Assembly: GCF_025210595.1 (NCBI RefSeq)
Contig: NZ_JAOARH010000099.1
Location: 1-43,256 of the forward strand
Direction: 5' to 3'
Source: Winogradskyella sp.
GTDB taxonomy: Bacteria > Bacteroidota > Bacteroidia > Flavobacteriales > Flavobacteriaceae
DNA: 43,256 nt
Shown: piece by piece, positions 1-43,256 of the stretch
Layout of the letters: every line of letters starts with the position of its first letter
Position numbering within the stretch: position 1 is the first letter of the stretch
The notes under the pieces: model-generated
Databases searched by the model: none
Told to the model about the DNA's origin: nothing
What the model saw: only the letters and a program-made list of their open reading frames with translations
Position numbers and translations under genes: made by a program

Positions 1-1379
1 ACAATCTTATAAGTTGAAGCTTTATTTTTTGACTTAATGTTTACAAAATAAACTCCTGAAGCGGCATCATCAAATTCTATTTCTAGATATGCTTTTTGGG
101 AGTTTATTTTTTCAATTACTTTTCCTGAAATATTATTGATGATGATATCAATTTCAGATTCAGTGAAATTATTAATCTTTAAAACTGAACTCACAGGGTT
201 GGGAAATACCTTTATTTCATTTGGTGAAAATTCTTCAGTAGAAAGTACCGTAAAATTCACACAAAGACTTAGTTCCGTACAACCACTATTTGCAACCTCA
301 ACAGCATAATTTCCACTAATTGCAGGTGTAAAAGATTGATTAGTTGCACCAGAAATTATAGCGTTAGTATCACAATTAAACCACTGATATGTGCCAAAAG
401 GTTGATTAGATATTAACTGTGTTGCTGATTGTGTAATGGTGTTATCTATACTAACCAAACTTGCTTTGGTTGCCAAATAAGCTATAACCATTTTAGTTAA
501 CTCAGTCATATAATGAAAATCAATATCTTCTACTCTATCATTAGATGTATGATAATCTGGCGTTTCGTCATTTGTTTCCCAAGATTCACCAACCAAAACG
601 GCAGAATAGCCTTCATTCCAAAAACGAGAATGATCACTAGCTGAAGTTCCTGGATTAACAACAATTTCATTTAAATCTAAAGTGTATGTATTTAAAACAC
701 TAAGTAAATCATCTTTAATCTCTAAAGAGTTGGCAATATCTCTTACATCTATATCAAAATCGTTATCACCAGGAGTTCCAGGTGCGTCACCATCATAACC
801 AATCATATCCATATTTATAACTGCAAGGATATTATCTCTAGTGTTACCATTAGTTTCGTCAGCTGCTTGTTGTGCGTAATAATTTGCACCTCTCAAGCCT
901 ATTTCTTCTTCGTCCCAAAGTGCGTAAATAATTGTATTATCGGTACATTGAGCAGATAAAACTCTAGCAATTTCCATAACAGCAGCAACTCCTGTAGCAT
1001 TATCATCTGCGCAAAAAGTGGTTACCGAGTCGTAATGTGCGCAAACTATGTAAATATCTTCAGGGTTTGTTTGCCCTATTTGTGTTGCTATAACATTCTT
1101 ACCTGTTGTATTAAAATCTTGAAATTCCACAGTAAGATTTGGTAATGCTTCTAAGCGTTCTTTAATATAATCGGCTGCTAAATCATTAGCATCAAAAACA
1201 CGAGTAGCAATCGTTTGCTCACTTCCATTTATTATGGCAGACTGCTCGCCGGAAAGCTGTGCTACGATTTGTTGCAGATTAGAATTACTAATTTCATTCA
1301 TTAAATCTTCAATAGATTGCGAATGCGAAAAAGTAATTGCTAAAAACACTAATATAAAGGAAATAGATACCTTTTTCAT
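1..1379 (-). CDS. Secreted M28-family metallopeptidase with T9SS sorting domain (partial, C-terminus off the window)
   Basis: Translated from an ATG at 1379; the reading frame stays open to base 1, so the last residues lie outside the window. Residues 1-21 form a signal peptide ending SHSQ. The M28 aminopeptidase zinc-site motifs follow in order: AHYDS (His115), ADDNATG (Asp126), the Glu cluster DEEEIG (about 157-160), NMDMIGYD, and DYHTSND with the last His. After the peptidase comes a roughly 80-residue Ig/PKD-like region with paired Cys, then a type A sorting domain starting near VFPNPV and containing SGVYFVNI. It is therefore likely a Zn-dependent exopeptidase exported by Sec and then the type IX system, and released or anchored outside the cell. 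It is divergent from the blaI operon. The family call is firm; the substrate is unknown. Confidence 0.9.
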   Translation of the reverse strand, partial: MKKVSISFILVFLAITFSHSQSIEDLMNEISNSNLQQIVAQLSGEQSAIINGSEQTIATRVFDANDLAADYIKERLEALPNLTVEFQDFNTTGKNVIATQIGQTNPEDIYIVCAHYDSVTTFCADDNATGVAAVMEIARVLSAQCTDNTIIYALWDEEEIGLRGANYYAQQAADETNGNTRDNILAVINMDMIGYDGDAPGTPGDNDFDIDVRDIANSLEIKDDLLSVLNTYTLDLNEIVVNPGTSASDHSRFWNEGYSAVLVGESWETNDETPDYHTSNDRVEDIDFHYMTELTKMVIAYLATKASLVSIDNTITQSATQLISNQPFGTYQWFNCDTNAIISGATNQSFTPAISGNYAVEVANSGCTELSLCVNFTVLSTEEFSPNEIKVFPNPVSSVLKINNFTESEIDIIINNISGKVIEKINSQKAYLEIEFDDAASGVYFVNIKSKNKASTYKI

Positions 1380-1578
1380 CTATTTAAATTCTTTCAAGAA
1401 CCTATGGTTCGGTTATTTAATTATTCTATAGGGTAAAAATTTTTGTTTGTATCTTTTTCATGAAGTCTTTTCGATAAACAAAAGCTAAATACTGTTATAT
1501 GTTTTCTTTTTCAACCCTAACAAATATAAGGATTTAGCACTTGCTTTGAGTTTTAATTTTGATTAATAAATTTTTTAT

Positions 1579-1612
1579 TCTACATTTGTAGAGCTAACTC
1601 TAAAATTGTAGA
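1579..1612 (+). promoter_or_regulatory. Tandem BlaI operators overlapping the blaI promoter
   Basis: Two dyads lie 20 bp apart just before the blaI start. TCTACATTTGTAGA (1579-1592) is a 6-2-6 palindrome. TCTAAAATTGTAGA (1599-1612) is the same dyad with one arm degenerate. TACA/TGTA dyads are the known recognition pattern of BlaI/MecI/CopY repressors. The first dyad contains TACATTTG (1581-1588), a perfect Bacteroidota -7 element (TAnnTTTG), with a TTG (1559-1561) 19 bp upstream as a possible -33 element. A repressor bound here would cover the promoter, so autorepression is inferred. Confidence 0.75.
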
Positions 1613-1614
1613 AC

Positions 1615-1980
1615 ATGCAGCTTTCTAAAACCGAAGAACAACTTATGCAATATCTCTGGAAACTTGAAAAAGCTTTCATGAAAGATTTATTAGACATTTA
1701 TCCAGATCCTAAACCTGCAAATACAACTGTTGCAACTTTACTTAAGCGTATGATTGGTAAAGGCTTTGTGGCTTATAAAACTTATGGCAAGTCTAGAGAG
1801 TACTATCCTTTGGTAAAGAAAGAAGATTATTTTTCTAAGCATGTTAATGGTTTAATTAAAACTTTTTTTAACGATAGTGCTTCTCAATTTGCATCATTCT
1901 TTACCCGTAAAACGGACTTAACCAAAGAAGAGTTAGAAGAGCTAAAATCTATAATAGATCAAGAAATTAAAAACAAGTAA
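1615..1980 (+). CDS. BlaI/MecI/CopY-family transcriptional repressor
   Basis: At 121 residues it has the usual length of the BlaI/MecI family. The N-terminal winged helix (about residues 1-75) starts with the family signature LSKTEEQLMQYLW and contains TTVATLLKRMIGKGFV, the recognition-helix and wing region. The C-terminal helices (about 80-120) serve for dimerisation. In known systems the M56 membrane protease causes cleavage of the repressor. The next gene starts 2 bp after this stop and encodes that M56 protein, so the two form one operon. Two TCTACA/TGTAGA dyads sit on the promoter (see the operator entry). No beta-lactamase or PBP gene is nearby, so the inducing signal is unknown. Confidence 0.92.
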   Translation: MQLSKTEEQLMQYLWKLEKAFMKDLLDIYPDPKPANTTVATLLKRMIGKGFVAYKTYGKSREYYPLVKKEDYFSKHVNGLIKTFFNDSASQFASFFTRKTDLTKEELEELKSIIDQEIKNK

Positions 1981-1982
1981 CT

Positions 1983-4703
1983 ATGGAAATGTATCTATTA
2001 AAATTTTCAGCTTGTTTGCTTGTTTTTTGGCTGGTGTATGTACTGTTGCTAGAACGTCAAAAAATGCATCAGGTTAAACGATTTTATCTTTTAGGATCAT
2101 TTGCTGCAGCCATAATCATCCCTTTACTAACGATAACCTACTACATAGAACCTGTAGTTAGAACTTATGAAACTACACCAATTTATTTCCCTATCGAACC
2201 CGAAATAATAGATAACTCAATAGAAGAAACTTCATTAAATATCGAAACAATTCTTTGGTATTTATACGGATTGGGAGTGGTATTATTTAGCATACGTTTT
2301 ATCATTAATCTAACTCAGCTCTTTCATAGAATTTTAAGCAATGAAAAAGTAGCTAAACATTCTTTTGTATATGTATTATTAAACACATGCAGCATACCAC
2401 ACTCATTCTTTAAATATGTCTTTTTAAATAAAAAAAAGTTTGAAGATAACACCATCCCAAAAGAAGTTTTATTACACGAAGAAACCCATGCTAAGCAGCT
2501 GCATAGTTTAGACATCATTCTTTTAGAGCTTTTGCAAATTATATTCTGGTTTCACCCATTGGTTTACATTTTAAAGCATCATATTAAACTCAACCATGAG
2601 TTTTTAGCAGACGAAGCTGTTTTAAATCAAGGCACAGAGACCAAAACTTATCAAAACATTTTATTACAATTTTCATCAAACACTCAGGAATACCAACTTT
2701 CGAGTGCCATTAATTATTCATCATTCAAAAAACGATTTACAGTTATGAAAACACAAACCTCAAAAACCAGAATTTGGTTAAGTAGCTTACTACTATTACC
2801 AATTATTGCTATTCTTTTTTACAGCTTTGCTGAAAAAGAATATATCCCAAAAGACAACACTGAAGTTGTAGATGCTATTACTAATGAACTGAATGAAGCC
2901 GAAAAGCTTAACATAACATATACTGATGGCGCAACCGAATCTATGATGAAAGAATATAACGATTGGATTATTGCCTTTAACACCTCTCATAAGGTTGATT
3001 ACAAAGCGTATCAACGTATTGTTGCTATTTATGAGATAATGTCTGAAACACAGCGAAAATCTGTTGAACGATATCCAGTTATTCCTAGCATGAATCTATC
3101 GGAAGTAACACCTAAATCGCCAACCAAAGCTGAATTTGAATCTTGGAAAAACGATAAAGAATATGCAATTTGGATTAACGGTAAGCATGTGCCTAATTCA
3201 GCATTAAATAATTACAATGCTGAAGATATTATTCATTTTGTAGGCTCAAAAGTTTATAAAAATGCACGTAGTCAAAAATTTCCGCAACCGTTTCAATTCA
3301 GTTTATATACTAAAGAAGGTTTTAAAACCACATATCAAGAATCTGCAATAAATAAGTACAATAAGCTTTCTAAAACCTATGCTAAAGCCATAAAAGCATA
3401 TTTAAAAGGACCTCAAACAGATAACACTGAATTGCGTCTATTAAGTATTCAGGCTGAAAATATGTATAAATCATTTTCTAAAGAAGAAATTGCAAAACAT
3501 AAATTGTTACCTCCTCCTCCTGTACCAGCACAATATAGCACACCAAGAAACCAAAATAACTCTACTAAAAGTAACAAATCGTCTAAAGGTGGCCCAAATG
3601 CCAACAGTTATAAGCTTAACGATATAATAGAGCAACAAACACCAAAAACTGAAACTGGTTTTATCAATATTAATGGACAGACACTTTACTACACAAAGCT
3701 TAATAATGATATTACATATTATAACCGTTATGGAGTTAAAACCGATAAAAATGGTAATAAAATAGTACCAGAACAACAAACTAATGTCAACAACGTATTA
3801 CCTAATGCTACTGTTTCTAAAACGTATCAAGAAGCAGCTACAAAAAAACAAATAGAAGAATATAATATTTGGGCTAAAAAAATAAATACTGAAATAAATA
3901 GAGCAAAAAAGAATAAGTCTTATGAATACCCAATAATAAAATTAAAAGAGGTTGAAAGGTATAAATATATATACAGTATAATGACTAAAGCGCAACGGAA
4001 AAATGCTGAGGCTTTCCCAAATATTCCACCTCCACCAAAACCAGTTTCTATTGAAGTAAAACAAATTCCGCCTCCACCTCCAGCTATACCAGAAAACGCA
4101 AGTCCAGAAAAACGTCTAAAAATGCAAAAAGCCATTGATAACTATGAAAAAAAATATAAAAGAAAAGTACATACAGCAAAACTTGATAAATCTGGTGAGC
4201 ATGTTAGTTTTATAGCCAATGATGAAGTATATGATAAAAAAGCTACCAAGCAACAAATTGAAGAGTACAACAAAATTGCTAAAACTTATAATAATGTTTC
4301 TAAAGCAGATATGATAGTAAAGCTTAAAGATGTTAAACGCTTAAAATATATATATAGCCTTATGTCAAAAGCACAAAGAAAAAGCGCACAACCGTTTCCA
4401 GATTTTCCACCTCCACCAAAACACAAGCTATTAATAAATAATAAAAAGATTGTATCTCATAAACTTGAGATGACAATTGATGATATTAAAAAGTTAACCT
4501 TATCATTAAAAAAAGATGAAATATCGACTTTTAAATTAAAAATTCCTGGAATAAAAACAGAACTTATTAAAGGCAATACAATCACTACTATAACCTTAAA
4601 AAATCTTGAATCTATAAGAACAGGTGATACTATTACTTTATTTGATATTAAAACCAAGTCTGATTCTAAAATAGACCCAGTTGTTATTAAGGTTGTAAAA
4701 TAA
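1983..4703 (+). CDS. BlaR1-type M56 membrane metallopeptidase with long repeat-bearing periplasmic C-terminus
   Basis: 906 residues. Membrane segments lie near 4-22, 34-53, 88-109 and 264-281. The M56 gluzincin motif HEETH is at 165-169 and NHEFLAD at about 204-210 supplies the third ligand. In the family this domain senses a signal and triggers loss of the partner BlaI. There is no penicillin-binding domain after the last membrane segment. Instead about 620 residues carry four degenerate copies of a helical unit (about 314-368, 447-514, 613-687 and 751-813). The unit has the pattern EYN...IY.LMSKAQRK...FP..PPPPK, and copies 2-4 end in a Pro run. ING elements such as INGKHVPN and INGQTLYY alternate with the units. 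Sensor output to BlaI is inferred from operon context; the ligand of the C-terminal region is unknown. Confidence 0.88.
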   Translation: MEMYLLKFSACLLVFWLVYVLLLERQKMHQVKRFYLLGSFAAAIIIPLLTITYYIEPVVRTYETTPIYFPIEPEIIDNSIEETSLNIETILWYLYGLGVVLFSIRFIINLTQLFHRILSNEKVAKHSFVYVLLNTCSIPHSFFKYVFLNKKKFEDNTIPKEVLLHEETHAKQLHSLDIILLELLQIIFWFHPLVYILKHHIKLNHEFLADEAVLNQGTETKTYQNILLQFSSNTQEYQLSSAINYSSFKKRFTVMKTQTSKTRIWLSSLLLLPIIAILFYSFAEKEYIPKDNTEVVDAITNELNEAEKLNITYTDGATESMMKEYNDWIIAFNTSHKVDYKAYQRIVAIYEIMSETQRKSVERYPVIPSMNLSEVTPKSPTKAEFESWKNDKEYAIWINGKHVPNSALNNYNAEDIIHFVGSKVYKNARSQKFPQPFQFSLYTKEGFKTTYQESAINKYNKLSKTYAKAIKAYLKGPQTDNTELRLLSIQAENMYKSFSKEEIAKHKLLPPPPVPAQYSTPRNQNNSTKSNKSSKGGPNANSYKLNDIIEQQTPKTETGFININGQTLYYTKLNNDITYYNRYGVKTDKNGNKIVPEQQTNVNNVLPNATVSKTYQEAATKKQIEEYNIWAKKINTEINRAKKNKSYEYPIIKLKEVERYKYIYSIMTKAQRKNAEAFPNIPPPPKPVSIEVKQIPPPPPAIPENASPEKRLKMQKAIDNYEKKYKRKVHTAKLDKSGEHVSFIANDEVYDKKATKQQIEEYNKIAKTYNNVSKADMIVKLKDVKRLKYIYSLMSKAQRKSAQPFPDFPPPPKHKLLINNKKIVSHKLEMTIDDIKKLTLSLKKDEISTFKLKIPGIKTELIKGNTITTITLKNLESIRTGDTITLFDIKTKSDSKIDPVVIKVVK

Positions 4704-4710
4704 ATTCAAA

Positions 4711-4747
4711 CATAGAGAAGCCTCAGTTTTTTTGAGGCTTCTCTATG
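4711..4747. terminator. Bidirectional rho-independent terminator
   Basis: A perfect 15-bp inverted repeat (4711-4725 and 4733-4747) encloses a 7-base loop, GTTTTTT. It sits between the convergent blaR1-like gene (stop 4703) and the flavoprotein gene (stop 4753), so one hairpin can end both transcripts. The run of T is in the loop rather than after the stem, so its strength in vitro is uncertain. The stem is long and the position is typical. Confidence 0.85.
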
Positions 4748-4752
4748 CTTAT

Positions 4753-5952
4753 CTATGGAAGATAAGACAAGCCTTTTCGTGTTTTCCAAAGGAAATATTT
4801 TTCAAATAAGATTTTACCAAAATCATAAATAACATTGGGTATCATTATAGCAAAAGTTCTTGGTTTAAATAAATGGTTGCTCACAATTAAAACCTCTTTT
4901 TTACCAGCATCCATAATACATAAGCCAGGGATTTTTCCCCAAGGTCTTTCTTTAAGCTTTTTTCCTTTTTCTGCTCTAAGTATATTCTCAGCAACTACTT
5001 TTCCTGTTTCATCAGATGGATAACCTGTTTTTGGTCCAGAAAACGGAATCTTTCCTGGTTTGAAAGGTAGCTTTACATCTACTGCAATACCTGCTGCCCA
5101 AATATTTTTATGTGTAACGTGCTGATAGGTATCATTCACTGGTATGTAACCCGCAGCATTAGCCTCTAATCCTTTAGAATTAATCACAAAATCTACACCA
5201 ATAAAAGGAGGCATAAGCATGGTAAAATTACTTTCTATAAATTCCCCATTGGTTAATTTTACTCCGTTTTTTGTAACCTCATCTACACCAACTTCTGTTC
5301 TGTATTTTATATTAAACATCTTCATAAAAGTCTTTAGCATAGTTTCGCCCATTGGCATACCATCTATACCAAAATGGCCTAGGTACGTTTCAGGAGTAAC
5401 CCAATACAAATCTACTTTTTTACGAATTTTCTGTTCTCTTAACCACTTTTCAACATTAAACAAGAATTCATAAGCTGCTCCCATACAACCAGCATTTTGA
5501 GTAGCACCAATAACTATTGGGCCTGGATTTTCTTTAAATGCATTCAATGCCTTTCGGGTTTTCATTGCGCCATCTGGTGTACCAATGTAATAGGAGTTCT
5601 CTTTAACACCCTTAGCAACATCAAACGCTACTTTTGGGCCTGTTGCTACAACCAAATCATCATATTTAAAATCACCTTCTGTAGTTTCAACTTTATTCTC
5701 TTCTGGTAGTACTTTTAAGGCTTCTGCATGTACAAACTCTACTCCTTTTTTCTTTAAAACATCATCTTTTCTAAATGAAATATCTTTTATATCTCTTCTT
5801 CCAAAGGGCACCCAAATCAAAGAAGGTATAAATAAAAACAAAGGAGATTTATCTATAAGAATTACTTTTTGATTCTTAGGATCTTTCCGTTTTAACTCTA
5901 AAGCAGCAGTCATTCCTGCAAAATTACCTCCAATTACTACCGTTGTTTTCAT
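4753..5952 (-). CDS. Sulfide:quinone oxidoreductase-like NAD(P)/FAD-dependent flavoprotein
   Basis: 399 residues, the usual length for sulfide:quinone reductases. The N-terminal FAD-binding loop is VVIGGNFAGMTAA (5-17), and VVATGPK at 101-107 matches the family ATG motif. Exactly two Cys are present: Cys156 in NAGCMGAAYEF, where SQR proteins carry a catalytic Cys, and Cys345 in GLCIMDAG, matching the second. The third Cys of type I enzymes is absent. The C-terminal IPNVIYDFGKILFEKYFLWK is an amphipathic stretch like the membrane-docking tail of SQR. The likely reaction is two-electron oxidation of sulfide or a related sulfur species with transfer to quinone. A generic type II NADH dehydrogenase is less likely given the Cys pair. 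It is transcribed alone, convergent with blaR1. Confidence 0.75.
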   Translation of the reverse strand: MKTTVVIGGNFAGMTAALELKRKDPKNQKVILIDKSPLFLFIPSLIWVPFGRRDIKDISFRKDDVLKKKGVEFVHAEALKVLPEENKVETTEGDFKYDDLVVATGPKVAFDVAKGVKENSYYIGTPDGAMKTRKALNAFKENPGPIVIGATQNAGCMGAAYEFLFNVEKWLREQKIRKKVDLYWVTPETYLGHFGIDGMPMGETMLKTFMKMFNIKYRTEVGVDEVTKNGVKLTNGEFIESNFTMLMPPFIGVDFVINSKGLEANAAGYIPVNDTYQHVTHKNIWAAGIAVDVKLPFKPGKIPFSGPKTGYPSDETGKVVAENILRAEKGKKLKERPWGKIPGLCIMDAGKKEVLIVSNHLFKPRTFAIMIPNVIYDFGKILFEKYFLWKTRKGLSYLP

Positions 5953-5977
5953 GGCACTATGAATTTATGGTTATACT

Positions 5978-5985
5978 CAAAGTTA
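5978..5985 (-). promoter_or_regulatory. Probable -7 element for the SQR-like gene
   Basis: On the minus strand this reads TAACTTTG, a perfect match to the Bacteroidota TAnnTTTG -7 consensus, 26 bp before the ATG at 5952. No TTG is seen at the right -33 spacing, which would fit an activator-dependent promoter. Confidence 0.45.
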
Positions 5986-6056
5986 GTTTTTAAGCTTTAA
6001 TAGGAGTATGACAAAAATCATGTAGGGCTCAAATACCACATTTATAGGCTATTTAT

Positions 6057-6070
6057 GTAACATTTGTTAC
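6057..6070. promoter_or_regulatory. GTAACA-TT-TGTTAC palindrome in a divergent promoter region
   Basis: A perfect 6-2-6 palindrome, GTAACATTTGTTAC, lies in the 161-bp gap between the leftward SQR-like gene and the rightward DUF4407 gene. Its layout (TGTAAC-N4-GTTAC) resembles operators of Crp/Fnr-family regulators. Its centre is roughly 90 bp upstream of the inferred SQR transcription start. The regulator is not identified. Confidence 0.4.
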
Positions 6071-6113
6071 CATTTTACGTTCTAATAGTCAATCAATCAA
6101 AAAAACCTCAATC

Positions 6114-7214
6114 ATGTTAAAACAATTTTTTATCCTATGTTCTGGTGCAGATACAGACATTTTAAACGACTGTTCTATCGGAGAACAAAACAAATATGCT
6201 GGTATTGGCGCTACCGTTTTCTTTACTGCATTAATGGCTACAATTGCTGGTAGTTATGCTCTCTATACCGTTTTTGACAACCTTTACAGTTCTATTTTCT
6301 TTGGAATTATTTGGGGCTTGCTTATTTTTAATTTGGATCGTTATATTGTTTCTACTATAAAAAAACGTGATAATGTTTTAGACGAAATTTTGCAAGCTAC
6401 ACCAAGAATATTCCTTGCGGTTATTATTGCTGTAGTTATTTCTAAACCCTTAGAATTAAAGATTTTCGAAAAGGAAATTAATCAGGTGCTTTTAGAGCAA
6501 AAGAATGATTTAACACTTGCTAATCAAAATCAAATTGCTGAACAATTCAATCCAAAAATCACAGATTTAGAAGATCAAATTTTAGGTTTACAATCTCAAA
6601 TAGACACCAAAGAAACCGAAGTCAATACGCTTTACAACACTTACATTACCGAAGCTGAAGGCACATCTGGAACATTAAAACTTGGCAAAGGCCCTGTTTA
6701 TAAAGAAAAACGAGAAAAACACGATGCTGCTTTAGCCGAATTACAACAATTAAAAGCCGATAATAAAGTCAAAATAGCAACACTAGAAAACGAGATTAGT
6801 ACGTTACAAGGAGACTATAAAGCTAATGTTACCCAATCGCAGCCTATAATTGATAATTTTGATGGTTTAATGGCACGTGTTACGGCTTTAGGAAAATTAC
6901 CTTGGTTACCTTCCTTCTTTATTTTTTTATTGTTTTTAGCTATAGAAACTTCACCGATTATCGCTAAGTTATTATCACCAAAAGGAGTCTATGATTACAA
7001 ATTAGAAGATGAAGAAACCACTATAAAAGCATGGGTAAACCAGCAAGTAGCCGAACGTAAACTATTGGTAAAAACTGATAACGACATTAACAATAAAGTC
7101 TATACCGAAATTGCTGATGAAGAAGAAATAATGACCTACAAGCGTAAAAAAGCACGAGAGCTTATGCAACATCAGGCAGATGCCTTTTTAAAGAAGCAGA
7201 AAGGTGTACTTTAA
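6114..7214 (+). CDS. DUF4407 membrane protein
   Basis: 366 residues, recognised by the N-terminal signature FFILCSGADTDILNDC followed by three closely spaced membrane segments (about 30-52, 58-76 and 95-112). A long central coiled coil (about 125-245, rich in Glu, Lys, Gln and Leu heptads) follows, then a fourth membrane segment (about 262-280, LPSFFIFLLFLAIE). The charged cytoplasmic tail ends RKKARELMQHQADAF. This is the DUF4407 architecture. No enzymatic motif is visible and the function is unknown. It stands alone, divergent from the SQR-like gene and 42 bp before the next gene. Confidence 0.85.
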   Translation: MLKQFFILCSGADTDILNDCSIGEQNKYAGIGATVFFTALMATIAGSYALYTVFDNLYSSIFFGIIWGLLIFNLDRYIVSTIKKRDNVLDEILQATPRIFLAVIIAVVISKPLELKIFEKEINQVLLEQKNDLTLANQNQIAEQFNPKITDLEDQILGLQSQIDTKETEVNTLYNTYITEAEGTSGTLKLGKGPVYKEKREKHDAALAELQQLKADNKVKIATLENEISTLQGDYKANVTQSQPIIDNFDGLMARVTALGKLPWLPSFFIFLLFLAIETSPIIAKLLSPKGVYDYKLEDEETTIKAWVNQQVAERKLLVKTDNDINNKVYTEIADEEEIMTYKRKKARELMQHQADAFLKKQKGVL

Positions 7215-7256
7215 ATAATAGTTGTTACTTTTAAGATTGAAACAAAATTGAATCTT

Positions 7257-7724
7257 ATGAGGTATCTTTTTTTATTTATTATAGCTTTTAATGTTACAAG
7301 TTGCATTTCTGTAAAGGCAGACATTACTACTGAATCAATAGAGAAACGCACAAATACAGACATGGCAGAAGCTGCAATAAGGCTTGTGCTTCAGCAACAA
7401 GAAACGGCTTGGAAAAATCATGATTTAGAAGGCTTTATGAAAGGCTATTGGAAAAGCGATTCTCTAAAATTTTACGGCAGTAATGGCTTAACATTAGGTT
7501 GGGATAAGACACTTGCCAACTATAAAAAAAGTTACCCTACAAAAGCTGAAACTGGTACTTTAAATTTTGTAATTAATGATATTTCTAAAATTGAAGGTGA
7601 TAATTATTGGGTTATGGGAGAGTATCATTTAAAAAGAGCAATTGGAGATGCCAACGGAGTCTTTATAATTATTTTTAAAAAGATACATGGCGAATGGAAA
7701 ATTATAGCAGACGTGTCTTGCTGA
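7257..7724 (+). CDS. Small lipoprotein with SnoaL/DUF4440-like (NTF2-fold) domain
   Basis: 155 residues from ATG 7257. An in-frame TTG at 7248 would add three residues, but the ATG places the hydrophobic signal segment RYLFLFIIAFNVTSC directly at the N-terminus, with a lipobox VTSC (Cys16), so I choose the ATG. The domain runs from about residue 35 to the end: QQETAWKNHDLEGFMKGYW, then SDSLKFYG, then GEWKIIADVSC. This is the pattern of DUF4440/SnoaL-like NTF2-fold proteins, whose roles vary. Probably anchored in the outer or inner membrane. Whether it is an enzyme cannot be told. Confidence 0.8.
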   Translation: MRYLFLFIIAFNVTSCISVKADITTESIEKRTNTDMAEAAIRLVLQQQETAWKNHDLEGFMKGYWKSDSLKFYGSNGLTLGWDKTLANYKKSYPTKAETGTLNFVINDISKIEGDNYWVMGEYHLKRAIGDANGVFIIIFKKIHGEWKIIADVSC

Positions 7725-7754
7725 ATTTGAACTTGAAATAGAAGCCTAAAAAAT

Positions 7755-7811
7755 AAAAGTGTTTCCAAGAGTATTAATCTGTCAAGAAAAACACTAGTCG
7801 GAAACACTTTT
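7755..7811. terminator. Possible terminator between convergent genes
   Basis: AAAAGTGTTTCC (7755-7766) and GGAAACACTTTT (7800-7811) form a perfect 12-bp inverted repeat with a 33-base loop. It lies between the convergent lipoprotein gene (stop 7724) and the STAS gene (stop 7832). On the minus strand it is followed by a T-rich stretch. The long loop makes it weaker than the 4711 hairpin. Confidence 0.5.
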
Positions 7812-7831
7812 AATCTTTACTTAATCTGCAA

Positions 7832-8122
7832 TTAGGCAGCTGCTGAAGTATTGTCTTGCGTTTTAAAATGGTCATAAAGATCCTTACAACCCAAACCTAT
7901 TATAGACATTCTTTTAGATTTTGTAATAGATTCGTTGTGCAATTTAGCTAATGCCATAACACCAGCTCTATCAATGCTATCTACACTTTCTATATCTAAT
8001 AATAATTCATCTATCTTATCGAAAATGTTTGCAAAATGCGCGTTGAATGTTTTTAAATTGAGCTTATTTAAAGTCCCTTTAATCTGAAAACGATTGTTGT
8101 AATTAGTAATCTTTAAATCCAT
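7832..8122 (-). CDS. STAS-domain protein without the phosphorylatable serine (paralogue 1)
   Basis: 96 residues, a single STAS domain like anti-sigma-factor antagonists of the SpoIIAA type. The core is LLDIESVDSIDRAGVMALAKL followed by MSIIGLGCKDLYDHF. In SpoIIAA-like proteins this loop reads D-S-S-G, with the second Ser phosphorylated by the partner anti-sigma kinase. Here it reads D-R-A-G, so phosphorylation at that site is impossible. It is a paralogue of the protein encoded at 8516-8794. No anti-sigma kinase or sigma factor is in the window. It is transcribed separately, since a terminator separates the two STAS genes. The fold call is firm, the partner unknown. Confidence 0.8.
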   Translation of the reverse strand: MDLKITNYNNRFQIKGTLNKLNLKTFNAHFANIFDKIDELLLDIESVDSIDRAGVMALAKLHNESITKSKRMSIIGLGCKDLYDHFKTQDNTSAAA

Positions 8123-8515
8123 AATAAATGTTGTTAAATCATTAATAATAATTTAGGGCTATTAATCAGTAAATTCGGTGCTATTAATTCTAAGGGATGC
8201 TTAAATATCTGACTATTAAACCGATATTTATTAGAAAATCGATAAATGGTAATTTTGATAAGCTAATTTGAGGCTTGTTGTTTATTTTTTCGATAAACAA
8301 CACATTAGCAAACAAATAGAATGTAAGAAAATAGACTAAAAAGTTGTCTTTATTTTATTAATGCATACTTTTATAAAAGTTGCTCTAATTTATACAATTG
8401 AAAAGCCAGATCTTGAATTAATGAGTTTAAAAAAATAATCCACAATATAACATTGTGGATTATTCTTAGTAGTTTTCTATCTTATTCCTAACTAAAAAAC
8501 TATAGAGTTAATAAA
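8123..8515. other. 393-bp intergenic region between the two STAS genes
   Basis: No ORF is supported. It holds the terminator of the upstream STAS gene (8434-8464), a 10-bp inverted repeat TGTTGTTTAT / ATAAACAACA (8276-8285 and 8293-8302), and two copies of CTATTAAT 22 bp apart (8159-8166 and 8181-8188). A related CTATTAAA lies at 8213-8220. These lie upstream of the leftward STAS gene at 8122, so they may belong to its promoter. No clear TAnnTTTG element was found there. Confidence 0.5.
8434..8464 (-). terminator. Rho-independent terminator of the lruC-STAS operon
   Basis: A perfect 13-bp stem, AATAATCCACAAT / ATTGTGGATTATT, has a 5-base loop. On the minus strand the stem runs straight into a run of seven T. 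It lies about 50 bp after the stop of the STAS gene at 8516. Confidence 0.85.
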
Positions 8516-8794
8516 TTATGCTGCATTTTCATTCTTAAAATCATGATAAATTTCTTTACAGCCATAACCAATGATAGTGAATGATATATTATACTTAATT
8601 GAGTTTTTATAAAATTGTCTCAATGCGGCAAGTCCTGCAATATCAATCTCGTTAACTTTTTCAATATTTATTGTTATGTCTCCATTAGTTCTAAATAAAG
8701 CATCCATATGTTTTTCAAATAATTGAGTAGTACTAGTGTTGAGAACACCCTCAATATCAAACACGTTTTTGTTTTCTGTAATTTTTAACGCCAT
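8516..8794 (-). CDS. STAS-domain protein without the phosphorylatable serine (paralogue 2)
   Basis: 92 residues with the same fold and length as its neighbour at 7832. The key loop is EIDIAGLAALRQF, where D-I-A-G replaces the D-S-S-G of phosphorylated antagonists. It keeps FTIIGYGCKEIYHDF, nearly the same C-terminal helix as its paralogue. It starts 29 bp after the lruC stop, with no terminator between, so I read lruC-STAS as one operon. A strong hairpin follows. The role is not known; a constitutively active antagonist or a non-phosphorylated interaction module is possible. Confidence 0.8.
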   Translation of the reverse strand: MALKITENKNVFDIEGVLNTSTTQLFEKHMDALFRTNGDITINIEKVNEIDIAGLAALRQFYKNSIKYNISFTIIGYGCKEIYHDFKNENAA

Positions 8795-8823
8795 AACTCA
8801 TATATAATTTGTAGGTTAAACTT

Positions 8824-10800
8824 CTAATCATTCAACAAATTTTGGTTTCTATTTCCTGGATTATCCTTGTACCAATCTTTGTAATTATCACCACCAGATA
8901 TTGCCCAATCATTAAAATAATTATACGCATCATAAATCTTTACAGACTCTTTTGGAACTTTAAAATCATGAATAATACTAATTGCCCACGGAAAACCTGT
9001 ATCTGAAATATAGTTTCCGTCTACATCTCTGTTTTGTCCATCAAAACCTTGTATGTTTTCACCTAGGTCTGTAGTATTTCTGTATGGTAAATGAATCTCA
9101 TTGCTTCGCTCCATATTTCTTATTAAAAATGGATTAAATGGGGCAGTACCCAATTGCTCTGTAGTAACTGGCTGCGTAAACACAACTGAGACAGTAGTTT
9201 CATTCAAAAAGTTATCTTGATTATCTGTAAATATGATTACAGCATTCTGTTGGTTTGCTTCTGTACCATTAGAATTAAGATTAATATAATCTTGTGTATA
9301 GACTGGACCTGTAACACTTTCTACTAAAGAGCTTGGAACGCCTTCTATCTCAATTCCAAATCCATTTGTAAAACCAGCTCCGTTTGACTTAACCTTAATT
9401 ATAAAATCTAACTGAACAGCTTTATTATCAGAATTAAGAATTGCTATTGCCTGATAGTTTAAAGCAACATCATTGAAATCATAATCTCCGTAAGAAGGCC
9501 ATAAATCTTCAAAAGCTATAGTTCCTGTTCCATATTTACTAGGTGTAAACATCTCAAATGCTTTATCTGCTTCTTCAGGAAAAGAATCATCGCGATCTAA
9601 AATACCATCACCATCTGTATCAATTTCTTCTGTATCTTCTGTAAAAATTCTAAACGTAGTTAAATCGTTAATTGTTCTTCCAAAGTCTGTATTATTACCA
9701 GCATTAATACCATATTCATACTGCCATCCACCTGTTTGAGTATCCATGATAATTAAATTTGAACTACTTCCGTTATTTGCCAGCCATAAATCTTGGTTTG
9801 AGTCAAATGTCATAGATGTAGGCTGAAAGGGTAAATTATCTGCACTTATACGAATGCTATCATAATCACCATTGCTATTTAATTCTAATCTATACAACCC
9901 TGAAAATGAACATAAGAATAGAGTACCATCTTCTGCAAATGCTAAATCTCCACCACTTTTATTGTGTAAACCATTAATATCCCAAACATTTAACTGATTC
10001 CCAGTGTTTGGATCGAAAGTATAAAGCTTACTATTTTTAGAAAAGTATAGTAATCCATCATTTGTATTAAAATCTAGTCTTGGACCTCCAATACCTAAGT
10101 TAGCAACTGTCTCCCAAGTATCATTATCTATAGAGTATTTCATTAAAGGATGAGGGCTAGTTCTTCCTATAGAATATAACATTCTATTTTCTTGATCTAT
10201 AGCACAAGTATAACTTCCCATTGGCATATCAGACAAATAGGTTAACGCTCCATCTAAAGGATCTACTTGAAACAATTCACCTGAACCATTAACACAATAC
10301 AAATAATCATTCACCATTTCGGTACGATTTGCTAATCTACCCGAAGTGTTAGTATAAATAACTTGATCATTAGATATGTCTTCTATGGAAGCAGAATAAT
10401 TGCGGTTATCATTTCTACGGATATATACTTGATTGTAAAACTTAGGAATATTAACTGACTGTTCTAAAACACCATTTTTAGTAACACCAGAAAACAATAA
10501 CTTATTGACAACATCATTTCTGTAAACCTCCTCTGTTTCTATCTCTCCTTCTTGATTCTCATATGTTTCTGTACCAACTAAATAAGGTTGTGAAGTATAG
10601 GCATAAACATCATATTTAACAGAAGAGTTGTCATTAATTTTAATTTTAACTGTTTTGTAAGTACTATAATCAAAACCTTCTGGGATGTTTATAGTATCAA
10701 CAGAGTCGCCATTAGTGGAACCATTATCTACTTCAGGTTTTGCACAGGAACTCACTATTAATAATAAAATTAAATTTGTGTATGTTAAAATATGTTTCAT
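8824..10800 (-). CDS. LruC domain-containing lipoprotein
   Basis: 658 residues. The signal peptide LILLLIVSSCAK has its lipobox Cys at residue 19. Residues of about 150-370 show repeated short beta-strand units with Y.VD..DG.LTYL and FDPNTGN-like turns, suggesting a beta-propeller. A thrombospondin type 3-like calcium loop, DTDGDGILDRDD, lies near residue 392. The LruC/DUF4842 domain follows (about 410-655) with its signature EDLWPSYGDYDFNDVALNY. LruC proteins are surface or periplasmic lipoproteins with no settled biochemical role. A weak copy of the LytTR-type direct repeat (10907-10936) lies upstream, which would link it to the EPS loci; this is inference. Confidence 0.85.
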   Translation of the reverse strand: MKHILTYTNLILLLIVSSCAKPEVDNGSTNGDSVDTINIPEGFDYSTYKTVKIKINDNSSVKYDVYAYTSQPYLVGTETYENQEGEIETEEVYRNDVVNKLLFSGVTKNGVLEQSVNIPKFYNQVYIRRNDNRNYSASIEDISNDQVIYTNTSGRLANRTEMVNDYLYCVNGSGELFQVDPLDGALTYLSDMPMGSYTCAIDQENRMLYSIGRTSPHPLMKYSIDNDTWETVANLGIGGPRLDFNTNDGLLYFSKNSKLYTFDPNTGNQLNVWDINGLHNKSGGDLAFAEDGTLFLCSFSGLYRLELNSNGDYDSIRISADNLPFQPTSMTFDSNQDLWLANNGSSSNLIIMDTQTGGWQYEYGINAGNNTDFGRTINDLTTFRIFTEDTEEIDTDGDGILDRDDSFPEEADKAFEMFTPSKYGTGTIAFEDLWPSYGDYDFNDVALNYQAIAILNSDNKAVQLDFIIKVKSNGAGFTNGFGIEIEGVPSSLVESVTGPVYTQDYINLNSNGTEANQQNAVIIFTDNQDNFLNETTVSVVFTQPVTTEQLGTAPFNPFLIRNMERSNEIHLPYRNTTDLGENIQGFDGQNRDVDGNYISDTGFPWAISIIHDFKVPKESVKIYDAYNYFNDWAISGGDNYKDWYKDNPGNRNQNLLND

Positions 10801-10906
10801 TTATTTTGATTTGTTATCCGCTAAAAGACTCTTTGATTAAGTGTAGTAAAATTAACACGTTTGATTAGAGGCATATTAAAAATTCTTTCTGAAGTCTTCC
10901 TCCTCA

Positions 10907-10936
10907 GTCAAACGACCATTTACTGTCGACAAACTG
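10907..10936 (-). promoter_or_regulatory. LytTR-type direct-repeat element upstream of lruC (weak copy, site E)
   Basis: Read on the minus strand: CAGTTTGTC, 12-bp spacer GACAGTAAATGG, then TCGTTTGAC. The upstream half, with its flanking base, gives ACAGTTTGT, a full match to the published LytTR half-site pattern [TA][AC][CA]GTTN[AG][TG]. The downstream half is degenerate (5 of 9 to the local consensus). The spacer shares GACA with site C. A TAATTTTA (10847-10854), one base off TAnnTTTG, lies downstream, but its spacing is 53 bp rather than the 33 bp seen at the best sites. Confidence 0.5.
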
Positions 10937-11007
10937 TAAAACAACCCAAAGAAAAACAAGCTAAATCACTGAAAAACAGATTAAAGACTAACTTTTAAAA
11001 TCATTAC

Positions 11008-11448
11008 CTATGCTATTTTTTCCAAGTATTCTTGAACTGAAAAAAGATTCTTCAAAAAAGCTGATTTAACGACTTTATTTTCTTTCTCTACTTTAATTAA
11101 GGAAACTATTGTTTCTTGATGTTGCATGTAATCTTTTAAAACTTCTAATATTTTTAAATCATCTAGACCAACAATAAACCCTAAATGCTTTAGATTAAAT
11201 TTATTTTGCATAAATCTTGCACCAGCTCTAACAGAAGATGTGTTAGATTTTTTTCTTTTTGTATTTACAACATTTGCATTATTGCATTGTTCTGCAATTT
11301 CTGTAAGAATTTCAAAATCCTTATCACTACTGCTATTGCATACTAAACAGATTTCAACATCTGCAATTGCATTAATAGATGCTACAAAAAAGTCTTTGAG
11401 TGCTTCGTTTTCAAAACTATTAAATACTATAATAAGACCTCTGTACAT
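11008..11448 (-). CDS. Small GT-A-like protein of the EPS operon, function unknown
   Basis: 146 residues. It begins MYRGLIIVFNS and alternates beta strands and helices as in the N-terminal nucleotide-binding half of a family 2 glycosyltransferase. It shows VEICLVCNSSSDKDFEIL and KRKKSNTSSVRAGARFM, resembling the segment before the DxD in GT2 enzymes. It ends shortly after LGFIVGLDDL with no QxxRW and no membrane segment, so it is far shorter than an active GT2. It is the last gene of the leftward EPS operon, 37 bp after the preceding GT2. A GT remnant or an accessory subunit is possible. Confidence 0.55.
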   Translation of the reverse strand: MYRGLIIVFNSFENEALKDFFVASINAIADVEICLVCNSSSDKDFEILTEIAEQCNNANVVNTKRKKSNTSSVRAGARFMQNKFNLKHLGFIVGLDDLKILEVLKDYMQHQETIVSLIKVEKENKVVKSAFLKNLFSVQEYLEKIA

Positions 11449-11485
11449 AATTTAAGTTATTTTCTAGGGGTTTAAGATTTTATAA

Positions 11486-12676
11486 CTAAACAGCTCTTTT
11501 TGCGCGTTCCCAATTAACCGATTGGCTATTGTTTATATATCTAAAAAATCCGAGTACCACTGACAGGTTCATAATGAAAAAATAGTAGGGTACAAAAAGC
11601 ACTTTCACCTTGAGTGATTTATTTTCTAATATCCAACCTAAGCCTGCAGCAACGTAAAACAGAACTTGTAGCCAGAATAACGTTGAATACAAACCAAATT
11701 CAAAAAACCCTTCATTATAGGCTAAAATTCCTGAGACAGGTATTAATAATATTAAACATAAAGGTGTTAATGTCCATCTTAATACACGATGTGAGATATA
11801 TTGAAAAGATAATACACCATACTTAAAGATGTTCATTAAAGATCTCATACGGACAACAGATTGAATTCCTCCTGCCGATATTCTAATCTTACGCTTTAAT
11901 TCTTCTCCAACATTTGCTGAAGCAGTCTCTATGGCGTAAGCCTCTGGATTATACTGTATTGTATACCCTTTTTTAGCAACTCTAAGTGAGATAATAAAGT
12001 CATCTAATAACGTATCTGGCTCTACTTCATTATACAACTCAGTTCTTATTGCAAATAGTTCACCTGCTGCACCAACTGCCGAATACAACTCTGCGTCCCA
12101 TTTTTTTAATGTAGATTCATATCTCCAATACAAACCTTCCCCAGCACCAGCAGCTGCATCTGCTTCTTTATTAATTATACGTTTTTCACCAGAAACGCAT
12201 CCAACTTTTGGATCCATAAAACAATTAACAATATGCATTATAGAATCTTCTCCTAAATTTGTATTAGCATCACTAAAAACAACTATAGGTGTATCTACAA
12301 ATGGCATAACTCTATTCATGGCATTAATTTTCCCCTTACGTTCATCTTTATGATAAACACCAACACCTTCAAATTGTTCGATTAATTTATTGGTACCATC
12401 ATTAGATCCATCAGTAACCCAAGCAATCTTTAATTTATCCTTTGGATAATTTAAACTCAAAGAATTTTCGATTTTTTGTTTTACAAATTCTTTTTCATTA
12501 TAAGCAGGAATTAATAATGTAACCTCTGGCAATTCTGTATCATTACTTATTGCTTTAGGTTTTTTCTTTAAAAAACGCTTTATTTTCACCATTGCATACA
12601 ATACAATACCATAACCTATATAGGTATAAAATATGATGAAAAGTAGGATCCAAAAGGTTAATTCTAATGTTGTCAT
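11486..12676 (-). CDS. Membrane-bound family 2 glycosyltransferase
   Basis: 396 residues. One N-terminal membrane helix (about 6-28) precedes a GT2 catalytic domain. Visible motifs are VTLLIPAYNEKEFV (nucleotide binding), VTDGSNDGT, VVFSDANTNLG (the DxD-type metal site, here SDAN), TLLDDFIISLRV (the ED-like acceptor motif) and KRKIRISAGGIQS in place of QxxRW. Three to four membrane helices close the protein (about 300-385). This is the layout of processive or lipid-linked-acceptor GT2 enzymes working at the inner membrane. It lies within the EPS operon, 33 bp after the preceding GT. Donor and acceptor sugars cannot be read from the sequence. Confidence 0.88.
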   Translation of the reverse strand: MTTLELTFWILLFIIFYTYIGYGIVLYAMVKIKRFLKKKPKAISNDTELPEVTLLIPAYNEKEFVKQKIENSLSLNYPKDKLKIAWVTDGSNDGTNKLIEQFEGVGVYHKDERKGKINAMNRVMPFVDTPIVVFSDANTNLGEDSIMHIVNCFMDPKVGCVSGEKRIINKEADAAAGAGEGLYWRYESTLKKWDAELYSAVGAAGELFAIRTELYNEVEPDTLLDDFIISLRVAKKGYTIQYNPEAYAIETASANVGEELKRKIRISAGGIQSVVRMRSLMNIFKYGVLSFQYISHRVLRWTLTPLCLILLIPVSGILAYNEGFFEFGLYSTLFWLQVLFYVAAGLGWILENKSLKVKVLFVPYYFFIMNLSVVLGFFRYINNSQSVNWERAKRAV

Positions 12677-12709
12677 AAGTATTCTTTTTTTAGGGGCAGT
12701 TATTTTTAA

Positions 12710-13891
12710 TTATTGAACAAATTGATTTAAATATGAACTAAATAATTCGGCTCTTTTATCCCAAGAATTAGACTTGGCAAAATCAATTCGTTCTTTTATT
12801 AAATTTTCTGAGTCATTGTTTATCTGGTATTTAATCTGTTTTACAAATTCTTCTTTGGTATTTGTAACACTTGCTATATTTTTAAAATCATTTAAAACTG
12901 CGAATTGAGTCATTATTACTGGCACTCCTATAGCTAAGTATTCATTAATCTTAAGAGGGTAAATGTTTTTATTTATTTCTGATTTTACATAAGGAATTAT
13001 ACCAACATCAAACTTCGACACTATTTGAGGTACTATAGAAGCATGGACTGCAGAATTAAACACAACATTTTTATACTTAGACAAACTGTCTACTACCTTT
13101 TGATTAAGTACTCCTCCTGTGAATTCGAATATCACGTCTGGTAATTCTTGTACTGCATATTCTACAAGCTCTATATCAAAACGATAATCTAGAGAGCCTG
13201 TGTAACCAACTTTCTTAACTTTATTTTGATTAACTGTAGTTCTTGAGAATGGCTTAAACAACTCATAATCCACACCATTTTTTACAACATAAGACTTAGA
13301 ATTAAGTTGTTTTTTTTCATCATTTAAATAGTCTGATGTAGTAATAATACCATCTACCAACTTACAAAATTCTTTTTCTCTATTAATTGTTTCTTGATTA
13401 TTACGGTTTAAATCCATACCATCGTAACAGTAATAAATATTTTTATCTTCATTTAATTCTCCTATTAGAGCTAAACCATACACAGGGTTAAAAGCAGTAA
13501 TAACTATAGGGTTTTGAAGGTTATATTGCTTTTGAATTTTTAACAGTTCTTTTTTATAAATATTTGTATTCCAATTATATAATCTGGTTAATAAACTCTC
13601 ATTCTTTATCGAAGCTGTTGGCAATACTGCTGGCATTACCACATGCTTTATTTTAGCACCAGTATCAGCCACAATAGTCTTAACACGTTTTTCAAACCCA
13701 AGCATTCTTGATACAGGAATTTTTTCATTACCAAAAATCCCTTTAGACAAATCTTTGATTGTTCTTGGATATTCTATAAACACAACATTATTATTTAATG
13801 CTAGTAAGGACAATAACTTAACCGTACTTTTTGTATACTCACCCTCCCAAGTGGTATACGAAATACAGATTATGTTTCTTCCTTTAATCAT
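12710..13891 (-). CDS. GT4-like (GT-B) glycosyltransferase
   Basis: 393 residues with no membrane segment. It opens GRNIICISYTTWEGEYTKST, the N-terminal Rossmann half. The C-terminal half starts VKKVGYTGSLDYRFDIELV and ends with the donor-binding stretch YPLKINEYLAIGVPVIMT, where a Glu in KINEYL aligns with the conserved GT-B acidic residue. It is clearly a paralogue of the next protein (13912-15129), which has YPRKIDEYLAMGKPIVAT at the same place. It probably adds one sugar of the repeat unit on the cytoplasmic side. Specificity is unknown. Confidence 0.85.
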   Translation of the reverse strand: MIKGRNIICISYTTWEGEYTKSTVKLLSLLALNNNVVFIEYPRTIKDLSKGIFGNEKIPVSRMLGFEKRVKTIVADTGAKIKHVVMPAVLPTASIKNESLLTRLYNWNTNIYKKELLKIQKQYNLQNPIVITAFNPVYGLALIGELNEDKNIYYCYDGMDLNRNNQETINREKEFCKLVDGIITTSDYLNDEKKQLNSKSYVVKNGVDYELFKPFSRTTVNQNKVKKVGYTGSLDYRFDIELVEYAVQELPDVIFEFTGGVLNQKVVDSLSKYKNVVFNSAVHASIVPQIVSKFDVGIIPYVKSEINKNIYPLKINEYLAIGVPVIMTQFAVLNDFKNIASVTNTKEEFVKQIKYQINNDSENLIKERIDFAKSNSWDKRAELFSSYLNQFVQ

Positions 13892-13911
13892 AATAATTAT
13901 CTAGTTTAATA

Positions 13912-15129
13912 TTATCCTTTAATTTCTTCTTCAATTGTTACAACAGACTTCATAGCCTTGTATATATCCTTTACACTATTAGGCCAAGTATGTGAGTTAG
14001 CATACTCAATTCGTTCTTTTACTACTTGATTAGAATCTTCCTCTAATGCTTGGCTAATTAAATCGATATAATCTTCTTTAGTTTTCCCGAGATATACATA
14101 ATCATTAAACATCTCCATGGCTTTTGTATATGTAGCTACTATAGGTTTACCCATTGCTAAATACTCGTCTATCTTTCTTGGATAATTACCAATAGTAATT
14201 TCATTTAATACCTGCGGATTCATAGTAACATCAAAGCCTTTAATATATGTAGGAAGAGAATCCATAGGTTTATTACCTAAAAAATGAACATTTGATAAAT
14301 TATGAAGATTTGATTTTTTAAATGTTTCATCTTCTGGCCCAACTAATACTATATTCCAATCTTCTCTTTGCTTAGCAATAAACTCTAATAAATCTACATC
14401 TAGTCGCAAAGTTGTTAATGTACCAACATAACCAATAATAGGCTTAGGTATTTCCTTTAGCTCTACAGCCTCCTTGATATCTCCTTTTTCATCATTAAAC
14501 ATGGAAACATCACAGCCTTGACCTACCATAAAACTATTGCTATTAAATTTTGAGCTATAGTCTACGTAATACTCAGAATTATTTACAACCACATCAGCTT
14601 CTTTAATAACTTCTGGTTCCATACGAGCTCCGTGTTTTTTCCAATAAGGGTCTTTTACCAAATTATCTCTTACATAATATGTATACACCTCAGGCTTTAA
14701 ATACTCTTTTAAGTGAAGCCCTAGAAACATTGAACTATCATTAAACAATATATAGTCTTTAAACCCTAGCCTATCTGCAGCTGATTTAATATCCATTGCA
14801 AACTTTCTAGAATTACGTTTATTCATCAATTTGAAAAGCGAATGAGATTTTATCCAATTAATAGAATCAATAGTTGTTTTAGGAAATAAATTCCAAAGAT
14901 TATCCTCTATAATCTCTATATCTTCTCGTTTTCCTTTAGCAATTTGAATACGCTTTTGTACACTTTCCTTGTGCTTTTGCTTTAATCGTGTTACCCAATT
15001 TAAAGGTGGGTTTACATATAGCACCCTATTATGTTTTGCAAATTCTTGGGCTATATTTTTACAATTACTACCAATTTCGATGTCCCAAGCTTGAATACCT
15101 ACAATGATGATGTCTCTATTTTGTATCAT
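13912..15129 (-). CDS. GT4-like (GT-B) glycosyltransferase
   Basis: 405 residues, cytoplasmic. It starts NRDIIIVGIQAWDIEIGSNC and has the second-domain opening IIGYVGTLTTLRLDVDLLEF and the donor-site segment YPRKIDEYLAMGKPIVAT. Its start codon overlaps the stop of the upstream GT4 by four bases (ATGA at 15126-15129), so translation of the two is probably coupled. It is paralogous to the downstream gene at 12710, suggesting duplication within the operon. It should add a sugar to the lipid-linked EPS repeat unit. Confidence 0.87.
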   Translation of the reverse strand: MIQNRDIIIVGIQAWDIEIGSNCKNIAQEFAKHNRVLYVNPPLNWVTRLKQKHKESVQKRIQIAKGKREDIEIIEDNLWNLFPKTTIDSINWIKSHSLFKLMNKRNSRKFAMDIKSAADRLGFKDYILFNDSSMFLGLHLKEYLKPEVYTYYVRDNLVKDPYWKKHGARMEPEVIKEADVVVNNSEYYVDYSSKFNSNSFMVGQGCDVSMFNDEKGDIKEAVELKEIPKPIIGYVGTLTTLRLDVDLLEFIAKQREDWNIVLVGPEDETFKKSNLHNLSNVHFLGNKPMDSLPTYIKGFDVTMNPQVLNEITIGNYPRKIDEYLAMGKPIVATYTKAMEMFNDYVYLGKTKEDYIDLISQALEEDSNQVVKERIEYANSHTWPNSVKDIYKAMKSVVTIEEEIKG

Positions 15130-16292
15130 GGGTTTATTAATTTTCGCTCCAGTTGAAGCTGGTTGTATAGATTTAAAACTTCTTGTGCAGAATTAGCCCA
15201 AGAGAATTTCTTGTGTTGAGAAAGTCCTTTTTCTACTAAATCATTTTTTAATTCTGCATTCTGTAAAACAGTTTCTATTGCAGTTGTAATTTCTTCTGAC
15301 TTAAAAGGGTTTACTAAATAAGATGCACCTCCAGAAACTTCTGGCATAGATGATGTATTAGATGTAATCACTGGCACACCACAAGCCATCGCTTCTAGGA
15401 TCGGAATCCCAAAGCTCTCTCTTAAAGATGGGTATAAGAAAATCTCACATAATGAATAAATTGCTGGCAAATCTGTATTTTTAACATAGCCTGTTAAGAC
15501 AATCTTATCCATCATTTTTGGATCTCCAATATCCTCTAAAATTTTATTTAACTCTGCTTTATCATAATCTAGCATTACTAATTTGTAATCTGAGCTTGAT
15601 TTTTTTAAAAAATCAGAAACACCTTTTAATGTGCCTTTGGTATTTTTTTTAGGATCAGTATTTCCTAAGAAAAAGAAGAATTTTTCAGGTAAATTATACT
15701 TTTCTTTTATTCGGTTTAATTCGGTTTTATCAGTTACAGGTCTAAAATGGTTTCCAACTCCATTATAAACAGCAGATAATTTATGATCATCTTCTAATCT
15801 AAAAAACTCAGAGATTCTTTCCTTTTCATAATTAGATACTGTTATCACCATTCTACTTTTCTTCATTACTTTAGGAACTATCATTTTACGATAAATGTTT
15901 CCAAATTTTTGATACGGTGTTGCACTACTCTTTAAAATCTGCAAATACGATTTCTCCATATAAATGATGTCATGCAAAGTAGTTACAATAGGAATATCAC
16001 TAAAAATTGGTGCTGTATTACTTGTACAATGCAAAACATCACAACCGTGTGCTTTAGCTGCTTTTGGCAATGCTATTTGTTCCCATAAAGGATATAATCC
16101 TCCTTCGAGCTCTACTATCTTAAAATTGTCTGTTTCCTCTAATACTGAAGAGTCTTCATCTGGCTTTACAAATATTACATATTCATTTACCTTATCAATC
16201 TGTTGTAAGTTTTTGATAAGTTCTAAAGCCACCATATCCATACCGTGCTTTTTTACTCTAAATAAACGCTGTCCTTCTATACCAATTTTCAT
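15126..16292 (-). CDS. GT4 family glycosyltransferase (mannosyltransferase-like)
   Basis: 388 residues with classical GT4 motifs. MKIGIEGQRLFRVKKHG has the N-terminal glycine loop. CDVLHCTSN and TTLHDIIYMEKS follow, then the domain-two opening KFFFFLGNTDPKKNTKGTL. The E-x7-E donor motif is ESFGIPILEAMACGVPVITS, followed by SMPEVSGGASYLVNPF. This pattern is typical of GDP-mannose- or UDP-sugar-dependent retaining enzymes of the WbaZ/MtfB kind. It is in the middle of the EPS operon: 5 bp after the GT2 gene and overlapping the next GT by four bases. The donor is not established. Confidence 0.92.
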   Translation of the reverse strand: MKIGIEGQRLFRVKKHGMDMVALELIKNLQQIDKVNEYVIFVKPDEDSSVLEETDNFKIVELEGGLYPLWEQIALPKAAKAHGCDVLHCTSNTAPIFSDIPIVTTLHDIIYMEKSYLQILKSSATPYQKFGNIYRKMIVPKVMKKSRMVITVSNYEKERISEFFRLEDDHKLSAVYNGVGNHFRPVTDKTELNRIKEKYNLPEKFFFFLGNTDPKKNTKGTLKGVSDFLKKSSSDYKLVMLDYDKAELNKILEDIGDPKMMDKIVLTGYVKNTDLPAIYSLCEIFLYPSLRESFGIPILEAMACGVPVITSNTSSMPEVSGGASYLVNPFKSEEITTAIETVLQNAELKNDLVEKGLSQHKKFSWANSAQEVLNLYNQLQLERKLINP

Positions 16293-16297
16293 AATTT

Positions 16298-17503
16298 CTA
16301 GTTATTTAAAGTCCCGTGTTTTGTATGAATAAATTTCTTATTTGCACCTTTTAGTTTAAATAACATTAAGAACATTAAGAAAAAAGCTTTTGGTAATGTA
16401 ATCGCTGCTTTTAATGTATTGGTATTATAGAATTTTCTTGGAATGGCTAAGAAAAAAGCTAATACAGTTAAACCAAATGTAACATACCAATAGACTGGAT
16501 TAATATTAGTAGCTATATCGGGAAATAAAAATGGTATTAAAGTATATACCAATGTTACAATACTTACAACACCTAATAACAAAATTCTAGGTGGTGTAAT
16601 CATTTGATAAACCTTATCAATAAAATCTACATTACCTTGTAAAAAGAAGCCTTTTAGCCCAGGTACAAAGTACTGACGTAAATACACAAACTGAGCCGAA
16701 AGCCAACGCCTTCTTTGATTTTGAAAATCTTTTGATCTTTGTATTTTTTCATCATACACATAGGCATCATTTAAATATTCAAGAATTATTTTATCCTTTA
16801 TTAATTTAAACTCAAGTTCTTTATCAAATCCTCCAATAGCATTTACATTTGCCATTACTGACTTAAAAAAACTATAGTCAAATGCCATGGCTGAGCCAAT
16901 TAAACTAGCTGACAACCCAAGTTTACGATGGCCTTTTCTAAAAATATGATTATTAACCTCTTCGCTAATAGCATCTAAAATTGCAAAAGAAGTATTTAAA
17001 TTTTTAGCCACTCTATGCCCTTGAACAACAGTACATCCATTAGCAAATGCTTGATCTATTTTAGAAACAAAATCAGATTCCATGATGTTGTCTGCATCTA
17101 AAATTAAAGCAACATCATAAGCATCACCTAGTTGAGCCATTGCTTTATTTAAGGCCTTAGACTTTGTACTTTTTTCAAAACTTACCTCTATTAATTTAAT
17201 AGGCAGCGCTTTTAGTTCTTGCAGTGTAGACTCCTGAAAAGAATCAGCTATCACCACAACATCATATCTATCTGATGGATAATCTTGTTGTAATGCAGAT
17301 TTTGCAACATTAACAATTACCTCGTCTTCTTTATATCCAGGAATTAATACTGCAATTTTTTTTAATTCACCTGAATTCTTAAATGATGGATCTTTATAGA
17401 ACCGTCCAGCTAATGCGAAAATAAAAACATACAAACTCGCAAAACCAAAGAATATGAATAAGGCATATTCTATAATAAGTAGGATAATATTTAGGGCTTC
17501 CAT
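16298..17503 (-). CDS. Membrane-bound family 2 glycosyltransferase
   Basis: 401 residues. One N-terminal membrane helix (about 6-32) is followed by a GT2 domain with IAVLIPGYKEDEVIV, VVVIADSF, LILDADNIMES (DxD) and the QRRRWLSAQF motif (QxxRW), so all catalytic motifs are present. Three C-terminal membrane helices (about 305-385) follow. The intact QxxRW suggests a processive or membrane-acceptor enzyme. It lies 23 bp after the PRTase-HAD gene in the EPS operon. Confidence 0.9.
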   Translation of the reverse strand: MEALNIILLIIEYALFIFFGFASLYVFIFALAGRFYKDPSFKNSGELKKIAVLIPGYKEDEVIVNVAKSALQQDYPSDRYDVVVIADSFQESTLQELKALPIKLIEVSFEKSTKSKALNKAMAQLGDAYDVALILDADNIMESDFVSKIDQAFANGCTVVQGHRVAKNLNTSFAILDAISEEVNNHIFRKGHRKLGLSASLIGSAMAFDYSFFKSVMANVNAIGGFDKELEFKLIKDKIILEYLNDAYVYDEKIQRSKDFQNQRRRWLSAQFVYLRQYFVPGLKGFFLQGNVDFIDKVYQMITPPRILLLGVVSIVTLVYTLIPFLFPDIATNINPVYWYVTFGLTVLAFFLAIPRKFYNTNTLKAAITLPKAFFLMFLMLFKLKGANKKFIHTKHGTLNN

Positions 17504-17526
17504 AATGTAACTTTTAATCGTTTGTT

Positions 17527-18459
17527 TTAACCTCGAATTTTGTCTCTCACTTTAAGAGCTATCTTTCTTAAAAATGGGAAGTATTTTCCTGATTTAATGT
17601 TATACGCTAGTGATTGAGAATCGAAAATCATTTGAAAATTTTGTGTACAAAACACTGGTTTTTGTGTAATTCTATTAATTTCTATTGCCTGATGCAATTC
17701 ACTCTCAAAGAAGAGATTGTAATAAGTATCTTTATACTCTTTGGCTTTATGTCCGCCATGGTTATTTGCTCTTTGTCTTGCTTTTGCATTTGGCAAATCT
17801 AGCATTACAAGTTTATCATATTTTACACCATTATTTTTCAACCATATTTCGGTCTCTTCTCTATATTTCTCTAATCTCGAAGTTACCAAAGCACCTATTT
17901 TAGCCTTTGGTATATATAACGGAGTAGCATTTAGAAGAAATTCGCGGTATTTTGGTCCATCATCGTTTTGTTCTGGTGTTGGATCTACACATAGCACACC
18001 ATCAATATCAAAACAAGCTTTATCTAAAGTTGAATGATTAAAGATATTCCACTGAAAATATCTTGGTATACCAACAGTTTCAAAAGAATAATCTACTGTA
18101 TTTTGTTTACCAGGTAAAACATAAATTGCAGCGTATTCTAGATTGAATTGCGACTCTAAATCAACTAAACTAGCTTTACATTTTTTCATGGCAGATCCTG
18201 AAGACACACTGTCATCAACAACTAATACTTTTTTAAATTGTTTAATATCGAAGTATTGTCCGCGCTCACCTGCTTTGTATATATGCCCATTAATAAATGA
18301 GTGTAAATCTGTATAAGGTAGGTTTAAATACAACGCTAATAAATTTGCAGGTAGCATTCCACTTCTAGGCACACCTACTATTAAATCAAAATCCCTAGGA
18401 ATCATATGGATACCCTTCAGAATTGTTTGGTTTAAATCACTTAAATTTCTAAAATTCAT
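17527..18459 (-). CDS. Phosphoribosyltransferase-HAD fusion protein
   Basis: 310 residues with two domains. A type I phosphoribosyltransferase fold covers about 1-135: IVGVPRSGMLPA, then the PRPP-binding loop VLVVDDSVSSGSAM (78-91) with paired Asp and SG. A HAD-like phosphatase domain begins at CFDIDGVLCVDPT (149-161) with the nucleophile DxDG and continues with LVTSRLEKYREETEIWL and KLVMLDLP. Such fusions occur in polysaccharide loci, but the reaction is not established. It may make or hydrolyse a phosphoribosyl sugar for the EPS. It sits inside the EPS operon between the polymerase gene (16 bp upstream) and a GT2 gene (23 bp downstream). Confidence 0.8.
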   Translation of the reverse strand: MNFRNLSDLNQTILKGIHMIPRDFDLIVGVPRSGMLPANLLALYLNLPYTDLHSFINGHIYKAGERGQYFDIKQFKKVLVVDDSVSSGSAMKKCKASLVDLESQFNLEYAAIYVLPGKQNTVDYSFETVGIPRYFQWNIFNHSTLDKACFDIDGVLCVDPTPEQNDDGPKYREFLLNATPLYIPKAKIGALVTSRLEKYREETEIWLKNNGVKYDKLVMLDLPNAKARQRANNHGGHKAKEYKDTYYNLFFESELHQAIEINRITQKPVFCTQNFQMIFDSQSLAYNIKSGKYFPFLRKIALKVRDKIRG

Positions 18460-18475
18460 AACTGTAGGTTTTTAA

Positions 18476-19975
18476 TTATTGTATAGATTTTAAAGGTTCT
18501 TTTAATTCTTTTTCTTCTGTTTCTTCACTCCAACTCTTAGATGAAAACATGAATACCATGCTCAAATACATTACTATTCCCGTTGGCATTTGACCAAATA
18601 CACCATTTCCATAGGATGCCATCATAATTCCTGCAAATCCGCAAGTTATTGCTGTCATCATAACCTTTTGATCTTCATTCTTTATCCGGAACATGACATT
18701 ATAAGCTCCAGTAATGAGTATAAAAAACACCATAAATAAGTAATACCACAACCCAACAACACCTGTATCTGCCCATATCATTACATACCAACTATCTGTT
18801 GCTGTATTTGCTAAAAAAGTATGTGGTGTAAAACGCTGCCCCCAATTACCAGTTGCTCCTACACCTCCACCAATTGGTCTTGAAGCTAAATATGATTTCA
18901 ATTTTCTTTGATTAGCTAAGCGTACTTGAAGTGATGCATCATTAGGATCAAATGCGGTACGCATTCTCCTTATTTCAGGGTTTGAATGCATAAGAGTTGT
19001 ATGAGCAAAAAAGACATAAACACCTATTCCAAAAACAGCACCTAAGGTTAACATTTTAATGTTTTTACTTAAAATCAAATACATAATCCCTCCCATTCCT
19101 GGCACAGAAATCGCACCTCTTGTTCCTGAAATAAGCATTCCAAATAATCCCATTACACCTACAACTAAATAGAAAGCTCTTACTTTTTTACTTGCTGCTT
19201 TTCTAAATATTGCAAGAATACAAAATACCACACCTGCGTGTCCTTGAGCAGCACCAAACTGCCCTGCATCTGAATAAAAAGAAAACACTCTCAACTTACC
19301 AAAAAGTATATGTGTTTTATAAGACCCTGCATTTAGCCATGCTTGTTCATATGGATCTACACCAATTGTATATTGCATAAGCCCTTTAAGGGTTCCTAAA
19401 ATTGACATTACTCCCCAAATTATAAAGAATAATTGCAGATCTTTTGGTTTATTAAATAAAATAAACGCCAATGGGATTACTAAAAACTGATATAATCCTA
19501 ACCCTCTCATTGCATAAAACCAAGCTTCAATACTCCTAGCTTCAGGATTAACAATTTGCAAAAAAATGTATCCCATCCACATACCTACCAAAAGGGTTAG
19601 ATGAGATTTAGCTTTATCCCACTTAACCTTTTCAGAAAATGCTTTAAAAAACAATGCTAAATACAACAATATTAACACTCCATCTATGCTCAAACCAAGA
19701 GGTGCTGGTACATATCTAGAAATACCAATAACTGTAAAACCTTGAATTACTAATAAAATAATTCCTAACCTTGGTATAGTGAACAACCTATAAAGTAAAA
19801 CAGCAACAAAAACAAGACCTAAGCAAAATATTGCAGCCATTATGCCTGTCTTTGCAATCATAAGAGTAACAAGTAATAAACCTAGAATTACTGGTATCAA
19901 AACTTTGAATTGACCAAGTTTTGATGAGCCTGTACTCATTTCAAATGGGTTTATATGTTCTTTTAAAGAATTCAA
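18476..19975 (-). CDS. O-antigen ligase/polymerase family protein (Wzy-like)
   Basis: 499 residues with about 11-12 membrane helices from residue 27 on. A large periplasmic loop (about 350-390) has RLANQRKLKSYL and the Gly-rich GGGVGATGNWG, followed by HTFLANTATDSWYVMIWADTGVVG. This is the PF04932-type layout of Wzy polymerases and WaaL ligases. In an operon with Wzx and a Wzc-like protein, polymerase is the better call. The start at 19975 is TTG. An ATG at 19936, 13 codons in, gives MSTGSSKLGQF and would also leave the whole membrane domain intact. The upstream wzx stops 16 bp before the TTG. Confidence 0.85.
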   Translation of the reverse strand: MNSLKEHINPFEMSTGSSKLGQFKVLIPVILGLLLVTLMIAKTGIMAAIFCLGLVFVAVLLYRLFTIPRLGIILLVIQGFTVIGISRYVPAPLGLSIDGVLILLYLALFFKAFSEKVKWDKAKSHLTLLVGMWMGYIFLQIVNPEARSIEAWFYAMRGLGLYQFLVIPLAFILFNKPKDLQLFFIIWGVMSILGTLKGLMQYTIGVDPYEQAWLNAGSYKTHILFGKLRVFSFYSDAGQFGAAQGHAGVVFCILAIFRKAASKKVRAFYLVVGVMGLFGMLISGTRGAISVPGMGGIMYLILSKNIKMLTLGAVFGIGVYVFFAHTTLMHSNPEIRRMRTAFDPNDASLQVRLANQRKLKSYLASRPIGGGVGATGNWGQRFTPHTFLANTATDSWYVMIWADTGVVGLWYYLFMVFFILITGAYNVMFRIKNEDQKVMMTAITCGFAGIMMASYGNGVFGQMPTGIVMYLSMVFMFSSKSWSEETEEKELKEPLKSIQ

Positions 19976-19991
19976 TTTCTTATAATTTTTC

Positions 19992-21365
19992 TTACAATTT
20001 AGATAAGAGTTGTCCGTTTTTACTTCTTAGTTTTTGCCAAATATCACGATAAAACATATTGGCATACTTAATTAAATCTTTACCAGAAATCTTAATTTCC
20101 TTATTTAAAAAAATCACTCCTAATACAATACCTACTCCAGTAAAAACCAAGGTAAATAAGGCTACCATCTCTAATGATTTAAATACATAAACCGCTATTA
20201 TATCTCCAATAATGTTAGTTGCTAACATAACAGCTACTTTAAAAGCATTAACATTGGGTTTGTTAACACTATCTAAACCTATACCTGTCATACGATCTAA
20301 CGGTAATAACAATCCATAAACAGCTAATATTTTCACAATACTTACAATATCATAGCCTATAACTTCTGCATTTAAATATTGTTCACCTGAAATTAGTACT
20401 ACAAACAATTCTGCAAACACAAAAAAGGTTAATGATATACCTATAAATAAATATGATAGAGCTCCAGAATAAGTACTAAATAAAAACTGCAATTCTTTTT
20501 TATCATTTTTAAGACTTGCTTTAGACATTTTTGGAAATGCCGTAGCTGTAAAGCTTCGTAATGGTATTTGAATTATTTCTAATAACTTTAAAGGTATACT
20601 ATACAAAGCTACTGCTGCATTACCCAGTGGGCTAATACTAATAATTAGAATATCGGCATTTTTAAGAAGATTTGAACCTATAAGTGTAAATACACTAAAC
20701 TTACCAAAATTAAGCAATTGCTTATTGGTACGCTTCTTCGCTTTAGATATTAACATTACACCATCCCATCCAGATAAAACACAAACTAAAGATGTAATTG
20801 CATTAACGGTTAATAAGACTAAAACCAATTCGCTAACAGACAAATTTAAAGCCATTATATTAACTACTAGGAATGAAAAAAACAGGCCGCTATTCAACGC
20901 CTTAATAAACAGCATTTTTCCATAAGACATTTTAGCCTGAAGAACTACTAGTGCATTATTCCATGGTAAATTAACAAGAGCCATTAAGGGATACCAAGTA
21001 AAAAACAAAACATATGCTGAATTGTTTATAGTATCACTAAAAATAAATTTTACTCCAAGTAAAATTAGAGCGATAACAGCAGTAACCAATAAACTAATTA
21101 TGGCGTTAGATCCAACAAGAGATTTACTTTCTTCTTCAGAAGCTCCAGATAAAAAACGCACAAGCCCATTATTGGTTAAACCAAATCTCAACATTTCTAT
21201 AAATGAGCCTCCCGAGATAAACAACACCCACTGCGCAAATGAATCCGTATCTAAACTTCTTGCTAAAAGCGCAAATCCTGCAAATCCAAATACAGCAATA
21301 GTAAGATTTCCTCCTAATGACAGGAAGTTATCTTCTTTTACTATTTTTTTTATTATCTGTATCAT
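19992..21365 (-). CDS. Oligosaccharide flippase (Wzx-like, MATE/MOP superfamily)
   Basis: 457 residues, almost wholly hydrophobic, with about 12-14 predicted membrane helices. The start shows NFLSLGGNLTIAVFGFAGFALLARSLD, the typical first helices of polysaccharide biosynthesis proteins (PF01943 type). It should move the undecaprenyl-linked repeat unit across the inner membrane. It starts 2 bp after the stop of the Wzc-like gene and precedes the polymerase gene by 16 bp. This gives the order expected of a Wzx/Wzy-dependent locus. Confidence 0.9.
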   Translation of the reverse strand: MIQIIKKIVKEDNFLSLGGNLTIAVFGFAGFALLARSLDTDSFAQWVLFISGGSFIEMLRFGLTNNGLVRFLSGASEEESKSLVGSNAIISLLVTAVIALILLGVKFIFSDTINNSAYVLFFTWYPLMALVNLPWNNALVVLQAKMSYGKMLFIKALNSGLFFSFLVVNIMALNLSVSELVLVLLTVNAITSLVCVLSGWDGVMLISKAKKRTNKQLLNFGKFSVFTLIGSNLLKNADILIISISPLGNAAVALYSIPLKLLEIIQIPLRSFTATAFPKMSKASLKNDKKELQFLFSTYSGALSYLFIGISLTFFVFAELFVVLISGEQYLNAEVIGYDIVSIVKILAVYGLLLPLDRMTGIGLDSVNKPNVNAFKVAVMLATNIIGDIIAVYVFKSLEMVALFTLVFTGVGIVLGVIFLNKEIKISGKDLIKYANMFYRDIWQKLRSKNGQLLSKL

Positions 21366-21367
21366 AA

Positions 21368-23743
21368 TTAAATATTGCCTTTTGAATAAAACTGGAATTG
21401 AAGAATATTTTTTATTTTTCTTCTAGAACGTGAGCGTTTTCTAGGTAATTCACCTAATACAGATTCTATCTCTCTAAGTTCTACTCCATTTATAAAAAAT
21501 TGCACCTTAGATCCTGCTAACTCTTTTACATTGTTAAATACATTCTGATCAGCTTGTGACCATAATCTATTTGAACGACATACTAAAATGACTAAATCTG
21601 AGCTTTCTATGAGTTTGTTAGGATAGGTAACATCTAATATGTTTGGTAATTCAACTATCACATAATCTACAGACTCATCTATTTTTTTATTATCAGTTAG
21701 CTTAAGATCTGTATAATCTTTTGTATGAATAAATGACTTATCTATTTTATAAGTCATATATTCTGACTCATCAAGCTCGTTAGTTATATGCTGTAAAAAT
21801 GGTTGCTTATAATCATTTCTTGGGTCTTGATATCCTAAAATTCTATATAACCAATGAAACCTGGTCGACTTCCCTAATTCCTTCTTTTTAAAAGAATCAC
21901 TTAAAACAGTTACGGAATATCCTGCTTCTTTTAATTGAGCCGCTGTATTTCCGCTAACAGTTGTTTTACCTTCATGAGGTTTTGTACTTATTACTGTAAT
22001 AACCTTTGGTTTTTTAGTATTGTTCTGTTCATCTACTGCAAAACCAATATTTTGCATTAAGAACTCTGTTAATCGTTCTTGAATTCTTAATAAATTAATT
22101 CTCCCATTGTTCTTAAATATTTTTGGCATAACACCAATTGCAGGAATACCAATTATTTCTTCGGTGTTTTTTATATTTTTTAATGTATTATCAAAGAAAT
22201 CCATTAAAAGAATAACACCTAACAATAGCACAAAACTCATAAACCCAGCAGCTATTATTACTATTTTTCGTTTAGAAGGAATAGGCTTTAAAGGAAAAAA
22301 AGGAGGAGCTACCATTTTAAGGTTAGCTGACAATTGGGTGTCTTGAAACTTAAGTTTAGCTAAGTTTAAACCTCTAAGAATTTCAAGATATTCCTCTTCA
22401 ATAACATCTATTTTACGTTCAATTCTTTTAATGTTTGCTCCAGCTGGCGCATAACGTTCAACTTCTTTTTGAAACTCTTCACTCTGTTTAGTCATTAAAT
22501 CTACCTCAGCTTCTAAGTCTTCACTTTCTACAATTTTATCTAACCATTGAGGCATCATTTTACTCATTGGAACACCTTCTTCTGAGTTATTCATAATGTA
22601 TAACTCACCAACTTTGGTTTCAATTTGTTCTTTTAATCTCTTAGAATGGTTTTTTAATGCTTCAATATTTTTAATGCTTGATTCAGAACCATCAGATTTA
22701 GCCTCTGCCAAAACAATTTTGTAATTAAGATCTCCCAACTGTTCTTTATCAGCTAGGACTTCATCATTCTTTTTTTGAATTTTTGCTTGAATTTCTAGTT
22801 TTTCTTCAAGCTTTTGCTTTGATGCAATGGAACCTGCAAGCTCTGCTTTTTTATTTTTATATGCGACCTGCATATTTTCTTTTACATTAGCTACAGCTTT
22901 ACTTTGCTCATATAAGTTGATGATATTATTATCTTGTTGAAACTGTAACAACTCATCTTCAACCACTTTTAATTTTGCTTCTGCTTGGCTAAGCTGTTTT
23001 AAAAAATATTTCACAACCTCATCAGAGCCATTTTCCTTCACATCTTTATATTGCCTTATACATACTTGGCTTAACATTAATAATGTTTGTTGACATATAC
23101 CTGGATCACCTGTCTCGTAGCTCAATTTTATAATATCACTAGATCCGATACGTACTGCTGAAAGTTTTGAAAGTGCATCTAAAGAATAAAATGGATCTTC
23201 ATAATTTAATAATGCGTATATAAAATTATCATTGCTACTATTCTTTAAGGCTAAAAGATTTGCAACCGTTTGTTCGTAATCATCTTTACTTATACCTTCA
23301 GGTAAAATCTGCGAAAAGGAATCTGTATTTTCTACTGCGCTGCGTGAAGGTGCCACTGACGATGTTACAACATAATCATAAATCTCTTCTGGCACTAATT
23401 TCTTTAGTTCTTCATAGTTCTCTGCTGAAATAAATTTTTCGTTAGGTTGGTCCAAAAGTAAATGTTGACTTAACAATCTAACTGCAACCTCTTCTTGTGT
23501 TTCTCTAGATTTAATAATATTTATAAGATTATCAAAAGCTATATTTGAAGCAAAATAATCTGATCGCTTTTCCATTTCAATTGATGTTCCTGAAGCTATA
23601 CCTGTATAAAGCGAAGCTTCTGAAGCATAATCGTATTTTGGGTTCATTGTTAAAACAACAACTAATGAGGCCATAATTATTGGCACTACCATAAGAAGCG
23701 TTTTATGCTTTAATAAAATTCTTATGAAGTCGATTAGTTTCAT
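21368..23743 (-). CDS. Wzc/GumC-like polysaccharide co-polymerase with degenerate ATPase domain
   Basis: 791 residues. A Wzz domain starts at the N-terminus (MKLIDFIRILLKHK, membrane helix about 15-32). A long periplasmic coiled coil (about 245-450) is followed by the second membrane helix (about 490-512). The cytoplasmic ATPase-like domain has STKPHEGKTTVSGN with the P-loop at 588-595. The Walker A' segment is VTVLSDSFKK rather than the usual hydrophobic-D-x-D form, and the Walker B region is YVIVELPN. The tail ends in a Lys/Arg-rich stretch with a single Tyr, so the Tyr cluster of BY-kinases is missing. It should set chain length and couple export. Kinase activity is doubtful. Confidence 0.87.
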   Translation of the reverse strand: MKLIDFIRILLKHKTLLMVVPIIMASLVVVLTMNPKYDYASEASLYTGIASGTSIEMEKRSDYFASNIAFDNLINIIKSRETQEEVAVRLLSQHLLLDQPNEKFISAENYEELKKLVPEEIYDYVVTSSVAPSRSAVENTDSFSQILPEGISKDDYEQTVANLLALKNSSNDNFIYALLNYEDPFYSLDALSKLSAVRIGSSDIIKLSYETGDPGICQQTLLMLSQVCIRQYKDVKENGSDEVVKYFLKQLSQAEAKLKVVEDELLQFQQDNNIINLYEQSKAVANVKENMQVAYKNKKAELAGSIASKQKLEEKLEIQAKIQKKNDEVLADKEQLGDLNYKIVLAEAKSDGSESSIKNIEALKNHSKRLKEQIETKVGELYIMNNSEEGVPMSKMMPQWLDKIVESEDLEAEVDLMTKQSEEFQKEVERYAPAGANIKRIERKIDVIEEEYLEILRGLNLAKLKFQDTQLSANLKMVAPPFFPLKPIPSKRKIVIIAAGFMSFVLLLGVILLMDFFDNTLKNIKNTEEIIGIPAIGVMPKIFKNNGRINLLRIQERLTEFLMQNIGFAVDEQNNTKKPKVITVISTKPHEGKTTVSGNTAAQLKEAGYSVTVLSDSFKKKELGKSTRFHWLYRILGYQDPRNDYKQPFLQHITNELDESEYMTYKIDKSFIHTKDYTDLKLTDNKKIDESVDYVIVELPNILDVTYPNKLIESSDLVILVCRSNRLWSQADQNVFNNVKELAGSKVQFFINGVELREIESVLGELPRKRSRSRRKIKNILQFQFYSKGNI

Positions 23744-23756
23744 ACAGACTTATTAT

Positions 23757-24491
23757 CTATTTTATAGTTATACCTGTTAAATTTTCAAGCAGTTGTTTAG
23801 ACAACATAAATGCAGATTTGGCTTGTTCGTACTCTGCCTCAATCCTTGCTGTGATATCAAAAAGTCTCACATATTCATAAATAGGAATTAATCCATTTTT
23901 ATATTCTTTTTCTGCCATTTCCATACTAACTTTTGCATTACCAAAATTTTTGGCTTTTAGCTCTAGCAAGTTTTGTTTTAGAAGTAAATCTTCATAGTAT
24001 TTTATAACAGTTTCTTTTATCTCATTTTTTTGAAACTTAACATAATTTTCGGCTTGTGAAATCTCTGCTTGAGCCTGCTTAACATCTGCTTTACGATGGA
24101 GAATATCGAATACTGGTATTTTTAAGAAAAACCCAACACTATAATTTAACTGCGTTGTTGTACTAGCTAAATTTACAGTATTGCCGCCTGTATCATTAGT
24201 TGAAACGTTATTAAAAGTACCATAACGTGAATCTGCAGCAATTCCAAAGTTTCTTGTCCAATTACGTCTTTTTGACTTAAGATTTGATTTCTTAACTTCA
24301 ATTTGATCTTTTCTATACCCTAGCAAACCATTATTGGCCCATGCAGAATCAATTAAAACCTCTAGTTTAGGAATTATCAACCTGAAAGATTCAGGTTCTT
24401 TAGAGCTCACTATTGAATCTTGAGCATTTACAATAGTATTTACAAATAAGGCAACAAGTAGCAGCGCTAATGTTTTGAGAGAGTTTTTCAT
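23757..24491 (-). CDS. Half-length TolC-like outer-membrane channel protein
   Basis: 244 residues from ATG 24491; an in-frame TTG at 24515 is less likely because the ATG starts a clean signal peptide ending VNAQ. The mature part has one TolC/OEP repeat. SVGFFLKIPVFDILHRKADVKQAQAEI is the beta-hairpin and helix entry. A long helix pair follows with NEIKETVIKYYEDLL and EMAEKEYKNGLIPIYEYVRL, ending LLENLTGI. Ordinary TolC proteins carry two such repeats in 400 or more residues, so this one would need a higher oligomer or a partner. It is the first gene of the EPS operon, 13 bp before the Wzc-like gene. No Wza-type exporter is in the window, so it may be the outer-membrane exit. Confidence 0.8.
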   Translation of the reverse strand: MKNSLKTLALLLVALFVNTIVNAQDSIVSSKEPESFRLIIPKLEVLIDSAWANNGLLGYRKDQIEVKKSNLKSKRRNWTRNFGIAADSRYGTFNNVSTNDTGGNTVNLASTTTQLNYSVGFFLKIPVFDILHRKADVKQAQAEISQAENYVKFQKNEIKETVIKYYEDLLLKQNLLELKAKNFGNAKVSMEMAEKEYKNGLIPIYEYVRLFDITARIEAEYEQAKSAFMLSKQLLENLTGITIK

Positions 24492-24524
24492 GACTTGGGG
24501 GCTATTGAATAACAATTCTTATTA

Positions 24525-24532
24525 CTAAATTA
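24525..24532 (-). promoter_or_regulatory. Probable -7 element of the EPS operon
   Basis: Minus-strand TAATTTAG, one base from TAnnTTTG, 33 bp downstream of site A and about 33 bp before the ATG. The spacing equals that at the ugd promoter. Confidence 0.5.
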
Positions 24533-24564
24533 CAACTACATTAGAGCGAATTCTTATATATTTC

Positions 24565-24594
24565 GACGGACAACCAATAACTGTAGACGAATAG
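24565..24594 (-). promoter_or_regulatory. LytTR-type direct-repeat element upstream of the EPS operon (site A)
   Basis: Read on the minus strand: CTATTCGTC, spacer TACAGTTATTGG, then TTGTCCGTC. The two 9-bp halves start 21 bp apart, two helical turns, as in AgrA/ComE-class LytTR operators. The spacer shares TACA-TTAT with site B. It lies 74-103 bp upstream of the first EPS gene, with the -7 element 33 bp away. Confidence 0.7.
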
Positions 24595-24647
24595 ATGTTA
24601 TTTACAGTTAAAGAAAATCAGTATAATATACCTATTATAAACATTAA

Positions 24648-24680
24648 AGGCTGCCTACTCAAATAAAGAGATGGCAGCCT
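24648..24680 (-). terminator. Probable terminator of the ugd-uxs-RR-sugar transferase operon
   Basis: AGGCTGCC (24648-24655) and GGCAGCCT (24673-24680) pair perfectly, and an inner CTC/GAG extends the stem. It sits 25 bp after the stop of the sugar transferase gene and before site A, so it separates the two leftward operons. The T tract after the stem is only moderate. Confidence 0.7.
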
Positions 24681-24704
24681 AAAAAAAACTTAACCTATTT
24701 TTTT

Positions 24705-25892
24705 TTAAACTGTACTTTTTTGAAATAACGCAGGAATAGTTCTGAGCAAAATATTTATATCAAACCAAAACGAATAATTATTATCAACAAAGTAATTAGC
24801 ATATTTATTATCTAAAGCTACGCGCTCTTCTTCAGACATTTCTCCGCCTTTTCCTCTTAGCTCTACTTGCCATAATCCTGTTATACCTGCAGGAGCCAAG
24901 AATCGTTTTGATAATTGATCTTTTGTTAACAATTCTGCTTCATATACTGGTAATGGACGGTTTCCTACCAATGACATATCACCTTTTATAACATTGATAA
25001 GTTGAGGCAACTCGTCTATACTAGTGTTTCTTATAAATTTACCAACTCTTGTAATCCTAGGATCATCTACAATTTTAATAAAACTAGAATTGCTATCTAA
25101 AGCTCTTTGTTTTTGCTTATTATACCAATAGTCGCAAATTTTTCCTTGCTCCGTGTATTTTACAGGAGAACAATATTCACCAGCATATATCTTGGCACAC
25201 CTAGGACAACTTTCATTCTCATTTACTTGAGTTTCTTCTTGAGAATTATTGTACTGGTTTTTTTCTTTAGCCAATTGCTTTAACATCTTATCTGAACCTG
25301 TACGCATTGATCGAAGTTTATAAAAGTCGAATGTTTTACGGCCAACACGTTTTGCTATATAATACACCTTTCCTTTTGACTCTAGTCTTATCGCAAGAAT
25401 AATTATTAATAATAATGGAGATAACACTAATAAAATTGATGATGCCACAACAACATCAAAAATTCTTTTTGATAAAGGAAATTTATAAGCTGCCGACTTT
25501 GGACCAGTTATGTTATTTGAATTTTTACTTTTTTGATTTTTACAAAGTTTTGTTGCTCTTAAAATAATTTGCTCAGCATCTGTTGAGTCAATTACAAAAT
25601 AATCACCTACACCTTTATCAAAAGCCTCTTTATAAACTTTACCACTATGCTCTTGCATGAGTAATATAAATGGTAAATCAGCTATATTTTTGTTCTCTTT
25701 TAAATTATCGTAAAAAAACAACCCATTATTACCAGGCAGATTATATTCGCATAGAATAATATCTATATCATCTTGAGCCTTTAAAGCATTTAAAGCCTCA
25801 ACACTATTTTCACAAAATACAGCAGTTATTTCAGTATCCTCAATACTCCACTCTATATCGTCGGTATGCTTTCCAATGTATAATAATTTCAT
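24705..25892 (-). CDS. Initiating sugar transferase with N-terminal pseudo-receiver domain and Cys-rich insertion
   Basis: 395 residues. About 1-118 is a response-regulator receiver fold (IDIILCEYNLPGNNGL). The phospho-acceptor Asp is Glu49, the N-terminal acidic pair is displaced, and no KP follows, so it should not be phosphorylated. From about 138 it is a bacterial sugar transferase of the WbaP/WcaJ C-terminal type: a membrane segment (145-168), RVGRKTFDFYKLRSM, IDELPQLINVIKGDMSLVGNRPL and ITGLWQV. Between these motifs an insertion (about 205-265) carries four Cys, C229-P-R-C232, C241 and C253, a possible zinc site. Known function of the family: transfer of sugar-1-phosphate to undecaprenyl phosphate, the first EPS step. 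It is last in the ugd operon. Confidence 0.87.
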   Translation of the reverse strand: MKLLYIGKHTDDIEWSIEDTEITAVFCENSVEALNALKAQDDIDIILCEYNLPGNNGLFFYDNLKENKNIADLPFILLMQEHSGKVYKEAFDKGVGDYFVIDSTDAEQIILRATKLCKNQKSKNSNNITGPKSAAYKFPLSKRIFDVVVASSILLVLSPLLLIIILAIRLESKGKVYYIAKRVGRKTFDFYKLRSMRTGSDKMLKQLAKEKNQYNNSQEETQVNENESCPRCAKIYAGEYCSPVKYTEQGKICDYWYNKQKQRALDSNSSFIKIVDDPRITRVGKFIRNTSIDELPQLINVIKGDMSLVGNRPLPVYEAELLTKDQLSKRFLAPAGITGLWQVELRGKGGEMSEEERVALDNKYANYFVDNNYSFWFDINILLRTIPALFQKSTV

Positions 25893-25932
25893 TAGTAAAT
25901 AGATATTAATTTGTTATAAAAAAACTATGTAC

Positions 25933-26319
25933 CTACCAAACATTTGCGTAATGAATTGGGTATAAGTTTTTCTTCACTACTTCATCTAATTCTTCTGGAT
26001 TAAACGGCTTAGTTAAGTAATCTTGAGCACCTAGTTTATACGATTTTATACGCTCTTTACTTTCTGCATTACCAGATAACATTATAATTGGAGTATGCTT
26101 TGTATAACCTCTTTGCCTAATGTTTTGCAAAAGCGTAAAGCCATTCATATTATCCATTTGTATATCACTGATTATTAAATCTGGCAAATTACTATCGAGC
26201 CAAGCTTCTGCTTCTACTCCTGAGTTAACAGCCGTTACATCATATTTGTTTGATAAGAAAAACTCCAGAAGAGTTGTCATTGTTAACTCGTCATCAATTA
26301 CTAATATCTTTTTTTTCAT
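25933..26319 (-). CDS. Stand-alone CheY-like response regulator
   Basis: 128 residues, receiver domain only. All key residues are present: the acidic pair in LVIDDE, phospho-acceptor Asp52 in IISDIQMDNMNG, Ser in IIMLSGN and the Lys of YLTKPFNPEEL. No output domain follows. It lies between uxs (22 bp upstream) and the pseudo-receiver sugar transferase (40 bp downstream), so it should be made with the sugar-nucleotide enzymes. It may be a phosphorelay intermediate for the HPt at 29771 or may act on a protein partner of the EPS machinery. Both are inference. Confidence 0.9.
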   Translation of the reverse strand: MKKKILVIDDELTMTTLLEFFLSNKYDVTAVNSGVEAEAWLDSNLPDLIISDIQMDNMNGFTLLQNIRQRGYTKHTPIIMLSGNAESKERIKSYKLGAQDYLTKPFNPEELDEVVKKNLYPIHYANVW

Positions 26320-26341
26320 AACTGTGAATTTTAAACTTATA

Positions 26342-27283
26342 CTACTTTACTATTTCTTTAAAAAAGGCAATTGTTTTTTCCAAACCTTCCTCTAACTTAA
26401 TTTTTGGCTCCCAATCTAATTCCTTCTTAGCTAAAGAAATATCTGGCTTCCTCATTAAAGGGTCATCTGATGGTAATGGTTGATACACAATTTTAGATTT
26501 AGAGCCAGTTAATTCAATAACTTTCTCCGCTAGTTCTATAATCTTAAATTCACCTGGGTTTCCTATATTTACAGGACCAGTGAATGAATCATCAGATCCC
26601 ATAGTTCTTATCATCCCTTCAACCAAATCATCTACATACTGAAAACTTCTTGTTTGCTCGCCTTTGCCATAGACTGTAATATCTTTATTCTGTAATGCCT
26701 GAACAATAAAGTTAGAAACAACTCTACCATCGTTCGGATGCATTCTTGGACCATAAGTATTAAAAATTCTTACAATTTTGATGCTTACATTATTTTGAGC
26801 ATGATAATCTCTAAATAAAGTTTCCGCAGCACGTTTACCTTCATCGTAACAAGATCTTTCACCAATAGGGTTTACATTTCCCCAATAAGATTCTGGTTGT
26901 GGATGCACCATTGGATTGCCATACACTTCACTTGTAGATGCTTGTAAAATTTTAGCGTTTACTCGCTTTGCTAATCCAAGCATGTTTACAGCACCCATTA
27001 CTGAGGTCTTAATAGTTTTTATTGGATTATACTGATAATGAACTGGTGATGCAGGACATGCCAAATTGTAAATTTCATCTACCTCTATTAAGAAAGGGTT
27101 AATAACATCGTGACGAATAATTTCAAAAAATGGGTTCTCAGTTAAGTGAAGTATATTCTCTTTTTGTCCAGTAAAATAATTATCTAAACAATATACTTCA
27201 TGTCCTTCAGATAATAATCTTTCACAAAGATGCGAGCCTACAAATCCTGCTCCACCTGTTACAAGTATTCTTTTTTTGTTCAT
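26342..27283 (-). CDS. uxs: UDP-glucuronate decarboxylase (UDP-xylose synthase)
   Basis: 313 residues, extended short-chain dehydrogenase fold. The NAD-binding loop is [12 protein letters not shown] (8-19). The catalytic pair is Tyr146 and Lys150 in [11 protein letters not shown], with STSEVYG nearby. [17 protein letters not shown] and [18 protein letters not shown] are characteristic of UDP-glucuronate decarboxylases rather than of 4-epimerases. Reaction: UDP-glucuronate to UDP-xylose plus CO2, cytoplasmic. Ugd, encoded 39 bp upstream, makes its substrate, so the pair forms a complete UDP-glucose to UDP-xylose route for the EPS glycosyltransferases. A UDP-glucose 4-epimerase is the main alternative but fits the motifs less well. 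Confidence 0.9.
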
Positions 27284-27322
27284 GGTTGTTAGGGGCTATT
27301 AAGTTGCGTATACTTTTATGTT

Positions 27323-28687
27323 TTATACCAATTGAGTTTTTAAATCGACCTTATCTAGGTCTCGTTTTTTAGTACCAATACCTATACAATCATATTCATA
27401 TCCCATTGCAAGCATTTCATCTTTTTCATAAATATTTCTTCCATCAAAAACAACAGGACTATTCAATAAACGCTTCATTATTTTAAAGTTTGGCACTTTA
27501 AATTCTGACCATTCTGTTAATACAGCCAAACAATCTGCTTCTATCAATGCTTCATACTGATCTTCACAATAAGTAATTGTATCACCAAAATGATGCTTTG
27601 CTTCTTCAATAGCCACAGGATCATAAGATTTAACTTTTGCACCAGCATCTAACAACTCTTTAATGATTTGTAAAGATGGTGCTTCTCTCATATCATCTGT
27701 TTGTGGCTTAAAAGATAATCCCCAAATTGCTATGGTTTTATCTTTTAAATCCCCTTTAAAATAGGAGTTGATTTTATTAAACAGCACTAATTTTTGAACT
27801 TTGTTTACAGACTCAACTGCTTTAAGTACTTTAAGTTCGTACTTATTTTCATCAGCTGTTTTTATTAAAGCTTGTACATCTTTTGGAAAACAAGACCCTC
27901 CATATCCTATACCTGGATAAATAAATTTTTGTCCTATTCTAGAATCTGAACCTATCCCTTTTCTAACATTATTAATATTTGCACCAACTATTTCACAGAG
28001 GTTTGCAATATCGTTAATAAAGCTAATCTTAGTTGCTAGCATTGAATTTGCAGCATACTTAGTCATTTCAGCAGAAACAATATCCATAAAAATAATTGGA
28101 TGCCCATTTAGCGTAAATGGCTTGTACAACTTTTTAAGCAGATTTTCTGCTCTCTCGCCTTCTGCACCAACAACAATACGATCTGGTTTCATAAAATCAT
28201 CAATTGCAGCTCCTTCTTTTAAAAACTCTGGGTTTGAAGCTACATCGAAAGGTATATCTAATTTTCTTTTTCTTAACTCTTCTTTTACGGCGTTTCTTAC
28301 TTTTTCTGAAGTCCCAACAGGAACCGTACTCTTTGTAACGATTAGCTTGTAATCGTTCATATGCTTACCACACTCTCTTGCTACCGCAAGCACATGCTTA
28401 AGATCTGCACTACCATCTTCATCTGGCGGAGTTCCTACACTTATGAAAACAGCTTCTGATTCTGATAATGTATCAGCAAGGCTAGTTGAAAAACTTAAAC
28501 GTCCTTTAAACATATTACGCTTAATCATGCTTTCCAATCCTGGTTCGTAAATTGGTATGATACCGTTTTTTAAATTTTCGATTTTTTGCTCGTCAATGTC
28601 TACACAAACAACATCGATTCCTACTTCGGAAAAACACGCACCTGTTACTAAACCTACGTAACCACTTCCTACTATTGCTATTTTCAT
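27323..28687 (-). CDS. ugd: UDP-glucose 6-dehydrogenase
   Basis: 454 residues, full length for the family. The N-terminal NAD-binding domain starts KIAIVGSGYVGLVTGACFSEVG. TKSTVPVGTSEKV and NPEFLKEGAAIDDFMKPDRIVVG are family blocks. The catalytic Cys266 lies in GIGYGGSCFPKDVQAL. The C-terminal UDP-binding domain has IWGLSFKPQTDDMREAPS and VFDGRNIY. Reaction: UDP-glucose plus 2 NAD+ to UDP-glucuronate. It is first in an operon with uxs, a receiver gene and the initiating sugar transferase. Its promoter carries the LytTR-type repeat (site B) and a perfect -7 element. Confidence 0.96.
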   Translation of the reverse strand: MKIAIVGSGYVGLVTGACFSEVGIDVVCVDIDEQKIENLKNGIIPIYEPGLESMIKRNMFKGRLSFSTSLADTLSESEAVFISVGTPPDEDGSADLKHVLAVARECGKHMNDYKLIVTKSTVPVGTSEKVRNAVKEELRKRKLDIPFDVASNPEFLKEGAAIDDFMKPDRIVVGAEGERAENLLKKLYKPFTLNGHPIIFMDIVSAEMTKYAANSMLATKISFINDIANLCEIVGANINNVRKGIGSDSRIGQKFIYPGIGYGGSCFPKDVQALIKTADENKYELKVLKAVESVNKVQKLVLFNKINSYFKGDLKDKTIAIWGLSFKPQTDDMREAPSLQIIKELLDAGAKVKSYDPVAIEEAKHHFGDTITYCEDQYEALIEADCLAVLTEWSEFKVPNFKIMKRLLNSPVVFDGRNIYEKDEMLAMGYEYDCIGIGTKKRDLDKVDLKTQLV

Positions 28688-28715
28688 AATTAAAAGATTT
28701 GGGGTTTGTTTCTTA

Positions 28716-28723
28716 CAAACTTA
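28716..28723 (-). promoter_or_regulatory. -7 element of the ugd operon
   Basis: Minus-strand TAAGTTTG, a perfect TAnnTTTG, about 29 bp before the ugd ATG and 33 bp downstream of site B. No TTG stands at the usual -33 spacing, consistent with dependence on an activator. Confidence 0.65.
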
Positions 28724-28755
28724 ACGTTGAAAAACGTATTTCATCGATAAATTTC

Positions 28756-28785
28756 GACGAATAAACGATAAGTGTAGACTAATGG
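28756..28785 (-). promoter_or_regulatory. LytTR-type direct-repeat element upstream of ugd (site B)
   Basis: Read on the minus strand: CCATTAGTC, spacer TACACTTATCGT, then TTATTCGTC, with starts 21 bp apart. The hexamer TTATCG also recurs three times at exact 21-bp steps through the element (plus-strand CGATAA at 28745, 28766 and 28787), giving a ladder of half-sites phased at about 10.5 bp. Confidence 0.75.
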
Positions 28786-28921
28786 GCGATAACAAATGGT
28801 AATTGTCTTTTGCTTTATGAGAAACCAAGTTACAGTAAAAAATTCAACAAACTACTGCTCACACATTTATAGATTTTATCGTTTTAAACCACTTAAAATA
28901 TTAACCTTAAATAAATGAAAA

Positions 28922-28959
28922 AAAAATAAGGCTGTATTATTCTATTCTGAGCATACAAC
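28922..28959 (-). terminator. Possible terminator of the signalling operon
   Basis: On the minus strand GTTGTAT pairs with ATACAGC (7 bp including one G-T) around a 15-base loop, followed after a short gap by a run of nine T. It lies about 90 bp after the LytTR regulator stop. The stem is weak. Confidence 0.35.
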
Positions 28960-29046
28960 AAAAGGAATAATTACAAGTTATATGATGTTATTTTGGTTAA
29001 CGGAAACTTATTTAATTTCAACTAGAAACCACGAACAAGAAGACTT

Positions 29047-29760
29047 TTAAAGCAAGTTTAATCGCTTCATTAATTCAGGTCGATTAGAGCGACTTACAGG
29101 AACAACATCTTTCTTTATCAATACACTATTATCTTCAATATCAATAATTTTATCTACATTGATAATATAAGAGCGATGGATTTTTAAGAACAGACTGTCT
29201 GGTAATTTTTCTTCTATTTTTTTAAGTGTAGAGTGTACGGTGTAGTTTTTATCTTCGGTTTTAATAAGAATGTAGTCTCCTTTTGCTTCTACTAAATAAA
29301 CACTTGAGATATCAATTTTTATTAACCGTCTATCTATATTTACATATAAATCATTACCAGAAATAGTTTCCACATTTTCTGACGAGGTCATATTAGCAGG
29401 AGCAGATACAGGTGATAATTCTGCTTTATGAATTGCTTTTTGAAAACGCTCTAATACAATTGGTTTTACTAGGTAATCTACAATACAATCATATTCAAAA
29501 GCTTGAATAGCAAAATTAGCATCTGATGTTGTTAAGACTATTTTAGGAGGGTTTTTTATGGTTTCTATAAAGTCGAAACCTGTAAAATCTGGCATGTGAA
29601 TATCTAGAAAGATAAGATCTACCTCATTTTGATTTAAATACTTAATCGCTTGAATTGCATTAGGAAATTCTTCCAAAACATTTACACTATCAATATTACT
29701 ACATAACTGGCTAATTATAGCTCTTGCAGTAGCTTCATCATCAATAATAATACAATTCAT
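29047..29760 (-). CDS. LytTR-family response regulator (REC-LytTR)
   Basis: 237 residues. The receiver (about 1-115) has the acidic pair in CIIIDDEA, phospho-acceptor Asp53 in LIFLDIHMPDFTGF, Thr77 in VLTTSD and Lys99 in YLVKPI. A 20-residue linker leads to a LytTR DNA-binding domain (138-235): DLYVNIDRRLIKI, YLVEAKGDYILIKT, FLKIHRSYIINVDKI and VPVSRSNRPELMKRL. LytTR proteins bind pairs of 9-bp direct repeats spaced by about 12 bp. Elements of exactly that form lie upstream of this operon, the ugd operon and the EPS operon, so this is the leading candidate for their regulator (inferred). It is the last gene of the operon, 10 bp after the HPt gene. Confidence 0.93.
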   Translation of the reverse strand: MNCIIIDDEATARAIISQLCSNIDSVNVLEEFPNAIQAIKYLNQNEVDLIFLDIHMPDFTGFDFIETIKNPPKIVLTTSDANFAIQAFEYDCIVDYLVKPIVLERFQKAIHKAELSPVSAPANMTSSENVETISGNDLYVNIDRRLIKIDISSVYLVEAKGDYILIKTEDKNYTVHSTLKKIEEKLPDSLFLKIHRSYIINVDKIIDIEDNSVLIKKDVVPVSRSNRPELMKRLNLL

Positions 29761-29770
29761 AGATGTAGGA

Positions 29771-30088
29771 TTAAATGGTCTCTAAAAAATCTGTCATGAT
29801 TTGCAGAGTGTTTTCAAAATCTACTTTACCCTCTGTGCTGTTTTCCGTGAGGTTATTCTCATAATATGCAGCAGCATCATAACTTTTTGTGAGCCCTAAA
29901 ATACTAATTTTATGTTTAATTTTATGTACGTTTTCAGCTGCTTTCTTAAAATTTTTTGCATTTATATTATTAAAATAAACTGCTTTCTCTTCAGGAAATT
30001 CTTGTTTAATAATGTCTATAAGTTTTTTCTCAAAGGCTTTATCACCTCCAGACATACTCTCTATGTATGATAAATTAGGCTGATCCAT
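29771..30088 (-). CDS. Stand-alone histidine phosphotransfer (HPt) protein
   Basis: 105 residues, all helical. The HPt signature is AENVHKIKHKISILGL, with phospho-accepting His55 and the conserved Lys58 four-helix-bundle pattern. Upstream it has SGGDKAFEKKLIDIIKQEF, the usual first helix. It overlaps the end of the kinase gene at 30075 by 14 bp and precedes the LytTR regulator gene by 10 bp. In a phosphorelay it would carry phosphate between a stand-alone receiver and the LytTR regulator. The order is inferred. Confidence 0.88.
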   Translation of the reverse strand: MDQPNLSYIESMSGGDKAFEKKLIDIIKQEFPEEKAVYFNNINAKNFKKAAENVHKIKHKISILGLTKSYDAAAYYENNLTENSTEGKVDFENTLQIMTDFLETI

Positions 30089-31139
30089 CTTGTTTTTTTA
30101 ATAATGTGAAGAAAAAAGTAGTACCTTCATTAGCCTTTGAAGTTATCCAAATTTCTCCACCATAAACTTCTACTATTTTTTTTACTATTGCTAGACCAAT
30201 ACCTGTAGAATCCACACTATTCTCTAGCTTTTCGAAGGTGTTGAATATTTTATTATGATATTTTTCTTCAATACCTATTCCATTATCCCTTACATAGAAC
30301 TCCCAAAACTTGTTTTTATCTTTAACACCTATTTCTACTAGAGCTTGTTCTTTATCATTATACTTTATTGCATTAACGATTAAATTTTGAAACAACTGTG
30401 TTAAACGGCTTTTATCTCCATAAATATTAGGTAAATCGTCTACTATAATCTTATTTTTCCCTGTTAATTGTATTGCTGTTTTTATTTCATCAATAAGATT
30501 ATTTAAATCTACTTCATAGAGCTCAATCTCACTTTTTGCTATGGTAGAATATTGAAGTATTCCATTGATAAGAGCGTCCATCTTTTCTACATTTGCTCGC
30601 AATAAATCTAACTGTTTATTACTTTGTTTATCCAATCTTTCTCTATTATCTTCTACCAACCAAGTCGTTAATGTATCTATATTACGTAATGGCGATTTTA
30701 AATCGTGCGAGACCATGTGCGCATAATCACTCAATTCTTGGTTTTGATAAGCTAGCTCTTCTAAAAGAGCTTCTCTTTGCTTATTTATTTCTAAAATTTC
30801 TTTGGTTTGGTTGTCTATAAAATCTACCAATTTTAAACCATCTAAATCAATAACACTAGTATCTTGATGCTGTGGTAAGTTATAAAACTTAAGAGTTTCT
30901 ATTACATGCTTTAATTTATTGATAACCTCTTTTTGTGCTTTTGCTTCACTCCTTAATTGTTGATTTGCATTAAACAATTCTTCTGAACTAATAGTCATTG
31001 CTCTTTGTAACATTACTAACTGTTCGTCATAATTTGTATAAGACCAAGCAACCGCATCTAAAAAAGGTACTAAATCTTTATTAGTTTTTAAATCTTCTGT
31101 AAGATGTTTTCGTATTTGACGCTTTAAGAGAGAATTCAT
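30075..31139 (-). CDS. Sensor histidine kinase next to the FIST protein (NahK-like)
   Basis: 354 residues, with no membrane segment and no PAS domain recognised. The N-terminal 90 residues are helical (LVPFLDAVAWSYTNYDEQL, then QLRSEAKAQKEVINKL). HisKA follows with His145 in MVSHDLKSPLRNIDTL. The HATPase domain has LFQNLIVNAIKYND (N box), VRDNGIGIE (G1) and STGIGLAIVKKIVE (G2). A soluble kinase without its own input domain fits control by a separate protein. The adjacent upstream FIST gene ends where this starts (31139), so the FIST protein is the likely input, as for NosP/NahK pairs. Confidence 0.9.
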   Translation of the reverse strand: MNSLLKRQIRKHLTEDLKTNKDLVPFLDAVAWSYTNYDEQLVMLQRAMTISSEELFNANQQLRSEAKAQKEVINKLKHVIETLKFYNLPQHQDTSVIDLDGLKLVDFIDNQTKEILEINKQREALLEELAYQNQELSDYAHMVSHDLKSPLRNIDTLTTWLVEDNRERLDKQSNKQLDLLRANVEKMDALINGILQYSTIAKSEIELYEVDLNNLIDEIKTAIQLTGKNKIIVDDLPNIYGDKSRLTQLFQNLIVNAIKYNDKEQALVEIGVKDKNKFWEFYVRDNGIGIEEKYHNKIFNTFEKLENSVDSTGIGLAIVKKIVEVYGGEIWITSKANEGTTFFFTLLKKQDGSA

Positions 31140-32269
31140 TATTCACTAATTAAAGTTATAGTCATTGTCTGATTATGAAGTTGACAATTTATTTCTAAAT
31201 TAAATGGCGCTATCTCACCATAAGAGTAAAACCCACACACTGTTGTATCTTCACCTACTATAGACACAACTTCCTCTATCTCTTCTTCTACACGTTGATC
31301 TAAGACTAGTTTTCTACCTATACAACTAACCAATAAAGCTAATTGAGGTTTGGTTTTTCTTTTTTCAAGAGCTTGTTTGGCAGCCAACTCTGATGCATTT
31401 GCAATATTATCTACATTTGTCATCATTAACTGAACTCTAGATTTTTCTGGAATATCACCAGCTAAAATCATGGTATTGTTATCATCATCTATGTTTAGTA
31501 TAGTACGAACATAGGATTGTTCTTCACCTTCTGACTTTACATCTAAAGGATATAGTAAAGCTGCACTAGGAAGGTCTTTTGCTTTTTCACCCAAATAAGA
31601 TTTATATAAATCTAACGCAGGCTTACCATCTAACTCATGTAGAATATTCCCCTCAGATTTAGTAACAATACGTTCTGGCCCAAAAGGTGTCCAACCACCA
31701 TGTATAGCAAAAGATGCTTCAAATGTGTCTCCATAAAAACCTATAGCTACAATCTCACCTGGTTTTGGATTTTCATTATATGCGGCTACTGTTTTTTCAA
31801 AACGTGCTGCATCACCACAAAGACCTCCTGTTATTAACAACTCTTGATCTATTGCATTGTTCATTCCTTTTGTTAACTCACTTCCATTAATAAAGCTACC
31901 TTCAGATATAACAAAAATATGCTTTAAACCTTTTTTAGAGAATTGATTTACTAAATCTTTACCTGTCTGGAAACTATCTAAGTCTTTATTTAATACGTTG
32001 CTTGTTTTTATTTCAAAAGAACTTCTCTCAAACTCTATAGCAGTTACAGTTATACACTCATCATCAACATAACCTGCAGTAATGTCCCCACTTGTAGAAC
32101 CAAAAACGATATGACCATCTGGAAATTTCTCTCTTATCTCATCATATATAACACCATTCTCTAGAAGGTACCTATTACCAAACACTAATACTAATGGTTG
32201 CTTTAAAACTATATCTCTAGATAGATATTTCCATTTTGCATTATTTTTTGTTAGCTGTACTGTTTTCAT
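31139..32269 (-). CDS. FIST-domain sensor protein (NosP-like)
   Basis: 376 residues, soluble. FIST_N (about 28-220) has PLVLVFGNRYLLENG, HIVFGSTSGDITAGYV and ITGGLCGDAARFEKTVA. FIST_C (about 220-355) has GKPALDLYKSYLGEKAKDLPSAALLYPL and ends with TTVCGFYSYGEIAPF, the GFYTYGE-like block typical of the family. Some FIST proteins (NosP) bind haem and sense nitric oxide, then regulate a cognate kinase encoded alongside. The flanking kinases and the H-NOX gene two places upstream support that reading here. Haem binding cannot be shown from sequence, since the ligand residue is not a fixed motif. Its stop shares a base with the kinase start. Confidence 0.85.
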   Translation of the reverse strand: MKTVQLTKNNAKWKYLSRDIVLKQPLVLVFGNRYLLENGVIYDEIREKFPDGHIVFGSTSGDITAGYVDDECITVTAIEFERSSFEIKTSNVLNKDLDSFQTGKDLVNQFSKKGLKHIFVISEGSFINGSELTKGMNNAIDQELLITGGLCGDAARFEKTVAAYNENPKPGEIVAIGFYGDTFEASFAIHGGWTPFGPERIVTKSEGNILHELDGKPALDLYKSYLGEKAKDLPSAALLYPLDVKSEGEEQSYVRTILNIDDDNNTMILAGDIPEKSRVQLMMTNVDNIANASELAAKQALEKRKTKPQLALLVSCIGRKLVLDQRVEEEIEEVVSIVGEDTTVCGFYSYGEIAPFNLEINCQLHNQTMTITLISE

Positions 32270-32271
32270 TA

Positions 32272-33861
32272 TTATTTTTTTAGAGTAAAGTAAAATGTTG
32301 TTGTCTCACCTGGAGTACTATCTAACCATATTTTGCCATTGTGCATATTAACAATTTTCTTAACTAAAGATAATCCTATACCTGTAGAGTCTTTTCGCTT
32401 GTTTAATGAATGAAATATTTTAAATATTTTTTCATGAAACTTAGGCTCTATTCCAATGCCATTGTCTTTTATAGAAAATTTATAGTATCGGTCTTCATCT
32501 TCAACATTAATTTCTATTAACCCTTTTTCTTTATCATTAAATTTTACAGCGTTACTAATTAGATTTAGAAACACTTGCTGTAACTTAGTCTTATCACCTT
32601 TAACTGTAGGTAAAGCATTATGAGTGATTACCTCTATATTCTTAGGCACATACATTGTTTGTAGCAAATCATCTACTAAAGCTTGTGTATCTACCTGTAC
32701 TAACTCTTGGTTACTAGATGAAGCGCTAGAATAATCTAAAATATCTGAAATTAGTTGCTCCATTTTCTCCAAGGTTGTCTCTATAAGACCTATATTTTGA
32801 AGACTAACTTCATCTAGTTTATCTTTATTATCTTCTTTTAACCAAGAAACTAATGCATCTATACTTCTTAATGGAGATTTTAAATCATGAGAAACAACAT
32901 GTGCATACTCGTTGAGCTCTTCGTTACTTTTTTCTAATTTTTGTAGTAATTTTTCTTTCTGTAATTCTAAATTTTTAAGTTCAGTAATATCTAAATGAAT
33001 TCCTATTGAACCAACAATATTACCTTGTAAGTCATAATTAGGTGCACCACTGATTAACCAGTATTTTATCTCACCTGTTTTACTTTTAACTTTAAGCTCA
33101 TAAGAGCTTAATTCTCCATTCTGACGCTTCTCATTTTCTTTTTTTATGATAGCGTTATTTTCTTCGGCTCTAAAAACTATACCAACATCTTTGCCTATTA
33201 ATTCTTCTTCGTCATATTCTGACATTTCTTGAAAGCGTTGGTTAACCATCAAAATTTCGTCATTATTATTCACCTCTACCAAACCAAGATTCATGTTTGC
33301 AATAATGCTGCCATATTTTTGCTTTTCGGCAACTAATGCTTGTTGGTATTTATTTTCTAAAGTAATGTCTCTAACAATACCTTGAGCGGCTACTGCAATT
33401 CCATCTTCATAAATTGTACTCGCATTAACATGTACAAACTTTTTTTGATTCTTTTTGGTATTAATAGTGATCTTAAAATCTGTTATGGCACCTTTTACTA
33501 AAAGCTCTCTAAAATATGGTGTAATACGAGGTAAATCTTCTGCAACTACTAATGACATAAGATTAATATCATCATCCTTGTAATTAAACCCTAGTAATTC
33601 TATCGCAGCTTCGTTCATTTTGAGAACATTTCCCCATAAATCTATAATTACATATGCATCAACTATATTTTCAAAAACACCTTGTAATTGTGAGTTTGTT
33701 TTAGAATATAATCTCGCTAGTTCTTTATGAGATGCTTCTAATTCTTGATTAACTTCATATAGTTGAGCAGATTTTGCCTCAAGGATTTCTTCAGCTGCTT
33801 TTCGAGAAGCTTTTTCGCGATCTAACGCTCTTTTAAGGGCGTTTACTTCTTTTTGACTCAT
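32272..33861 (-). CDS. PAS-PAS sensor histidine kinase next to H-NOX (HahK-like)
   Basis: 529 residues, soluble. An N-terminal coiled coil (1-60, LDREKASRKAAEEILEAKSA) is of the kind seen in H-NOX-associated kinases. PAS1 (about 58-170, ending GIVRDITLENKY) and PAS2 (about 183-296, ending IGIHLDITELKNLE) follow. HisKA has His325 in VVSHDLKSPLRSID. The HATPase domain has FLNLISNAVKFND, IKDNGIGIE and STGIGLSLVKKIV. It has no receiver domain of its own. Its start overlaps the H-NOX stop by one base, the classical arrangement in which H-NOX inhibits or activates the kinase on NO binding. It ends 2 bp before the FIST gene. Confidence 0.92.
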   Translation of the reverse strand: MSQKEVNALKRALDREKASRKAAEEILEAKSAQLYEVNQELEASHKELARLYSKTNSQLQGVFENIVDAYVIIDLWGNVLKMNEAAIELLGFNYKDDDINLMSLVVAEDLPRITPYFRELLVKGAITDFKITINTKKNQKKFVHVNASTIYEDGIAVAAQGIVRDITLENKYQQALVAEKQKYGSIIANMNLGLVEVNNNDEILMVNQRFQEMSEYDEEELIGKDVGIVFRAEENNAIIKKENEKRQNGELSSYELKVKSKTGEIKYWLISGAPNYDLQGNIVGSIGIHLDITELKNLELQKEKLLQKLEKSNEELNEYAHVVSHDLKSPLRSIDALVSWLKEDNKDKLDEVSLQNIGLIETTLEKMEQLISDILDYSSASSSNQELVQVDTQALVDDLLQTMYVPKNIEVITHNALPTVKGDKTKLQQVFLNLISNAVKFNDKEKGLIEINVEDEDRYYKFSIKDNGIGIEPKFHEKIFKIFHSLNKRKDSTGIGLSLVKKIVNMHNGKIWLDSTPGETTTFYFTLKK

Positions 33862-34400
33862 TATAACTTGTTGATAAAAAATCGTACTTCAGTACCTTCT
33901 TCGTTTAGTTTTTCGAATTCGATACTGGCAGGCACTTTAAATAATTTAAAAATCTCTAGTATTAAGCCTTTTCCAAGTGTATATAATGCTCTATGTGATT
34001 TATAAACCATAACCATCTTATTATCTGTACGTTCTTCCAAATCAAAAGTAGGTAATTGAGCATCAGGATAAATCTTCTGAACCTCAACATGAATATGGTT
34101 TTCTACTGACACTAATAAATCCATTGGATCATCATAATGATAAACTAAATCGGGATACGATTTAATCAATACGGCAAATAAATGTTCTGCATATGCCATT
34201 AAAAGATCATCCACATTAATATCTGTATTGTGACTTAAATGTGAAATGAGTTGCAACATCTCTGAAAAATCATATGTACCTACAGCGGTATAAATACCGT
34301 TTGAAGCTAAATTAGATTGACCAATGATTTTATTTACCATTATCAACCCATATTTATCTTCAACAAATTCTAAGAATTCTGTAAATATGATACCTTTCAT
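33861..34400 (-). CDS. H-NOX (haem-NO-binding) domain protein
   Basis: 179 residues, the usual length of a stand-alone H-NOX. It starts KGIIFTEFLEFVEDKYGL, the family N-terminus. The haem ligand is predicted to be His104 in NHIHVEVQKIYPDAQLPTF, aligned to His105 of soluble guanylate cyclase beta1. The haem-propionate motif YxSxR is intact as Tyr133, Ser135 and Arg137 in YKSHRAL. It should bind NO through a five-coordinate ferrous haem; oxygen binding is less likely as no obvious distal Tyr motif is seen, though I cannot be sure. The kinase gene overlaps its stop by one base. Confidence 0.93.
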   Translation of the reverse strand: MKGIIFTEFLEFVEDKYGLIMVNKIIGQSNLASNGIYTAVGTYDFSEMLQLISHLSHNTDINVDDLLMAYAEHLFAVLIKSYPDLVYHYDDPMDLLVSVENHIHVEVQKIYPDAQLPTFDLEERTDNKMVMVYKSHRALYTLGKGLILEIFKLFKVPASIEFEKLNEEGTEVRFFINKL

Positions 34401-34810
34401 TAAGCTTTAATTAACTCATTGATGCTCCAATATGCTAATAATTTTTCTATTTTGAAAACATATTCTTCATATTTTAATGGCTTTAATACATAACCTGCTA
34501 TACCAATTTTATAGCACTCTAAAAGATCGCGTTGATTGTTAGAAGTTGTTAAAATTATTGTTGGTATGTATTTTAACCTATCATCTGCTTTCAATATTTT
34601 AAGAAACTCCAAGCCATTTATCTTTGGCATATTTAAATCTAAAAGAATGATATCTGGAAGTTTATCTTTTTGCTCTAACAATTTCAAAGCCTCTTCACCA
34701 TTATTAGCTTCTATAATATTATGACTAAGGTTTAGTGACGATTTAGCTCTACTGAGTTTCATCACTTCTATCATATCATCTTCGATGAGTAAAACGTTTA
34801 GAGTATTCAT
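34400..34810 (-). CDS. Stand-alone response regulator (Rcp1-like), first gene of the signalling operon
   Basis: 136 residues, receiver domain only. Key residues are the acidic cluster in VLLIEDDMIE, Asp58 in IILLDLNMPKINGLEF, Thr in IILTTSN and Lys in YVLKPLKYEEY. The loop and length match Rcp1-type regulators, often partners of soluble kinases without attached receivers. Its stop overlaps the H-NOX start by one base. It could take phosphate from one or both kinases and pass it to the HPt. Two LytTR-type elements lie upstream (sites C and D). Confidence 0.92.
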   Translation of the reverse strand: MNTLNVLLIEDDMIEVMKLSRAKSSLNLSHNIIEANNGEEALKLLEQKDKLPDIILLDLNMPKINGLEFLKILKADDRLKYIPTIILTTSNNQRDLLECYKIGIAGYVLKPLKYEEYVFKIEKLLAYWSINELIKA

Positions 34811-34892
34811 AAGTAAGATTAATTAATTGGTTGCAAGTTACACTAACATCAACTAATTATTTTTTTGTTTAGATTGGGGTTTCTTTGGCGTC

Positions 34893-34922
34893 GTTGATTG
34901 ACGCATAAGTGTCGACGAACGG
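34893..34922 (-). promoter_or_regulatory. LytTR-type direct-repeat element proximal to the signalling operon (site C)
   Basis: Read on the minus strand: CCGTTCGTC, spacer GACACTTATGCG, then TCAATCAAC. The upstream half with flanking base gives ACCGTTCGT, a full match to [TA][AC][CA]GTTN[AG][TG]. The spacer shares ACACTTAT with site B. The downstream half is poor (5 of 9). No perfect -7 is seen at 33 bp. It lies 83 bp before the receiver gene start. Confidence 0.6.
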
Positions 34923-35231
34923 TTTTAAGCCATGAGGCTTTTATCCTACACAACTTAATTTGTTAGTCACTTTTTATGCCATCAACCGTATTTAACGCTT
35001 AAATTTCAACTTTATACGTTAAAATTTTTGGTTCTACACTTTTTCAAGCTTTACCTTTCAAACTCTTAACATTAATGAGTCATGTTAATATTTTAAGAGT
35101 TTTAAGCACTATTTCTTCAGATAATTTTAAGTTTTCCTCAAAAAGAACCAACCACCTATTCAATTCAATATCAACAAACAACAAGTTGTTATGCTATTTT
35201 TATTTTGAAAATTTCGGTTTATCTGATATAA

Positions 35232-35239
35232 CAAATTTA
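35232..35239 (-). promoter_or_regulatory. -7 element of the distal promoter (site D)
   Basis: Minus-strand TAAATTTG, a perfect TAnnTTTG, 32 bp downstream of site D. It points left into non-coding DNA. Confidence 0.6.
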
Positions 35240-35270
35240 AAATCTAACTTGATCTAGAGTGATATTTTTA

Positions 35271-35300
35271 GACGAATAAACATTTGGTAGCGACGAATGG
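35271..35300 (-). promoter_or_regulatory. Best-conserved LytTR-type direct repeat (site D)
   Basis: Read on the minus strand: CCATTCGTC, spacer GCTACCAAATGT, then TTATTCGTC. Seven bases in a row (ATTCGTC) are identical in the two halves, whose starts are 21 bp apart. It lies 32 bp downstream of the MmcQ/YjbR stop, so it cannot serve that gene. It has its own -7 element and is followed by about 400 bp without an ORF. Confidence 0.72.
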
Positions 35301-35332
35301 ATGATGATTAAATATAACTAAGTTTTAGTTAA

Positions 35333-35692
35333 CTATAAATTATCACGGATTTTCTTAGACAAACCCATAACAACCTGATTATAAGAATGATCTATTAGTT
35401 CTAAAATAAGTTTTACTTTTAAATCTGTATTATGAATTTTTACACTATTCCATAACCTTTTATGCATGTGATATCCTGGAGTTACACCATCGTAATCTGC
35501 TCTTAATTCTTCTGCATATTCTGGATCGCATTTTAAATTAACATAACCTTCTCCTTGCTCCCATTTAGATAATGATGCAAGTGCAAACATTTTATTACAA
35601 ACCTTAAAAACAAGTGTATCATCATCAAAAGGAAAGTGTTCTGTAACTCCCTTTTTATTCATGCAGTAATTTCTATAATCTTCTATGTTCAT
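35333..35692 (-). CDS. MmcQ/YjbR family protein
   Basis: 119 residues. It matches the MmcQ/YjbR family, which has a double-wing DNA-binding-like fold: MNIEDYRNYCMNKKGVTEHFPFDDDTLVFKV is the first half (start of PF04237), then MFALASL and VNLKCDPEYAEELR, then PGYHMHKRLWNSV. The family is common and poorly characterised; DNA binding has been suggested from structure only. It is separated by 119 bp from the DUF4230 gene, so probably transcribed alone. Confidence 0.88.
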   Translation of the reverse strand: MNIEDYRNYCMNKKGVTEHFPFDDDTLVFKVCNKMFALASLSKWEQGEGYVNLKCDPEYAEELRADYDGVTPGYHMHKRLWNSVKIHNTDLKVKLILELIDHSYNQVVMGLSKKIRDNL

Positions 35693-35811
35693 ATAAACTT
35701 ATCTAAATCTTACTATAGAGAAGACTTTTTATTGTAGATCACTTTTATTTCTTGCAAAAGCAGAAACCTCATCAGTGTATGTATTACCTAATTTTACAGT
35801 AACGACAATCA

Positions 35812-36423
35812 TTACTCTAACAGTTTCTTATCGTCTCCTTCTTCTATTTTTAATGCTGTATAATCTAATGTCCAACCAATTGTTTGTACCAAATTTTCTA
35901 TAAGTTGTATTGCTTCTAAAGCTTCTAATTTTGCAACATTATACAATCCGCTTTCTGGAATTTTGTCCATAATATGCATTTTTGCTTTGGTATGTAACTC
36001 TGTTAGATCAGACGCTTCAAACTTATTGAACATACCATCTTGCTTGTCGTAATAATTAATATCACTTTCTATAGACAATATTTCTGGTTGTGGAAAATGA
36101 GAAAGTATCACTGTTTTAGATTTTGGGCTTGATTTCATTTTCACTTTACTTAAATCAAAACCTACATGTGCCTTTGCATTAATAACAACCAATGCTTTCT
36201 TTTTGCTAGAAATTAGTTTTAAAAATTTCTCTTTTACATCTTCATAATGGTATATCTCTGCAAAATCACCTTCTACTGTGATAAACTTACAAACTCGCTT
36301 TATTTTATCTAACAAAATAACAGATTGCTCATTGGTTTTCTTTTTTGCAACCCATTGTTTATAAAGGGTCACCAAACCCAAGGTAACCAAAATGCTTATA
36401 ATAATTATAAAAAATGTTTCCAT
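35812..36423 (-). CDS. DUF4230 membrane-anchored protein
   Basis: 203 residues. One N-terminal membrane helix (about 3-21) precedes a soluble domain recognised as DUF4230: VCKFITVEGDFAEIYHYED, then KKALVVINAKAHVGFDLSKVKM and VILSHFPQPEILSIESDINYYD. The domain probably faces the periplasm. No catalytic motif is visible and the function is unknown. It starts 43 bp after the cyclase-family gene and may share its transcript. Confidence 0.82.
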   Translation of the reverse strand: METFFIIIISILVTLGLVTLYKQWVAKKKTNEQSVILLDKIKRVCKFITVEGDFAEIYHYEDVKEKFLKLISSKKKALVVINAKAHVGFDLSKVKMKSSPKSKTVILSHFPQPEILSIESDINYYDKQDGMFNKFEASDLTELHTKAKMHIMDKIPESGLYNVAKLEALEAIQLIENLVQTIGWTLDYTALKIEEGDDKKLLE

Positions 36424-36466
36424 ATGTATTTTTAGGACACTGAGATGGTAACTTTGTCACAATACC

Positions 36467-37216
36467 TTAGTCAATTATTTTATATAAAATAGGTTTACTT
36501 GGTGTGGCATCATTCTCAAAAGATGCTACCTGAAGATTAAGCATATATGCTCCGTCTTTTATTTTATTAGAGACATAAATAAACTCTGTTATTGTAGCAT
36601 CTGTTCTTAAGATTCCTTTTGTATTCCAAAAGGCGTTATGCCCTTTTAATTCGCCTCCATCTTCTTCTCTATCTATACTTGGCAAATCTACCAATAGATG
36701 TTTTATACCTTTTTTCACCAATAACTTAATAGCTTCTTCCTCAAAATAAGTCCAGTTGGTATTTGAATACTGCATTGATTTTTTGTCCTTGGTATTTGGA
36801 ATAGTTCTCACAACCAATGCTTCGCGCTTTTTATTACCTAACAAAAACTGAAGTTGTTTTGCTGATATTACATAATCCTCTCCTTGCTTTTCTGGTGCAA
36901 CCGTAACGACTTCTGCTAAAAAGAAAAACTGTTTTAAACATTTATGTATTGGATATTTTTCTTTTGTAATATGACCTACTGTTTCGGTATGTGTTCCGTG
37001 AGAATGCGGATTAAATGTTATGGTATTAAAATTAACCGAAGCACCATTCTCTACATTAATAATCTTATCCTCAAAAACCACTGGTTCTATTTTTGGAGGT
37101 CCAATATACCACGCATTAACATTGTTCGCACTTCCTTTTATAGATATAGATAGATCTAAAGGTTGCGTTAAGTCTATTTTTAATTTTCTGGATTTGTATT
37201 CTATTGTTGTTTTCAA
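36467..37216 (-). CDS. Cyclase-family (kynurenine formamidase-like) metal-dependent hydrolase
   Basis: 249 residues. The metal motif is HSHGTHTETVGH (71-82), a variant of the family pattern HxGTHxDxPxH in which Glu78 replaces Asp and Gly replaces Pro. LRTDATITEFIYVSN and LLVDLPSIDREEDGG are further family blocks. Family members hydrolyse N-formylkynurenine or other cyclic or amide substrates; the altered motif argues against assuming a formamidase. The start is TTG: the frame closes shortly upstream, and TTGA at 37213-37216 overlaps the hemW stop by three bases, suggesting translational coupling. Confidence 0.82.
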   Translation of the reverse strand: MKTTIEYKSRKLKIDLTQPLDLSISIKGSANNVNAWYIGPPKIEPVVFEDKIINVENGASVNFNTITFNPHSHGTHTETVGHITKEKYPIHKCLKQFFFLAEVVTVAPEKQGEDYVISAKQLQFLLGNKKREALVVRTIPNTKDKKSMQYSNTNWTYFEEEAIKLLVKKGIKHLLVDLPSIDREEDGGELKGHNAFWNTKGILRTDATITEFIYVSNKIKDGAYMLNLQVASFENDATPSKPILYKIID

Positions 37217-38412
37217 GATAAATTTAATTTAAACAGCTCACTAGCAATACCATCGCTTAAAAACTGTCCTTTTTTGGTAACTTTTAAATGCTCAGCTTCA
37301 ATATACAACATTTGCCGATTAATAAAAACATTGGCTTGCTCTAATAAATAATCTTTAAAAGTTGTATCAAAATCTTGTTCTACTTTTTCTAACGAAACTC
37401 CCCAAATTGTACGCAAACCTGTCATTACATATTCGTTATATCTATCTACTTTAGTTAGCGTTTCTATCTCCATTGGCAATTTGTTTTCTTGAAGAGACTT
37501 TATATACTTTGCATTGTTTCTTACATTCCAACTACGTTGTTTTCCGTTGAATGAATGTGCCGATGGACCAATACCTATATACGGTTTACCTTGCCAGTAT
37601 GCAGTATTGTTTTTACTAAAATAGTTTTCTTTACCAAAATTAGAAAGCTCATAATGAATAAACTCTTTTCCTTCTAAATAGTCCTTTAAAATATGAAATT
37701 GCTCATGTGCTTGCTCATCGTTAACATCGTTCATAATCTTTTTCTTTATAAACGAAGCGAATGCTGTTTTAGGCTCTACTGTTAAGGCATAGCTAGAAAC
37801 ATGTGGTATGTTATAGCTTAAAGCTGTTTCAATATTTTGCAACCATTGCTCATTTGTTGCACCTGGAACTCCGTAGATTAAATCGATCGAAATATTATCG
37901 AAATAGCGGCTTGCTACTGACAGGCATTCTTTTGCTTCTTGAGCATTGTGCGCACGATTCATTAGTTTTAAATCTTCTTCAAAAAAAGATTGAATTCCAA
38001 TAGACAACCTGTTTATTGGTGTTTTTGCTAGTTTATAGATTCGTTCTTTTGAAAGATCATCTGGATTGGCTTCTAAAGTAATTTCTGGATCATCTACAAC
38101 CTTGTAATTATCGTAAACTGCATCAATTAACAATTGCAATTCCTCATCAGTAAGTATTGATGGTGTGCCACCTCCAAAATAAATAGTCGCAACAGCTATA
38201 TCTTTAAATTCGCTTTTACGAAGCTGTAACTCTTTAACTAATGCCTCAATGAGCTCTTTTTTCTTTTTTAATGATGTTGAAAAATGAAAATCGCAATAAT
38301 AACACGCTTGCTTACAAAATGGTATATGGATGTAAATGCCACCTAAAGTCTCTTTCAATTTTCCAAAAGGATAAGAATTCATATTGATATTAAAGGACAT
38401 CTCTTTTTTCAT
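37213..38412 (-). CDS. hemW: HemW, radical SAM haem chaperone
   Basis: About 399 residues from ATG 38412; a TTG at 38430 is an alternative. The HemW radical-SAM motif is IPFCKQACYYCDFHFS (Cys33, Cys37, Cys40), with the extra Cys-free aromatic that distinguishes HemW from HemN. IYFGGGTPSIL binds SAM, followed by LEANPDDL, SIGIQSF and the HemW C-terminal domain (YVMTGLRTIWGVSLEKVEQ). Known role: binds haem and a 4Fe-4S cluster and delivers haem to respiratory enzymes. Members are often misannotated as coproporphyrinogen III oxidase. About 23 residues precede the usual GIYIHIPF start, so the true start may be further in. Confidence 0.9.
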   Translation of the reverse strand: MKKEMSFNINMNSYPFGKLKETLGGIYIHIPFCKQACYYCDFHFSTSLKKKKELIEALVKELQLRKSEFKDIAVATIYFGGGTPSILTDEELQLLIDAVYDNYKVVDDPEITLEANPDDLSKERIYKLAKTPINRLSIGIQSFFEEDLKLMNRAHNAQEAKECLSVASRYFDNISIDLIYGVPGATNEQWLQNIETALSYNIPHVSSYALTVEPKTAFASFIKKKIMNDVNDEQAHEQFHILKDYLEGKEFIHYELSNFGKENYFSKNNTAYWQGKPYIGIGPSAHSFNGKQRSWNVRNNAKYIKSLQENKLPMEIETLTKVDRYNEYVMTGLRTIWGVSLEKVEQDFDTTFKDYLLEQANVFINRQMLYIEAEHLKVTKKGQFLSDGIASELFKLNLS

Positions 38413-38470
38413 TATTATCACTTGACACAAGCCTAAAACATACCGCCTTTCAACTTAAAGTTTAAAAAGT

Positions 38471-38488
38471 TTCCTGCCTACGCAGGAA
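38471..38488. repeat. Short palindromic element (TTCCTGC-CTAC-GCAGGAA)
   Basis: A 7-bp perfect stem with a 4-base loop, followed by TGACA, between hemW and ruvC. It is GC-rich against its surroundings. The form TTCCTGC...GCAGGAATGAC is reminiscent of interspersed palindromes found in many copies in flavobacterial genomes. Only one copy is in the window, so repeat status rests on recollection. It could also act as the ruvC terminator, though the T tract is short. Confidence 0.5.
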
Positions 38489-38497
38489 TGACAAAAA

Positions 38498-39052
38498 CTA
38501 TTTTTTCACTCTATCTTTATTCTGCTTTACAAACGCGGACCAGCCAGAATAACTTTTACCAACCTCAACTCTACCTTGATTGTAATAGTGACACACAGCT
38601 GCGGCCAATCCGTCAGTAGAATCTAGATTTTTTGGCAATTCTTTTATATTCAACAAACTTTGAAGCATTTTTGCTACTTGTTCTTTACTAGCATTACCAT
38701 TACCTGTAATAGCCATTTTAATCTTTTTGGGCGAATACTCAGTTATTGGCACTTCTCTAGACAAACCTGCTGCCATAGCTACACCTTGAGCCCTTCCTAG
38801 TTTTAACATACTTTGTACATTCTTCCCAAAAAAAGGAGCTTCAATTGCAATTTCATCTGGATGATAAGTATCAATAAGCTCTACAGTACGTTCAAAAATG
38901 AGCTTTAGTTTTAGATAATGATCACTGTACTTTTGTAAATGTAACTCATTGAGTTGCATAAATACCATAGATTTACCTACCACTTTTATAAGACCAAAAC
39001 CCATAATAGTAGTACCTGGATCTATACCTAATATAATTTTTTCTTTACTCAT
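38498..39052 (-). CDS. ruvC: RuvC, Holliday junction resolvase
   Basis: 184 residues, full length. The RNase H-like core shows the acidic catalytic residues in order: Asp11 in ILGIDPGTTIMGFGLI, Glu in EIAIEAPFFGKN, and the Asp pair in NLDSTDGLAAAVCHYY. LGRAQGVAMAAGL is a family block. It cuts Holliday junctions with RuvAB in recombination repair. It starts 14 bp after the TonB-like gene stop. Confidence 0.96.
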   Translation of the reverse strand: MSKEKIILGIDPGTTIMGFGLIKVVGKSMVFMQLNELHLQKYSDHYLKLKLIFERTVELIDTYHPDEIAIEAPFFGKNVQSMLKLGRAQGVAMAAGLSREVPITEYSPKKIKMAITGNGNASKEQVAKMLQSLLNIKELPKNLDSTDGLAAAVCHYYNQGRVEVGKSYSGWSAFVKQNKDRVKK

Positions 39053-39066
39053 TTACTCTAACAAAG

Positions 39067-39615
39067 TTATTGTTTACCATCCTTTTTAATAGGTTCTGGT
39101 ATAGAAAAAACAATAGGCATCATATAAGGCATACTTACTGCTTCACCATTATGCTTACCAGGCGTAAATTCTGGCAATAATTTAACAACACGTATAGCTT
39201 CTTCTTCTAATTTTGGATGTGGCCCTCTAGCACTAACATCTACAACTTTTCCTGTTTTGTCAATCTTAAAACGAACCCAAATACGCTTTCTTCCTGACTC
39301 TAAACTTAATTCTTCAGCCAAATCTGTATTAAACTTTCGTACTATATGCTTCTTAATAAAACCAGTGACACAAGTTTTCCTTTCTTCATTTACTTTTGTA
39401 TGCTTACATTCTAAAGGGTAAGGCACACTTTCTATAACATGAATAGGAACATTACTTGGTTTCTCATCTGATTCAATCTCTATAATTTCAATTTCTTCTA
39501 CCGTTTCTTCTGTTAATTGGGTTTTGCTTTCTTTTTCTTGTGCATTACTTATATGACCTATAAGCAACATTACACCAATACTAATTACTAAACCGATTTT
39601 ATTTTTCAACAACAT
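39067..39615 (-). CDS. TonB C-terminal-domain protein, secreted
   Basis: 182 residues. The signal peptide ends SNAQ (about 26). A Glu-rich linker leads to a TonB C-terminal domain (about 100-175): RIWVRFKIDKTGKVVDVSA, then LEEEAIRVVKLLPEFTPGKHNGEAV, then MPIVFSIP. An inner-membrane anchor and the Pro-rich spacer of true TonB are absent, so it is probably a periplasmic protein using the TonB fold, not an energy transducer. Two Cys near residues 74-87 may form a disulfide. Confidence 0.85.
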   Translation of the reverse strand: MLLKNKIGLVISIGVMLLIGHISNAQEKESKTQLTEETVEEIEIIEIESDEKPSNVPIHVIESVPYPLECKHTKVNEERKTCVTGFIKKHIVRKFNTDLAEELSLESGRKRIWVRFKIDKTGKVVDVSARGPHPKLEEEAIRVVKLLPEFTPGKHNGEAVSMPYMMPIVFSIPEPIKKDGKQ

Positions 39616-39712
39616 AGTTTCAATTTTTAATTAATAGATTATTAATGTTCAGTTCGCTTCAAATTCTATTCCAAATTTCAGTTAAATACTTTTCAGTCTT
39701 TATCGTAAAACT

Positions 39713-40351
39713 TTAATCGCAATACTGACAACCACTTAGAGAAATGGCTATACCAAAAGTCATATTAAATACACTGCCATTAAAAGCTCCGAGTCCACTT
39801 ATTATAGGATCATAATCGTCTAAAGATGTTAAACCATAAGCATAAGCCACATCTGTATAAACAGACACTTTCTCATTAATAGCATAATGCAACTCCACAC
39901 CTCCTAAAAGATTTAAATACGATTGTTTATTATCTTCCAAATCACCCAAGGGTTTTACAAAACTAAATCCAGGACCAGCATGCAAAATAGTTCTAAATCG
40001 TGATGGTAAAAACCGAATATACTCTGTTGGATCAAAAACAAATTGTGCATTTATACGAGAATAATTTACTTTAAATTCTGGTGAATCACTACCATTCTTA
40101 AATCTATTAAATCCATAATCTAGCTTTACACCATAAGTACGTTTAAACATATGCTGAACACCCAAATTAACTGTAGGAAAATTGATTGATTGCGCATAAG
40201 TTCCGTCCACAAAACCATCTGTTGTTGGGTAATTAAACCCTACAGCTATCAGTGCTTTCCATTTACTGGTTTTTTTAAATTGTGCACTACTATTAAATGT
40301 AATAAAAAGAGTGCCTAAAATAAAAAGGTATTGTTTTAAATGGAGCTTCAT
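39713..40351 (-). CDS. Outer-membrane beta-barrel protein (porin-family fold)
   Basis: 212 residues. The signal peptide ends NSSAQ (about 23). The rest alternates short amphipathic strands ending in aromatic residues: YGVKLDYGFNRF, VSVYTDVAYAYGL, and the last strand FNMTFGIAISL. This is typical of eight-stranded OmpA-like or OmpW-like barrels of Bacteroidota. Its end is unusual: two Cys close together (GCQYCD). It is divergent from the flippase-like gene with only 27 bp between starts. Confidence 0.8.
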   Translation of the reverse strand: MKLHLKQYLFILGTLFITFNSSAQFKKTSKWKALIAVGFNYPTTDGFVDGTYAQSINFPTVNLGVQHMFKRTYGVKLDYGFNRFKNGSDSPEFKVNYSRINAQFVFDPTEYIRFLPSRFRTILHAGPGFSFVKPLGDLEDNKQSYLNLLGGVELHYAINEKVSVYTDVAYAYGLTSLDDYDPIISGLGAFNGSVFNMTFGIAISLSGCQYCD

Positions 40352-40378
40352 GTTTAAGTTTTTGATTTAATTTGCAGC

Positions 40379-41347
40379 ATGCTTTACGATGTACCATACA
40401 AAACTAAGCAATTCTTCTTAGTGCTTATTAAGTTAAGTATTGTTGTTGGTGCATTTTATTTTATTTACTCAAAATTAGCCGAAAACAACCTAATGACTTT
40501 AGGTGATTTTTTGGCTTTTTTGAAAGAAAACAACACATTTTCGGTAAAAAACATCGTTTTATTACTCGTTTTAAGCGCTTTTAATTGGTTTTTCGAAATT
40601 TTAAAATGGCAATCTTTGGTGAAATTCATTAAACAAATTTCTTTTAAAGAGGCTTTAGAGCAAAGTTTAGGAGGACTAACTGCTTCTTTAATTACACCAA
40701 ACCGTATTGGGGATTATGGAGCTAAAGCCATCTATTATAATAAAACCTATAGAAAAAGGATTGTTTTCATGAATCTTTTGGGTAATATGGCTCAAATGAC
40801 CATAACCACTATTTTTGGAGTTGTTGGACTAATCATCTTTATAAATCGTTACCAAATAGAGGTTGATTATTACAAAGTCGCAAGGTTTGGAGCACTTCTT
40901 ATTATAATAGGCACGTTTGCCTTTTTTGGTATTAAACACAAAAAGTTCAATATAAAAGGCTATACTTTTAATCGTATTTTAGAATATGTAAAAACCATTT
41001 CTTTTAACATTCATACCAAAAACTTACTGTATTCCTTAATACGCTATTTCATTTTCTCGTTTCAGTTTTATTATTTGCTCACCATTTTTGGAGTAGGTGT
41101 AGATTATTCTAAAGCTATGGTTGTTATTACCAGCATGTATTTATTAGCTTCTATTGTACCAAGCATAACTATTTTTGATGTGGTTATAAAAGGAAGTGTT
41201 GCAGTATTTTTATTTGGTTATGTACAAGTTAATGAACTTACAATATTATCTATAACTACTTTAATGTGGTTATTAAATTTTGCTATTCCGAGTCTTTTTG
41301 GAAGTTATTTTGTCTTAAACTTTAAACTCCCAAAAATCGAAGAATGA
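40379..41347 (+). CDS. Lysylphosphatidylglycerol synthase-like integral membrane (flippase-fold) protein
   Basis: 322 residues with about eight membrane helices. It is recognised as the UPF0104/LPG-synthase transmembrane family: FNWFFEILKWQSLVKFI, then LEQSLGGLTASLITPNRIGDYGAKAIYY (the conserved Gly-rich block) and YLLASIVPSITIFDV. It has no soluble aminoacyl-transferase domain, so it does not make lysyl-PG alone and may move a lipid. It overlaps the following GT2 gene by four bases (ATGA), so the two are probably translated together and may act on one glycolipid. Confidence 0.85.
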   Translation: MLYDVPYKTKQFFLVLIKLSIVVGAFYFIYSKLAENNLMTLGDFLAFLKENNTFSVKNIVLLLVLSAFNWFFEILKWQSLVKFIKQISFKEALEQSLGGLTASLITPNRIGDYGAKAIYYNKTYRKRIVFMNLLGNMAQMTITTIFGVVGLIIFINRYQIEVDYYKVARFGALLIIIGTFAFFGIKHKKFNIKGYTFNRILEYVKTISFNIHTKNLLYSLIRYFIFSFQFYYLLTIFGVGVDYSKAMVVITSMYLLASIVPSITIFDVVIKGSVAVFLFGYVQVNELTILSITTLMWLLNFAIPSLFGSYFVLNFKLPKIEE

Positions 41348-42489
41348 TCTCATTTATACTTGCAGCAATCTTTATTATTTACCTAATATTTACAGGTACA
41401 CTTGTTTTTGGCTTTGATAAGGTTGAAGATTTTAAATTGAAAGATTTAAAGCCTAAAACTAAATTTTCAATTATCATTCCATTTCGAAATGAAGCGAATA
41501 ATTTGCCACAAATTCTCAATTCCATCACTAACCTGAATTATCCTAAGGATTTATTTGAAGTCATTTTTGTTGATGATGATTCTAAGGACAACTCTGTGGA
41601 AATAATAAAATCAAAATTAGACTTCGACAAGCTCAGTCGTACAAAAAAGATTCAATTTCAAATTTTAAAGAACAATAGAGTTTCTAATTCACCTAAAAAA
41701 GATGCTATTTCTACTGCAATTAAAATTGCAAAACACGAATGGATTGTAACCACAGATGCAGATTGTGTTTTGCCGAAATACTGGTTAGATTCTTTTGATG
41801 AGCATATACAAACTACAGACACAAACTGTGTTGCAGCTCCTGTAACCTATAATGGTCGTAATTCCTTTTTAAACCGTTTTCAAACCTTAGATATTTTAAG
41901 TCTTCAAGGCGCTACCATTGGTGGTTTTGGATTAAAACTTCCTTTTTTATGTAATGGAGCTAATTTTGCATATAACAAATCTGCGTTTATAGAAATTAAT
42001 GGGTTTGAAGGCAATACTAATATTGCCAGTGGTGACGATATTTTTTTATTAGAAAAGTTTAAAAAATTAGACCATAAAAAAGTATCTTATTTAAAATCTA
42101 ATAAAGCCATCTTATCCACAAAACCAGTATCTAGTTTTAGTGAATTGATACAGCAAAGATTGCGTTGGGCTTCTAAAACAAGTCATAACCCAAATTGGTT
42201 TTCAAAAGCTTTAGGTTTAATAATTTTTTTAGGCAATTTAGTATGCATTGCAATACTTCCCTTGTTGTTATTTGAATTTATAAAGCCTAAAATCGTTATT
42301 GCACTATTAGTTATAAAGTTTAGTATTGATTTTCTTCTATTGTTTAAAACTTCTCGTTTTTTTAAACAAGAAAGTCTTCTATTTTCGTACTTAGGCTCTT
42401 GTTTAATGTATCCTTTTTTTTGTGTATACATCGTTATATTATCACTTTTTAAATCTTACCAATGGAAAGGCAGAACTTTTAAAAAGTAA
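41344..42489 (+). CDS. Membrane-bound family 2 glycosyltransferase
   Basis: 381 residues. One N-terminal membrane helix (about 1-20) precedes a GT2 domain: FSIIIPFRNEANNL, VIFVDDDSKDNS, WIVTTDADCVLP (DxD), ASGDDIFLLEKF (ED motif) and QQRLRWASKTSH (QxxRW). All catalytic motifs are present. Two to three C-terminal membrane helices follow (about 290-372). It is coupled to the flippase-like gene by a four-base overlap and is apart from the EPS operon. A lipid or carotenoid glycosylation role is possible but not shown. Confidence 0.9.
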   Translation: MISFILAAIFIIYLIFTGTLVFGFDKVEDFKLKDLKPKTKFSIIIPFRNEANNLPQILNSITNLNYPKDLFEVIFVDDDSKDNSVEIIKSKLDFDKLSRTKKIQFQILKNNRVSNSPKKDAISTAIKIAKHEWIVTTDADCVLPKYWLDSFDEHIQTTDTNCVAAPVTYNGRNSFLNRFQTLDILSLQGATIGGFGLKLPFLCNGANFAYNKSAFIEINGFEGNTNIASGDDIFLLEKFKKLDHKKVSYLKSNKAILSTKPVSSFSELIQQRLRWASKTSHNPNWFSKALGLIIFLGNLVCIAILPLLLFEFIKPKIVIALLVIKFSIDFLLLFKTSRFFKQESLLFSYLGSCLMYPFFCVYIVILSLFKSYQWKGRTFKK

Positions 42490-42601
42490 TTCTGTTTCAG
42501 ATATTTTTTGGTAGTTTTACTGAAACCAAAGTCCAAATCTTAGAATGGTCATTACCCAAATTATTAGACCACAACTTATTAAAAACAGCAAAAACACACT
42601 C

Positions 42602-43256
42602 ATGAAAAAGATTCTAATAGCATTTTTATTTTGCCTAGCTTTTCAATTGAATTTTAGCCAGGAAACCTACACTATAAATGACGAAACAATAGAACTTAAA
42701 ACCGAAATTGAAGGTAATTTAGATCTACTATGGAATATTATTAATGGTAAGTACCGCTATTTTGTTCGTACTAACGAAGGTTCTATTACAGAATTAACGA
42801 ACACTAAAAATGAAAACAACAACTATCAAGAAGAATATAAATCTACTTTAAGACAGCTTACTAATGGCTTATCTACAGACAAACTAAAGCTAACCTTATA
42901 CAGCCTTAAACATTATATAGACACTTATAATGCTTCAGTAGATTCTAACTACACATCTAGCATTACAGAAAGTAAAGTTGAGTTTAGATTAGGGTTTTCT
43001 GGTGGAATTACCAATAATCCTTTTGTTGATAATCCAGACAACAAAAAAACACCTATAATTGGAGCTGAGTTAGAACTTTACGAAGCTAATACTCTACCAA
43101 GACATTCTGGTTTTCTACAAGTAAGACATGCTTTTGATAGTAATGATTTTCCGTATAGTACCACAGAATTATCTTTAGGTTATCGCTATAGAATTATCAA
43201 TAAAGAAACATTTTCTATTTATGGCCAAATGAAATTGGCGACATTAAATTTTTCTA
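42602..43256 (+). CDS. Outer-membrane protein, partial (C-terminus off the window)
   Basis: An ATG at 42602 starts a frame open to the window end (218 codons visible). The signal peptide is MKKILIAFLFCLAFQLNFSQ. The region after it is polar and helical (about 20-115). From about residue 120 beta-strand patterns start: VEFRLGFSGGITNNPF, IIGAELELYEAN, TELSLGYRYRI and FSIYGQMKLATL, as in outer-membrane barrels. The family cannot be named without the rest. It begins 112 bp after the GT2 stop. Confidence 0.75.
   Translation, partial: MKKILIAFLFCLAFQLNFSQETYTINDETIELKTEIEGNLDLLWNIINGKYRYFVRTNEGSITELTNTKNENNNYQEEYKSTLRQLTNGLSTDKLKLTLYSLKHYIDTYNASVDSNYTSSITESKVEFRLGFSGGITNNPFVDNPDNKKTPIIGAELELYEANTLPRHSGFLQVRHAFDSNDFPYSTTELSLGYRYRIINKETFSIYGQMKLATLNFS

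What the first reader, a model, noticed from the sequence alone, without database searches (positions are those of the whole stretch)
10907..35300. A shared 30-bp direct-repeat operator links EPS, ugd, signalling and lruC operons
Seen: five intergenic elements of form 9 bp, N12, 9 bp with 21-bp phasing: 24565-24594, 28756-28785, 34893-34922, 35271-35300 and weaker 10907-10936. Consensus in the transcription sense is CCATTCGTC-N12-TTATTCGTC with a partly conserved spacer (TACAnTTAT). Sites A, B and D have a TAnnTTTG-like element 33, 33 and 32 bp downstream, and none has a clear -33 TTG. Known: LytTR regulators bind such repeats, and the half-sites of C and E fully match the published pattern. 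Inference: the LytTR protein at 29047 activates all these operons, including its own.
Basis: partly seen in the sequence, partly recalled or inferred. Interest (0 to 1): 0.92.

Follow-up and report, generated by a model that had tools for sequence, protein, structure and literature searches.

The report
Flavobacterial LytTR operator at EPS promoters
Repeated 21-bp DNA boxes in front of a slime-polysaccharide cluster and of a gas-sensor gene operon look like docking sites of the LytTR-type switch protein that this operon encodes, and the arrangement recurs in many Flavobacteriaceae.

Summary
All five elements are at the stated coordinates, on the minus strand; each is the best remaining hit when left out of the matrix. 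A model built only from relatives ranks them first to fifth in the window. A 26-position pattern at ≤3 mismatches hits the 3.12-Mb genome four times, at A-D only, control 0. E is weak.

In 80 related loci the element is a tandem array of 21-bp units: 368 hits on the operon strand, 0 on the other; 289 of 299 clusters intergenic. The promoter-proximal unit ends 32/33 bp before TAnnTTTG (≤1 mismatch in 246 of 299 clusters, counting three-unit arrays; 5-13 of 299 at shifted offsets). C, and less clearly E, fit the three-unit form.

The motif tracks the LytTR orthologue: 47 of 61 same-family genomes with it, 1 of 88 without.

Best explanation: LytTR activator sites that autoregulate an H-NOX/kinase/FIST/Hpt-like/LytTR operon and drive EPS and surface operons. 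Binding, activation and NO input are inferred. It is a new variant of a known kind (LytTR operators); an NO-to-EPS route without c-di-GMP is the novel reading.

The parts
24565..24594 (-). site A: two-unit operator before the OEP-family gene that opens the Wzc-Wzx-Wzy gene row
24525..24532 (-). -7 box of A, TAATTTAG, 33 bp after the second repeat
28756..28785 (-). site B: two-unit operator before ugd
28716..28723 (-). -7 box of B, TAAGTTTG, 33 bp after the second repeat
34893..34922 (-). site C: operator before the sensor/LytTR operon (autoregulation); 76 of 80 related loci have a site here, the other 4 are held only as short stretches with LytTR near their left end
34872..34880 (-). degenerate third unit of C (ACCCCAATC, then TAAA)
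   Evidence: read by eye in the sequence; unit model
34833..34840 (-). -7-like box of C, TAACTTGC, 53 bp after the second unit; fits TAnnTTGY
   Evidence: SM5 box in PMC9723704
35271..35300 (-). site D: two-unit operator; no intact small gene between it and C in the window
35232..35239 (-). -7 box of D, TAAATTTG, 32 bp after the second repeat
10907..10936 (-). site E: weakest operator, before the LruC-like DUF4842 gene
   Evidence: rank 5 in the genome with E 0.43; not within 3 mismatches
10847..10854 (-). -7-like box of E, TAATTTTA, 53 bp after the second unit
29047..29760 (-). receiver + LytTR response regulator, proposed binder
   Evidence: Pfam PF00072 3e-18, PF04397 6.1e-21
29771..30088 (-). 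Hpt-like phosphotransfer protein
   Evidence: Pfam Hpt E 0.0019, 18.9 bits against a cut-off of 24.6
30075..31139 (-). histidine kinase
   Evidence: HisKA 4.2e-8, HATPase_c 9.3e-25
31139..32269 (-). FIST_N + FIST_C protein, the family to which NosP belongs
   Evidence: 7e-43, 3.1e-36
32272..33861 (-). histidine kinase with PAS domains
33861..34400 (-). H-NOX (HNOB) haem-NO-binding domain protein
   Evidence: 6.7e-36
34400..34810 (-). stand-alone receiver, first gene of the operon
   Evidence: 2.7e-21
27323..28687 (-). ugd, UDP-glucose dehydrogenase (target of B)
23757..24515 (-). OEP-family outer membrane gene, start of the EPS gene row (target of A)
   Evidence: 1.6e-20
8824..10800 (-). LruC-like DUF4842 protein (target of E)

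Best explanation
The elements are operators for the LytTR response regulator encoded at 29047-29760. Shown: they are head-to-tail arrays of two or three 21-bp units (about two helical turns), whose promoter-proximal unit ends 32-33 bp upstream of a Bacteroidota -7 box. Inferred: LytTR monomers sit side by side on one face of the DNA, just upstream of where a -33 element would be, and recruit RNA polymerase. Inferred: the protein is switched by a phosphorelay encoded in its own operon (H-NOX, PAS kinase, FIST, second kinase, Hpt-like protein), which site C makes autoregulatory. Output goes to ugd, the EPS assembly/export genes, the LruC-like protein and, in relatives, T9SS-sorted surface proteins, STAS proteins, flippases and glycosyltransferases. 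Inferred and least certain: the signal is nitric oxide, through H-NOX and FIST/NosP-type sensors.
For: Sites real and local. 368 hits on one strand and 0 on the other in 1.57 Mb, reversed matrix 0, ten column-shuffled matrices 0-2 each; 69 of 69 within-cluster steps are 21 bp. 126 of the 129 exact TAnnTTTG at offsets 1-79 lie at 32, 33, 53 or 54. Third-unit signature (C 77%, G 84%, then A 86, 93, 76%) in the 53/54 class (74 clusters), absent from the 32/33 class (172). Co-occurrence 47 of 61 against 1 of 88; 76 of 92 matches within 30 kb, all 76 co-oriented. Site before the sensor operon in 76 of 80 loci. LytTR is the only DNA-binding domain that Pfam shows among the 30 window proteins scanned (other window ORFs were not scanned). 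Matches away from LytTR often precede what look like the same gene families: flippase, STAS, GT, ~866-aa surface protein, LruC-like protein. Known LytTR-regulator operons have repeats 12 bp apart with a strong bias to 10 bp upstream of -35, by my arithmetic about 33 bp from -10 (PMC6193735, passages).
Against: No binding, expression or start-site data. 14 of 61 genomes with the orthologue have no match at 3 mismatches or fewer, and 2 of 18 chosen ones have no R1 match at E 0.01. 16 of 92 matches are not within 30 kb on the same contig; of the 12 of these first read, 3 overlap ORFs as called and 6 have no -7 box within 1 mismatch at the phased offsets. This genome has 14 other LytTR-domain matches (15 in all) that could bind similar DNA. 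E is weak, its third unit is poor by eye, and the boxes of C and E are imperfect. NO sensing rests on domain names and on residues read by eye.
Confidence: 0.8

Rival explanations
1. Same repeats and geometry, but the binder is another regulator (a LytTR paralogue or an unlinked protein), and the linked LytTR is only a neighbour.
For: The genome has 15 LytTR-domain matches, one of them this protein; LytTR sites share an overall layout (PMC4847170, passages).
Against: The motif follows this orthologue (47 of 61 against 1 of 88) while 18 of 18 genomes checked without it still hold 2-18 LytTR domains. A site lies before the operon that ends in LytTR in 76 of 80 loci.
Confidence: 0.12
2. The LytTR protein binds there but as a repressor (like CoxC) or as a dual regulator; EPS genes are switched off when the relay is active.
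For: CoxC, a LytTR regulator with three direct repeats, represses from an operator that overlaps -35 (PMC11347149, passages).
Against: Here the last unit ends 32-33 bp before the -7 box, upstream of the core promoter, and TTG is rare where a -33 box would lie (at most 10 of 299 at any of offsets 10-20, against 92 at offset 38; no formal test). That resembles the activating LRS geometry.
Confidence: 0.12
3. The repeats are part of a transcribed RNA element (leader, attenuator, small RNA).
For: Intergenic and strand-specific.
Against: They lie upstream of the -7 box; Rfam finds nothing in the window at gathering scores; the 21-bp step is a DNA-helix phase.
Confidence: 0.02
4. Chance similarity or shared ancestry of intergenic DNA.
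For: E alone is weak (13.5 bits, genome E 0.43).
Against: Left-out-site ranks, independent model and whole-genome specificity.
Confidence: 0.02

Closest known systems
LytTR Regulatory Systems (LRS: HdrRM, BrsRM), PMC6193735 (passages seen)
   Same: direct repeats mostly 12 bp apart, strong bias to 10 bp upstream of -35 (about 33 bp from -10 by my arithmetic), autoregulation of the regulator's own operon, further sites at target promoters
   Different: LRS pair a LytTR protein with a membrane inhibitor; here it has a receiver domain and closes a kinase/Hpt-like operon; half-site sequence differs; core promoter is the Bacteroidota -7 type; two or three units
RcoM1 / CoxC gas-responsive LytTR regulators, PMC11347149 (passages seen)
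   Same: LytTR domain, three direct repeats at about two-turn spacing, diatomic gas as signal
   Different: Sensors fused to the LytTR domain, CO as signal, TTCNNGCA-like units; CoxC represses; here separate sensors and a phosphorelay are inferred
H-NOX and NosP (FIST) nitric-oxide pathways to biofilm, PMC8738867 (passages and section 10 seen)
   Same: H-NOX beside kinases, FIST near H-NOX in one sequence group; biofilm as output; in V. fischeri H-NOX inhibits a pathway to the syp exopolysaccharide regulon
   Different: Most pathways in the parts seen end in c-di-GMP enzymes or quorum-sensing relays; the term LytTR does not occur in the main text; here both sensor types share one operon with a LytTR output
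F. psychrophilum SM5 promoters (TAnnTTGY), PMC9723704 (section 15 part 1 and passages seen)
   Same: The box of site C, and those of 10 of 79 site-C clusters in relatives, fit TAnnTTGY
   Different: 0 occurrences of LytTR or direct repeat in its main text; sigma usage here untested

Membership tests
LytTR-type operator | two repeats of 9-11 nt separated by 11-13 nt (PMC4847170) | tested here: met
   9-12-9 in all five window sites; 69 of 69 within-cluster steps of 21 bp in relatives
LytTR-type operator | half-site pattern [TA][AC][CA]GTTN[AG][TG] (recalled, Nikolskaya and Galperin 2002; paper not held) | tested here: inconclusive
   Seven of the eight constrained positions fit in 79-100% of 299 clusters, but the fixed G in 7%; 7 of 299 fit fully, 153 of 299 fit all but that G; A is the usual base there. 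PMC4847170 says that LytTR sites share no common consensus
LytTR-type operator | position just upstream of the core promoter | tested here: met
   32/33 bp from last unit to TAnnTTTG, 246 of 299 clusters at ≤1 mismatch when three-unit arrays are counted
LytTR-type operator | a LytTR gene tied to the site | tested here: met
   47 of 61 against 1 of 88 genomes
LytTR-type operator | bound by the LytTR protein | not testable with these tools
   needs EMSA or footprint
LRS (LytTR regulator plus membrane inhibitor) | regulator encoded upstream of an inhibitory membrane protein | tested here: not met
   LytTR carries a receiver domain and closes a seven-gene signalling row; the next gene is ugd
H-NOX NO-signalling system | H-NOX gene beside histidine kinase and response regulator | tested here: met
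   Pfam HNOB 6.7e-36; HNOX within 8 kb upstream of LytTR in 68 of 70 long loci and 24 of 28 divergent ones
H-NOX NO-signalling system | haem ligation and NO response | not testable with these tools
   A His-containing NHIHVEV stretch and YKSHR (YxSxR) are read by eye in the translation; the meaning of these motifs is recalled

The most novel reading that the evidence does not exclude
Flavobacteriaceae run a nitric-oxide-gated, c-di-GMP-independent switch for exopolysaccharide and T9SS surface proteins: H-NOX and FIST/NosP-type sensors feed two kinases and an Hpt-like protein that charge one autoregulated LytTR activator, which acts through phased 2-3-unit operators at promoters with only a -7 box. 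The sensor operon may use an alternative-sigma (TAnnTTGY) box in some genomes and so be timed apart from its targets.
Probability: 0.4. Interest if true: 0.75.

Novelty: new variant of a known kind. Interest (0 to 1): 0.62.

Why it matters
It turns an uncharacterised response regulator into a testable regulon with a defined operator, promoter geometry and target list in dozens of genomes. If NO is the signal, it is a route from gas sensing to surface polysaccharide that ends in direct LytTR transcription control, in a family that is widely distributed in the sea and often found with algae (abstract of PMC7440613 as listed). The operator model also lets EPS and surface-protein targets be proposed from sequence in a genome with the orthologue.

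Tried and rejected
RNA-element reading: Rfam gave 0 matches at gathering scores and the repeats lie upstream of the -7 box; rejected. Extra genome sites: the loose pattern gave 15 hits, 3 of them B, D and A, and 12 others at 3 mismatches, against 20 for its reversed control; so that pattern is uninformative at 3 mismatches. C148:47929 (14.4 bits) has no -7 box that I could see by eye downstream and is left as unproven. G074, the one exact-core match without the orthologue, is a lone half-site (best 10.5 bits) and does not match the 26-position pattern. G031 (R1 E 0.007, no orthologue) has no fitting -7 box (3 mismatches). G049 (no orthologue, one match) lies before a receiver gene near a contig end, so the orthologue may be missing from the assembly; not checked. 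Of the three distal matches that overlap ORFs, one (L160) lies 20 bp inside an ORF start as called and has a perfect box at 54, so the start may be called too early; the other two (L161, L163) look like chance. PMC6769237 (one passage) tells of NO acting on cysteines of AgrA and perhaps of other LytTR proteins; by eye the LytTR domain here (residues 145-234) has no cysteine, so I did not pursue it. PDB look-up of the LytTR protein gave 17 sequences at E ≤ 1e-5, all aligned in the receiver part (residues 1-149). No structure prediction or fold search was run. The motif matrix was refined on the loci it was then scored on, so hit counts are not independent; strand, intergenic position and -7 spacing were not used in building it. 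Loci L016-L095 (the best 80 of 536) were chosen by the LytTR protein, so they cannot show that the motif tracks it; that rests. Homology of distal target genes was judged by eye from translations, apart from the tblastn hits. Literature: nine paper searches combined LytTR or H-NOX with Flavobacteria, Bacteroidetes, biofilm, EPS or repeat terms and the tenth looked for the -7 box; I saw no paper on this operator or this H-NOX-LytTR operon in the listings, but the library lacks most subscription papers, and most listed papers, those among them, were not opened.
Full report
CHECK. Each is recovered by a matrix of the other four as the top remaining hit in the window. A sequence-only model of 34 positions (R1), made from 100 of 243 eligible sites in relatives and none from the window, ranks the five first in the window with a gap (13.5 bits to 7.1). 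In the whole genome (3,122,993 bases, 157 contigs) a 26-position pattern at up to 3 mismatches matches only A, B, C and D (4 matches, reversed control 0). E falls outside that limit, and is supported in the window but not significant genome-wide (E 0.43, behind one hit elsewhere).

ANATOMY. In 80 loci fetched with the LytTR protein (the best 80 of 536; 1.57 Mb) the refined matrix gives 368 hits above 14 bits on the strand of the LytTR operon and none on the other; reversed matrix 0, ten column-shuffled matrices 0-2. They form 299 clusters, 230 with one hit and 69 with two; the step inside a cluster is 21 bp in 69 of 69. ORFs cover 91% of the DNA, yet 289 of 299 clusters are intergenic, and the next gene is on the same strand in 280 of 285. 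TAnnTTTG occurs 129 times at offsets 1-79 after the last unit, 126 of them at 32, 33, 53 or 54. With one mismatch allowed, 246 of 299 clusters have it at these offsets, against 5-13 of 299 when the offsets are moved by 5-12 bp either way. The 53/54 class (74 clusters) has a degenerate extra unit in the gap that the 32/33 class (172) lacks. So the rule is: two or three 21-bp units, the last ending 32-33 bp before the -7 box; 53 of 299 clusters do not fit it at one mismatch. In the window A, B and D are two-unit sites (33, 33, 32), and C and E have their box-like sequence one unit further (53). By eye the third unit of C is fair and that of E poor.

GENES. The LytTR protein closes a tight row: receiver, H-NOX, PAS kinase, FIST, kinase, Hpt-like protein, LytTR. 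Site C precedes it. In relatives a site precedes the receiver gene in 76 of 80 loci; the other four are stretches of 5.8-10.7 kb in which LytTR starts at base 1,526-2,686. In 70 long loci the receiver, kinase and Hpt-like genes are found within 8 kb upstream of LytTR in 70, H-NOX in 68, PAS kinase in 56, FIST in 46; in 28 divergent long loci the numbers are 26, 26, 26, 24, 19 and 8. Other clusters precede a STAS gene (40 clusters in 39 loci), ugd (6 clusters), OEP (4), Wzy (3), Wzc (2) and 148 genes without a window homologue, among which those read include glycosyltransferases, T9SS-sorted proteins and a CAP-domain protein.

WHICH REGULATOR. Among 149 same-family genomes, 61 hold the orthologue at E ≤ 1e-75. 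The 26-position pattern occurs in 48, of which 47 hold the orthologue; the reversed control gives 1 match in the 149. Of 92 matches, 76 lie within 30 kb of LytTR, all in its orientation; Fisher p 6e-25 (genomes are related, so p is a guide). A stricter exact core gave 22 of 23, reversed control 0. R1 at E ≤ 0.01 found matches in 16 of 18 chosen genomes with and 1 of 18 without the orthologue; of the 37 matches in the former, 33 lie near LytTR and 4 far away. The 18 without it hold 2-18 other LytTR domains each. Among 30 fetched loci with LytTR at 55-73% identity, 25 have an operon-strand hit above 20 bits; two of these also have an opposite-strand hit above 20 bits. Matches away from LytTR are informative. 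In G100, a single contig, two sites 2.3 Mb from LytTR precede a flippase-like and a glycosyltransferase gene that also follow sites in other loci. In G144, G138 and G147, where LytTR is on another contig and the true distance unknown, sites precede STAS-like, flippase-like or glycosyltransferase genes. In G002 and G138 a site precedes the ~866-aa surface protein, and in G051 (second half-site and box poor) an LruC-like protein like the one behind site E; these likenesses are by eye. Against: of the 12 distal matches first read, 3 overlap ORFs as called and 6 lack a box within one mismatch at the phased offsets.

MECHANISM. Repeat length and spacing are as in LytTR sites (PMC4847170, passages). 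LRS operons carry repeats mostly 12 bp apart with a strong bias to 10 bp upstream of -35 (PMC6193735, passages); adding a 6-bp -35 and a spacer of about 17 bp gives about 33 bp to -10, the distance found here to the -7 box. That box spans -12 to -5 in F. psychrophilum (PMC9723704, section 15 part 1), so the last unit would end near -44. I infer activation, with positive autoregulation through C. The input is inferred from domains: H-NOX and NosP, a FIST protein, are NO sensors that act on kinases (PMC8738867, passages and section 10). The sign of NO's effect on EPS cannot be told from sequence.

A DIFFERENCE BETWEEN C AND THE REST. The box of C fits TAnnTTGY, not TAnnTTTG. In relatives ten exact TAnnTTGY lie at 32/33, all ten before the receiver gene; twelve others are scattered over offsets 1-79 and none lies at 53, the offset in the window. 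Most site-C clusters (69 of 79) have no exact TAnnTTGY there. In F. psychrophilum TAnnTTGY marks promoters most likely under an alternative sigma factor. The sensor operon may thus use another sigma than its targets in some genomes; this is a lead only.

VERDICT. Nothing here shows binding or NO response.

Noticed in passing
window 34923-35270: Site D and its perfect -7 box are kept although the small ORF family (93-132 aa where read, motif LKHLEFI..FEMYL; 3 members scanned, no Pfam hit over a cut-off) that lies there in 23 of 80 relatives is absent from the window.
   Followed up: partly
window 24705-25892: A receiver domain is fused to a bacterial sugar transferase (Response_reg 1.6e-7, Bac_transf 7.1e-53 in one 395-aa protein), next to a stand-alone receiver (25933-26319): the relay might also touch the first step of EPS assembly directly.
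   Followed up: no
window 7832-8122 and 8516-8794: Two STAS-domain proteins follow the LruC-like gene behind site E; in 39 of 80 relatives a STAS2 homologue is the next gene after an operator, so site E may serve a LruC-STAS-STAS unit.
   Followed up: partly
window 34833-34840: TAnnTTGY box at the autoregulatory promoter, also at 10 of 79 site-C clusters in relatives, against TAnnTTTG-type boxes at most other sites.
   Followed up: partly
L154:4471-5561: In G118 two sites precede two tandem ORFs of 141 and 145 codons that look alike, 1.2 Mb from LytTR, with -7 boxes at 33 (0 and 1 mismatch).
   Followed up: no
L123 (G131:C1:1376298-1378238): This genome has two adjacent LytTR orthologues (72% and 70% identity).
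   Followed up: no
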